Shown piece by piece: positions 1-64,000 of a DNA stretch of 64,000 nt. Source of the DNA: Tetmemena sp. SeJ-2015 (Eukaryota > Ciliophora > Spirotrichea > Sporadotrichida > Oxytrichidae); contig JAJKFJ010022473.1 of NCBI GenBank assembly GCA_027382625.1, positions 62,001-126,000 of the forward strand, written 5' to 3'. The notes beneath the pieces were generated by a model. That model worked only from the letters and a program-made list of their open reading frames with translations. It ran no database searches and was not told the origin of the DNA. Position 1 is the stretch's first letter; each line of letters starts with the position of its first letter. Position numbers and translations under genes: made by a program.

Positions 1-3000
1 GAGTTTGAATTGGAGTCTGAAGAAGAGGAAACATCAACACTCTTCACGTCTAAAATGAAGAAAATTCCACAGTAAATAGTCAAGGCACAAGCCATTATAG
101 AAAGTGCTTCTATGTTATTCAGAGAATCTACAGCGAAAGGCTTCTTTTTCAAACTTAAAACCAAAACTCCCATCATCAGCATAAATATCAGCAGCGCCTA
201 AAATAGTTTCACTAATGGAACTATGACTTACTTAAGTTACAACTCCGTTATTTACCACAAAAACTGAAATTAAAATGAAAACGATCTTCCTGTATATGGT
301 GAATATTTCCCAGTAGAATAATTCCTATAAGAGAATTAAAGAACCTTTTCCTTACTTTTCTATAGCCTCGGTAAAGAAAACCAAAGAGACTTTTTGCTTC
401 AACTGTTTCAAGTCTCTTTCTGAACTTATTCAAGAGAATAAAAGCAAAGAATGGAGTTCCTAAACCCCATACTATAAGAGATGGCATAGCAACTGCCGTT
501 CTCCAAATATAGTGCTACTTAGATTCACATAAAATTTCCAAATCTTGCTTGTTTCTTGAGTCTCCATCAATATCCATGCAACTGCAAATTGTTAAATAGT
601 AGCAAAATACTTACTTAAAAATTTAGAAGTAAAAGGTAACGATTGAAGGATGAATCATAAACAGTATGATGACTATACTCGAGATTATGTTTTGACGTGT
701 TTGCTCTTTTGTTGACTTCTTGATTTTTTAAACAATTTCCCAAATTATTTTGCACATTCCTGCAAGTATCAAAGGAACAAGAGCATATAAAAGTAGCTTT
801 AAGTATATTAGTCTGTAAGCTGGACTATAAGAGCTTGAGTAATCACCATTTCCAGTAGCAAATATACTTTCCGTATTTATAAAGCAATCAATTGAGAAAA
901 CTTATGTCTGCGCCTATGATATTACTTGAGCACCTTTCAGATAATTTTCTACTAGCTATGTCCATGAGTAGTTGAAATTAGCAGTTAAAGCTATCACTTA
1001 AATGTGATTCAGCATTAACTTTTAGAATATAGAGAGCAAATTTTTCTTGAGGGTGGCTCCTCTTATAGTAGACCGAACGATCATTAAGATTACAACCATA
1101 GCAAGGAAAGTTATTCCTATTAGCCTAATGATACTAACTCCTAGATTGCTGCATTTAGAGCACCTGTAGTTGCTATCTCTTGCGTAGCCACTTTTGCAGT
1201 CAGCACACAAAATACCTTGGTAACCTGTAGCGCAACTACCCTTGGGATCTTCATCAGGTGGTACCATTCCACTAAAACAATACTTAAAATCTCAATCATT
1301 ACAGGCAAGCATCATTAAATAAAATTAAAATGTTAACAGAGCAGCTGAGTAAAGACAAGATATGAAATTAGAAGTCTAATTGTTTTTCCTCCAATATCCT
1401 GCAACAGGACCAATGATAGATCCTCCTTGGCACTAGGCAACTGATGATGGGCATTTCAAGCAATTTCCAGGTTCTACCATTTGAACGAGAGAGAAATAAC
1501 TTCCTGCAGCACATAAAGTACAACTAAATGAATCAATTCACAAAGCAAACTTACGATCCTTGATCTGTAAATTATTCTCCAACAGCACAATCAATAATTT
1601 TATTTGAATCCCTCACTTAAATTTGGAGCTCGAATTCAGCTTAAGTAGAATCAATATTTTGGAGGTAGTCTTAGTTGGATTTCTTAGTAGAGTCAATTCC
1701 TGAGGTGCTAAAACTAACTTTATAACTCATACCAGGAGATGCTGTAAACTATAGTCCCTCAATTGTGAAAACCCCTTTTTAAGCAACAAAGAGTGTAGTT
1801 CCTGAAAAAATAGGCGTGTACTTGCCAGTTGCTGTTGTTTAAGACTTAACTTGACCTGATGGAGTAGTTGTAATGGTAGTAGTTTTTATTTATTCAACAG
1901 TCATAGTTAATTTGGAGGAATTGTCAGTTTCAACTATTTACCCGTACTTATCAACGAGAGCCATATAGAAAGTAGGAATAGTATCTCCACTTCTAAAAGA
2001 CTTTTCAGTCAAGTTTGTGTCAGACACATCAGCTAATTATCTCAATCTCTAGCCAGAAAAATTAAGATTATATAAATTTAAAGAATTAAGGATTCTGTCT
2101 CTTCTCTGATCTGCGGTCTTTGCCAAATTTTGAGCAAAGCAGCCTATATCATCCGCATAAACTTTTCCTTGATTCTTATAGAAGACCAAATTATTGGTTT
2201 TATTGAAAACTGGCTCTATATCTTTCCAATAAATTCCTCCACCTGAGATATCAGCCTTGTTGCCAGTGAATTTATTAATGCCTGTGAATTTAACAATGCA
2301 ATCTAAAATTTTAACTGAATAAGCTTAAATCAATCTGAGCCCGAACAAACATAATATACGGCCCCTCCATTTTGAGCAGCTGAACAGTTTTAGAAAATAG
2401 AACTTTGTATTTCCAAGTAGTTTATATTGTCGATGTATATGCCTCCTCCGTTTTAGGAATATGCAACTGAATTACTAAAAGTGGTTGAGGATATCAAAGT
2501 CAAAAATATTATAATGATGAATCAAGAATTTCTGAGAGCTTCTCTTCATGCTCTAAGTTGCGAGTAGATATATCGAGCCTCCTTATTATGCATTTACATT
2601 TTAAATTATTGAAGCTATCACCTTGAACTATTATAGTAATTTAAAAGTTAGATTACAATTTAAATTCAAAAGTAAAAGAATAGTAGCAATCTCTACAAAA
2701 TATTGCACCTCCGCCTGAGATGTCTGATTTTTAGAACTAACATCTATAATTATAATAATCACATGTAACTATTTATTTACGTTAAATAGAAATATCGTTT
2801 GCATAGAATTCTACTGACTGCATGTAAATACTGTTACTTGCATTAGAGTTTAGCACAGTTATATCATCAAGAGTAAGCTATATTATTTCTTAAATTAATT
2901 CCAAAGGATTTACATTCAGAGAAGATTGAGTAGCGTAGATGTCATCTCCATTTACAAGAGCATAGTTTTCATTGAACTTTGTCTTTTAGTTAAGCAATTT

Positions 3001-6000
3001 ATTTTTTTAGCAGAATATAACTAAACTACTGAGCTAGGATTCCTGCCCCAATTCTAATTTAAAATTAATGTACGCTCTGTTGCCACTCAGAATGCAATTC
3101 GAAACTGTTAAATTTGCCACTATAGAAATAGCTTTAAATTTCCTAAAACTTACTCCCACTAACATAAATTGCGCCTCCCTAATAAGAATAACCATTTGTG
3201 AAGAAGGAATCTTAAACTTTTACAATTCCTCCAACGATTATATTTAAGAAGCTACCCTATAGTTAACTGATGGAAGATATCTTGGCAAAAGATGTAGTTA
3301 TAAATTGCTTATATATACTATGAATTAGTTTTCTTGGTATTTTCAAAAGTAGATTTATAAACATAGAGTTCTCCGAGACCAATGAAAATTCCTGAGGAGC
3401 CTGAAGTTACTATATTGTCTTAAAAGAGTACATTGTTGAGGGTAGCATTTCCAAACATGATTAGCATTGTTGTCTACGCGGCCTTGTTACCAATAAAGGA
3501 AACGTTATTCAAAACTACTTGATAAGTTTCAGAAGAGCCAAAAATGTTTAAGCAAGAAAAAAATTAGAAAGGGTCTTTTGGACCACATTATTTTTGAAGA
3601 TAGTGTTATTCATCGTAACGTTGCATTTGTGTAAAACACTAATGCCTGCCACTTTGTTGTAAGCAAAATTGTCATATAAATTAAATTTAAACACATTAAT
3701 TACTCTTTAAGTTTATTTAAGTTTATCTGCACATCAAAAATATTATATTCAACGAGTATAAGGTTAACTACTAAGTCAACTTGTAAAGTTGCAACTTCAA
3801 AAGCAATGTTATTTTTTTTAATAATTTTAAAAGTTATTGAACATCTTTGTGCCTATATACGTCACATGAGACTTTATATATATTCCTACTGCTCCTATAT
3901 GTCCACTATTATCTAAACACAAGTTAACAGTTCAATGAAATTACTGAAGTAGAGTGTATCTCTATCCGTGAATTAAGTGTCACTCATAATATAAACTCCT
4001 CCATCTGTGCAATATTTTATTGAGTTTGAGATAGTTTGATAGTTTTTTGAGTTCTAAATGAAAAAAGCCGCTGGGAAACTATCCGCGGATTCTGACTGCT
4101 AAACTTTCGCCATCACTGAATCATAGTCAAAAGTTTCCTTGCACTGAAGAGTCGAAGACTAAAACAAGATCTTCCCATTATAAAGTATAAATATATTTAA
4201 ATATGAAATAGAAAAAATACTCATTGACTTAGTCTGCTTGAGAAAACATAACGACTCCATAGGTTCCTGTTTACATGTCAAGCAAAGTTAAAATTGCAAT
4301 AAATTTAATTATTAAGTTGATGAGCTCACTGTGAAATTTCCAATATTAAGTATAAAAAACATTCCTCCAAGATAACCAGATTCTGCCTTTTAGAATAATG
4401 AATTTGTCACTGTCATTTGCATGAGCTGATTGTAAATGTAAAACATTCCTCCGAACGCACCAGCAAATCCATAATAGAAAAAGCTAGAATCAATTTTAAC
4501 CACGGGGTAGATCTGAGATGTGCTCTAAAGTATATAAAAATTTAACTAAGTAGACCATACATTATGCCGCCGTAATAAGTTGCTATGCTAGTATTTACTG
4601 TAACATTATAAAAGTCTAAGCTACAGTAATTTGAAAGATAAAATGTGCCTCCAATTTGTGCAAAATTAGCAATAATGATTGAATGTTGCATTTAGAAAGA
4701 ATTACTCACAGCGTAGAACACTCCTCCCATTATTGCAGAGCCTTGCACAAAGTAAGAATACATATCTTTGAATTTTCCGTTCTAGAGGTAATAAACTCCT
4801 CCAGCGTATGATAAACTTATTATAAATTTAAGATATATGAGAAGAATATAATATGCTTTTATGAAATTACAAGAGTACAAGTTTCCAACAGATAAAAATA
4901 TAAATGTGACACTAGCGTTCGTCATGAAAAAGATACCCCAGTAAATTTTGTTTTACACTGCTATCACCGAAGAACTTAATACTATTTGAGATTTGAGATA
5001 ATCTGAACTGAAGTAATCTTTGAACTAAACTTGAGATCCTTAAATAACAAAGTTAAGATTCGGTGCAACAGAATAAGCCATTTGATAGTAGCGAGGCCAG
5101 TATTCGTATTAGCAGGAGTTGGTTTTAAGAAACTGTGACTTGGAAATTGATAGAGACAAAGCTTTATCAATTTAGAATATACCTCCCATAGTGGTATCTG
5201 GAATTGCTATATAATTATTCAAGAATATAGTCTGATAGAGTGTAACTTGCAGATTAGGATTGTTAAGCTTTATTACTCCTCCCGCTGAATATTGTGACAG
5301 GTTATAATAAAAATATTTTTAATTTAGGTTCTTGAAAATTGATAAAGAAACATAGAGAGAGGATGGATTTGAAGTTGTGCTAGTTTCAAAATTTATGAAG
5401 GATCCCTGCCCTTAAGATTAAATTAATATAATTGACTATCAGTGACATTATTTCCAGTAAAGTTAATCTTTGCGTCATTGATGGCATAAATTACGTTTCC
5501 CTGATAGGAAGCGAGTTTTGTGAAAACTGATTTGAAAACATTTAGATAACAAGAGTCGCAATAGAAAACTCCCCCTTTAAGCGCCATGTTATGATAGTAA
5601 GTACTGCCACCTTCGGTGAAATTAACATACTAATTGAAATTGAAAACTCCTCCTTTCTAAGCTACTCCACAATTTATAAATGTGTTTCCCAGAGAAACAA
5701 CAACCGAGAGACTAGAATAGGAAACTGAAAATGCAGATCCAACTGTTGAATAGGTTCCACTTATTTATGTTGTAGATATAGATGAGTCAACTTATACCAA
5801 GGTATTGTTCACAATTTAAAGACCACCTGCTACACTTAAAAATAATTCTTGATAGATCTATGATGCTTCCTGAAATAGCAGATTATACCTAGTTTATAGT
5901 GCACGCAAGAAGAGTGATATCACAAGCAGTTGTTGAGGCCACCATAAGTCCTCCACTTCCATATTTTGACTTAATAGAACTGAATGTATTTCCCTGCATA

Positions 6001-9000
6001 GCCATCTTTAGGTAAAGCATTTAATCTAAATACTCTTATAGATAAAAATATCGCATATTTAATAAACTTTGATCCACAGTATTCCTCCTCCATCGTCAAC
6101 TGTAGTTAAACCGTCAACTGTTGATAAGTATGAAGCTTATAAAGAGCTGAATGTTGAAGTGACTATATTTAGAGTCAATTGAGTAGTGGGACCATAAACA
6201 GACATAAAGCCACCGTTAGACAAAGAAGTTCCTCCGGTAACTGTAAAAGAAGCAATGTTAAATGTTATCATGGAGGCAGGAGAGTTTGCCGCATATTCGA
6301 GATAAAGTGATCCACCTTAAAAAGCAAAATTTTTGGTAAATTGGGGTGTTAAAAATGAGAGAGAGTAACAATTTTTGCAATAAAATACTCCTCCGTAGTA
6401 GGCTTGAATATCTAAAGGTTAAATTAAAGCAATATAAATTTTTACTTTGGTAAACTCCTCTCAAATCAGTGATTGAACCCTAAGTTGCTGATTATAGTCG
6501 ATATATACCTCCCTAGTAAGTTTAAGAACAGTATTGAAAGTTATTATCTTAAGCTACGAGTATTACGTTGCTACTTTGAGATGTAAGATAGAATAAGCTG
6601 CCAGCAGTCGTTGAAGAATATGTTGCTTAATTTGAAACAAGATCTGCTAGGATATCAAATGAGGCAGTCTTTTAACTTTGAGCACACACTACAGTTGCGG
6701 ATGAAATGGTTACAGTCAAAGAGTTCAGTTGAGATAGATATATTGCTTGCCCAAGATTTGTTATCAAAGTATCATAGATTTCACTCGAAACTATTGTAAT
6801 TGCCTTTAATTATAATAAAATACTTTATGACATCTTAAGATGTTGAATACCCATAAATGATAAATAAAACTAAGATAATTTATTCAAATTTTAGTATATT
6901 CATGCTTTACCTCCTGTCAGAGAACCGATCGAATAGAATTTAGAAGAATCAATATTAGCTAACAATTTAAAATAATTAACTAAATATAAATAGAAGGTTA
7001 TTAAAATTGATAAAGACATGTTGAAATCTAGGATTTTATTTTACCTAAAAATGGCACTAAATCATTAATTTTTGTTTAAAATGATATTTGAAGAATTATC
7101 ATAAGCTTTAATTTTAGGATAAATAAATCTATAGTGATTTGAGAATTTAGGAGATTATCAACTGAAATAATAGCCCCATAATCATAAGATGTTATTCTCT
7201 GAAACACTGTATCAGTTATCTTGATGTTAAAAATAAAATTTAGAACTGCCGAGCCATCTATACTAGATATCCTGAAAACAGAACCTGCATTTCCGTTTAT
7301 ATCTTGTAGGATGGAGCTATCTAATAAAGCTACGCTAGTTAGTGTTGTTAAACCAGATGTTGAATCTGAAAAAGTAACTTTAAAAATAGTTGAATGACTC
7401 TTTACTGCTGATAAAATTTGGGTATCAGTTATCGAGCTAAATTAGTTTATACTTTCAATAGTGAGAGCACTAAGGGATATCAAATCTGTAAATACTGAAA
7501 AGAAGCAATCACTTAATTAGCAATAAGCGCAGTTTATATTCATAATACTGCTCGAATCTATTTTGAAATTTGTCGATGCCTTATTCTATTGAATTATCAT
7601 AATTTAAATAAGTAATTATTTTTATATTAGGAAGGAATAAAACGAAAGTATATAAGAATGAAAACGGCTACTATCAAATTTAAAGCCTTATATGGATATA
7701 ATTTCTTCAAAAAGTGAATACTTGTATAGATATCTTATACTTAAGCAATAAAATTATTTTAAGTTTCTTATTTTAAGTTCAAAATATTTGGTACCTGAGT
7801 AGGATATTGGCTAATAATTTATAATCCAACTTTTATAGCTACTAGAACTCTGTTCATATCTTTAGAAGTCAATATCTGATAAAGTCTAAATAGAAAAATC
7901 AATCTCGCCAACTTAAGAGCTTCCTGCCTAAAGAGTGATTAATGGGTAGAGTGAACCATAACTTTTAGTAGCAATAAAATTAAAAAAGAATAGCATCGAT
8001 ATTATCAACAAATGATTATCCTAGGATAGATACGATCTCAGAGTTTTTCATTCCGCTAAGAGATTTAATTTAAGTACCAGAACCTACAGAGAGGCTTCCA
8101 TAAAATTTTTGAAGGAAAATATAATTTGCTCTATCATTACTTTGGTAATCTGTTTCTATGAGCACGATATCTTAGATTAGCTCGTTTTACACATTTATCA
8201 TATTTGAGTATTTAATAATGATCATCGAATTTGCCAAGAGAGATGTTTTGAGAATAGTGCTCAAGGTTTCTTTTAGGTACGCGTTAGCAAATGAAAATTA
8301 TGAGACTATTGACAAAGTTCCTGTTGCTGAGGCCTTATAGTCAAAAGTATATGCAAGGTAAGTATCTTGAAAGGATTATGTTATCTCTACAGTGTTTTCG
8401 AAGTTAGAAGAAAATTCATTTCCATCAAAATATATTCTCTGGAGTCCAACAAGTTCTAAAGCCCTTTTAAATTAAAATACTATTTTCCATTAGCAAATGC
8501 ATTTTGCTTAAATGTATTAGTTTTGAATTAAGTCTTTTGAAAGTCAACTTAGATTGTAGAAGAGTCATAAGTATAACTTTTGATGTTTGTCGTGGTAAGA
8601 GCAGAATAGTCAGTGTAAGTCATCTAATCAGAGAGGGTAGAGCTTATTGCAATAATCATTGATAGTTGATCTTTTGTGTCAACTGTGGCATAATTGGGAT
8701 CGTAGCATTCAAAATTTATTGCTGGTCCTCCCAAGCCAGGGCATCCAAAATTATTTTCAAATGTATTCTTTTCGAAACTGACTCCTGTACATCTTAAATT
8801 TGAATCTGTTAGTTCTGCAGAGAAGATTCCAGAGCCTTCAATTCTCAAAGATATTCCTACCGTATCGTAATATGCAGCATTCTAGGTAAAAGAATTTGAA
8901 TAGAAGAGAACTGGATAGTAATTGTGATAGCTCTCACTCATCTATATATTTACTATTCCATTAAGCACTGTATTTTATGAAAACTGATTGTTGATCAAAT

Positions 9001-10387
9001 AGATTCCATACTCGTGCTCTTAAATTCTTTAAAACATAAAGATAAATAAATTGAGATTAGATGACGCATTTAAAATTTATTCTTAGTACCTACTATAGCA
9101 TCAGTGGACTGATCTGCATTGCTATAAATGGATTCTGAAATAGAGCAATCTAAGAAATTCTAAGTGTTGTTTGAGAATAACAGATAAAATAAAGTATATA
9201 AATACTAGCATACATTTGAGAATGAAGAATCATAGACAAAGACTTCTCCTTGAAAGTTTTGAAGATTTAAGATTTTTCCATGATGAACTAATCCATAATC
9301 TGAGTTAACTTTTATTGGAGTACTCATTTGCTATTACATATGATACATTTAAGTGAATTATGTGTTCTCAATATAAATCTTGAAACAAGGATCTATATCA
9401 GTATTTGTCTAAGAGCAAGAAGAGCTGAACGGGTTTGAACTAAGGGTGCGCTTTGAAGTTAGAGTTTTATAAACTTGCGTTTGCAGTAGATTATTTCTAT
9501 ATTGATAGCTCTCAGTTTCAGAAGCCGAAGAATCTGAGTAGGATGAAAAAGTGAGCGTGTTTTGGAAGTTTCTTTAATAAAAATAGCTTCTAATGATGGA
9601 TCCACATTGACTAAATCTCTTAAAATTTGAGTTAGTAATTGTGACAAGGCCTCCGTATTCATTAAGCTTAATGAAAGAGTTGAAATCAAAGTAGAAATTT
9701 TGAAAGTTCACATTCTAAAATTATTTAGCTGTAAACGTAGTAATCTTACATCTAGAGTCAGCGAGGATGGAGAAGATAGCACGGTGTAGTCGCTTATATC
9801 AAATTCGATAAAAGATCCTCCTTGTGCTATTTACAAAGAAAATATTATATTTAGCAGTTCATGGTTGAGGGTATGAAGTCAAAATAAAAATGTCAGTGCA
9901 ACCATATGACCCCGCGTCAGTAAATGTAGAATCGGTATCAGCAATAGAGCAACACTGAGTTCTAGTAGATAGGCAAGAATTTGTGTCAGCATTATCTATG
10001 AAAGTTAGCTTTTGAATTAGTCTTACAATCTATAATCGAGTCTATAGAGTCAAAGATAATGTAGCTTATTTTGAGTGAGTATCCTACTTTAAGCTTGAAC
10101 TAATCCCTCTGCTTATTATAGACAGTAACCTAAGTATTGTCAGTTACACATATACTTGAACCCGAGTTTATAGAACAAAACAGCGGCTTTATTGTCAAAT
10201 CTATCACTTAATGCGAATCTTCGTAATTTTGAGGTCGGTAAGTTTTTCGATTATTTCTGAGAAGGTATTAACTTATGCATCTTATTACTTTGATATTTGA
10301 TGATAAGAAAGAAATATTATAGCCAGATTCATAACTAGGTTCTCCATTTTAAGGATTAACCTTATGCTTGATTTGCACAATCTCCAT
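1..10387 (-). CDS. Gene A: giant membrane protein with beta-helix-like ectodomain (C-terminus off window)
   Basis: Read on the minus strand with TAA/TAG as Gln, pieced together over many short interruptions. The N-terminal part (about 10.4-9.9 kb) is a hydrophobic/aromatic module. A very long region follows of short beta-strand-like units rich in Asn, Ser and Gly-Gly-(A/G)-I/V-Y/F, typical of parallel beta-helix proteins. Near 1.0-1.5 kb comes a Cys-rich knot (GGSIIGPVAGYWR, then GYQGILCADCKSGYARD), followed by membrane segments down to base 1 (for example around 1,050-1,130 and 250-480). Gene B has the same order. I infer a surface receptor or adhesion-type protein; no substrate is visible. 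No Cys-rich N-terminal module like that of gene B lies immediately upstream of the first usable Met at 10387. An in-frame TGA lies just before that Met, so the true start may be in a separate piece (see the module at 23.3 kb). Confidence 0.7.
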
Positions 10388-10442
10388 TTTAGAAAACCCA
10401 AAAAATCATATTAGTAACTTAAATGTTAAATTATTTAAAAGC

Positions 10443-13400
10443 ATGACCTTTATTATAGCTTGTTCAAATAACAATTACTGCCTGAGTTGTTCTTCCTCAT
10501 CAGTTAGCACTTGCACTTCTTGCAGCTCAATATATGACAGCAGCTGCTACTCTTACGGCTATAACACCTTTTTGGATAATTGCATCTAAGGGCAATACTA
10601 CGATTCATCACAATGCAAACTATGCAAAGATCAGTACTACATCAACCAGATCAATCGTATTGATTATTAATTTTCTTTAACTCATAATAAATTCATGATT
10701 GAATTCTTGCTCTAGCTGCTCAATTTCAAACTGTCTTAAATGCGATTCCAGCTATAATTGCAACTTATGCGAAGATGCATTTTATTTTAGAGGGATATGT
10801 CCAAGTTGCATCTAATACAGTAAGAAGAATCCTAGAAATAGCCTCCCCAGAAATATATTCAAATATCATTTATCTTTAATAAAAATAAATCTACTTATAG
10901 GAGGAAAAATAATTATTTAACTCCTTAATTTTAATCTATTTAACAGTTTTAAAAAATAAGTTTAAATTTATCGGCCAGAAATGCTAACAGAAACAAAGAA
11001 TTCATCAGTCCGCTTATATTTACTTTTAATAAAGCGATGGCAGAGCTCAATATAATTAAGATCTAGAAAAGATAGAGAATCAAAAATTATAATAAAGATA
11101 ATTATCTACTACTCAAATTTGCTATGACTGCAACACTCATATGACTGAATATTAGAAATATTTCTCTGACTGTGTCTCATGCTCTCAAGGTAAATTTTAT
11201 AAACTTATTACAATTAGGATCCCCTACGACTAAAACTGTGTGCAATGGCTGCAAGAATGGATATTACTACAATAGCAACTGTGTCTCAGTTTGTCCATCA
11301 GGGTACTACGGTACACGTAGTTTCAATGTTAGGGGCTAGATAATTTATATTTAACTTCATCATCTTGTTCGGAATTTAATTTATTTTATCGGCATGTTCT
11401 ACTAGCTGTAAAGAATGCGTCGGGAGCTCTACAAAAATATATTATAGAATTGAAGAGAACCCTTAAAATTATGTTATTTAGTTGACTTTCAAAGGATTAC
11501 ATTTTCCACAAATACTTTTACATCTAATACCTTCGGATTTGCAAAAGGTCTGATTAACTTTTCAGGAGTACAAAGAATAAGCTTAATATCTTGTGATTTT
11601 TCTAATAACAAAGAAGGAACTGTTGAAACGGTTTCTTATTACAACGGCTTAATTAGCTCGTCATTCAATTTAATTGACTCATCATTTAGCCAAGGATCCT
11701 CTTTCTCTAACTTAAAGTTTGAAGAAACTGTTATCACGAGCAGCTTGACATCATTCCCTTCTGATGTTCTCGCTTAAGCACTAATTGCTATTACTTATTC
11801 GAACTCTCTAACCCTTGAAAGCTGTACCTTTTAACTTAATTTCTTAAATGAAGTTACTTATTCAACCTAGAAAGCTCAATTAATTTATACTTCCTCGTTC
11901 TATGGAGAATTAATTGTTACTTCAACAGATTTCGAAAATTAAAAGGGATTGAGCAACTCTGAGCTTGAACTAGTTTCAAGCACAACTATTCTAAATTCTA
12001 TTTCCAGTAAATTATTTTACATCTTATCCCTTTTAGGCAGTAAAGCGTTTGGTTCAATATTCCCATTGATAGCTTTTGATTACACCACTACAAAAATAGG
12101 CTTATTTAAATTAAGTAGCGTTACTTTCAACTAGATTTCTTTTCAGACCTCTCTCACGAATACAATCTCAACCAGTTCTCTAAATTACTATGCTATGATA
12201 CTGAATTACTAATTGTAAGACTAAATTTTCTTTGACCTACATTTAGTTTCGATTATCCAAGTAATTCACCTACTAAGATATCTACTTAAAAAGTTACATT
12301 TGGCACAGTTTCTCTAACGAACATTGATTGTGTGAACTGCTAAGATAGAGTGTCTCTATTCAGTATCTACACTGATTCAATTGCTCTAGATTTAAATTAT
12401 AAGCTAGTTATAATATTCTTTGACAGTGACATCAGTTAATTAGCTTAGTGATCTGTCCTCAGATTAATAGAGTTCATGGCCAGCTAAAAGCTCAATTTTC
12501 AATGTATTCCTTTCACCTAATACAAATGCTGCCAATTCGAATTTGTTTTCTATGACAATTTTATCAGACTCTACTTTTTAGTAAATTAAAGGAGATTAAG
12601 GTGCCGTTATTAGATTAAATTCATTTAATTAAGAGCCTATCCTCAATTTTATTTAATCTTACTCTAACAAGTTGTACTTTTACAGATGTAGAAGCATTTA
12701 GTAATGGTGGACTAATATCAATTAGTCGTTTATCAAAATCTAATCTCATCTTTTAAGACGTTACAGTTGAAAATGTTTTCGCAAATGTAAAAGGAGGTCT
12801 AGTACTTTATAATTTTTATGTTTTAGTATATTTGAGCAGCTCCTCAGATGATGGTCTTAATGGAATGAGTTTTAAAAATTTCAACCAAAAATAAACATAT
12901 ACCTCTTCTTCTGGATAGCTAATATATGTCACTTAGCCAAACACATTTTATATGGAGATAGAGGATAGTGTTATTGACTGTAACCCAACGATATCTTCTT
13001 CAATAACAAATGATCCACTTACCTATCTATAAGCGAATTTATAATCTTTACTTACCTCTCAGGCAGGTTCACTTATCTTCATTACTTCAACTTCAGACAG
13101 CTTGGATATGTATTCTGCAAGGAACTAGTATAAAAATTGCTACTCATCATTTAAAGGCTCAATCTTAAAAAATAACTTTTAGCTTAGCAGTGCAACCCCT
13201 TCAACTATAAAAGAGGACTCTAGTACTTTCACTTGTAAGATTAATTTTTCTGTTGATAAGTTTAGAAAATCAGGCTGTTTATGGTGGCGTTTTTTACTGT
13301 AAAAATTGCTTCTATTTCACTGTGACCTCTCCAACCTATTCACAGAGCTCAGCATATATGGGAGGAGTGATATTCTTGGAATATGATTAATCTGGAACTA

Positions 13401-16400
13401 TCTAGCTCGGTATAAATTAATACAGCGTTTCAGATTCATTCTCATTAAGTGATGGAGGAGTTATGTATTTTGAGGGATCATAAATTTTAATCTTTATTTT
13501 CATTAAGAAATAGACTTAGAAGTTTCTATGTATCAAGCTAATCCTACTAACATTTAATGCTCGAGTCTGAGTTCAGACTTGACTATAAGCGGGCTAAAAT
13601 TAAACTCAATCCAAGGAGGAGGGCTATTCTATTTGATAGCTAAGAATATCAAAGCTTCCATTCAAGAATGCGATTTCTTGCAAGTTTAGAGTAATTATCA
13701 CAAAGGAGGAGTTTTGGTTTTGATAGCTAGTGAGGCTGTCCAAGTTGATATAACTGACTCAAATTTCAACCAAGTTTTATCTGCAGATCAAGGGGGAATA
13801 GTTTATGTTTCTGCTAGTAGCGTGACTATGACGATGGAATAATCCTCTATCACTTGCCATGTTACTGATGCATTTTTGACTTCATCCAAAAATAAAATAG
13901 CCACTACTTATGGATCTTAATTCACGTTTGATGTCACAGCTGCTTCCACTCTAACGACTACCGAAAATACTTATTTATTTTATGAGAGATGTGGAAAAGC
14001 AACAGCAGGAACTATATTCTATCTCAATAAGTATGTCACTTTAATTGATAGTAAAAGCACCTATAATGATTTAATAGCTAGTCAAGGTGGAATTATTTAT
14101 TGCAAATCGTGTGGTTTGCAAATTGATAGTTCTTCCTTCACATATCTGCAGGCTACTTAAGGCGGAGCAATTTCAATTTAATTTACGTATTAGGGAGACC
14201 TACTATCACACTAAACAACTTTACAATTATTTTTAACTTAATTGTGGCCAATTTGCAAACCTCATCAACTGGAGGATTTATTTAAATAGATACAGATTCA
14301 ACTGTAACTTCTGGGATTAGTCAAATAACAATTTCAAATACTCTAATACAGAATTGCTCAACTTACTCGGGCGGAGGAGTAATTTATCTTAATGAGCCTG
14401 CAATATAACTTATTGCCAAAAATTACTTTTTTGAAAAAAATTGAATGTATTGTTCTACTAGCAATACGATAACAAAAGGATAATTTTATAACAATTACTT
14501 AGTAGTGTCAAATTAAGTTCATTCTATTTTTATTTTTTTCAAGCTGGGCTTTTTCAGATAACAAATGGATGTCTGTAACGATATCAGAAAGTGTCATTAT
14601 AAGAAACTCCTCATGCTAATATATTTTGGCCCTACTATTACTAAGTAGCATATTCGGTTGCTCCAAGTACCTTCGTTTTTACGATTTCAAATTCCAAAGT
14701 TCAGCATAAGGAACATTCAATTCTAATCAGTTAATGACTCTTCTAGCCCTAGATGGAGATACTGTTGCTTACTCATAAAAGAGCTTTTATGGCATTTAAT
14801 AATAATTCTATCTTAAATTATAAACATTTTCTACTTTAAAACATCATAAGTGGTATCAAGGAATAATACATTTTATCGAAACCACATATAGTTTAGCATA
14901 TGTTTTAATATCAATCTATGGTGGAGTTTGGCTTCTAGATCATGCTACCTTTAATGATTATAATTCAACTTACTAAGAAAATGTAGCACTAATGGGAGGC
15001 GTATTCCGTTGTGTTTCTTCCACTACTAACTTTTAGAATTCTAAATTTTATTCCAGCTATGCCCAAATTAAAGTTATTTAATAATTGCTGGAATCGGAAC
15101 TATGGTTGATGATTGCAAAGGAACTCTATCTAATGTTGTTGCTGTTTCGAGTTTTGCATCTTATTATGGAGGAGGCTTCTATTTGATTCCTCAATCAGCT
15201 TCAACCACTTATACAACATACACGATAACTGATTCATCTTTCTCTCATATGATATCGGGAACGAACGGTGGTGGATTCTATTTTACAAACTAATATGTTA
15301 ATCTTATCATATAAGGGAGCACTTTCACAAATTGCTATGCTTCAATATCTGGAGGAGTAATGTTCATAAATTAGATTTCAAATATCACGATGCTAAATAA
15401 CTACTACTCAGATAACAGTTGTGGTGTCTATGGAAGTTTTATGTTCAACTAAGCAAATCTCCCAACCACTTTCGTGACTTCTAAGAACAATGTTCTTGAG
15501 TGTGCTTCGACTTACAATTACGACTATGTCTATTGGAATAGCTACCTATCGAATGTAGCAGAATTCAAAGTTGCTATATTTACCTAGTTTACTAATTCTT
15601 ACTACAGCAGAAATAACACTTACAGATACTGCAATCATGGTGGAGTTTGGCTCTCTGTAGATTTGAACATAGATGAGTATGATTCCTCTTACTATAGTAA
15701 AATTTCTTGTTTAAAATGTTAATCTCGTTCATAGATAATAGCGCTCTGATAGCAGCAGTAAGCTTGCATCTCAAAAGCAACATTACATATAACAATAACA
15801 AGTTCTACAACAACTTTCGATTATATATTCTTCTAATTTCTTTGCTCAAGAGGCAGGGTGTTTTGAAGCTGACTTAGAAACCTTTTTCGCTCTAAAAAGT
15901 TCGCACGTTTATGATAACTTTGCAAAGAAGACTTCTGTCCTGAATGTTATAACAAAGTCTTACATATATATCTATGATACTATTATCCGTTCAATACCTA
16001 TTTTTCACTACTGGGTTGAAAGCCAGCTTTTACAGTAAGTAGCCACTGTTTTTAGTCTTTTTACTGAACTTTAGAGAAATATCTTAGAAACCATCTATAA
16101 TAGGCATGTTGGTAAAGAACGTTCCTTCTAATTGTTTGATTTAATAAAATCAGTAAAATTACCTTTTTTAGAAATTATTCTAGCAATACTCGGCTGACAA
16201 GGATCACTTACAGAACCAAGTTTTAACACAGATGACAAGAGCTTCGTCCTCATTCGTCCAGGCTTTACAGAAGCAAACTGAAAAGTTTTCGAAAAATAGG
16301 GGCTGAACGTATAATATCTTTGAAAATAATATAGCATACGATCAAATCTCTTCAATAAGTTTGTTTGGAACATCACTTGTAAAATTTCTAATGCTCTAAA

Positions 16401-19400
16401 TTTATTTAGGACTATCCCTAGAAAATTATAGACAGTTAGTTCTTAAATAACTAAGCTTAGTAAACTACTTTGCTAATTATGTACGCTCTTGATGTCACAA
16501 TTTCTGGTTGCTATTTCTCCGACAACATTAATTATATCAATTTAGTCTCATTATATTTCTATTGGAAATTTATATTGTGTCATCAGGAACTAGAGGCATT
16601 TTCCTTGGATTCTCAGATGTTGCTTTAATTGATACGAGATTTGAAGATTCTAAAGTGTAATAAGTTTCCTCACCCTGATAGTTTTTAGTCCCAAGACAAC
16701 ATTTCTGGACATAAGCAATAGAAGGAGTCAGTAAGGGTCATATATGTACATCATAGGAGGAGCTGAGATTGTAATATCATCTAGTACCTTTATTAATGGG
16801 TATTCTTACTATGGAGGTGCTATTTTCATGAGTGGATGTAAGTTAATTACTATGATTTATTAAACTTTTAGAATCTAATTTGACAATATCTGCGTACAGT
16901 ATTCTCTTAAAACAGAGCTTATCTTGGAGGAGCAATAATGGCTCAATAGTTTGAGAACCTATTTATTGATAATAAATGTCAGTTTTCATATAATATGGCA
17001 AACCTCAGTGGGGACTCAATCTATGCAATCTAATCTATCAACAATGTATAATCCTTCTTCGTTTAAATTATTATAGATCACCATCAAAGATTCAACAATA
17101 TTAAATAATTAAGCTACAAACGCAATATAGCTCTAGCAAGTCGCATTTTACGCATATAATCTAAAAATTCAACGTAGGAGCATTTAAGTCTTAAATTTAT
17201 TGTTTAGATGCAGCAAATAAAGTTTAGGATATCACACAAGGAGGAGGAATTTCTTGCACGGACTGCATGTACTTTAGTATTCATTATGATATTAATTTAT
17301 TTACTTTTACTTTGATCTCAAGAACTCTTAAATTCTGAATACAAATGCTCCATTTGGCGGCGCTATCTTCCTATAAGAAACCGCAAATGAAAAATCATCA
17401 TCAAATTTCTACTAAGTATATTATTTCCCTCATACTAACTATAGTTTAGATTGTTAATTCTAAAATTTAAAACGCCTAAGCTTACACATCAGATGGAGGA
17501 ACTCTATATCTCAGCAACATAAACTAAATTAGAATAAATAACACTGAGATTAGTTATTCAACAGCCAAACACTAAGGAGGAGCAATATACTATGAATGTC
17601 CTTCACCTTATAAATGCAGACTTGAGTTTGTTGGCAAAAATTACCTCAATCAGAACTAAGCAGGAGTGTCCGGAGGTGCAATATACTGGAAAGATATTGA
17701 GCCTATAATTTCTAGTTCATCGATATTTATAACTTTATTTATATCCTACTCTGGAAATACTGCAGGGGTATATGGGCCAAATATAGGATGCTTTTCATAG
17801 TAACTTAATCTTATAAGCTAAGATACTTTAATTAAATTAATGTACTTACGATTCCATTTTTAACAAAAGAAGAAACATGCAAGAAAACAACCAAAGATAA
17901 ATCCTTTCTTCTTAATAGAGTTAAGAAATTTTTAAGATTTGATTTTACTTGCTTGATCAAGAATCGATTGAAACTCAAACAAGCACCCAAGAGAGCGATT
18001 TTAGAAGTGGTGCATCAATCCCTAAATTCTATTTGGCTTTAGTTGATAAGTATGGCCAAATAGTTTACACAGATTCTTCTTCGAAAGTTTCTATTTCAGT
18101 GAATGAAGTTGGAAGCGCGAGTTCCAAAAATAACGGGGATTACTCTCCTGTGCTCTAGGGAACTACTATTTTCTATTCTAACTTAGGGATATTCACGATT
18201 GATGGCATGGTTTTTACAGCTTCTCCTGGATATTAATATGATCTGATATTTTTGACAGATGGAATAGACTCCTCTAAGCCTTCAAATTAAGAATACCTTA
18301 TTGAGGTGAATTCAAGTAGCTCAGTTTTCAATCTTTCAGTTAGTTTAAGAGAATGTTAGGAAGGAGAGTAATTCACAGAGAGTGGAGCGTAAAAATTATT
18401 GTTCCATTAATAACAAATTTAGATGCCAAGAGTTTTAATTATTTGTATTTTAAAAACAGTGCAGCTCAGGAACAGCCTTTTCTTTAGTGAAAATGACAGA
18501 GCCTGGCACATGTTAAACTTGTCCAACTTCAGTGGCTATTTGTGAAGGAGGATCTAAAATTGGGCCTCTCCCAGGCTATTGGAGAGAAACAAACACTTCT
18601 TCCAATTTTATCGAATGCTTCTATTCTCCAGCTTGCCTGTAAGTATAATTTTATGTGAATCTTTCAGAGGTATGGTAGCTCCTGATTATGATGAAAAGGG
18701 TACTTGCTTGACAGGCTATAAGGGAATTTTGTGCACAACTTGCGACATTGAGTATTCAAGAACAGGAAACTACAAATTCATTCTCTTTATTTTAATGTTA
18801 GAGATGCCCGGATCCTACATAAAATATCGCAGGATTGTTCTAATTGGGATGGTAGCTATTGTTATAGTAGTGATTCTTGTTCGTTCAACTCTGAATGGTG
18901 CCTTGGTCAAAAGGAATGTGACTTCGACCTATCAGAAAATTCTAATGAATCATATATAGCTAATCCTGCTCACAAATAGCTTCAATTTCAATTGGCCAGA
19001 GCAAGTTCAAAACTTCTTCATATCATCGAAGCCTGTTGCAGATTCCTCCTCGTAAATTATCTCAATTGACTGCTTCATGAATACAAATGTGTATGGAAAT
19101 AAGCAAGACCCTTCAAATATTCTCTACACCAAATTAGTCGCTTATGCACTAATGCCAATCGTCCTCTTCATGATTTGCTTTGCTGTTTGGTTCCTGATCT
19201 AAAAAATTACAAATTAGAAGGGAGTGCTCAGTAGTAAGGCTATCTCAACTTTGGTCATCCTTTTATTCTTGGTGCATCCAAACTTGACGTCATTCTATCT
19301 TAAAATATTCAAGTAAGATTTTCGATTTCTTAAATATATAAACCTATAGTTGCGTTGATGTAAATGGGACAAGCAGGAATAAAGAAGATATGGATATAGA

Positions 19401-22400
19401 TTGCTATTCAAAGTCTCACAAGATATGGGAAGAACTAGTGACTCTTCCAGCTATTATCATTTGGGGTTTGGGAATTCCATTTTTTGCCTTATTGCTTTTG
19501 ATGCGCAGAAGCAAGCAGCTAGACTAAGTTAAAACTAGATCAATGTTTGGGTTTTTATTTAAAGGATATAAATTGCAGTACTATAAGTAGAATTTAATTA
19601 AACAGTTTAATTTATAAAATACAAATTTCTCATCGACTCAAGGTTCAAATGTTTTTTAAACCTACTTTAATTTAATTTGTAGCTAGAAAAATAAATACGA
19701 TTTTTTAAGGACAGATTAATCAAAAAATTAAAAAGATTAAATTAATTCTTCACATTAAACATACCTTGCAAATTTAATGTATTTTGTAAGATTCTTTGTA
19801 CTTGATATTAATAAGCCTATTATAATTCTTTATTAAAAATATCATTATATTTGAATTTTATATCTATTAAAAATTTATGTGTCTACAGTTTTTGAAAAGA
19901 ATTATTTAATCCTAACTATACTATTGGGAAATCATCATAATGTACAGAAAGCTAATCTATATTTTTGTGGCTGCCTTTCTAGCTTCAAATGGGACGATAG
20001 TCCAAGCTCTTATAATCTTCATTATAATCCTAGGCTTCTTAGTCTTAACTTTAAAAACTCGGCCCTTTTCGAATAACGCTCTTAATAATCTAGAAACTTC
20101 CTCCCTCATCACTCAAGGCATCATAAATTTAATTTTTTAATCAAAATAAATCACCATATTTTGTGGAATATTCTATATCCTAAAGTAAATCAAACCGATG
20201 TGTCTTCGACCTCAGGAGAAATCACAGATTCATCCTAGAAAAATACAGTGATTCTCTCTCAGCAAGTGCAAATGTTTTTCTTTGTCATCATAGTCATCTC
20301 AAATAAATTTTAAATGAAATTTCTTTCTATCTCAAACACTTTCTTTCTGGCATATTGGCTTTTTGAATTTTTCTTTGAGATGAGATCTAAGATGACTTAA
20401 AAACTTGCAAAATTTAGCTTATCTTATGTAATCAGGAAAAGTTCAAATTTCCAATTTTATAACTTTTGAGAAGTTTAGAGAATTAAAGGAAAAAATGAAG
20501 ATGCAGGAAACAGGTTTGACAAGAGATTTAATGAGAACCATAGGAAATAAGAATGAAGCTATGGCAGAAATACTTCTTAATCAAAACTAAAGTTCACAGT
20601 AATGCGCAGCAAATCTTGACAGGCCAAAAGGAAATAAGAAAAAGAACTAAAGTTATTCATACTCTTCATTTTGTAGCTTTTGAAGATCAACTCAAAAGAT
20701 ACTGCTATAAAATTACCAAACTTGGGCATGGAAAAGAATCTGAGAAAGGAGGAACTAAAGCTTCATTTATCTTAGAAGGAAATAAGTATTTCATTAGGTC
20801 AAAAGAGCTCGTCTGTCAGAGTCACCAAAAATTGGTCAAAGCTGGAAGTAGGATCTCAAAGCTTTAAAGACAATCTTAGGAAGGTGATTCAAAGTGCACT
20901 CATGTTTTTTATAAGTCAAAATACAGGAGTGCCTCTCCAATCACCGGGATTGAGATATTCTAGCATTCACTATAACAAGAGCACTATTCCCTCTGACAGA
21001 GAAGACCGAGACAAGAAGCGAGTATCCCAAAATATTGAGAGCTATAATTTTATTCTTTGAGCCATGAATCATAATCAGACGAAAATATTTCAGATTTTAA
21101 CAGCCCGAGATTGCTTCTCAAAACTTTACAAAATAAATTAATTTAAACCTCTGAGTTAAAGCTGAATTTTGAAAAAGTTTCTCCCTCAAAAGATATGGAC
21201 AATAGTTTCTTCAACTCGGAAGATGTAAAAAGAAGGTAAAGACTGATATTAAAACAGAAGGAAAAGTTAAAGAGTTCATATAATGCATTAATAATGTAAT
21301 TAACCTTATTTTAAAGAGATAAGAGGAGGCTAAGAGAATAGCAGATCAAATTGAGACTCTCAAATAGCAGCAGGATGAAACTGTGTAAATGATGTAGCAT
21401 TCCATTCAATTTATCATATTTTCTTGAATGAATTCAGTTTTACTTTTAATTTGTAAAGAAGCAAAGACCCAACCCTAAAGCTAAAACTACCTTAAAACAG
21501 AAAATAAAAAAGATGATGAAGTAGAGAATCATTGAACAACTCAAGGAACAGCAATTGGTTAATCAACAACTTCAAGGCAATAAGAAAGGCTCTAAAATAT
21601 AGAGTAATCAATAATCTAACTAATAGAGTGAACATTTTAATTTAAAGTCAAAGAGTTTCAAATTCCCAGAAGATGCAGATACAAGAAGGAAATTATTTTT
21701 AATTTAATTCATTCATATTAAGGATTGATTTAGCCAAATAAAACTTTCAAAGAAAAGAAGCCTAAGTTGTCCCAAAATTCTGGAATGAATTCGATGAGAG
21801 AGGACAACGATTTTGAGCATACCTTCAATCTCCAAGGCTAAAAAACGAATGAGGTTTCAAAGAAGTCATCAATAATTGAACCTAAAGAAGAAGCCCCAAC
21901 TAATTCCATGAATCCATAGGAAATTTAGCCAAAAGAAACTTTTAATCACCTTCGGAATGATAGCTTCTAATATAAAAGTTATTTTAATCGACTCTATATG
22001 GCACGATATCTCATACTTAATCTCAAATTTAGGTTCCTTAATCTGCAAATTATATATTTGTTATTGCATTAGTCAAAACAGCGTTCTAGAGTTTTAAGCT
22101 TCCCTCCTCTAAAATGCATTCTTCGGACAATATTGCAAAAGCATCGAATCCTTATGCAAGCGCCGAGGTATACGATTATCAAGAATCAGATACTCTCAAT
22201 AATGCCTCTAATCCTGCTCAATACAGAAAGGAAAGTAATTATTGTGTGATAAGTTTTAATTTTTAATTTTAAAGTAACGTTAGCGGAATGAATTAGGTTG
22301 AAAAAACTTACTATGATCAAATGACTTCGGCATTTAATTCGGAGCCTACCTCCTCCTAAAAGAGAACAAGCAGTTTGAAATATCCTAATCCTAATCAAGT

Positions 22401-23368
22401 CAACAGCAATCAAATAGAATAGTTATATGGCTTGAAATAATTATAACATTTATAAATGTTCTATTTTATAGTTGAAAAGAGCACTTCCAAATTAAGATGA
22501 AAGAGTTGAGTAGATTATATTTTTAGCTTTTGGAATCCATGCCGACATATAACGGAATAGTCATGCAGCCGCAGAAGAGAAATTTTAAGAAAGTAAACTT
22601 CACAGGTATATCAGATCAGAGTTAGAATAAAATTAAAGAGCAGGAAGTGTCAATCAAATCAGATACCGAAGCCTTGAAGAATAAAGTACCTGATTCTATA
22701 TTATCTGTAATTATTTTTCGGGTGGAGTCTCTCTCGAATTAAGTAAGAGTGGATATGCATCTTAAGAGAGAAGAAAAGAATCCTTGATTGAAAGTTTCGA
22801 CGATGGAGAGAGGTAAGAAGTGAATCCTATCGACTAGGAAACACCAAATAGGTCTGAGGAGCATGTTGCTTTTATAAGAGAAATAGATGAATTCGTTTAA
22901 ATTGAGAACAACTTATAGTCAGACAAAAGATAATCAAACGCAAATCAGGCTCCCTATGACGATTTCTTTGAAGACTTATCCAGCAATTATAATGCTACAG
23001 AATAATCACACTCAGACTACCCATAATTATTATGTTTCCCATAGTAAACAATTGGAGAAAATGTTGATGCTCTCATTCAGGAAGAACTAAATACACCTTT
23101 TTAAATTTATAACCTATGGAAGTTAATTAACGTCTAAGCAGGCAACTAAACCTTTCATCATAAATTAATTATTGATCACATCAAATCTTATATAAAAAGA
23201 AAAGAGCTTTAGAAGTTTTAATTATCATTTAAAATTTTAATTTTGCCTTTGAAATATTTCTTTCTTATGCTCTGGATTTTGGTTGAACTAAGAATACTTA
23301 CGCTAGCACTTTTTGAAGTTAGAATATGCAGAGGAGGAGTCATATGCGTTGACCCATCCTTAATTTGA
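10443..23368 (+). CDS. Gene B: giant membrane protein with beta-helix-like ectodomain and long Gln-rich tail
   Basis: Paralogue of gene A in divergent orientation. Order: a Cys-rich N-terminal region (about 10.45-11.45 kb, spaced C-x2-C pairs); a long beta-helix-like ectodomain (about 11.5-18.4 kb) with recurring GG-A/V-I-Y/F turns; a knot (CPTSVAICEGGSKIGPLPGYW, then GYKGILCTTC) near 18.5-18.75 kb; membrane segments near 18.82-18.9, 19.13-19.2, 19.44-19.5 and 19.94-20.15 kb; then a Lys/Gln/Ser-rich tail to about 23.1 kb. Introns are frequent (for example a 32-nt GT-AG intron just after 12.2 kb), and a 283-bp IES splits the membrane domain. The tail was assigned to this gene because a 20-nt GT-AG intron near 21.03 kb joins the frames; it could be a separate gene. 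The 3' end is uncertain: the last frame stays open to a TGA at 23366, but the end could be earlier, and the last bases overlap the antisense Cys-rich module. Start chosen at the Met before the first Cys pair. Confidence 0.65.
16128..16480 (-). other. Antisense coding fragment nested in gene B, related to gene T
   Basis: On the minus strand a continuous frame runs through this stretch and aligns by eye with gene T at about 63.65-63.78 kb. Shared pattern: YY-x-FSP-x-F-x-K, then VKPG-x2-RT-x-L-x-S-x2-LK, roughly half the residues identical over about 40. On the plus strand the gene B frame is interrupted here, between about 16.04 and 16.45 kb. The simplest reading is a macronuclear-destined segment of another gene lying inside an eliminated segment of gene B. 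A decayed duplicate is possible. The boundaries are approximate and I found no pointer pair. Confidence 0.5.
19602..19891. other. 283-bp IES in the membrane domain of gene B, pointer ACAGTTT
   Basis: ACAGTTT occurs at 19602-19608 and again at 19885-19891. The DNA between is very AT-rich and non-coding. Removing one copy plus the interval joins the frame ending FLFKGYKLQYYK to YYWEIIIMYRKLIY, which matches the same stretch of gene A (YWEIFTIYRKIVFI). There is no GT-AG boundary that does this. Confidence 0.85.
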
Positions 23369-23960
23369 TGCTGATTCGGCGTCACATATCTCGCATCCGT
23401 ACTTTAAATTTCGTAATAGCAATATTAAGAATAGATTTGATTAGATTGAAGATAATTTAATTTTACTGATTATTGCAGGATCTGCAATGTTTTCCGCAGC
23501 TCTTGCAAGTTCCGGAGAGGGGATCAGTGACGTAAGCGTAGTGGGAGAGTTTGCAATCAGGCGTGCAAAAGCTGAAGCTGTCCGGGTACAGATAAATATT
23601 AGATATACTTATGTGTTTAGATCGGTATTTGCAGTTTCATTGGTGAGCAGGTATAGGCCAGAGTAGCACTGAGTGCATTGAAGAAAAGAGTTGGAGTTTC
23701 CAGAGGAAAAGGCGAAGGAACATTTCTTGCACCCATAAATACTTTCACTGCAATCTAATTTAAACCAGATTAGCTAAGCTTTAATATAAGGGTCCAGATT
23801 TTGGAAGGAATCACCGGTTTAACGCAAATTCCAAAAAATTGATTAAGCAGAGAAGCGGATTTATAGCAATTATAAAAATGGTGTATTCCAGGAAAAGAGA
23901 GCTTTAGAACTCGTAAATCTTACAAATGCAACTTTATTTATAGGCATCGTAATATTACAA
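23302..23960 (-). CDS. Orphan Cys-rich module (growth-factor-receptor-like), probably a gene fragment
   Basis: Minus-strand coding with regularly spaced cysteines (GCKKCSFAFSSG, LQCTQCYSGLYLL, SFCTPDCKL, GTCKSCGKHCRSCNNQ, GCEICDAESAS), like the N-terminal Cys-rich part of hypotrich beta-helix membrane proteins. A GTAAGT donor follows the last coding stretch (donor at 23301-23296 on the minus strand), but I cannot find a convincing next exon before gene B's tail. It is on the same strand as gene A, which seems to lack this module, so it may be a displaced N-terminal piece of gene A. It could also be a short secreted protein or a remnant. The 5' limit is approximate. Confidence 0.5.
23400..23467. 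other. IES in the Cys-rich module, pointer TACT
   Basis: TACT at 23400-23403 and 23464-23467. Removal of 64 bp joins HCRSCNNQ to YGCEICDAE in one frame, whereas a GT-AG splice at the same place gives the wrong frame. Confidence 0.7.
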
Positions 23961-24082
23961 TCTTATTAAATATCAAAAAGTCCAAATTAAATCGAGAATC
24001 TATAAAATATTTTAAATGCACACCTCTTATATCTTAAAAGATATAATATAAAAATATAGCATTCCTTTTGTTTTGCTTTTAA

Positions 24083-24760
24083 ATGATTGATACTGATCTC
24101 CCTAACCTATAAAAACGTTTTAAACCAAGAATTCTTACAACTAGTAATAAAAATTGTTGCTTTGTTATTTAGTAGATAGTACTTCAGAGATCAGGAAACT
24201 ATATTTTTAATTTTGAAAGTTAAAAGATAGAGAAAGGAGAAAATTATGAGATACGACTAATTGCTCCTTCTGTTTTGTTGTGGACTGACCGATAGTTTAT
24301 TGTTATAAATATTAGGATATCTTAAGCGAAGCAGCTCTGAAGACTGCTTAGAATTATCTCGCATCCTTTTATTAATTTATAATCTTCAAACAGTAAATTA
24401 AACTAATTTGAAAAAATTTGCAATGTTTTTAAATAATTATAAGTTTATAATCTAGAGATATAAGGAAATTGATAGTTATGATTAGGATTAAGTAATCGTA
24501 ATTAATATAGCTCGCAAGCTAATCTATTATAAAATTAAATTAACTAAAATAATTTAACGGACAAATTAGAGGAAGCTAAAATACTTCTAATATTGATTTG
24601 CACAATTCTAAAGAATAGAAATATCAAGAGACATAAGTTCTTGCATCATTTTAGCGTTCTAGCTTTACTCAGAGTTATAGGCTGTGTTCTTATCTAGAAA
24701 AAATAGAATGCCATGATCAAGATAAGCACTTTAAATTTTACTCAAGAGTAGTGCTATAAA
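24083..24760 (+). CDS. Possible small hypothetical protein
   Basis: A frame opens at ATG 24083 (MIDTDLPNLQKRFKPRI) and runs about 75 codons. A plausible 25-nt GT-AG intron near 24,305 connects it to a second Lys/Ile/Gln-rich stretch, and further Gln/Ser-rich frames follow to about 24.76 kb. No family is recognised. Since TGA is the only stop, a frame of this length could arise by chance in AT-rich DNA. The interval between it and the next gene (about 24.76-25.19 kb) is AT-rich with nothing recognisable. Confidence 0.3.
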
Positions 24761-25188
24761 TAAATTAAAATAGAATTCATCTTAATTTATTATTTGTTAT
24801 AGAATAAGCTGATTCTTAAATTTATTGTGCGATTTAAATTACCTAAAAAATGCTACTTTCTGTTTATTTTTTTACCAAATTATCATTTTAAGTTAAATAC
24901 TAAACATTATTAAATCCTGTGACGAGATAATTAATCACGATTAATCTCCTCCTGACTCCTTCTCACTAAAACATGGAGAGATTAAAAAGACAAAAGTTAA
25001 TCCTTATTCATAATCATTCTTATTAGATTATCTCTTCAATAATTATAAAATCTTTCTCACCTTCTAACTCTCGTTTAATATGATGTTGAAATTTGATATT
25101 AGTTACTCTCTTTCATATTTATTTTGTATAATAATTTAATAGTCCTAAAAGTGTAATTGTTTGGTGTAGAAAATAAAAGATTAAAATC

Positions 25189-28100
25189 ATGGAGACTAAA
25201 TAATTGCAAGGTATTAAAGTTTCGTCCAAACAGATTATACTTTCGCCTGCAAAATAATTGCCTTCTAATTCAGCCACAAAGAATTAACCCATTTAAGAGT
25301 TTAATCCCATAGTATTAATTTGTTTTGTTACAGAAATTTGTTTATTGACCATAGATGACTATTTACAAGGGAGTGTTTATGTAGCTCAATCTGAGATAAA
25401 ACAAGGAAAGAATGTGTACAAAAAGAGCTCCAAAATATTATAATCTAATTTTTTATTATAATGAAATGTTGGACAGAGGATTGTTGTCAACTGCTGCAGC
25501 TGCTTTGACATAAGCTTAGACGCCTTTGGGATCTCATTCACTAGCGAACAGTGTAATTTTAGGATCTAGTTTGCAGCCAATCAAGAAAACATCAAACCTA
25601 AACTAAGATCTTGTGAGTGCTATTACTCCTAATCAGTCCCCATCCAAATTTGACGATATATCTTTCCTTTCCATTATTTCTCTTCTTTTAGATAAAACAG
25701 AATCGAGTTTATACAACGAGAAGCAGAAGACAGTTAAGTTTAAGGAATCTGTAACTAACACTAACAAATTATCAGTTGCTCCTCTCAATTAACTTAGAAC
25801 TTTTTTAAACTGAGTCTTAATTTTTAAGAACAAATGAAGCAGCGAAGAAATTCAGAAATAATACTCAAGTTAGGAAAGATCATTCCTCTATCATGGACTA
25901 AGATTTGAGAAAGATTCTATAACTCAATAATTCGAGAATAATTTTTATAATAGGGTCTTAATTTTTATGAGAATAGGGAATAATGGCAACATCCTAGAGA
26001 GTGAACTAACTTTTTCAAACAACAAAATTAATAATTAAGGCTTATCTCAACTTCTTCAAAGAGTGAATCTGAACGAAAAGAGAAAGATTGGACCTCTTAA
26101 AGTTATGAGTGGCAATACTACATCAGATAATATCGCTTAGGAAGCTGCTACTGAGGGAAGAGAAATTATTAGTGCTAGGTTTATTTATTTGAAACTATTT
26201 TGATATCATCGTATTCTAATGCTTCCCCGAGTAATTTAAGAAGGAGAGAACCTTACATAGATAGTCAAGAGGTTTAGATCAGAAGTTTTCGATGCAAAAG
26301 TCAATGAGATCTATGAAAAATACGAAGAAATGCTAACATATTATTATAATTAAGAGTAACTGAGAGAGCAGAAGGAGGAAGTGAGATAAAAATATATTTC
26401 ACTACAGAACTCATAGTATAACACTGATGATGAAGATGACCCTCACAACTTGCTTACTAAGTTTGGAAGTGGCAAATCTAGAAAAGTAAAGACTCGAGGA
26501 GTAACTCAAAGGGGTAAGCGATAAATTGGGGAGGTTTAGTAGGATAGACATCAATCCAGTTCGAACATCTTTGAGTAAAAGAACCAGCTAATGGAAACAC
26601 TCAAAGTTAACTCAAACCAAGTTGATTACTTCAAAAAAGGAGGAGTTCAGCTTCTCAAAAATCAATTATCTCATCTTTATTCTTTGTTAAATGTAGCTTC
26701 CAGAGATAGTGCAGACGACTCAATTAAAAAAGAAGCTTGAATTAGACGATCCATAACGCTAGTTTGAAGAGAGGACAAAAAATATGAGTTACTAGGAGAA
26801 AAGGCTCAGCATGGCACAGGAAATATTCGCTCCTCGCAAAAATTCAAGCGATTCTTCTTAAACTTCTGATAGAGGCTAGAACAGATAGCAGCAAATGAGA
26901 GGGAGGAAAATGACTAGAGAAGATATGGAGAAGCAGGAAGAGAAGTTTTTCAACTAAAATAGCAGAGTAGATAAGGAATAAGTCTTTAAGGAACTGCAAC
27001 TTTTTGAAAGACAAAACGAAGAGTCTCTGAAATAGCCAAATGCAGTAGACTTCAACGACGATGAGTTCTTTGAAATGGGCTATAAACTTGACTTAAATGC
27101 CCAACTTCTTGATAGAAAGCCGGGAGAGTTGGTGATTAGAGCAAACCTAGGACTTGAGAAGAACTAAGATACTGAAAGGAAAGAAGATGCGGAGCAAGAA
27201 GATAGTCCTAATAGAAGGAACGAAAGTGGAATTGATTATGACACTATGGAAAATATAGAAGATCTTATAGGTAGTTCTCCTGAGGAAAATTAAAAGCAAA
27301 ACGCTTGGAAACTATCTGATAATGTTAGCTATGATTAATTTTATGCTCAAATATAAAATTGATGCAGTGCTTAAGAAGTAAGCTAAAAAAGGTGAAGCTC
27401 GAGATGGATTCGCATAAAGAGAACAGAAAAAGCTTAAGGAAAAATTAGAGTACTATACTTAAAATATAGAAGAGGAGGGAGAAAACTTAAAGACTGCTCA
27501 AGAAAAGATAAACTTTCTAAAGAATATAGGAAGAACCCCGCTTCAAAGGTAAATATGTTATTGCTTATTCTAAGAAACAATAACCATATTTAGGTTTACT
27601 TTAATGAGCTTAAAGATAAGAAGTATTTGCTGACTAAAGACATTCTCGAGTATGATAAAAGGTTTTTCCAAAACCAGATAGATAAGGTTTCAAAAGCTTA
27701 CCAAGTGGAGATTAGAAATTAGCAAATTCTTGCTAGAGAGAAAGCGATAGAATATGTAGAGCTTAATATGTCTAGAGCTAAAAAATAGCTTGAGGCAGAA
27801 ATGATGTCTATGATAAAATAAGTTGAATACTTTGCTTACGAAAACGAGAAAATGCTTTCTCTGATTGATAAACTCAACAAGAAAATTGAGCATTAGGAAT
27901 CTCAAATTGCGGGATTAAGGGCTTATGCAAAAGCAGAAGAGGAAGAATATGAGTGAGATCATACGGAAATCTTAGAGACTGACAGGATACTGCAGCAAAT
28001 ATTGTAAGAAGCGATGCACAATAAGATGATGGGCATAAATGTAGACTTTGCTGCAGATGTAAAGAAAGATAAGTTACTTAACTAGGTGTTTAACTTATAC

Positions 28101-29155
28101 GGTTTCCAAGTCAAACTCAGCCTTGAAGAAAAGCTTAATCTTATAGAGAGGGAAATGATTAAGGTGTACAAGCAAAAGTACCAGCTGATGAAAGAGCGAA
28201 TAGTCTTTCATGAGCATGAAGTAGAGACTGCGAGAGATTATATCCAAATAATGAAAGAAAGAGAAAAAGCGCTAGAGGAAACCATCAAGGAGCAGAAATA
28301 AACTATTCTGTCATTAGAGTTATCTCTATACGCAGAAATATAGCAAGGCAAGTTTAGAGTGCAAGAAATCTTAGACAAACAATAAGAGGAAAAAGAATAC
28401 GTGCAGAAAGATCACTAAGCGCACAGCAATATGATGATTCTAGAGATAAGAGTACTGCAAAGCACAAGTGAAAAACTCAAAGAGGAAAATTAAAAACTCC
28501 AAGAGATAAATAAGGATCTTCTAACGAGGCTGAAGATACCAAGGCTTCATTACAAATACCTCGAGGAAAATGGTGCGTTGGAGGAATTTATCACAGCTAA
28601 AATTTAAGGCAGAGATACAAAAGAGATCTTAGAGAAAACAAAGGATAACTTTAGGATGAAGAATCTTCAAAAAGGAGATGCGTTCATTGAATAAAATGGA
28701 TTCAAAATAGATAAAAATAGCCAAGCTTTTAATAGGAAAATTAAATTATAAATTTTGAATTTGATAAAATGGGAGTGGCTTCTTCTATGAGAACTTCACC
28801 AATAAGTACTAGAGATAATACTTCTCTTATTCTAAACAGCACTATAACTTAGGGCTTTTAGTTGAATAAGATTCAAACCTCTGGCTTAAATAAGATTGCT
28901 GGAGTAAAGAATGGAGCAAGCTTGACTTAGACAGATGGATTCTAGTCAGATTAAGATCTGAGTAGAAGATTTACTGAAACGGAGATGTTTAGACGGAAAG
29001 TAAATTAGCTAAATAAGACAAGTCATAATTTCTATTCCAAGCAGTCAAGTCCTTTAAGTAAAGATTTGATAAAAGAACCATTCAGACCTTTGGAAAAAAG
29101 CATTATGAATATGCTAGAATTGGCAAGAAAATCTGTTGAGAAATAGGAGTTATGA
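25189..29155 (+). CDS. Large coiled-coil protein of unknown function
   Basis: Start ATG at 25189 (METKQLQGIKVSSKQ). A GT-AG intron near 25.31-25.35 kb leads to an Ala/Ser/Pro-rich, probably disordered segment. From about 26.2 kb the protein is charged and heptad-like, with long coiled coil at 27.4-28.7 kb, and it ends in a Ser/Thr/Gln-rich tail (SIMNMLELARKSVEKQEL, then TGA at 29153). Interruptions seen: an IES at 25934, a 45-nt GT-AG intron near 27.55 kb, and a 33-nt intron at 27953 that hides an in-frame TGA. The composition fits a cytoskeletal or ciliary structural protein, but that is inference only. One gene is assumed because the frames connect through these junctions. Confidence 0.65.
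25934..25975. other. IES, pointer GAGAATA
   Basis: GAGAATA at 25934-25940 and 25969-25975 with AT-rich DNA between. Removing 35 bp joins DLRKILQLNNSRI to GNNGNILESELTF. The segment lacks GT-AG ends and its length is not a multiple of three. Confidence 0.85.
27953..27985 (+). other. 33-nt GT-AG intron containing an in-frame TGA
   Basis: The coiled-coil frame meets a TGA at 27954 yet continues unchanged for hundreds of codons. GTGAG at 27953 and CAG at 27985 bound a 33-nt intron; splicing gives AEEEEYEILQQILQEA without a stop. Confidence 0.7.
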
Positions 29156-29208
29156 TTGTTGTGATTAGTTTAATTTAATCTTAATTTTTTAACCAGAGGA
29201 TAACTCCT

Positions 29209-30066
29209 TCATTAAGGTTGGCTCAATCTAACTATAATTTGCCTCTCTCCTGGACATTCTCTTTTCACGAGATATGTAATTGTGAAAAATTTGGCGAGCC
29301 ACTTGATCACATTCATATTTTCCTCAATAAGTAGCAAGTAAAATGCACCATTTGAAGAGAGAAGCTAAAACTTAATACAAAAATCAATGCTTCTTTGCTT
29401 GTGGAATAAATTTCATTAGAATCTCGATACCCTCAACTCCTCCTGCCCAAGAAGCTTCTATGCCTTTCTTTTCCTGTGCATCTGCCAATTCTTCTCTAGG
29501 TGTGACCACATATGGAGGATTGAAAATTATTAGATCCACCTTCCCCTCAAGTCTTTATTATATACTAGAGGCTAGCGTTGTCTAAATCATTTCTATTTCT
29601 CCTTTATTATGTATTGCCGTTCTATTGGTTGCCTCTAGTGCCTTGATGTTTATATCAATTCCAAAGTAAACTGTTTGATTGAAGCCTTTTTCATTTAGCA
29701 AGCATTGCAAGCTATTGATGACTACTCCACTCCCTACACTAAGTTATGTAATGAATTTGCTTATGAGATAAAGACTTACCCTATTTCTAGCAAGAATAAA
29801 GGCTATATTTAGTTCACTATGTACTCTAAGTCTAGCTGTAGAGCATCTATTAACAAGAAACTATCTTCACTTGGCTCGTAAACATCTCTGAAATCTGCAA
29901 TCTTCAAATGAGAAAAATCACAGCAAAAGCCATTTGCACTTTTTTCGTCATAGAGTGGCTCAACTTTAAATAAGAAATAAATTATCTTCGTGATAGAATT
30001 AGGGGATTCGTGCTTGCTTCTTTTTCTTTTTATTAATTTTTTATTGACATATTTGCTATTCATCAA
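29209..30066 (-). CDS. N6AMT1: HemK2-type glutamine methyltransferase (eRF1 / N6AMT1 family)
   Basis: SAM-dependent methyltransferase of the HemK2/Mtq2 family, which methylates the Gln of the GGQ motif in release factor eRF1 together with TRM112. Visible: the N-terminal DVYEPSEDSFLLIDAL signature, the SAM loop LLEIGVGSGVVI, the catalytic NPPY in IIFNPPYVVTPREEL, and the C-terminal strand FYLLLIEEN. A 41-nt GT-AG intron follows LEIG; an IES near 29.37 kb lies before the last stretch. Total length is near the usual 210-230 residues plus an unconserved, Lys-rich N-terminal extension of about 50 residues whose start is uncertain. It is divergent from UFM1 with only about 127 bp between the two starts, so they may share a promoter. 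Confidence 0.9.
29364..29391. other. IES in the HemK2 gene, pointer GCT (AGC on the coding strand)
   Basis: Without excision the frame ends at a TGA after IPQAKKH. Removing 25 bp between the two GCT copies (29364-29366 and 29389-29391) gives IPQAKKLLSSNGAFYLLLI, the spacing expected of the family. Confidence 0.8.
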
Positions 30067-30193
30067 TGACAGCTGGCTTTTATTTCTCTTCTTCTTCTGT
30101 GGTTTATTGAGATTAGAAGTTTTCCATGTCTTAAAATTGATTATATGATATAATTGCTAGTTAATTTAATAAATAATTATTGAAATAAGCACA

Positions 30194-30693
30194 ATGGAAT
30201 CAACAGAGTAAGTCTCAGCTTGGTTCAAAGCATTTTACGATAGCATACTAAAATAAAGATTCTAATTTTATATGTAGACAAGTGGATACAAAGACAGCTG
30301 AAAATGAGAACGCTCCTCAAGAAGATGAAGCCACTCAAAGCAAAAAGACCCTCCAGCAAAAGATCACCTTTAAGATCACCAATTCTGCAGATCCAAGACT
30401 TCCCTACAGGACGTAAGTAATCATAAAAAACTCACTCAGCATACTCAAATTATTGTGTAGAATTTCCGTTCCTGAGAGTGCTCCATTCAGTGCTTGCGTT
30501 AAATTTGTTGCTGAACAGTTCAAGGTTAACCCATAAACAGCCGCCATCATCACTAATACAGGTGTGGGAATCAATCCTCTCTAGACTGCAGGAAAAATAT
30601 CTCAAAATATTTTTATTAATTCAAGGAACTATATTCTTGAAGCATGGATCAGAGCTAAAAATGATTCCTAGAGATAGAGTGGGTAGCAATTGA
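30194..30693 (+). CDS. UFM1: Ubiquitin-fold modifier 1 (UFM1)
   Basis: Small ubiquitin-like modifier conjugated in the UFMylation pathway (UBA5, UFC1, UFL1), which acts mainly at the ER and ribosome. After excising two introns and one IES the core reads ITFKITNSADPRLPYRT, ISVPESAPFSACVKF, AAIITNTGVGINP, FLKHGSELKMIPRDRVGSN. The glycine exposed after maturation is present, and the propeptide is Ser-Asn where the human protein has Ser-Cys. There is an N-terminal extension of about 30 acidic/Gln residues not found in human UFM1. Introns: about 73 nt after MESTE and 48 nt after PYRT, both GT-AG; the third break is an IES. Confidence 0.95.
30590..30628. other. IES in UFM1, pointer AGGAA
   Basis: AGGAA at 30590-30594 and 30624-30628. 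Removing 34 bp restores NPLQTAGTIFLKHGSEL, matching UFM1. The segment starts with no GT donor, so it is not a canonical intron. Confidence 0.9.
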
Positions 30694-30823
30694 TTCAGAA
30701 ATGCAAAACCAGAAGGAAATTAGGAAGTATAAATAATTATGTAATGCTTCTTTCTATAATGCAAATTAGGTTTTGATTATTCCCATTGTGCTATTTTAAC
30801 ATCAAGAAAAAATAATTGTCAAG

Positions 30824-32259
30824 TCAATGAACTGAGAGATAAATTTGCATTATCATTTGATCAAAAGCCTTTTCTCAATCTCTTGTACAATATGATCAGC
30901 AACGGGCATAGCACAAGTCCACCCTGGAGATACGACATTAAGTATGTGCAGCATATCATCACCGAACTCTAGTATGAAGTCATTATGCATCTTCATGCTC
31001 TTCTTGTTAATGAGTTGAGCTCTAATACCTGGTCGGTAAAATTATTTGAAGGCCTTCGCTTCCTCTGGGCCAATATGATGAATTTTAGAAACATCACTCA
31101 CAAGTCGCTTGATAGAGTGCTTCGGCATTTCCTCAGTAATAAATGTCCATATCAACTTTCTTTGATCAGAAGCAAGTAGATACAAGTAGTTCTTAATTAT
31201 TCTGCTAAACTGATTGAAATTCAGATTCTACAGTCCGTGATAATTCTCAAGAGATAAAGCTGGTGAAACTGTAGGTCCCACCTTCAAATAGCCATCTACT
31301 GTAAGAGTAGAGTGAACTCCAAGAAAATATGCACCTTTCAACGGAACTGGATACACAAGAGTCTTATAGAGATGGTCAAGCGGCCTGTCTGATATAGAGT
31401 AGATGCCTTTTATGGGAAAGTAATCGAAGTCTTTCCCAAAGCCATATGATTAAGCTATTCCAAGCGATTGCTGGCCAGCTGCATTTATCAGATATTTGTA
31501 ATGAATTTCATCATAACGATTGGTTTTCACTATTCCCTTCTTGTTAATCTACTATTCAATTAGCTGTGTCTCTTTCAAGATTTCAAAATTTTGATTCAAC
31601 TATTGGATCTCTTTTCTGAAATTAATGAGTTATTTAAAATTGGTTTGAATTTACACCATATACTTGAGAATAGCCTTAGTGTCTACAGTGCTAGTAATAG
31701 GCGACCATATGAATTCTTTTCCGTATCCTCTTACTAGTGGATCTATCTTCTTCGCCTCCTCTGCAGTAATCATATGAATGGGCACTTTGTTTTTAAGTCC
31801 CTAGTCGTATAAATCTTTTAAGTACTCAACTTCTTTTTCGTTCTACAGCAGCAATAGATATTGATAAGGAGGGAGAGAAAAGTTTCTCTTACTTTAGGAA
31901 CTACAAGTTTTCCACATTTCCTGATAGGTAACTTGTGATCATCGCAATACTATGTCCACATTTCGTTTCCTTTTCTGCAAAACTAAGCCTTGAGAGAATC
32001 AGTTGCATAGTAGAAGCCAGCATGGTTAACCCCTGAATTCCTGCCTGATGTGTGCATTGATACTTCATTTTCTTTCTCCAATAGCTTAATACTGCTATTT
32101 GGGTGTCTGAAAAAAAGTTACATATATGAGCCGTCCATCATTTTTAAATAAAAAAAAACCAATTTACCTTAATGATAAAGCTCTAGCAATATTCAATCCG
32201 ATAACCCCTCCTCCTACTATCACAAAATCCGCAACTTGTTTCTTCAAAATCTAAGCCAT
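30824..32259 (-). CDS. L2HGDH: L-2-hydroxyglutarate dehydrogenase (FAD-dependent)
   Basis: FAD enzyme of the DAO family that oxidises L-2-hydroxyglutarate to 2-oxoglutarate. Visible: an N-terminal dinucleotide loop VIVGGGVIGLNIARAL, the family signature HTSGRNSGVNHAGFYYA, CRKGNEMW, VPIHMITAEEAKKIDP, an AGQQSLGIA flavin-contact segment, GAYFLGVHSTLTVDG and the C-terminal ILNVVSPGWTCAMPVADHI. One GT-AG intron of about 63 nt lies after ARALSLR; no IES was needed. The start MAQILKKQVADF places the FAD loop almost at the N-terminus, so no mitochondrial presequence is visible, unlike animal L2HGDH. The neighbouring gene on the same strand starts about 750 bp further upstream. Confidence 0.92.
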
Positions 32260-32470
32260 TTTCTAAAGATATATATCTAATCTAAATAAAACTCATATCC
32301 ATCTCAATAATTATGAGTGATTAAAAATGAGTTTAAATAAATGCAGAGTCAGCATCCAAGCAGAGGAAGTAAAGAAAGAGTTAATCTTCGCATCTTTTCT
32401 TTCTCCGAATTCCTTGCTATCAGATTTCTCAAGCTCTCCTACAGAATAGATATCTGTGAGACTATAGTTC

Positions 32471-33009
32471 TCAGATGTACTTAGGGTAGTCAATTTTGAA
32501 CTGAGCAAGAATCTTAGCATTGTCATTCTTGATGTTCTCATCGTATTTCCTGAGGCATTCTTGAGATTTTTCAAGGCTGTTGCCAGTGTTAGTCAAGCAA
32601 TCTTCTAGTAAGAATCTGGAAGAGTCTCTTACTCTGTGAAGGTAGCTTTCAAACTTGCCGAAAAGCTTTTGTCTCTCGAGTGATCTGCACTCTCTGATCT
32701 TAGCCTCGTTTGTGAAAGAGTCGTCGATGTGCTTTTCAGGGTAGCAGTTCTTATCAGCGTTGGCCAAATACTAGCTCTCAAGTTTATTCACAAAAATGTG
32801 CTTAATTATTGAGTGAGTTTCTTGAGTCCGCTGCTCAGAGGGCCGTCAACGAAGATTTCATTGAGAAGACGAGCATTCTTCTCACCTGGAGATTGACCAA
32901 GCACCTCAGTGTTATGGATGGTGTTGATACGGTTGAAAATCTAGTTGTATTTATCTTGGAGCATATCATCCAAAACCTCACGAGAGAGTCTGTACTGAGA
33001 GGGATTCAT
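32471..33009 (-). CDS. Conserved-looking small protein, function unknown
   Basis: After removal of one IES the frame gives about 165 residues, from MNPSQYRLSREVLDDML through LKKLESQYLANADKNCYP and LERQKLFGKFESYL to AQFKIDYPKYI and TGA. It is predicted largely helical and charged, with four cysteines (KNC, REC, EDC, QEC) that could form pairs. Codon use is balanced and richer in GC than the intergenic DNA, which supports a real gene. I do not recognise the family; the Cys spacing would allow a mitochondrial intermembrane-space type protein, but that is a guess. Confidence 0.7.
32781..32820. other. IES, pointer AGTTT
   Basis: AGTTT at 32781-32785 and 32816-32820. Removal of 35 bp joins FVDGPLSSGLKK to LESQYLANADKN on the minus strand; the unexcised frame runs into TGA. 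Confidence 0.85.
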
Positions 33010-33151
33010 TTCTTCCTTAAACTATTTATTATAATTATATCTCTCTAATTAATTTTACAGTAGACATCTGTGAAATACAACTGCTCTAATATATAAGCAT
33101 ATAATTTAGAGATGTTCTCCATATTAACTTCTAAGAACTTATTCTGAAGAA

Positions 33152-36100
33152 TCAGATAATATTATGATGGTCCTCATCTCTTTCAAAGTCAGGATCTTCC
33201 TCTCCATCTTCTTCTCCATATCCTTCTTCGCCACCTTCGTCCTCTTCGTCATAATAGGACTCTTCCGCTCCTACAGCAGCAGGCTCTTACTCCTTCTACT
33301 TCTGAGGGAAGGGATTGAAGGGGTCTAGTGACTCAGGCTTTGGCTAATTCTAGTTAAACTGACTCTCTAATTTAAGTATTTCATCTGTTTCCACTCTAAC
33401 GGGGCGCATCTATGGCTTTGCCTGACTCTCTTACTGCTAGCTTGGGGGTTGAGCTTGTTTTTATGAGCTTTTTTGGTTTGACTGTTTGTCTTTGGAAAGT
33501 CTTTGTTAAGATTTTCTATTTGTAGTTGAGTGCCTTTCTTCAGTTCCTTCTTACTCAGATTCTGAATAGTACTCACTAACTTCCTCTGTCTTATAAGTGT
33601 ACTGCAAATTGCCTTCCGCATCATATGCATACTACTGAGCATCCTCAGTTTAATTCCTGTCGGCTGCTTTTTCTTCTTCGTTGACCTAACGAGGGCCTGA
33701 CACTGAAGATGCTTAAGGAGGAAGGATGGTCCCCAGACTTGGATGATCTATCATGCTCTCAGTTACTCTCTAATTAAGGTCATCATCACTACCGGATGCA
33801 AGGGACTTGAATTTCTTAGGATTATTGGAAGATTGTACAGAGAGCAGCTGTTTTGTGCCCAGAGAATTCGTTTATTAGCCAATTCCAGTCATGTTGTTCA
33901 TAGCATTAGTGTTAATCAACTCATAGCCTACTAATGTCTGAGTATTATCTGGTTCGTAGACATTTAAATATGAAGATATAAATGCATCAACATAGGAAGG
34001 CTGTCTTTCTTGAGCAAGTATCTAATTATTATTGGACACCTTTTATGAAGGAGGCTTATTTTAATTGCTTCGCTCTGATGATCTTCTTGAATTCTTTTAT
34101 TAAGCTTCATTTCTCCTCGCTATATTTTGAATACCCTCTTCTACCTTGCCAATAGTTTCTTGCTTGATATAATCAGAAGCCTAAATGACATTTGGTTCAT
34201 AGGCAAATGGGGTGGAAGAGCTTGAAACCTGTTGAGAATTTATCCTGCTTTGATCTGATAGAATGGGTGGTACGTTTATTTATTGACTAGACTTAGTTTA
34301 CTCAGCTTTGAAGCTTTTCCCCCCTTTATGTGTTGTCAAGTGCCGACTAAAAAGTCAGCTTCTTGAAGCTTACGCTTTTAAACACCTACTGCTCTCAGGC
34401 CTTCAGAAACTTTAAAATCTGCGATGGCCCTTTTAATCTTCTTGTACATGAGTGAGTTCAAATAAGTTTCATCTATGCACAGGAAACGAGCCTAAGTTTT
34501 CTTTTACCTCTTCTTTTAAAGTAAGAAGAATTTATTTATTATGCTGTTTTATCTTTGATGATGATTTCAAGCTCATAAAGCTTGGCAAAGAAGTCTTAGG
34601 CCCTTAAAATTTCTACCTTCTCGGTTTTGCTTTTGGTCTTGACAGTGGAGTGTAGAATTATAGAGCCAAATACATCTGCCTCACTCATTCCATTATCCTC
34701 CATGTAAGCTATCAGCCTGTTTAGGATTCTCTTAGACTGAAGATTAAGCGATTCGTAGTCTAAGTGCTTTTTAGACTTAGGTAAGTTCTCCTTCACTCCC
34801 AAGTTTCTAAATATTCTTTGCAGCTAGTTCAGCTGAAAGAAATAAAAATTTGGAACTAATAAAGCTGAATGAGATTGTCATGATCCCTCACTGAGAATAT
34901 CCTTGTGAGGAACTCTTTTTCAGTTGGTTAAAGTCGCATACTACTTAACTTGCCGATAGCGTGCAGGAAATTTCGAATGGGGATAACCTCCATCTCAATT
35001 GCCTCTCCTCCCTCCTCTTAAGTAGGAATCTTCAAAGTGTACTATAAGAATAACTAGCAAAAAGAGTAGTGTAAATATTCTCAGTTCCAACTATCTGTCT
35101 AAAGTTTTTGCCTTTGCTGAGCATGGATTCTGCCACCCCCTTTTAAAATATTCTCTGTTTGCTCAATAATCATATCGAACTCTTCCTAGTCTCTTTTAGT
35201 CCCTCCTGCACTAGACTGCTCTTTCTCAATCAAGGATTAGGAAAGAATGGTTTGCAACATAGATTATCATATTATTGCTTGATTGGTTTTGTTTTGATCT
35301 GGATGAGTTTCATCTTCAGATTCCTCGTTCATGTTAGCTTACTCAGTAGTCTGCCCTTCTTAGCTAGGCTCTAAGAGAGGAGGAGAGGACTCAAGAGTAT
35401 TTTTCTTTTGCAAAGGAAGTTCTAATAACTAGTTCTTCAAGTTCCTCACAATAAAAGTTAAACTTACTTATAAATGAGAAGATCTCTATTTCCTTGAGTG
35501 AATTTTCAAGCTTTTATTAGAGATCCTGAATTTCTTGAGCCTTTTGAATTTATCTCTTGAATTTGGTTCTTTACCTACTATGCCATCAAGTCAGTTGAGT
35601 TCTTGAAATTGCCCATTTCCTGATTCTTTGAGTTCAATTCGTCTTAGCTTTTCTTTAGCTTTGATTTCAATTCTTCAATATCTTTTTCTAACTACTCCTA
35701 TTCTCATTAAAATTAAGATTGAATGCCACTTATAGTTAATTGTTTTCTCTTCCAAACTAGCTTTTAAGTCTCGCTATCTCTCCATTTGCCTCAGCTAGCT
35801 CGTTTTAAAAAGTCCTTTTATCTTTCTCTGCTGCCCTTACTTAGTCCTAAATTTACTACTACTGCGCTTTACTTGCGAGATGGTCTGTCTTCTCTTAGTC
35901 TAGTAGCTTCTATATGTTCTTGTGTAGCTACGCCTGCTATGCTATAGTAGTATCTTTGAGAATCAATTCCTCACAAAGCTACTCTATCTTATCGCTCTTT
36001 TGCCTTATATCATCTTCTAACTCATTGATTTTGCGGTCTTTCTCTGTAATTACACCCCTCTGCTCTTCAATGTCTTCTCTCCGTTTCTTAATTATCCCCT

Positions 36101-37395
36101 TAAGCTTTTGAATTTCCTACTCCTTAAGATTAAGAGCTTCGTCTCTTTCAGTCTCTATCTAGCGCTGAGTGCTCTCCAAACGCTCTACTTGTTGCTCGAG
36201 GTAAGTCACCTTATCAGCCATATTTTAACTATCTAGCTTAGATTGCTGGAGAGAGTTTTGCAACAGCTGATGCTTGTGCTCCCACTCAGTCAACTAAGAA
36301 TTAAAAGTCTCCTGCTGATTCTAGAAAGCCTGGGTCTGCTCTAGGTTAAATGAAAAATAGGTTGATTTGGTGCATGCGTTAGAGATCTATTTCCCCACTC
36401 ATCTTAATTGCATGCTGTGTAACCTATCTTAGTCTCAAGCACTCTTGCATGTAGGTCTTTAACTCAACCTCCAGTTCCTTTATCTTAGTCGACTTGATAT
36501 CCTTCTTTAAGTCTAGAACTTCATTATCCTTGTTAATAAGCTAGTCTTTGAGGTCTTGCACTTGCTTTTTAAGGTTAATCATGAGCAACACGTCCTTGTT
36601 CAGGTTGTTTTTAGCTGCTTGGCCGTTCGCTGTGATGAAGGCTGATTTGTATAGATCATCGAAGAGGCGGTCTCTCCCTTTGAGCTGGGTTATAAGCTGT
36701 GCTATTCTAGTTCTTAGCTTGGTGTTGTCCTCTTTATAGTCGTTGAGTTGGAGCTTTAGGAAGATGTTCTAGTCATAGAGATCTTCCTTCTTGTAAATCA
36801 TGCTTGCGGGCACCATTTTCTTACGGTAGGTTGAGTTCACGAAGTCGTTAGAGGAAAGATTCGAGGTCTTCTTTCCTAGCAAAGGCATGTATGGTTGAAA
36901 CATCATTTGCAGCTGCTCCTATTAGGCCTCTCCCAAGTGATGACGGAAGCCGTTCGCTGCTGAAATCGGACGCTTGCCCCCACCCGCAGTATTCAGATTC
37001 CTCCGCTTTGAACTCTCATCACCTCTTGAAGGTGACTCTTATAAATATAAAATGGATTTAGGAATAAATTTCAAGTCCTATTTTTAAAGTTTAATTGTTG
37101 TTAATAAGCCTGCTGCCTGAGAGAAGGCATCTGAGGGAGTAGCGATTATGACGGGTAGCCATTATTACTGCCTGCTAAGTTGTTTTATTAGTAAGCTATT
37201 TGCTATTGCTGCTGCCATTTGTAGTTGCATCTGTCCTTGAGGAGTAAACGCGTTGGGGTAAGTTTGCATCATATTAGGTTGCTAATCATAGTAGGTTTGT
37301 TGAGAGAATCCTTTGTTCGTATATGGCGAAGTCAAATTATTATTCTGCACTAAAGCCGCTTAAGGCATCAGTGCTGTAGGAGTTTCACCATTCAT
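33152..37395 (-). CDS. Large coiled-coil protein with Gln-rich head and acidic tail
   Basis: N-terminus at 37395 (MNGETPTALMPQAALVQ) followed by a Gln/Asn-rich low-complexity stretch and a basic segment (GDESSKRRNLNTAGGGKRPIS). From about 36.9 to 35.4 kb lies a long coiled coil (YDQNIFLKLQLNDYKEDNTKL, ELEVELKTYMQECLRLR, QKLKGIIKKRREDIEEQRG). A Ser/Gln/Asn-rich region follows, then an acidic Gly/Glu tail (YYDEEDEGGEEGYGEEDGEE) ending HHNII and TGA at 33152. The frame shifts several times, so more IESs or introns exist than I resolved (for example near 37.1, 36.35, 35.7 and 34.5 kb). A ciliary or cortical structural role is possible but not shown. It may be more than one gene. Confidence 0.55.
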
Positions 37396-37731
37396 TGCTA
37401 AAATTAAATTAAACTGAATTTATAATTATCGCAAAGAACATCCGAAGTATTTAGTTTCAAAATATTCTTCGTGAATTGGTAGGAATTCATTTATGGATTA
37501 GGATTAAGATGCAAATTTCGCCATAGGGATTTGCTGAATAAGCTATATGATAATGAAATATCTTTATTAAATATCGATAGCCTCACGTTACTGCATGATA
37601 TATAATTATCTGCATTCTCCGCTAACATTTAGTATTTCTGCTTGTTCTACTTGGGTGAGTAAATATAGTATGAGGCTGTTCCTTCGTCATTGTCTTGGAT
37701 TAGGGAAATCATTCCCATTCGTATCTCATAT

Positions 37732-38787
37732 TCATGCTGAGAAGGTGTTGGCCTCGGGGAAGGTGCATCCGTCTCTCTGGATGACTTGTCCAGATAACCA
37801 AATACCTGCCTTGACTGCGGTGTGCAAATCCTTATCCTGAACTATTTGAGACAAGAATCCTCCCACGAATGAGTCTCCAGCTCCGTTGGTGTCGATCACC
37901 TTCTCCTTCTCAAGAGGTGTAATGGGAATCTCCTCAACAAGAAGTTCCTCTCCACGCTGGTGAGCGAGAATAATGGGATCTTTGCCTTGGGTGATGCAGA
38001 CAACTCTGGTTCTGGCCTAGTTAGCCTTGGGCATCTTCTGAATGTGCTGTGCGATGAATTTGAAGTCAGCGCTTTCGAGCTTGTTGGATTGAGCGAACAC
38101 CTGGGCCTCATCCTCGTTACAGAAGATGTAGTCTGCGTGCTCGATCAGCTTGTTAACTTGCTCAGTGTTGAATTGGATCAAGAAGGTAGCAGCGAGGTTG
38201 GCAGCAAGAGGCTTGTTTTGCTCGGTAGCATAGGTTAAATACTTGAGGAGAGCCTCGTAGTTGCAGGTAATGAAGAAGCCGGAGGTGTAGAGGAGCTTTG
38301 CTTTCTCGAGTACTGCCATGTTTGAATCAAGATGAGAAGTGGGGTACTTCAGACAGGCTGCAAGATTGGCGCAAAGAGTTCTGTTGTGGTTAGAGACTAG
38401 GACTGCGCAGCTTCCAGTGGGAGTATCCTACTCCTTATGGAAATAAGCATGAATGCCATTATCTTCTAACTCCTTCTCGAGAACTTTTCCTATTTCATCC
38501 TGACCGATAGAGCCGAAGAAGGCGCACTTGCCGGAGTGTGAGTCCTTAAGCATGAAGTTAGCAGAACGAACGGTGTTGAGAGATGAGCCACCTGGGATCT
38601 TCTGCACACCATCCATTGACCAGAGCTCGTCATAAAGAGGTAGATGCTTTTCCTCAGCCAAGCAGGCAAGTCCGTGAGACAGGCCGTACTTGTCAACTAA
38701 GTCGTTGTTTGGGAGTTGGATTGAAATATCGAGGAGGGGGTTCTCGATTCCTACAATGAGCAATTCGTGCTGAGCTTGTCCTTCCAT
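37732..38787 (-). CDS. ADK: Adenosine kinase
   Basis: PfkB/ribokinase family enzyme that phosphorylates adenosine to AMP (purine salvage, methyl cycle). A single uninterrupted frame of 351 codons reads as one protein when TAG is Gln. Visible: the N-terminal IVGIENPLLDISIQL, IPGGSSLNTVRSANFML (substrate lid), FFGSIGQDEIGKVLEKEL, TGSCAVLVSNHNRTLCANL, and the PfkB signature DTNGAGDSFVGGF with the catalytic Asp. Length is normal for the family. Unlike most neighbours it has neither intron nor IES. Start chosen at MEGQAQHELLIVG, the only Met before the conserved start. Confidence 0.96.
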
Positions 38788-38849
38788 TTTCGTGTCTATT
38801 GGTGTGTTTATTTAGTGCTTCGATTAGCTAAGATTATTAATAGTAAGAT

Positions 38850-40312
38850 ATTAGCATTGAATTTGCAAATTTTTAATAAAATACTTCTCAATAATTAGTA
38901 GCATGCTCAATATTCAGATTATTTAACTAGTTGCAAATTTTAATTATCTTACTCTCGTATAAAATTACTCATAAAGTTTAAAGCAATCTAAGAAGCTTCA
39001 TTTCCAAAAACTACTCAGATTGATATGCCTGAAAATCGAAAACTATATTCAAAAAAGTTGGGCCCTCGAACTTGTGTGGCAGCTTTCTTCAAGGACTCAG
39101 AATATTTGCTTGGAAAGAATGACTATCGATAAGCTTCCTCTTAGGATCTATTATGAGGCTCCCTGATTACTATTGTGTATAGTCATTACCAATTCTTGAA
39201 CGAGATAGAGAAACTGCCTTAGTGCAATACCTATGATGGCTAGGCAGAAAGTCTCAGATAGTCACACTGCTGATGGAGCTTCCACACTCTTCACACATCC
39301 AGAAATACTTCAAAGATTACCTGGGTATATCTCAAGCCTTCCCAAATATCAAAGCTGTGCACAAAGTTTCAGACTTCACATTATTCTTAAGAATGCAACG
39401 TCGATTTAAATAAAGCTTGTCGAACCCATAGCAAGAGCTGCGCCTACTTGAGTCTGCTTGTGCGATCATCCCTCATAGTGATTATGCTGCACCTCATACT
39501 CCTCGAGCTATCAGGTAATGTTCAGAATCATTATTGGTAATTCCTTTTCTCTTAACCCCTATTTGTATTATCTTTAAAGGCAAGGCGAAATGAATTCAAA
39601 GTTGATGAGCACCTAAAACCAGAAGATCCCCGAAAAGTAATTCAAGCTCGTTTGCGATCTTCCACCCAAACCAAATCCGTGAGTTGCACCAATCAACAAG
39701 TACAATAATTCAAAAAGCAATTGAATTAATAGCGGCGATATAATATCCGGCAGCTAAACATATTCTTGAACTTCTCGTTCTAGCTTATCATTGAAAATGA
39801 GTCTTCAAGTAAGGGCTCCAAGTAGTTAGCGAAATATTTAGCAAGGCCACGACATCGGCACTCTTCTCAAAATCAATTCATCAAGAGGCCACCAAGACCG
39901 AATAAAGCATTCACAGACACGGATTCTTTCACTCTATGAACTTGATTAGCATATCCACTCTGAAAAATGGGATAGACTTACGTTTGCTGATGCAGCGATG
40001 AAAGCAGAATGAGCAGCAATCCTCAGCGAATATATCCTTAAGCGTAAAGTGGAACATCCAGCATCATTAAAATAATAATAATTATATCCTTATAAACTTA
40101 AAAATATTCAACTCCTCACCGTTTTTATTAATCCATTAATTATTGAGGTGCTTCACTCCTCATTCCATCTTAATTAATATAACTGTAAATTCCCTTTATA
40201 AATTTTAAAAATGGAGGTGACTCTTACTGGCTCTTCAGCTCTGGTAGTGCAGATTGTGTCTTGGATTCTACCTCAACCTCTTCTCGAGGCTAGGTGCTAG
40301 TTGCTTATGAAT
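38850..40312 (+). repeat. Left arm of a 1.46-kb palindrome
   Basis: The reverse complement of this arm is found at 40481-41942. By eye the arms match throughout the places compared; the only difference found is one extra T near 39,141 in the left arm. The left arm begins 62 bp upstream of the adenosine kinase start. Confidence 0.93.
39025..40012 (+). CDS. Gene-like sequence in left palindrome arm, function unknown
   Basis: ATG at 39025 opens MPENRKLYSKKLGPRTC. Coding-like stretches follow in shifting frames: LLMELPHSSHIQKYFKDYL, LRLLESACAIIPHSDYAAP, RRNEFKVDEHLKPEDPRKV and a C-terminal HIHSEKWDRLTFADAAMKAE with TGA at 40010. A candidate GT-AG intron of about 70 nt, or an IES with pointer AGG, lies near 39.52-39.59 kb; other junctions are unresolved. 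I do not recognise the family. Several overlapping open frames exist because TGA is rare, so the joined product is tentative. Confidence 0.4.
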
Positions 40313-40480
40313 AATAGAAGAACTTAATAAGTTGGAAGAAATGAAATTGCAAGATAAACAAACAATAGCCCAGAAGTCTACAAGGATCTCATCTACGTAG
40401 AAATAATGCAGGTACAAACTTAAAACTCTGTTCTTCAGCTACTAATTTCAAAAAGATATGATGTCATACAAGATTAGTCA
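40313..40480. other. 168-bp spacer of the palindrome
   Basis: Single-copy AT-rich sequence between the two arms. No gene, pointer repeat or RNA motif is evident. Confidence 0.8.
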
Positions 40481-41942
40481 ATTCATAAGCAACTAGCACC
40501 TAGCCTCGAGAAGAGGTTGAGGTAGAATCCAAGACACAATCTGCACTACCAGAGCTGAAGAGCCAGTAAGAGTCACCTCCATTTTTAAAATTTATAAAGG
40601 GAATTTACAGTTATATTAATTAAGATGGAATGAGGAGTGAAGCACCTCAATAATTAATGGATTAATAAAAACGGTGAGGAGTTGAATATTTTTAAGTTTA
40701 TAAGGATATAATTATTATTATTTTAATGATGCTGGATGTTCCACTTTACGCTTAAGGATATATTCGCTGAGGATTGCTGCTCATTCTGCTTTCATCGCTG
40801 CATCAGCAAACGTAAGTCTATCCCATTTTTCAGAGTGGATATGCTAATCAAGTTCATAGAGTGAAAGAATCCGTGTCTGTGAATGCTTTATTCGGTCTTG
40901 GTGGCCTCTTGATGAATTGATTTTGAGAAGAGTGCCGATGTCGTGGCCTTGCTAAATATTTCGCTAACTACTTGGAGCCCTTACTTGAAGACTCATTTTC
41001 AATGATAAGCTAGAACGAGAAGTTCAAGAATATGTTTAGCTGCCGGATATTATATCGCCGCTATTAATTCAATTGCTTTTTGAATTATTGTACTTGTTGA
41101 TTGGTGCAACTCACGGATTTGGTTTGGGTGGAAGATCGCAAACGAGCTTGAATTACTTTTCGGGGATCTTCTGGTTTTAGGTGCTCATCAACTTTGAATT
41201 CATTTCGCCTTGCCTTTAAAGATAATACAAATAGGGGTTAAGAGAAAAGGAATTACCAATAATGATTCTGAACATTACCTGATAGCTCGAGGAGTATGAG
41301 GTGCAGCATAATCACTATGAGGGATGATCGCACAAGCAGACTCAAGTAGGCGCAGCTCTTGCTATGGGTTCGACAAGCTTTATTTAAATCGACGTTGCAT
41401 TCTTAAGAATAATGTGAAGTCTGAAACTTTGTGCACAGCTTTGATATTTGGGAAGGCTTGAGATATACCCAGGTAATCTTTGAAGTATTTCTGGATGTGT
41501 GAAGAGTGTGGAAGCTCCATCAGCAGTGTGACTATCTGAGACTTTCTGCCTAGCCATCATAGGTATTGCACTAAGGCAGTTTCTCTATCTCGTTCAAGAA
41601 TTGGTAATGACTATACACAATAGTAATCAGGGAGCCTCATAATAGATCCTAGAGGAAGCTTATCGATAGTCATTCTTTCCAAGCAAATATTCTGAGTCCT
41701 TGAAGAAAGCTGCCACACAAGTTCGAGGGCCCAACTTTTTTGAATATAGTTTTCGATTTTCAGGCATATCAATCTGAGTAGTTTTTGGAAATGAAGCTTC
41801 TTAGATTGCTTTAAACTTTATGAGTAATTTTATACGAGAGTAAGATAATTAAAATTTGCAACTAGTTAAATAATCTGAATATTGAGCATGCTACTAATTA
41901 TTGAGAAGTATTTTATTAAAAATTTGCAAATTCAATGCTAAT
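40481..41942 (-). repeat. Right arm of a 1.46-kb palindrome
   Basis: Inverted copy of 38850-40312, ending at the sequence complementary to ATTAGCATTGAATTTGCAAA. Beyond both ends the sequences diverge at once. Confidence 0.93.
40781..41767 (-). CDS. Inverted second copy of the palindrome gene-like sequence
   Basis: Mirror of the left-arm gene on the minus strand, with the same MPENRKLYSKK start and AAMKAE end. The 1-bp difference near the start shifts the reading frame there relative to the left copy. The two copies are convergent: their 3' ends face each other across the spacer. Confidence 0.4.
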
Positions 41943-42603
41943 TTCTTAATATTTCAGAGAATCAATTGGATTATAGAATAATTTATTCTCTACTGGTATG
42001 AGCATCAAATGATGTGATTCTTATTCTCTTCAGATAAAATCTCTGAAAAAGGCGAGAAAACGAAATTTATAATAAATTCTAATTATATCCAATAATTTCA
42101 TTTAGATAAGCAGATTTAAATTAATTCTCTTCTATAATGATTAAGACACAAATAAAAATTAGGAAAAATAATATCAAAGCAGTTGCTAAGACTAGTATAT
42201 TCAAAGCAAGCAGTACTACTACTTATATCATCTTTTATATAATGATTAAAGATCTAGTCAATACTATGAATCGACAAGTCATATCAAAGTATGATCATGG
42301 GTTTGGATACTAAATACAAGTGTTTGTATTAAATATGGTAGCAATTTGAGAATGTAGTAGAGAGATCAGAATTAGCATGGTTGTGTCCACACTCACCGCA
42401 ACTCTTGGTCACGGTTCAGAACAGGTCTGTTGTTATCATCATTATCTCTAAACTACTTCCTCAAAAGCTCATGCATTCACCTGCGCTTCTCAAAATGCTC
42501 AATGCCTAAGTTAGCATGTCTGCATCTTGAGATGCGGCCATGAGTGCGTGAGTGGTTGAGTATATAGCTCGTATTAAGTATTAATTTTTAAATTAATTAT
42601 AAT
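41943..42603. other. Mostly AT-rich intergenic DNA with one coding-like patch
   Basis: About 41.94-42.35 kb is AT-rich and non-coding. At 42.36-42.57 kb base composition rises, and the minus strand reads RISRCRHANLGIEHFEKRR, then after one TGA codon MHELLRKQFRDNDDNNRPV. No family is recognised; it may be a stray macronuclear-destined segment. Confidence 0.35.
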
Positions 42604-43542
42604 TCAAAGCAGAGGAGCCAATTTATAGTTCGCGAGGAGGTGACTCTCAAAGTCAGCAGACACCTTTTCCCAATCAATAAACTCCCAAAAAGAGTTAACA
42701 TAGGCCTCTTTGTCTCCTTCGTAAAAATAGTCATAAGCATTTAAATGAAATAGTAAGCAGAGAAATAGGCATGCTCCCAGAGATCAAGACCTAGAATAGG
42801 GAGGCACTGAACTAATGCGATTCCTATAGTATGAAGTTAGTTAAGTATTGAGATTGTGAAGAGAAAGTGGTATTACCATGCATGAGAGTATTATCTTCAT
42901 TGTTTGTCTGAGTGATGACAAGTTGCTTGTCCTTAGAAAGTCCAAGCCATACCCATCCTGGTAGAACTCTGCTCAGAACAACCTTCTTGAAACTTTCTTT
43001 GAAGCTGCTGAAGTCAGTGAAGTGCTTGTTGATAGCATCTCTTAGCTAAATTATCAAAAGTTAAGGGAAGATTTTCATCTTAATGGGTGATCTTGAGTTT
43101 TAAGATAATTCTAGATTGGCAAAGTCTCCATATTTGTTTCTTTATAAAATTTTCTGCTAACTTACAGCTCCAGTGGGCTCATTGACTTTAATTTCTTCTC
43201 TGTTCTTGAGAGTGCTAAAGAAGAAGAGGTGATTGAAGAGAGCTCCAATAGCGTGTCTCAACTCTAGGTCGTGGAATCCTGCAGTCTCTTGGCAGGTATC
43301 AATATCCTCATTCTGCAAATCTTCATCTTCCTACAAAAGAAATCTTAATCTGATTACTCATGCTCAGGAGCATTTAAATAAACTTGCTTAGTTTTTAAAT
43401 TCCGTACCTCAAGATGCTTTTCAATTTCTTCAATAGCCTGCTTGACAACAATATGTTGATGCAGTCTCAAATGCTCAGCCGAAATAAAGGGGGCAAGATT
43501 TTTTTGAGTGATAACACTTTCTGCGTCCAAATATCTTTTCAT
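42604..43542 (-). CDS. Iron/manganese superoxide dismutase
   Basis: Converts superoxide to oxygen and hydrogen peroxide. Visible after excision: NLAPFISAEHLRLHQHIVVKQ with the first metal-ligand His region, HAIGALFNHLFFFSTL (second His, like FNHxFYW), GWVWLGLSKDKQLVI, and LPILGLDLWEHAYFSAYDYF with the Asp and His ligands in D-L-W-E-H. Length fits the family. Two GT-AG introns (124 nt after EPTGA; about 55 nt after TLMHG) and two IESs interrupt it. The C-terminal motif resembles Fe-SOD, but metal use cannot be decided by eye. No clear targeting peptide precedes MKRYLDAESVITQKN. Confidence 0.88.
42734..42759. other. 20-bp IES in the SOD gene, pointer TAAGCA
   Basis: TAAGCA at 42734-42739 and 42754-42759. 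Removing 20 bp restores LWEHAYFSAYDYFYEGDKE; unexcised, the metal-ligand motif and the conserved VNSFWEFIDWEKV are in different frames. Confidence 0.88.
43331..43358. other. 26-bp IES in the SOD gene, pointer CT
   Basis: The segment looks like a 27-nt GT-AG intron on the minus strand, but splicing it leaves a frame that hits TGA. Removing 26 bp between two CT (coding-strand AG) copies gives LNAPEHE joined to EDEDLQNEDIDT and an open frame into FNHLFFF. Confidence 0.65.
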
Positions 43543-43684
43543 TGATTCTGCTCAAATTTTATTGAATTTAAATAACTTATCTAAATTTAAATCACTCTAG
43601 CAATTAAAATCAGTCAATCCCCTTATCTCGGAGCTATACTAACTTAATCTTACAAAGCTACTTATATAACTTCTTTAAGTTTTC

Positions 43685-45505
43685 TCAATTGTTTAATATA
43701 CTCATCCCATTATTCATCATAGTTTAGCTCACACCACCTCCGAATCCCTGCGCCATACTATTCTGCTGCTGTTAGCTTTGATGTTATTGTTATAGCTGCT
43801 GATACTGTTGCCTTAAACCTTGAACGGAGTTCTCTTGCATTATTTTGTCAAAATACTTCTTGTTTTCAGAGAAGGTGTCGCCCAAAGACTACTTATCTTT
43901 TATGCCTCGATCTATTCGCCTGCTCAAACCAATCAAGCTCCCATAAGAAGGCCTCAAATCTGGAGATAGATATTACTATTATTGTTGCTGTTGTTGTGAA
44001 TTAATCTAAGTATTATTCATTGGCATGTTTATTGTAGACATGCTCTGGGAGAGTGGTTGCTGGTAATAAGGAAGTCTCTCATGCTACTAGACTAACCTGT
44101 TTTGTGATAAGTTGTATTCTCTGTTTAATTGGCCAGTTGTTTGACCTGCAAGAGTATGAGGCTGATTAGTCTAATGTTATTGCCCTTGCCTCTAAACTAG
44201 TCCAGGTTCAGGATAAAGTGCAGAATAAATTTTCTGGGTGTTCATGTCCACTTGGTAATGGTTAGACTCTGGCCGCCTGCCTGAGGTGTCTAAATGCTTA
44301 GTGGTAACTGCCATAAATGCATTCAATTGATTGTTGTAATTTTACTATCCTGCATTGAATTACTAGCTAGGCAGTTGAGCAGTTGGCTTTGGATTCATAA
44401 GCAAGGAGGGCTCATTTTAAAGATTGTTAGAGTTTGGGGCTAGATTTTGTTAACCCTTAAATGGAGATTCTTAAATAAAAGGAAATATAGTAATCTTTGT
44501 AGGACTGAGAGACCACAGAGTTAAGACGCTGAGAAGTGCCTACAGTAATGAATGTATCTCTAAGCTGTGCTTGATCCCTCAATATATCGTCTGTTCTTCT
44601 AAAGTTCCCTTAATTTGCTTGCCCTTAGTGGAAGGGGCTAACTCGAGAACCTCTCACTGAGCCTCCATGGTTATCCGTATATGTCGATAATGGCAAAGGT
44701 GGATCATTTGGAACATAAGTCGCATTAGGATTACTTGTCTTTTACATTATGTAATTTAAAGATACAAATTCTACTTTAACATATCAGGTTGTCCAGAAAA
44801 AGTAGCGACTTCTTATCTCTGGGAATTCATCTGGCAGTTTCTAGTCAAAACCAAGGAGTCTTCTTTTATCTCTAACAGGTTTCTAGTCTATACCATCTAC
44901 CTGTAAGATGTCTAATGAGTGAGGATTATCTCTGTTGAACAGTCGGAAGTCAGTGTTGTTTTAATTTTAAAGCACCTAATAATTAATTTATTTAAGTTCC
45001 AAATGACTTTATTTCTATTATCAAAGTTTGCGCGATAATGTGTGGAACCATTCTCCATCATTTGCTTGTACTTCTTATTGTTTTCTATTTCGTATATTGG
45101 CTTAGGCTTATAGTCCTTTATTAAGGGATTAAGAGTTTGATTAAGAAACTCTTTTGGATTTGATGAATGAGGATTCCAGTCTTGAATCGTTTGATTTACA
45201 GTTATATATAAAGTTTAATATATTGTGAGTTTCGAAATGCTATCTCTTTGGAGAAGGAGGCTAGTTTGGATCAGCTCTTCGAACAGACACCACCTATCGT
45301 GGAATAGGATTTCTCATAGTCTGAAATGAATGGGTTAGAATGAGAATTGCTTACCTGCTAGTAGTTCTGATTTATGTTTGAGTAATCAATTATCTCAGGT
45401 AGTTATTCATACCTCTAATTGTAACCTTACTGACCTAGAGAATGAGTTATTCATTAGGACTAAAAGAGATAGAGAGAAACAATTTTTATAAAACTTACCT
45501 TCCAT
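43685..45505 (-). CDS. Gln-rich protein of unknown function
   Basis: Starts MEG at 45505 with a GT-AG intron inside codon 3, divergent from the next gene with 175 bp between the starts. Read in pieces: YEQLPEIIDYSNINQNYQQ, MRNPIPRQVVSVRRADPNQP, FRLFNRDNPHSLDILQVDG, then long Gln/Asn/Ser-rich tracts and a C-terminal SLGDTFSENKKYFDKIMQEN, GLRQQYQQLQQQHQS, QGFGGGVSQTMMNN and TGA. Poly-Gln is encoded by mixed CAA/CAG/TAA/TAG. A 34-nt intron near 45.33 kb is clear; other frame changes are unresolved. Probably largely disordered; function not recognisable. Confidence 0.6.
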
Positions 45506-45680
45506 TGACCCCAAAATAAATTAACTTTGTTTAATCGCATGTCAAATTATTTACCTTTGGTGTAAGATTTGTTGTTGATAATTCGCAGTATATTAGTTTG
45601 TGAACATTAATTAGGCCTTTGATAGTAGTGATTTTCTTAAGTTAGTCTAATATATTTGCAAATTAGCTTCCAACGCTCAA

Positions 45681-48237
45681 AATGAATGCCTCTTAGCCAT
45701 TCTCACCACAGAACTTCACAAATATATATGGAGACCAGTCTGATCTCAGGAGGCAGAGACTCCAGATAAGTCACAATCTTCTCACCAGCGCACAGAGAGA
45801 TCACGGAAGAGGAGCGGGGAGATATCTAGACACTTCCAGCATATCATCTAAGGCTCTCACTGCCAGTAACTTGAAGTCAAGACCTTAAAATAATTTTTAA
45901 AGGTGTTTATATATGTAGACCAGGGTCAGCGGTTAGAAGAAGAGAGGATAAGAAGAATCATCAAATGCAGCATTAAATGCTCAGACCCAGTTCTTCCAAG
46001 TCTAAGACAACCACTCACTCCTCACTTCAGATCGGAGACATCCTCTTTAAGTCTAAAGTACCAAATGACGTGGCTCTGAAGGTGGAGAGAGATGAATCGC
46101 CTCGCCACAACTACTGGGCGGATCAGACACGCAAAACTCACATCCCTGCGTGGGCTCGCTGCCAGACTTGCAAGATGTACTACGACAAAGACAAAGAGGC
46201 TCTCTTCGAAGAAGGTACCAAGCATAAGCTTTTAGTCAACTAGCTATCATTCACATTTAGAGTAGATAAATGATTGAATATAGAGTGAAGTCAATATATA
46301 GTAGAGGAGAACAAACTTCTTCGAGTGCAATCTAATAAGCAGACTAAGGAAATGTCTCAGTTAGAAGACTTGCTTAACAGGCTAATGAGTTCTCAAACTC
46401 TCAAGAAGGAGGATTTGAAGGAGGCGAGAGAATCAATGTTCGTAACTGAACTCAAGAAAACTATCTCGAACCTAAAATAGGATGTTGCTGACAGAGACAA
46501 AACTATCCTTAACTTTGAAAGAGACTGCAAGATTACATTAGCTTATTTAAGGTCTATATGATGATATATTATAGATAACAACCCTCTACGAACATAAGAA
46601 CCACATAAAGGTGCTGGAGGAAGAGTGCTAAAGACTCAGAGCAAGAACAGAACAAGCAATTAAATTCGCAAGGGAAGTTGACTACGAAAGAATGTAGAGA
46701 ATTAGTGAACAATAATATAATACATTTAATAGAGAAATGTGGTGTAGATGCAGAAGAAAATGCAGCAGTAATAAGAGAACCACAACTCTATTTGCTAGGA
46801 CTATGAACAGCAACTTTCTGAACTTAGATCACAAGTTTAAGATAGAGATGACCACATTCAAGTTCTTTAAAACAATATGAAACGTTTTTACCTATGTTTT
46901 ATATTCTTGAAATGCAAATTGCTTAATTCAAGCAAGACATCAGCAAGAAAAAGCAAAAGATTGAAGGACTCTAAGCAGAACTCAAAGATATGACTGAACT
47001 TGCGAGATGAACAAATACAAATCAACGAAGGCTTAAGAGCAGAAATCTCAGAACTAACCAACTAGAATGAAATCCTTACAAAGATGCTACCACTCAAGCC
47101 AGAGTAGGAATATTGATTTTAATCTCTAGCAGTTATTTATCTTTTTGAAGGAGTATATCGAAGATGTAAAGGAGAGAGACACTAAGATTTCGGAGCTTAA
47201 GATAAATCTTTTCATAAAATATCTATCTTTATAGATTTAAGGGTATCATAGAGAACAAAGAGTCTGAGCTGACAAAACAAGATTCAACGGATCAGACTAC
47301 TTGAAGGAGACCTTTAGGATTTAAACTCTAAAGCATATAGAATTATAGAATGTATCCCTCTCTTAAAAGCATGAGATTGCAGAGAAAGCCTCTTAAATAA
47401 GTTATTTAAAGTTTAAAGTGCAAGATTTATGATGATTTATTTGGAGTAGACGAAGCGAATGCTTGAGGAAAACTTATCTTAAAACAGAAAAGACAACTAG
47501 GAGTAGGTTGCAACTCTTCGAGCTGAGTGGCAAGTTATGAGAGAGGAGATGAGCGCTTAATCAACTGCCTTGAGATAAGAAAAGGAAGCACTTAATAGAG
47601 AGGTTGCTGACCTTAGAATTTCTCTCAAATCTGAGACTGAAACTAAATCGAACTTGCAGAATGAATTAAGAGACGTGAAAGCATTAGAAAAATAAGTATC
47701 AATCAAAAATAGTGAACTACAATCAAATCTAACTCGAGTTGAAACTGAGAACTAAAAACTCAGCAACCAAATCTAGGCACTCAAAGATTAGATAACCTAA
47801 TTAGATAGTGAGAGACTTTATAATTATTTTTATTGAGAAGTATTTTTTTGTTGAATTCTTTAGTTACAATAAAGCATCCTTCATTCATAGGCAGAGCAAG
47901 AGAGACTTGAGTAGGAGCTTTTCAGGATATAGGAAAACTTCGAAAAGGTGAAGTTAGAAATTTCTCAAAACGAGGACATGAATATAAGTATAGTTCAAAA
48001 TAGATAGCAACCTGAGCAAGACGATAAGCCTGAAGAAAGCTAAGTATATGAGTAAGAGGAATAGGCACCGATTAAGAGCCAGAAAACTGTTCAATCGATA
48101 AAATCGATGAGAGATTCAGGGGCTGGCCCATTGAGTAAAAGATCAGTTGCACAATTCGAAGAAGTGAGAGATCATTAAAGCTTTAAGACTAAGATTTGGT
48201 TGAAAATAAAGAGCAGATTCAGGAGGAGATTTTGTGA
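45681..48237 (+). CDS. Coiled-coil protein dense in very short IESs
   Basis: Start MNASQPFSPQNFTNIYGDQ at 45681. A conserved-looking N-terminal domain (GDILFKSKVPNDVALKVERD, NYWADQTRKTHIPAWARCQT, CKMYYDKDKEALFEEGTKH) includes a C-x2-C pair. Coiled coil follows (VEENKLLRVQSNKQTKEMSQ, TLYEHKNHIKVLEEEC, EKEALNREVADLRISLKSE), then an acidic tail and IQEEIL with TGA at 48235. At least four well-supported IESs lie at 45880, 46261, 46995 and 47106. Further frame changes near 46.55, 46.74, 46.88, 47.2-47.3, 47.82 and 48.17 kb imply more, some as short as 11-17 bp. Family unknown; a cytoskeletal role is only a guess. Confidence 0.65.
45880..45921. other. IES, pointer AGACC
   Basis: AGACC at 45880-45884 and 45917-45921. 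Removing 37 bp joins ALTASNLKSRP to GSAVRRREDKKNHQ and continues open into the C-x2-C domain. Confidence 0.87.
46261..46305. other. IES, pointer AGTAGA
   Basis: AGTAGA at 46261-46266 and 46300-46305. The 39-bp unit contains an in-frame TGA; removing it joins HKLLVNQLSFTFRV to EENKLLRVQSNKQ. Confidence 0.82.
46995..47012. other. 13-bp IES, pointer TGAAC
   Basis: TGAAC at 46995-46999 and 47008-47012, only 8 bp apart. Removing 13 bp avoids the TGA at 47008 and joins LQAELKDMTE to QIQINEGLRAEISEL. Confidence 0.72.
47106..47152. other. IES, pointer AGGA
   Basis: AGGA at 47106-47109 and 47149-47152. Removing 43 bp joins LTKMLPLKPEQ to EYIEDVKERDTKISEL and removes a TGA. Confidence 0.78.
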
Positions 48238-48321
48238 AGAACATATCCCTTTGAAATCTTTATTATAACTTTTAATATTTCCTTCTGAGAAGGAAAACAG
48301 TTTTTATAGATAAATTGTAAA

Positions 48322-49905
48322 ATGTTTAATGTGTACAAACATGACCACGTTTAGCAAGAGCTGTAACAGCAACTGGAGCATGTGACTCTTCAAGATAAGC
48401 TGAATAAATCGCTCTTAGGTAATGATTTGATAGATCAAGATTTCATTTCTATCTCTAGAGAAGACATTATTATCCTTTTAAAATTTAATTTATTGAAGAG
48501 GAATAAGCTTTCGAAGTAATATAATGAAAGGATAGCAAGTTTCGTGAAGAATATGCTTACAAAGCCGGTGAAGATTTAGAGAGAGCAGCACATCAGTCAA
48601 GCAACAGACCCAGACTTTAGATTTAAGCAGTCTGTACGCTTGGATTCAAGCCAGATCATGAGAAGGCCGACCAAAGAAATGCGCTTCCAATCCAACAACT
48701 TAGAACGTATAAGAGTAAGTGATACTTTTAGAATTATTCATGCATAATAGGAAGCAATAGACTAGAATAAGTAATTGATAACTGAACCTGCTGAGTTTCC
48801 TAAAGGAAACAATACCCAGGCAATCCTAAATCTAAGGCCATATGATAAATAAAAACTAGTAGACCCGAGTAACCCAGCATTCAAGTTCAAAGCCAACTCA
48901 GGAATGGAGAGAGTCATAGATGCAGTTTAGAATAGTAGGAACTTAGCTCCTCATGACTCAATCAATTAAACAGTTCAATTGAAGAGTAACATATCTTCAA
49001 AGAAGATTTTGTTGAAGCACAAGAGCTATGTTAATAGAACTCTTAATGTAAATTCTACTTCGATATCTCCAAGAGACTTGCACTCAGGCTTACATCAAAA
49101 GACTCACTTCAAAGCCGTTTATGAAATGTTTGTAAATCCTGCTAGTGGAGTAAACTAAGTTCAAGATGAATCTTTGAAAAGAGCGATAAGAATGGCACCT
49201 TCAATTGAGCAAGCTAAAACTTAAGCATACTTGAATAACTAGTTTAAATTTGACTAAAAAATGAATGTAAGCTATTTAATTAACTCCTTTCTTGCTAATA
49301 AGTGGGACAGTAAAGGTTACACTTCCTTGAATTAAGCAAACACTAGCTAAACATTTGCGAATGGAAATAGATTCAAAAGTGAAAACAAGAGCATGTCGGA
49401 GGGAGTAAATGAGAAGGAGTTGGCAATTCAGCTGTTGAGAAACTGCAACTATATTCGTTCCTCAAAGCGAAACATTAGTCTTGATAACTCAGTATCTTAG
49501 TATACTCTTAATGATTACCACCTTAAAAAGCATTCTCTTATTAGAGATATAAGCTAGTACAAGAATCTCAAAAATGAGAGAGAGGCCTATGCCTCGGGAA
49601 ACTACTCTCATGCTCAGCAATCTCCAAATGGCTAAGGCAAACTTAACAAGACTCTCTTGCTTGTTTAAACTTCAAAGTCTAAACTTGATCCTTACGAAAT
49701 GAATATCTATATCAAGGATTCAGATAGTATGGTCAACTCTAATAATAAATATAACAGCAATTCATCTGCGCAAAGCAAACAGTTCACTCAAAAGCGATAG
49801 TCGCATGGCATCATTGGAAATAATCCCTCTTTAATGCCCTCACTCCCATTAGTTAATTTAGGAACATAAATTGAGTTACGATAGACTTTGATTAGAGTTT
49901 TGTGA
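48322..49905 (+). CDS. 527-residue disordered basic protein, uninterrupted
   Basis: One frame of 528 codons from MFNVYKHDHVQQELQQQ to TLIRVL and TGA at 49903, with no intron or IES, using many TAA/TAG as Gln. The N-terminal 70 residues are helical and charged (DFISISREDIIILLKFNLL); the rest is rich in Ser, Asn, Gln and Lys without repeats or known motifs. It lies 84 bp after the preceding gene and 48 bp before the next, all on the plus strand. Function not recognisable. Confidence 0.8.
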
Positions 49906-49953
49906 AATGTATTAAAGATTAATTGATGATAATTTAATAATATAAAATATAAA

Positions 49954-50762
49954 ATGAATATAAGCAAGAGAATTTTCATGCTTGCAAAACTGCAAAATGC
50001 TGCAGTCACTAGAAGCACTTTCCTTCTTCAAGCGCCAGTGAGATTCACTCACGCACGTGGATACAACGATTTCTATGATGGACACGGGAAAATCTTCCAT
50101 GAAACTAACATGGCTCTTATGAATGCTAAGGAAACTCCTCAATTCCTTTACATAATCAATAAGTATGATACTTCGATATTTTTATTATTCTAAAATTTGA
50201 AGTATGGGTATCAAATGACTGACACTCAACTCGCTTACGCTTTCAGCTTCATTGGAAAAAGAAATCTAGACAAGGATAGCGGCTTCTGGGAAACCATTTT
50301 CCCAGCTGTCAAAAAGCAACTCGCCACCCTTGATAGAAACTGTACTCGCTCTCTATTTAAATACTTTTAGTTAGCTAAATTTTATTTGCTCTCTATTCCA
50401 CTTCATTGAGGGAGCAAGTTTGTTGAAGATTTAGGACAATGAATTTTGGGAGCTCGTAGAGCAAAAACTTGTCGATGAGCGCCTTCACAGATACTTCACT
50501 CTCGAAAAACTCACTGAGACCCTCTGCCTCCTTGCTGAGGTCGGAAATCAAAAATTCGATTGAAGTTTAGATTATTGATTAAGGAAGAGGTTCAGATGAG
50601 CTGATCGACATAGTTGAGAAAACTCTGATCAAGCATAAACTCGCCATCACCCCAGAGATCGCTGACAAGGCCAGAGAAGGATTTCGTCAAATCAACAAAG
50701 GCAGTGAAATTCTCTTCAAGGTCCTCGATGACCCAACCGTCGAGCTTCCTGCTCTCGAGTGA
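49954..50762 (+). CDS. Probable mitochondrial protein, ciliate-type, function unknown
   Basis: After excising three IESs the frame gives about 225 residues. The N-terminus (MNISKRIFMLAKLQNAAVTR) is basic, hydroxylated and lacks acids, like a mitochondrial presequence. Then: FHETNMALMNAKETPQFL, KYGYQMTDTQLAYAFSFIG, FHFIEGASLLKIQDNEFWEL, HRYFTLEKLTETLCLLAEVG and IADKAREGFRQINKGSEIL, ending PALE and TGA. The repeated helical units resemble the helical repeats of organellar RNA-associated proteins, but I cannot name the family. The fact that three excisions each restore a sensible sequence is good evidence that the gene is real. Confidence 0.8.
50161..50206. other. IES, pointer AAGTATG
   Basis: AAGTATG at 50161-50167 and 50200-50206, with AT-rich DNA between. 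Removing 39 bp joins PQFLYIINKYG to YQMTDTQLAYAFS. Confidence 0.88.
50348..50397. other. IES, pointer GCTCTCTATT
   Basis: The 10-bp repeat GCTCTCTATT is at 50348-50357 and 50388-50397. Removing 40 bp joins LATLDRNCTRSL to FHFIEGASLLKIQ. This is the longest pointer seen here. Confidence 0.9.
50543..50586. other. IES, pointer GGAA
   Basis: GGAA at 50543-50546 and 50583-50586. Removing 40 bp joins LCLLAEVG to RGSDELIDIVEKTL and removes a TGA. Confidence 0.82.
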
Positions 50763-50976
50763 AAATAACTTCAGCACTTTGGTTTTGCGAAGCAAGACTT
50801 CTATTATTTAAAATAATGCATTTTTTATAAATACCTTCATCAACACTCTCTCTAATATTGATAATAAATATAGACCAATGAATCTAGATAACCTTGTTAT
50901 ACATATTGAAATTCAATTAAGATTAAGAGTTCATAAATATTTTTCGAAGAGCTCTCATACGGTCTGATATTAGTCG

Positions 50977-51621
50977 TCAGTATACCTAAAACATTTCAGA
51001 GTAATTCGTTTTATAAAAATCTTACCTGTCAAAAAATCTCTCTCTTTAATAATCTGTGTCATTCGAACGAAATCTGAATATTTTTGAGAATCCCCAGTTT
51101 ATACCATCGTAGAGGGACACTACTAGATATTTCGCACTTCCAACTACATACATATTTATAAATAATTTAACATAAGTCGAAAAGGTTTCTGAGACAGTTT
51201 GCGAAATTTCAGCAAGTCTGTATCCCGACCCAGAGCTCGAATCTTCGGATAGGTAATTTCCCATTCCATGAATTCTTGTATCAGAGAGGCTCCTCCTCTA
51301 ATACTATTCATTCTATTGAGAGTTTCTAGAGTCATTTGGCAGGGGTTCATAATATTATTGTATTAAAGCATTTAGGTAAGGGTCGGGGTTTTAATCTAGT
51401 GGCTCTGACTCCAAAAGATTTGACTCTTAATCCCTCTGTCTCTCAAATCTATCTATTTTTTTAATAAGTAAGAGGATTAAACATTATTTTTTCCCTAAAT
51501 TATTCCAGAGTGACTTACCGTTATCTTTGGAGGTGTAATATCCGATGTAGTCTTGGGTAGTTTTAGAGATCGCTGAAAGTGAAGATGTCAGAGTTGAAGT
51601 GAGTTGACCTGCAACTTGCAT
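50977..51621 (-). CDS. Small hypothetical protein, about 190 residues
   Basis: Starts MQVAGQLTSTLTSSLSAISK at 51621. A 65-nt GT-AG intron (donor after TSKDN) leads to ERQRDQESNLLESEPLDQNP, PYLNALIQQYYEPLPND, SGSGYRLAEISQTVSETF, VKLFINMYVVGSAKYLVVSL and a short charged end (YQRERFFDRQDFYK) before TGA at 50977. A segment of about 20 apolar residues (FINMYVVGSAKYLVVSLY) might be membrane-associated. Family not recognised. A competing frame through the same region is open but less protein-like. Confidence 0.6.
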
Positions 51622-51709
51622 TTTAATAAGCTATAATTTATTTAATTCGCTGCTACAAAATATTTATTTTTGTAAGAAGATGATAATTATATTCAAAAAT
51701 AATTATTTT

Positions 51710-54700
51710 TCAAAGTTAGATCTTATGATTAAGAGTATTAAAGTTTGAGTTATTCTAGGGCATTATAGTTCTTTTATTAACTTTTTTAGCAGAAGTATTG
51801 TTGCTTATATTTTCAAGCATTGACCGAATTTCTTTTACAAAAGTATCCCCTGTTTTCCTTCCGCTAACTTGCTGTTAATTTATTTTTGAATCATTCACTG
51901 AATTTTTATGATTGATGGGAGTCATATTTTAGAGATGATTTTGCTTTTATGTCAAGAAGCTTGGATTCTTTCTAATTTAAGTCATCTGTCTTTTATTAGG
52001 GGAATAGTTGTAGCTTCCCTTCTAACCAGAGACTGCTTTTCTATTCTGAATATCTTTCCCATCCTTTTAAATGTTTGTACTGCTCAAGTCATTGCTATCT
52101 GGTGGAGCAATTAAGCTCACAGCTTTTGAGGTATGAGTTTGAGTTTGCAACCTAAATGCTGGTCCGTTCATATGATTCCTTCCCATGGCCTTTACTTTTA
52201 TTCCAAATTTGGTTTTCATGGAGTCAGAATCTTTCATCTTTGAGGGAGGGCTTTAGTTATTTCCAGCTACTGATGCTGTTATCTTAGACTCGTATTTGCC
52301 TCCTTTCTTTCTAGATCCAGCCTCAGGAGATTCAAAAGTGCTTTACTTGGAGTTTAAATTGACTGCTTAGATTTTCCTTTGAATTTCTTAGATCTTTTTC
52401 TTCGTTGAAGACTGTTATTCAATACCACTTCTGCGATCTTTATCTCCACAGGAGATGTCAGAGATGTTTGAGCACTCTTCCACTAGCAAAGTACCGTAGC
52501 TCTAATCACAGAAAGACTATCTTTTACCAATGGGAGACACATTTTAAGAACTATCTCCTGTATTTATCCCCTTTTGACGGAAAGAACAGGCTTTAATTAT
52601 TCACGAAAGAAGACTTTTTATTTGAGTAATTTAGCTTAGCTTGAGCATTTCTATTTATCAAGCTCGACAAAACTGTGCTCTTACAATAAATATAAGGCCA
52701 TTTACTTTCATTGTAATATAGTTATAATATCCTTCATTGGAACTTTTTATAGGTTAGGAGCTTAAAGGTTTGACAGTGAAATTTAATTGCTTAGATTTAA
52801 GGTCTGTTGGCTTGAGCTATTGCTTTGACCCTTTGTAAATCTCTTGAGCTTCATCATCTTTTTGTAATTCTCTTATATTGCCACATCGTCGTCTAAATCC
52901 TGCAAGATATCGTATTAGTCAAGTCCTTGCAGATTATCGAACAAGAATGGATACTTACTCTCTGGAGAGTCCTTAAACTCTCTGAATTCGATAGGAGATT
53001 GATTATTGTCACTCAGGAGCTGAGATATATTCAAGTTCTTTTAATTGTCCAAGGAATCATCCTCCAAACCATATATATGCTACCCTATCACATTTTAACG
53101 ATGCTACTGTACTTTCTAGAGAGATCGAGGGCTTAAATTGTCATCCAAGGAGTCTAGGAGCTCTTACTTGAAGTCTATTCTTTTTATTAAGTCGTCTTCA
53201 TCCTACCTGTGGAAGACATAAACTCCTCCTTAATCGTAGCTGCTGACAGTCATAGGTGACTACTATTGAAGAGATTTGAAATTTTTTAGACCCTGAAGAT
53301 TAGTATTTCTTCTATTGCTTGTTTGATTGGTATTTGCTAAATTCTTATGCAGCTGACTTTAATTGAAGAAAGCTTTATGATGACTTTCTAAATTCCTAGT
53401 TGAGCTCTGGTAGTTCTGTTATAGAAATGGGTCTTCCAAATCATTTTTAGTCAATGAGTTATCAAAAATAAGTTATAATAGAGAACTAAATATTAAAGTT
53501 CAGAAGATTGATTTCTTGAACATGTTTCCTTGTTCCTTTTTGGCTGGATGTGTACTTATTGAGAGATGGACGTTTATTTTTCATGAGACTGTGATCCATA
53601 TTAGATTTAAGTCAAAATAGAACTAATTGCAATTATTTTTGCGATCCATATCATAGTAATCAAAGTCGACTCTAGAAGACTCTCCAAGAGATTGTATATC
53701 TCCAGGCTGGAGCGTATACATGTCTCGACTCACTCTCTTTTCATTATTGATCTTAGAGCCTCTTTTTGAATGATAATTCTAAGCGAAACTCATTCTGCTT
53801 AAGCTTCCTTCAACTCTAACTCTCGAAAGTTATTCTGCTGTCAGCTTTTGATTAATTCCTGGCTTTGAATATAGATAGAAAAGCAAGTAGTCGACTGTGA
53901 ATTGAGGAAAGCTCTCACAAAGGCCTCTGAAAATTGATCCTATATACTCCAAATCTATGTGACTAGATCCCATATGCTTTAAGAAGGAAGGGTTCATAGA
54001 TGATCTCCCATGCATCTGAGACTTTTCTTTATTAGAAATCGCATAGATAGAGAGGCCATCGTATTTTCCCAAAGAGAAAATCATGTCATAAAATACTTAA
54101 AATTTAATATATAGACATTTGTTTAACTTATCTGCCTATATCTTGGAATTGAACTTCGAATAGATCTTGGTCTGAAGACTGCGTAACAACTACATTATCC
54201 TCGCACTCATTTAGCTATAAGTGTTGCTTATTCTTTAGGACACAAATATCTATCAATTACTAGAAAGATATGAGGAAGGCTTTTACCAACACTTGGGAGC
54301 TCTATATCAGCTGTGTTATACAATAATGATTATTTACATTTTTCTTTTAGAGATATGCATACTTAGGCTCTTAAAATACAAGTTCAAAGTGCTGAATCTT
54401 TAGTGACTAATATTCAAAAGGGTAAGTTGTGTCCTAGCAGTTCGATATCTTATCAAGAATTTGAGAGTTGAGCAAGTCATCATCATATGCAGCATACCAA
54501 ACATAGTCATTTACTAATTGATCTTTGCGTCTCAAAATGTGAGGATTCACATCTATAAAAACTGTTGCTTAAAATCTTTATTTTACCTGGATTGAAGCTT
54601 TTTTTGATGGTGCTTTCTAAGTCTCTATCTATATCGACATTTTTATTTCTGGCTGTTGATACATTTAGGCTATCTTCGTCATAGCTTTGAGTCTCCTTTA

Positions 54701-55254
54701 AAGGGCTGTCCTCAAAATCATTCTTCTTCATCTCAAGTACAGATTTGAAAGCGCTTTTGAACTTATCTCTTTAAAAACTGCCAAGAGGCTGCTTGGTGTG
54801 GCTTTGAAAGTTTCTATCATTTTTCTGCTATATCAGTTTTTATTGGTGTGATCTGTGAATCACTTGAGGAGATTAAGAATTCATCAGCCCCGAAAATATC
54901 ATTAAAAATAGTAATCTATTAAGTAAGAAAATTAGAATTCTGTTATTTAGCTGGTGCCTCCTATTATGGTCCCTTTTAATGAGTTTTATTGGGTAGTGTA
55001 GTTTTTGCATTTGCTGAAGAGCTTTGAATCAAGTAACTAGCCTTAGTGGTGGCTCCACTTAAAATGGCGGAACCTTTGAATGAACTTGAACCTAGCAAGT
55101 CTATTGTACCCACGCTCTAAATTGTTATAATGACTCTTATTGTTTATAAATTTACCTTTTTGAATTTATGTTCACTGACATAGGGCTGTCTGGTATTTCT
55201 ATGAGGTGTGGAGCTGTCATTATTGCTGGTATTTTGCTTTTTTTGAGACCTCAT
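51710..55254 (-). CDS. Large low-complexity protein(s) of unknown function
   Basis: Start taken at 55254 (MRSQKKQNTSNNDSSTPHRN), 210 bp from the divergent U2AF-like gene. Recognisable stretches: FGADEFLISSSDSQITPIKT, KNVDIDRDLESTIKKSFNPG, YVWYAAYDDDLLNSQILDKI, KYDGLSIYAISNKEKSQMHG, FRGLCESFPQFTVDYLLFYL, RVSRDMYTLQPGDIQSLGES, and a C-terminal RKTGDTFVKEIRSMLENISN ending in TGA at 51710. Frames change often and not all junctions were resolved, so this may be two genes (a break near 53.5 kb is possible). The middle, with ordered aromatic-rich segments, is the most likely folded domain. No family recognised. Confidence 0.45.
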
Positions 55255-55464
55255 GTTAAATCCTCTTTAGCCCGCGGAATTTTATTTTTCATTCATCTTA
55301 AGCATCTTAAGAGTTATTGTAATTATTTAAGTTTAAATGATGCTCCTACTCCAGTTAAATTATCAACAAATATGTAAAATTACTGAATTGATAGAGATAA
55401 ATTGAATATTATAAGAAGTAAGAAGAAAGTTTAAGTAGAATTAATTATAATCTGAGAAATAGAA

Positions 55465-56865
55465 ATGGGTAAGAGATCTAGATCAAGAGGCAGGAGAGAA
55501 TTGTCTGAAAATTCTAGAGATAGAAAGGATGACAAGAAGAAATCTGCAAAGCATAAAAGTTCCAAGAGAAGTAGAGAGAGGGATAACTTCAGAAACGGGA
55601 GGCGCTCTAAGTCAAACAGCAGAGATAGGAGAAGAGATAGAAGCAAGGAAAGAAGGGATAGAGGTGGAAGAGACAACAAGAAGAGAGACGACTTTAGATT
55701 TGATTCTCCTCCTAAAGACCATGAGCTTACTAAAGGTATTATGGCTGCTGCAGCAAGTATAGGAGGTGGATCTATAGCAAATGCTTAGAGCATACTTTCA
55801 AGCATTTAATCAATGAGTATGGCTCAGACTGCAAAAATTGATAGGAAGCTCTATGTAGGAAATCTTCCTCCTGGCATTACATAAAGGATGCTGATCGATT
55901 TAGTAAATGAGGCTATGCTAAGTCTTGGAGTAATTGAAGAGCCTGGAAATCCAGTTGTGAGTGCTTGGATATCTTCAGATGGTCACTATGCTTTTGTCGA
56001 ATTTAGAACTGCTGACGAAGCTAATCATGGATTTAATCTGCAAGGCATGAATATCTAAGGCAATGAAATCAAAATTGGTCGGCCTAAGGCTTACAGTGGC
56101 ACCATGAATGCAATTGGCTTAATGGCTGGTGGTATGAATATCTAAGGAGGAGCTCTAGCAGGAACTGCTCTTCTCGGAATGAAGAATTCGACTTATCATG
56201 CTCTAGATGATAACACGACTTCTGGTATTTAAAATCCTTTAATGGGTGGCAAGATGGCTGATGAAATTCTTGTCATTCAGCAACCATCTCGGGTGTTGAT
56301 GATCAGAAATATCGCAACTCTGGAGCTCACTAGAGACGATAATGTCTTCTCCGATTTTTACTCTGATATTATGGACAAATGCCAAACTTATGGAAAAGTC
56401 TAGGCAATTAAAATTCCAAGGCCTGTTTTCATCGATCGCTCAGAATAAAATACCAAAGAAGATGCTGAGTTTGAGAGACTGGCGAAAGAGCTTGCCGAAA
56501 AAGAAAAGGAGGAAATGGATGCTGATCTATTGACGAGCAAAAGAAAAGCAGAAGAAAAAAAGAAAAAGGCACTTCTTCCTTTGGAAGATCCAAGAAACTA
56601 TAATTATCCTGAGGGTTTTGGATCAGTATTTATTGAATTTGCATCTGTCAGTGATGCCAGGAGAGCGAGGAAATATATTCAGTTGTTGAAATATTCTGGC
56701 AAAGTAGCAGAGTGTGAGTATCATGATGAGGATAAGTTTGCCAATGATTTCTTCGCTAGACCAGATCCAATTAAAAGAGAGATTAGAGGTCTTGAATTCG
56801 AGGGACTTGAAAATTGTGCAATTGAATTCACGGAGGCGAGACCTAGTGAGCCAATGAAGATATGA
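55465..56865 (+). CDS. U2AF2: U2AF65-like splicing factor lacking the second RRM
   Basis: Nuclear factor that binds the polypyrimidine tract near 3' splice sites and recruits U2 snRNP. One uninterrupted frame of 466 codons. Residues 1-80 form an Arg/Ser/Asp-rich region (RSRSRGRRELSENSRDRKDD). Residues about 127-209 are RRM1 with KLYVGNLPPGI as RNP2 and GHYAFVEFRTADEA as RNP1. A Gly/Met/Ala-rich linker follows (about 210-272), then a C-terminal UHM-type RRM (SRVLMIRNIATLELTRDD, FGSVFIEFASVSDARRARKY). Human U2AF65 has a second RRM between these two; here the linker of about 60 residues has no room for it. The Gly-containing RRM1 and the UHM match U2AF65 better than other RS-RRM proteins such as RBM39. 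Confidence 0.88.
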
Positions 56866-57226
56866 TAAAGTAAATTCTTAATTAATTTTCAAATTGATTG
56901 TATGCTGAAGTAAGATGATAGAATTTAAAAACTTTATATTATATACATATAGTGGGTTAGAGATCTTATAATTTGTAATAAATAAAACGATAAAAAACTC
57001 AAAAGAAGAGGCTGCTTTCTTTCAGCTTATTGGAGCTTTAATTTGATGAGCTTATCTATTTAAAAAAGCTCTAAATAAATAATTAATATTTTATGGTCCC
57101 TTCATTATTAAATAAGAGAATAATCAATCGCATTTTAAGGGAAATATGCAAAAAATTTTATTGCACAACTTTTATAAAATTTCTCTAAGTCTTTAACAGA
57201 AGAGTTTGCTAGATAAAGTTGAACTA
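56866..57226. other. AT-rich intergenic DNA
   Basis: 3' flank of the U2AF-like gene and of the next gene, which converge here. Nothing recognisable. Confidence 0.6.
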
Positions 57227-60200
57227 TCATCGAATCTCTCTATTTTCAGCTGGAAAAAATTCTTTGAGGTCAATTTTAAAAAGTATTTAAATTAAAAATT
57301 AATGTTTCAAACATTAAAGATGAAAATTAGATTTAAAATGGGAAAAGATTTAATCTTTCATAGCCAAAATTAATATCCTTTGGTTATAAAAATTATTTTT
57401 ATAATTCGATGAAACCTTTCCTTGAGATCCATTTGTAAAATTTTTGCCTCTATTTGAATGCTATTGGCTTGCTTGTAATTTCATTTCATACCCAGTCTTA
57501 TTCTCATTTTATTGCTTATAAGATTGATAGTCCTGAGAATCATTAGTAGACTACTATTACTTATTTGAAAGCAGAGTTTTATCTTTTTAATTGGAATATT
57601 GGTAATAGTCATCCTCGTTATTATTTGTGATTGATTTATTCTTCTAATGGTTAACACTTTGCTGCAATTTCAATTAATTAACCTTGCTCTCAGTCATTTT
57701 CTTAGATGATTGTCTCGAATTTAACCCACTGGTATTTTTAGATTGTCCTTAAGATTACGTAAGAGATGTTATGCCTCTGTTTTGATTGTTTATGCTCATT
57801 TGAATAAGAGCAGCATTTGAACTAGGAGCATCTTTCTTTTTCTTTACTTTAAACTTTAAATCTTGATACTCATTCTCACTATCGTCATCACAAACTCCAA
57901 ACTTCCTCCTTTAAGAATTAAATTTCTGTAATTGCATATTGTACTCTGAATCATCAGCTATACTTTTTTAATTTGGCTAGGTAATTGTCGCATCAGATTA
58001 ATAGTCATCAAAGTTCAGTTTAAAAGAGCCCATACCATAGTCATTAAGCTATCCTCGATTTTTATTTTTATCTGTTAGGCCCTCTCCTCCAAAAGAAGAT
58101 TCACGAGACATTAGCATCTTGATACCTAGATTTCTTCTTCTTGCTCTTTCCTCCGGATCTAGTTACTGGGAGGATATTTGAATCATGTCCATTTAATCTT
58201 CTTAGTTATTTTCATAATCATCAGAGTGAATGCTGAAATCTCGATGCAGTTTGCTATAGGTATCCCTTAGTCTTATTCCTGATTTTTAAATATTTTAAAC
58301 CGATTTTTGGTACTCATTAGGAGGACCTGCTCTGCTTTACTGCATTATTGTACTCTAACTCTCATCGATTTATTTATTTCCGATGATTTAACTTTGTCTA
58401 TTTGTTTCAGTAGACTAGAGCATCTTTACAAAATCCTAAATGGGTATCAAGTTCTTTCTTTGCTCAAGTCTTACTCTTTCCCATTCCTCATTTTTATGTG
58501 GATCTTAAACATTATTCATAACTTCTTTAGCATCTTCTTCATCTTCATAAGACTGTTAGTATCGATTTTAACTTTAGCTTTTCTTTGACCCATTCACACC
58601 TTCTCTACTTCCGAACGAGCTTCTTTTAATATTTTGTTAGTTTGATAGGATGATATTGATGTGCCTATCATTAGATTTCCTCCCTCCTTGCTGTTTTGAA
58701 GATTAGTGGAGGGTGTTGCTGTAGTTATCGATTGTGGATTCTTATAATGAGTAGTTAAATGATTCATCCTGCCTAGCTGCTCAGATTTTAAATTCCAAAC
58801 CCTTTTGCAGACCTTGTGTCTCTGTTAGCAATGACGCTATTTGCAAATTTGGTGTTCATAATGTTAGTAACTCCAGCTTATGGGAGTTTATGAGTTTGAA
58901 TACCTTCCTTTTAAAAAGAGAGCTTATTGACTCTTGAATCTCCGCTGCTGCTACTTGTCACATCAACGCAGTCATCATCGTCATCTGAACGAGTATCCAA
59001 GCGTAAAGTATTTCCTCCCTCTTTTCGAGTTATAATGTTTTCGTTTTTAAAATCAAGAGTTGCCATCTTCTTGAATTAGAAGTTATCCTCATTCATAAAA
59101 CGATTGTTTGTATTCCCTTAGAAGTAATTGTTCTTCAAATTTGGCTAGTTTTTTAAATAGTCATCATTAACTCTCCCTGCAGAATTATTCTTTTTGTCGT
59201 CTGAGGGAGGAATCCTCAAGTAGACCACTCTATTATCAGGATTCTAAATGGCCTCTAAGTTTGGCTATTTAGAATATAGACTGGTCTTGTTTCCCTTATG
59301 ATTTTAAGGAGGTGGAGATGCAAATTTTCTTCCAATTTGCCCTATGAATTTCGAAGCCCCAATCACAATATCTTCTAAGACTGCATTATTTGAGCCTGTG
59401 GGTCTATGGTGAGGGTTTTACATATTGTTAGTTATCACTCCTTGGTCATTTGCTTAGTATCCATTGAAATATGAAGAGACAAATAATCAGTAATAATATT
59501 TCACTTAATATGCTATTTACCTCTGAATACTTTCCTAGTTTTATAGATAATTGTTCTGTTAGATGCCAGCAGCTCCATTAGCATAATATCTTTTTTAATT
59601 TATGTTTGAATTGTGAGGATTTATATTTAATTAAACTATCGGGTTATCTGAGAGATATGGAGGTGGAGTTAAATCTCTGAGAGTTTGCTGATTTCTACTA
59701 CTAACCTTTTCTTTATTTCTGTCCTCTAGCTTTTTGAATTCTTATTCTAGGAAGGGGTCATCGAAAATACGAGGTTTGTCTCTTGGAAGGATCCTATCGA
59801 TTAAGCCCTTTACTAGCTAAATTAAGTAAGTACGCTCGCACATTAAGAGCTAGATAACTACTCTTAAGTCTTATGGCTAATTTTTAACTGTAATTATTAC
59901 TCAAAATTTAAAAGTGGCATGCTTAAAATTCTTAGGTAATTAGTATCTTCGATGAACTTATATAGGCTCTTCAGGAAGTTGTTATCACTTGCTAGTATTT
60001 CAGATCTGCCAACTTTTTTTACCTAGCTGCTGAGGACATCGAGGTCAGCCTCTATAGGAAACATCCTATCCAAGAGTTACTTCTCTTTCATTGCCATTTT
60101 TTCGTCTATTAAGGATGTGTACTGATCAAAACAAATTATCTATTATAGCTGATCAAACAAGAGATCTCTTGAATTCTTAGCATTTATTGATTGCTTCCTC

Positions 60201-60295
60201 GCTAATGAATATTATCTATTCGGCTATTGAGAAGTAGTTTGTTTATTATTCATAGACGAGTGCGTGTTATACTGAGCAACATTTTAGTTCTTCAT
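57227..60295 (-). CDS. Gln/Asn/Ser-rich low-complexity protein, unknown function
   Basis: Starts MKNQNVAQYNTHSSMNNKQT at 60295. The N-terminal part is helical and charged (MKEKQLLDRMFPIEADLDVL, SEILASDNNFLKSLYKFIED); then KGLIDRILPRDKPRIFDDPF, LRDLTPPPYLSDNPIVQLN and long Asn/Gln/Ser-rich stretches follow, with a basic patch (DLKFKVKKKKDAPSSNA) near 57.85 kb. The C-terminal end is uncertain: the frame stays open to a TGA at 57227, but composition becomes AT-rich after about 57.4 kb. At least one frame change occurs near 59.8-59.9 kb. Family not recognised. Confidence 0.55.
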
Positions 60296-61302
60296 TGCAC
60301 TTTCTCTCTGTTAAAATATATTATTAACTTGCTAGAACATTTACAAACTTTTATAATTTTACAAAGAAAAGTCTTTCTCCACTCTTCTTACATTAAGATT
60401 AATCGAAAATTTGAATGAAAACTATTAAATTTAAGCTATTGGATGTAATACAATCCCGTGTTTTGTAGTTAGTATGATTGATATGCTAACAATATAGAAA
60501 CAAACTAAGAGCACATTATAAGGAAGACAAAGAGTTAATTATCAATGCGGGTTCTGCCAAAGACAATCATCATTTGGACATCGCATCAAAGTCTGTGTTC
60601 ATCGTTATGTTAGAGCGATTGCTTATGGACATGCGTTCAAGGAGTGTGCTTATACTCCTTAGCTCTACTTCTTAGTTAGATATGTTTCTATTTAAATTCA
60701 AATGCATATTTGAAATTCCACTGCTTTGCAGCTCTCTATTAAAACAATTAATTATTCATGAGAGAGGTCATGGAATTTTTGGAGGATTATTGGCCATGAG
60801 AGAAAAGACTTTCTCTTCGCCAAGCAATTGATTTCTTAGATAGATTTCCACTCATATTCATCATGTAACGCCTCTAATAGATATTTCTCTCAAAATAATC
60901 AAAAAAGTTCAAAGATGATAAGGATTAAATTATAAATTAATTAACTTTATATGAAGGTGTATGCAACTCTAATTTAAATAGTTAACACAAAAATTGAAGA
61001 AAAAAATTATTTTGAAGAACGCTTTTTCATTGCAACTCTAGTTTTGAAGAAGTTTAAATATGTGTTTTGAGATAGAAAATTAATTAAAAATTACTAAAAA
61101 TGTTAAAGATTGGAAAATCTCATTTACTAATTAAATTTTACTAAAATTCAAGTTAATTAGATTAAAATTTTTTATTCCAAGGATTCTTAAAATTAAAGAA
61201 TAAGAAATAGCAACTGAGTTACTCAATATAATTTAGAGAAGAAAATTTCGAAATTTTTTTTAATTTATTGATCTTAAGAATTTAAATCTACTTAATTTTA
61301 TT
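60296..61302. other. 1-kb AT-rich gap with a possible stray coding patch
   Basis: Mostly AT-rich. At about 60.54-60.72 kb the plus strand has higher GC and reads QCGFCQRQSSFGHRIKVCV, then HRYVRAIAYGHAFKECAYTP. Around 60.75-60.95 kb a second patch reads REVMEFLEDYWP, TGA, EKRLSLRQAIDFLDRF. Neither is long enough or similar enough to anything I know to call a gene. Confidence 0.3.
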
Positions 61303-64000
61303 TCAATTTATTATGGTAATAAAATATATTAGCTATAACACGCTGTTGGTGTCACTGAAGCCAGGAAGAATTTTTTTGACTCCATGATTATTGATTTTGC
61401 CTTGGAACGATTTTTGGTCATCAGTGGTTAAAGACTATGAGGGAATATTTCTAGGCTTCTCAAATTCGTAATCTCCTGGAATAAGAGATACTGCCTCTTC
61501 CATCGGACTAGTGTTTCCTTAACTAGCGATACCCATCAAATTTGAGCTGAATCTATTAACGTACAGCGGTGAATAGCCCTGATTTTATTACTAATTCTAA
61601 GGAGGAGTTTTATTATGAGTAATTTTTGCTCCGTTTAATATTTATTGACTACCATTGCCTCCACCCAAATGTGGATCTTAAACAGTTAGATAAGCTCTAT
61701 CCATAGAATCTTATTACCTTTAGCTGTCGATTCCATTATTAAAGTGAGAGTAAAAATCGTAGGTGGGATCCAAGTTTTTACATTCATTTCCTTCACTATC
61801 AGTAATTATTAATGGCGGAATAGTCTCTCGATCAGTTGATTCCCTTATGATTGAAGTTGACCGAGTGCCATCATCAAACTCGTCAGACCAGGCTTAGGAT
61901 GTAAAATTCTTGTCTTTTTGAGAATGCAGTTTAATCGCATGAAGTTGATTATATAAATTGATAATCATGGCCTCATTTCTTCCAGGGAAGAACTTCTAGA
62001 TTTCTCTTCTATAGCATATTTAGACAGCTTTCATAGAGTTAAAAGAGTTTTTTATCCTCAATGGGGCTAAACTTTTTAGCTTCAGATATCTTTATAAGAG
62101 TCTCCTATTTAGCGAGCATTTTTGCCAGGTATTAATTGGGCAATCTACTTCCAATTACATCCGAATTTTTTCTCCAAACTTAAAATTAGATTATCAGTTT
62201 CTGGGTAACTGGAAATAACAATGAGTCCTCCTATAAGATGAAATCTATTTCGACATTTGAGAAGACCAGTTACCTTTGAACTACTAGATTTGCTTCTAAA
62301 TAAAAATCAATTAAAAAAAATAATTATATACAAAAATTATTTTATCGCTAAGAATTTATTGAATAATTGAATTAAATTATCAATTAAATAAATTAATCCT
62401 TGAACTAACTCGCAAAATAAGTCTTTCTCTACCATGTCGGGAAATTAATATTTTTAAAGTACATGGTCTCCTTTATATATTTAGTTATAAAATTAATCCA
62501 TGAATAAATTTAAATTTGCTGCCCGATAAACTCGCTGAAAGTAAAAACTAAGATATTAAATCTAAAATTGTTTACCAAATAGTTATAATTATCATTTGTC
62601 TTCAATTAAACTCTCATCTATATTGAAGTTGATGATATCTCTCCTTGATCATGGTGAACTATTTATTTCTCTCCATTTGTTAGGATAGCTTTCTCAAAAT
62701 AATATCTCAGATATCTTAAACTTTAGCACATTGTGAAATCGGTCTCCTTATCTTAATATGCCAGATAGTTAACGATATCTGGGTCCCAAGATTCACTCTT
62801 TTGCACTATCTTTGAGGTAGAGTTCTTCTTATTACCTTTATTTTGGGAAGGCTTGGTTAAGGGAGCGGAAATTCCCTTCGATATAAGCATCTGGTATCGC
62901 TTTCTGCATTACACAGAATCTTTACCGTGTCCCAAAATAGATGCAATAGCAGACCATATCAAATATCTTTTGAACTATACTTAATCCATTTTATTGCACT
63001 AATTAATGTTTGCATTTCAATTTACTCACAGACCGATAGAAGTTAATCATCTTATTTGTGGTCCACTCTTTCAAGTTTTTCTTATACTTTGTGTAAATTT
63101 TATTATATATAAAGAAATATAGTGGTATAGAGAGAGTCAGGGTCATCAAGTGGGAGGCTTAAGCTCTCTGGGATTAGATTTGCACATGATGTTGTGAGGG
63201 TACTCTTGAGCTGAGGAAATTTAATTTTTGTAGCTTGCTCTATTTTGATATCAATCTAGGTTTTCATGTTAATCAGTTTTTGAACATCATCATCAAGAGA
63301 ATTTCCTCCCTCCTCAAAATATTCATAATCTCCAATGCCCTCGAAAGCCTTTTCTAGTATCTAAGAGTCCTGATGAGTAATTCCTAAATCTTGCTTCCTG
63401 CCAGATTTCTTAATTTAAATATACTAACTGAAAAACGAAGAGAATAGTATATAGTGCTTCTAGCTTCGATTTTGCATTATTGGGCAGAAATTCAGATTTT
63501 AATGTAAGCGTCTCGTGTTTTGAGTCCTTTTCACACTTAAAGAGCTTGAATTGAATTCAAAATTATGAAAGGCTTATTCTTCAACTTCAAGACTAGACTG
63601 AGTTGTTCATATTAGAGTAGCTAGCAGAGAGTTTGGAAAAATTATTTGAAAATGCACTTCAAGGAGAGATTACAGTACAAACTTTTAGGATAGCAGACAC
63701 GAGATTAGTCCTCCTTTTACCAGGCTTTACATAATCAAACTCCAAACTTTTTAAAAAATCTGGGCTGAACAGATAATACTAAAGAAAGTTTATTAGCTGT
63801 TGAAGACTTAAGAGTTTGGTGAATGAATTGTAGCGCCATCTAGGCTTGAACCCCTGCTTGAGGATCCTCTTAAACCTCGCATCATAATTTCTTATTGCTG
63901 AGTTTTGCTAGGCGTGGTAATTTAAGTCATCCTCTTGCCTATCTTATCGATGGGGGAGCTCTTCAACACCTAGAGGTTGGTGTTAAGTACAAGATTTTCT
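61303..64000 (-). CDS. Gene T: protein with SANT/Myb-like motif (N-terminus off window)
   Basis: Minus-strand gene entering from the right edge. Near 63.7 kb: YYLFSPDFLKSLEFDYVKPG, then KRRTNLVSAILKVCTVIS, the segment also found antisense inside gene B. Near 62.85-62.95 kb: IWSAIASILGHGKDSVQCRK followed by RYQML, which has the Trp and third-helix pattern of a SANT/Myb domain (W-x2-IA-x2-LG ... QCRxRYxxL). Then SWDPDIVNYLAYQDKETDF and SLRYLRYYFEKAILTNGEKQ. The C-terminus is Gln/Asn/Pro-rich (HLGGGNGSQQILNG, VSLIPGDYEFEKPRNI) with TGA at 61303. DNA or chromatin binding is inferred from the SANT-like motif only. Several frame changes remain unresolved. Confidence 0.5.

Follow-up and report, generated by a model that had tools for sequence, protein, structure and literature searches.

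Short AT-rich intervals bounded by direct repeats interrupt the genes of a window that is very probably hypotrich germline DNA

Genes in this locus are interrupted by short AT-rich intervals bounded by direct repeats, which raises the question of whether the intervals are eliminated from DNA, spliced from RNA or created by errors of assembly. We addressed this question in the whole stretch of 64,000 nucleotides (the window), whose contig spans 164,904 bp and is thus far longer than a nanochromosome, and in the assembly to which it belongs (146 Mb, 5213 contigs). With a probability of about 0.96, we conclude that the window derives from the micronucleus, the germline nucleus, of a hypotrich ciliate and that the AT-rich intragenic intervals are internal eliminated sequences (IESs). 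During the development of a new macronucleus, each interval would be cut from the DNA together with one copy of the flanking repeat, the pointer, and the gene segments would thereby be joined in frame. The agents of such excision would be transposase-type excisases and RNA templates. Pointer/IES gene organization has long been known in this group of ciliates. The hypotrich germline nature of the window is, at this level of confidence, confirmed from the raw sequence, and the nine excisions whose boundaries are set by homologues or a paralogue can be used as a yardstick.

Between about 19579 and 50586, six excisions were fixed by outside proteins (three in an NDUTT15-like gene and one each in UFM1, HemK2 and Fe-SOD), three were fixed by a paralogue and 14 were guided by the reading frame. 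The raw DNA of the NDUTT15-like gene matches in three frames. Three IESs were removed from it, all on the + strand: one of 39 bp with pointer AAGTATG (50161..50199; P = 0.0033, where P is the chance of an equally long repeat at the same lag), one of 40 bp with the 10-bp pointer GCTCTCTATT (50348..50387; P = 0.0010) and one of 40 bp with pointer GGAA (50543..50582; P = 0.079). The joined protein aligned without gaps to P0121 (229 residues, 83% identity) and to the NDUTT15 chain 8gym_tf (182 residues). The AAGTATG join is gap-free to both P0121 and NDUTT15 (8gym), and the GGAA join reads LAEVGRGSDEL as in P0121. GATT, proposed as the third pointer by automatic gene models, left seven extra residues and was rejected.

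In UFM1, excision of 34 bp with pointer AGGAA (30590..30623, + strand; P = 0.022) led to an alignment over 84 residues without gaps. Similarly, removing 25 bp with pointer AGC from HemK2/N6AMT1 (29364..29388, - strand) restored AKKLLSSNGAFYLLLIEEN, and the junction aligned without a gap to N6AMT1 (6kmr); the 3-bp repeat alone is not significant (P = 0.23). At a further frame break near the HemK2 N terminus no excision could be placed, and the HemK2 query started behind this break. In Fe-SOD, an IES of 32 bp with pointer TTAC (GTAA on the + strand; 42721..42752, - strand; P = 0.076) gave 106.6 Pfam bits versus 98.6 for the TAAGCA join, and 101.5 versus 94.3 bits for 1y67. The TAAGCA boundary (42734-42753), which left four extra residues, was therefore rejected. 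The first-pass annotation had proposed that excision restores the family sequence in these three genes; this was found to be the case, except that Fe-SOD needs TTAC and not TAAGCA. GT-AG introns, said there to coexist with the IESs, were indeed found in UFM1 (48 bp, 30413..30460, + strand), in HemK2 (41 bp, 29739..29779, - strand; removal restores LLEIGVGSGVV) and in Fe-SOD (120 bp, 43046..43165, joining PTGA to LRDAINKHF, and 77 bp, 43331..43407, both on the - strand). The end of a third Fe-SOD intron was placed provisionally, such that the protein retains extra residues compared to 6pro.

The three remaining fixed excisions lie on the + strand of a large transmembrane beta-helix type gene and were placed within one residue by comparison with its paralogue, two of them with a one-residue difference. 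An IES of 340 bp with pointer TACTAT (19579..19918) gave the join GYKLQYYWEI, one residue shorter than the GYRKELFYWEI of the paralogue (6-bp repeat, P = 0.0099). With ACAGTTT as the boundary (19602-19884), 19 extra residues were left at this place. An IES of 30 bp with pointer ATCA (20120..20149; P = 0.096) joined without gaps to the paralogue (SLITQGITIFCG / SIMACALTIYCG), and one of 33 bp with the 8-bp pointer ATCTCAAA (20296..20328; P = 0.0013) left one residue of difference. In addition, a 31-bp GT-AG intron of one paralogue lies no more than about two codons away from an IES of the other. Direct repeats near introns are likewise described in the accessible part of a report on intron/IES interconversion in spirotrich DNA polymerase alpha (PMC1805493); compared with that case, ours is a single one, from one paralogue pair in one window, and possibly due to chance.

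The AT fraction of the nine fixed intervals is 0.78-0.93, compared to 0.66 for the whole window. The combined chance of equally long repeats at the same lags was 7e-6 for the six excisions in UFM1, HemK2, Fe-SOD and the NDUTT15-like gene and 1.3e-8 when the three guided by the paralogue were included, values that are somewhat optimistic since the boundaries were picked after the family alignments had been seen. Individually, four of the nine pointers had a P above 0.05 (those of HemK2 and SOD, ATCA and the third one of NDUTT15). Some of the breaks could instead be assembly errors or canonical introns, with edge repeats that arose by chance. Two places where the frame breaks by one base, 47275 and about 20183, are consistent with single-base indels, and roughly one in three mismatched flank pairs (0.34 and 0.32 of cases) had a 5-bp repeat in common within 12 bases. 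However, this explanation fails for the nine fixed excisions taken jointly, and it is least tenable for the 7-, 8- and 10-bp repeats. We consider it unlikely overall and expect it to be true for a minority of the 14 frame-guided intervals.

Automatic gene models, based on codon usage with a bonus for repeats, gave many candidate IESs that were unsupported by a shifted-repeat control, in which the required second repeat copy was displaced by seven positive and eight negative offsets. The real score was 776, and the positive offsets scored 743-760 (17-33 lower). The negative offsets scored 770-818, six of the eight above the real score, and are an unfair control because they land in AT-rich DNA, where repeats are frequent. 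When boundaries were chosen blind to repeats (116 and 70 deletions), the shared repeats exceeded those of mismatched pairs in length by no more than 1.3 standard deviations. Because these codon-only controls were negative, the automatic models were abandoned and homology was used instead. Frame and repeats by themselves are unreliable for calling pointers, and two of the eight pointers named in the first-pass annotation were fitted less well than a nearby repeat pair. Its repeats came without coordinates, and the pairs interrupting a gene were taken; all eight were present as pairs within genes of the interval. Homology confirmed AGGAA (30590/30624, UFM1), AAGTATG (50161/50200) and GCTCTCTATT (50348/50388) as boundaries. 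ACAGTTT (19602/19885) gave way to TACTAT (19579/19919), which fits the paralogue better, and TAAGCA (42734/42754) to the higher-scoring TTAC. For GAGAATA (25934/25969), AGTTT (32781/32816) and AGACC (45880/45917), the pairs exist and the reading frame alone suggests that they are boundaries.

Eleven of the 14 frame-guided excisions fall in a coiled-coil gene on the + strand. No homologue of the joined protein was found among the 7996 candidates with most words in common that were scored, and these excisions therefore rest on frame. Eight of them are probable IESs, with pointers AGACC (45880..45916), AGTAGA (46261..46299, removing an in-frame TGA), AGAT (46530..46572), TGTAGA (46693..46742, with TAGAGAA, 35 bp, as an equal alternative), TTCTT (46863..46903), GAGTA (47102..47150), TTAAG (47197..47236) and CTTTA (47816..47857, removing in-frame stops). 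Three weak ones are possible IESs, with pointers AGAT (46986..47004, AT 0.58), AAAGC (47330..47384, AT 0.67) and ATTT (47425..47438, 14 bp). Elsewhere, frame points to a probable 35-bp IES with pointer GAGAATA, placed by eye (25934..25968, + strand), and to another of 35 bp on the - strand (32781..32815, AGTTT on the + strand); the protein joined across the latter had no Pfam match. At GAGAATA, one join translated from another frame ran into a stop. A possible IES of 34 bp with pointer TAG, near the UFM1 N terminus (30241..30274, + strand), was also placed by frame; it was taken out of the UFM1 query and lies outside the aligned part. Together with the nine fixed excisions, these 14 make the earlier count of at least fifteen IESs plausible as a total, of which just nine are fixed by homology or by the paralogue.

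The intervals might also be kept in somatic DNA and spliced out of the transcripts, as non-canonical introns that carry terminal repeats. True GT-AG introns do occur within the same genes, and an assembly search with the stretches 19602-20600 and 42400-50800 found no second, somatic copy, so that loss at these loci is not seen directly. However, GT-AG, GC-AG or AT-AC ends fit none of the nine fixed intervals in any register, and the same type of interval is missing from C5026, a telomere-capped somatic chromosome of the same assembly with an open frame of 2262 codons. Apart from a near-twin contig, the only matches to C5026 in the assembly were 130 short pieces, some of them present twice, which are scrambled in germline DNA. 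We obtained 56 neighbour pairs on five germline stretches, 48 of them distinct after setting aside eight repeated junctions. In 34 of the 48, the pieces abut in the somatic sequence; the other 14 do not touch and were dropped as uninformative both ways. All 34 touching pairs had a common repeat of 2-15 bp (median 5), and the 4-1042 bp separating the pieces in germline DNA (AT 0.63-1.00) are missing from the somatic chromosome, with one pointer copy retained at every one of the 34 readable junctions, in good agreement with the first-pass reading of the window as IES/pointer germline DNA. The C5026 junctions are pointer/IES excisions, seen at the genome level and elsewhere than in the window's own genes, and they contradict the non-canonical intron explanation for this genome, leaving it very improbable for the window. 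By analogy with C5026, the window's own intervals would be lost at the DNA level. Two telomere-starting contigs, C739 and C4311, were left out; a near-identical second copy of them was not found in the assembly.

Less probable still is an origin from a ciliate whose IESs are bounded by TA or differ in some other way, such as Paramecium, Euplotes or Blepharisma. The pointers of C5026 are variable in sequence, being merely TA at two of the 34 junctions, and its germline pieces are scrambled. Furthermore, the best species-named match of adenosine kinase was Stylonychia lemnae (70%). The single UAG codon of the NDUTT15-like gene aligned to glutamine in 75 of 79 homologues; the two UAG codons of adenosine kinase, both at variable sites, did so in 4/15 and 0/15. 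On the NDUTT15-like alignment, UAG reads as glutamine, and open frames suggest the same for UAA. C4A4C4A4C4 was found at position 1 of nine contigs and also at the ends of C334 and C508. Glutamine-encoding UAG and C4A4 telomeres are hypotrich traits.

Micronuclear assemblies of Tetmemena sp. (237 Mb, N50 14.7 kb, GC 32.17%) and Oxytricha trifallax (496 Mb) have been published (PMC9797194). As described in the accessible part of that report, these genomes have, like ours, variable MDS-IES pointers of which one copy is kept, genes that hold many IESs and few introns, scrambled loci and nanochromosomes; within this part, no mechanistic difference was found.

Scanning the window for tRNAs and Rfam families yielded no match. 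The window also harbors a feature that may be more novel than its IES organization, a 3.1-kb palindrome at 38839-41953, in which a short spacer separates two arms of about 1.4 kb each. The palindrome belongs to a dispersed family, both arms being found on at least 21 contigs. The arms are 99-99.9% identical within a copy, and the divergence among the three copies that were compared is about 22%. We tentatively propose, as a possibility short of an even chance, that the palindrome at 38839-41953 represents a germline element not described before, whose arms are kept near-identical per copy. If so, either one arm would be copied from the other whenever the element moves (fold-back replication), or gene conversion would keep homogenizing the two. 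The family may merit a separate study.

In the raw DNA of the NDUTT15-like gene (49954-50762), the homologue matches are spread over three frames. Protein alignment placed three IESs in this gene, at 50161-50199 (pointer AAGTATG), 50348-50387 (pointer GCTCTCTATT) and 50543-50582 (pointer GGAA). Their excision led to a 229-residue protein that aligned free of gaps over 229/229 residues, at 83% identity, with P0121, a protein encoded on a 1344-bp contig. The joined product also aligned without gap over 182 residues with the NDUTT15 chain 8gym_tf, which we take to belong to the solved complex I from Tetrahymena, and spanned 181 versus 182 residues of a second NDUTT15 chain, 8b6f. Ten homologues were inspected, of which two were gap-free and eight showed one to seven gap letters.

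Similarly, the UFM1 gene (30194-30690) aligned with UFM1 without gap after removal of a 48-bp GT-AG intron and an IES at 30590-30623 (pointer AGGAA), the query also lacking a frame-only 34 bp at the N terminus, beyond the aligned part. HemK2, on the minus strand, harbors a 41-bp GT-AG intron, an IES at 29364-29388 (pointer AGC) and one further break without placement nearer the N terminus. In Fe-SOD, an IES at 42721-42752 (pointer TTAC) accompanies GT-AG introns, the third of which has an uncertain end, with five adjoining residues that have no partner in the structure 6pro. Introns and IESs coexist in all three genes; the first-pass annotation had stated that the two coexist. Among its pointers, AGGAA, AAGTATG and GCTCTCTATT fitted the proteins, and TAAGCA, proposed for Fe-SOD, left four surplus residues and a Pfam score 8.0 bits below the TTAC reading. 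Between 30853 and 32260, a gene for an FAD-dependent oxidoreductase (DAO family) seems, on visual inspection, to be interrupted by GT-AG introns alone, with no IES.

Three more excisions were set by a paralogue. A large transmembrane gene on the plus strand faces, head to head, a paralogue on the minus strand at the window's left edge. Excising 19579-19918 (pointer TACTAT), 20120-20149 (ATCA) and 20296-20328 (ATCTCAAA) restored the sequence common to the paralogue, with a one-residue difference in two of the three cases. The ACAGTTT boundary proposed earlier does not restore this sequence and gives way to TACTAT. The paralogue carries a 31-bp GT-AG intron (325-355, minus strand) at most about two codons from the TACTAT site. 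This pair recalls the exchange discussed in PMC9797194 and PMC1805493, and an intron/IES exchange is possible. Such closeness can also arise by chance, because the stretch has few introns and many IESs.

The remaining 14 excisions were drawn from frame. The coiled-coil gene (45682-48240) reads as a single frame of 709 codons once 11 repeat-flanked excisions and a one-base skip at 47275 are made. Since a search for homologues of the joined protein found none among the 7996 candidates scored, these 11 boundaries stand as proposals, with an equally good alternative for one pointer and three of the excisions weak. Further frame-only intervals lie at 25934-25968 (GAGAATA), 32781-32815 (AGTTT) and 30241-30274 (TAG). 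The single-base frame breaks at 47275 and about 20183 look like assembly indels, not IESs.

For each of the nine excisions fixed by proteins or the paralogue, we determined how often an equally long repeat with the same lag occurs within 6 bases of random window places. The values ranged from 0.0010 to 0.23 (above 0.05 in 4/9) and combined to 7e-6 over the six placed with outside proteins and to 1.3e-8 over the full nine, figures that are somewhat optimistic because the boundaries were picked with the alignments already in view.

In the assembly (146.2 Mb, 5213 contigs), the window is bases 62001-126000 of C3147 (164,904 bp). The published Tetmemena germline assembly is 237 Mb (N50 14.7 kb, GC 32.17%) and that of Oxytricha 496 Mb (GC 28.44%), according to PMC9797194. 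The window has an AT content of 0.66. Contig C5026 (10,801 bp) has a telomere at bases 9-28 and an open frame of 2262 codons and is 99% alike to C2611; the two represent a somatic chromosome remaining within the germline assembly. With 40 of 108 candidates scored, its bases 600-9900 gave at least 132 matches. Besides C5026 itself and C2611, these are 130 short pieces, distributed over C3338, C2288, C4208, C3259, C4313, C4540, C2416, C721 and others. For some pieces there are two contigs with a match, and the few matches at 79-83% identity may be paralogues. The pieces do not follow the somatic order and some are inverted, so the germline version of this gene is heavily scrambled. Five germline stretches provided 56 neighboring pairs, of which 8 repeated a junction and 14, not touching in the somatic sequence, were dropped. 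All 34 remaining junctions overlap by 2-15 bp (median, 5; 0 or 1 bp in none), and the DNA between the pieces measures 4-1042 bp (median, 65.5; AT, 0.63-1.00). Loss of DNA with the pointer retained was therefore seen against somatic sequence, elsewhere than in the window's genes, and pointer excision at the DNA level is the way of working of this genome. Overall, the germline IES/pointer interpretation of the first-pass annotation is right, and details such as the ACAGTTT and TAAGCA boundaries are not; errors are to be expected in pointer lists drawn up by visual reading of frame and repeats. The kind of arrangement is already known.

Long frames stay open when TGA is the sole stop. A UAG codon of the NDUTT15-like gene corresponds to glutamine in 75/79 homologues; to our knowledge, UAG is not read as glutamine in Euplotes. 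The adenosine kinase gene (70% identity to its Stylonychia lemnae counterpart; at best, among the proteins listed, 92% over 70% of the query) has two UAG codons, both at variable places, with glutamine in 4/15 and 0/15 homologues.

A palindrome at 38839-41953 consists of 1473-bp inverted arms (38839-40312 and 40481-41953; 99.8% identity) around a 168-bp spacer. Its left arm plus spacer gave at least 59 matches on at least 34 contigs (40 of 84 candidates scored); both orientations occur on at least 21 of these 34, the plus arm leading in 21/21. The C2147 copy matches the window's at 97%. The two arms of C2005 share 99.93% identity over 1395 bp and are 77% identical to the window's, and 391 sampled arm bases of C1879 gave 99.0% between arms and 77-78% to the copies in C2005 and the window. 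In the window, C2005 and C1879, arms are thus near-identical within a copy and about 77% identical between copies. The element is thus a dispersed family rather than an isolated assembly artifact, though polishing of reads may have increased the identity of the arms. No codon rhythm was found in the differences between C2005 and the window. A thin literature search, covering result listings and, by whole words rather than inflected forms, PMC9797194, found no description of the element.

Over both strands, the assembly has 67 occurrences of the 20-bp telomere pattern C4A4C4A4C4, nine of which open a contig exactly and at least two of which stand at an exact contig end. No near-identical second copy of C739 or C4311, the two telomere-starting contigs tested, was found in the assembly; such contigs may therefore represent germline sequence to which somatic ends were joined. 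C739 also carries, at 9765-9900, a short MITE-like repeat; the assembly contains many copies of it, and C739 itself has an inverted partner at a distance of about 560 bp.
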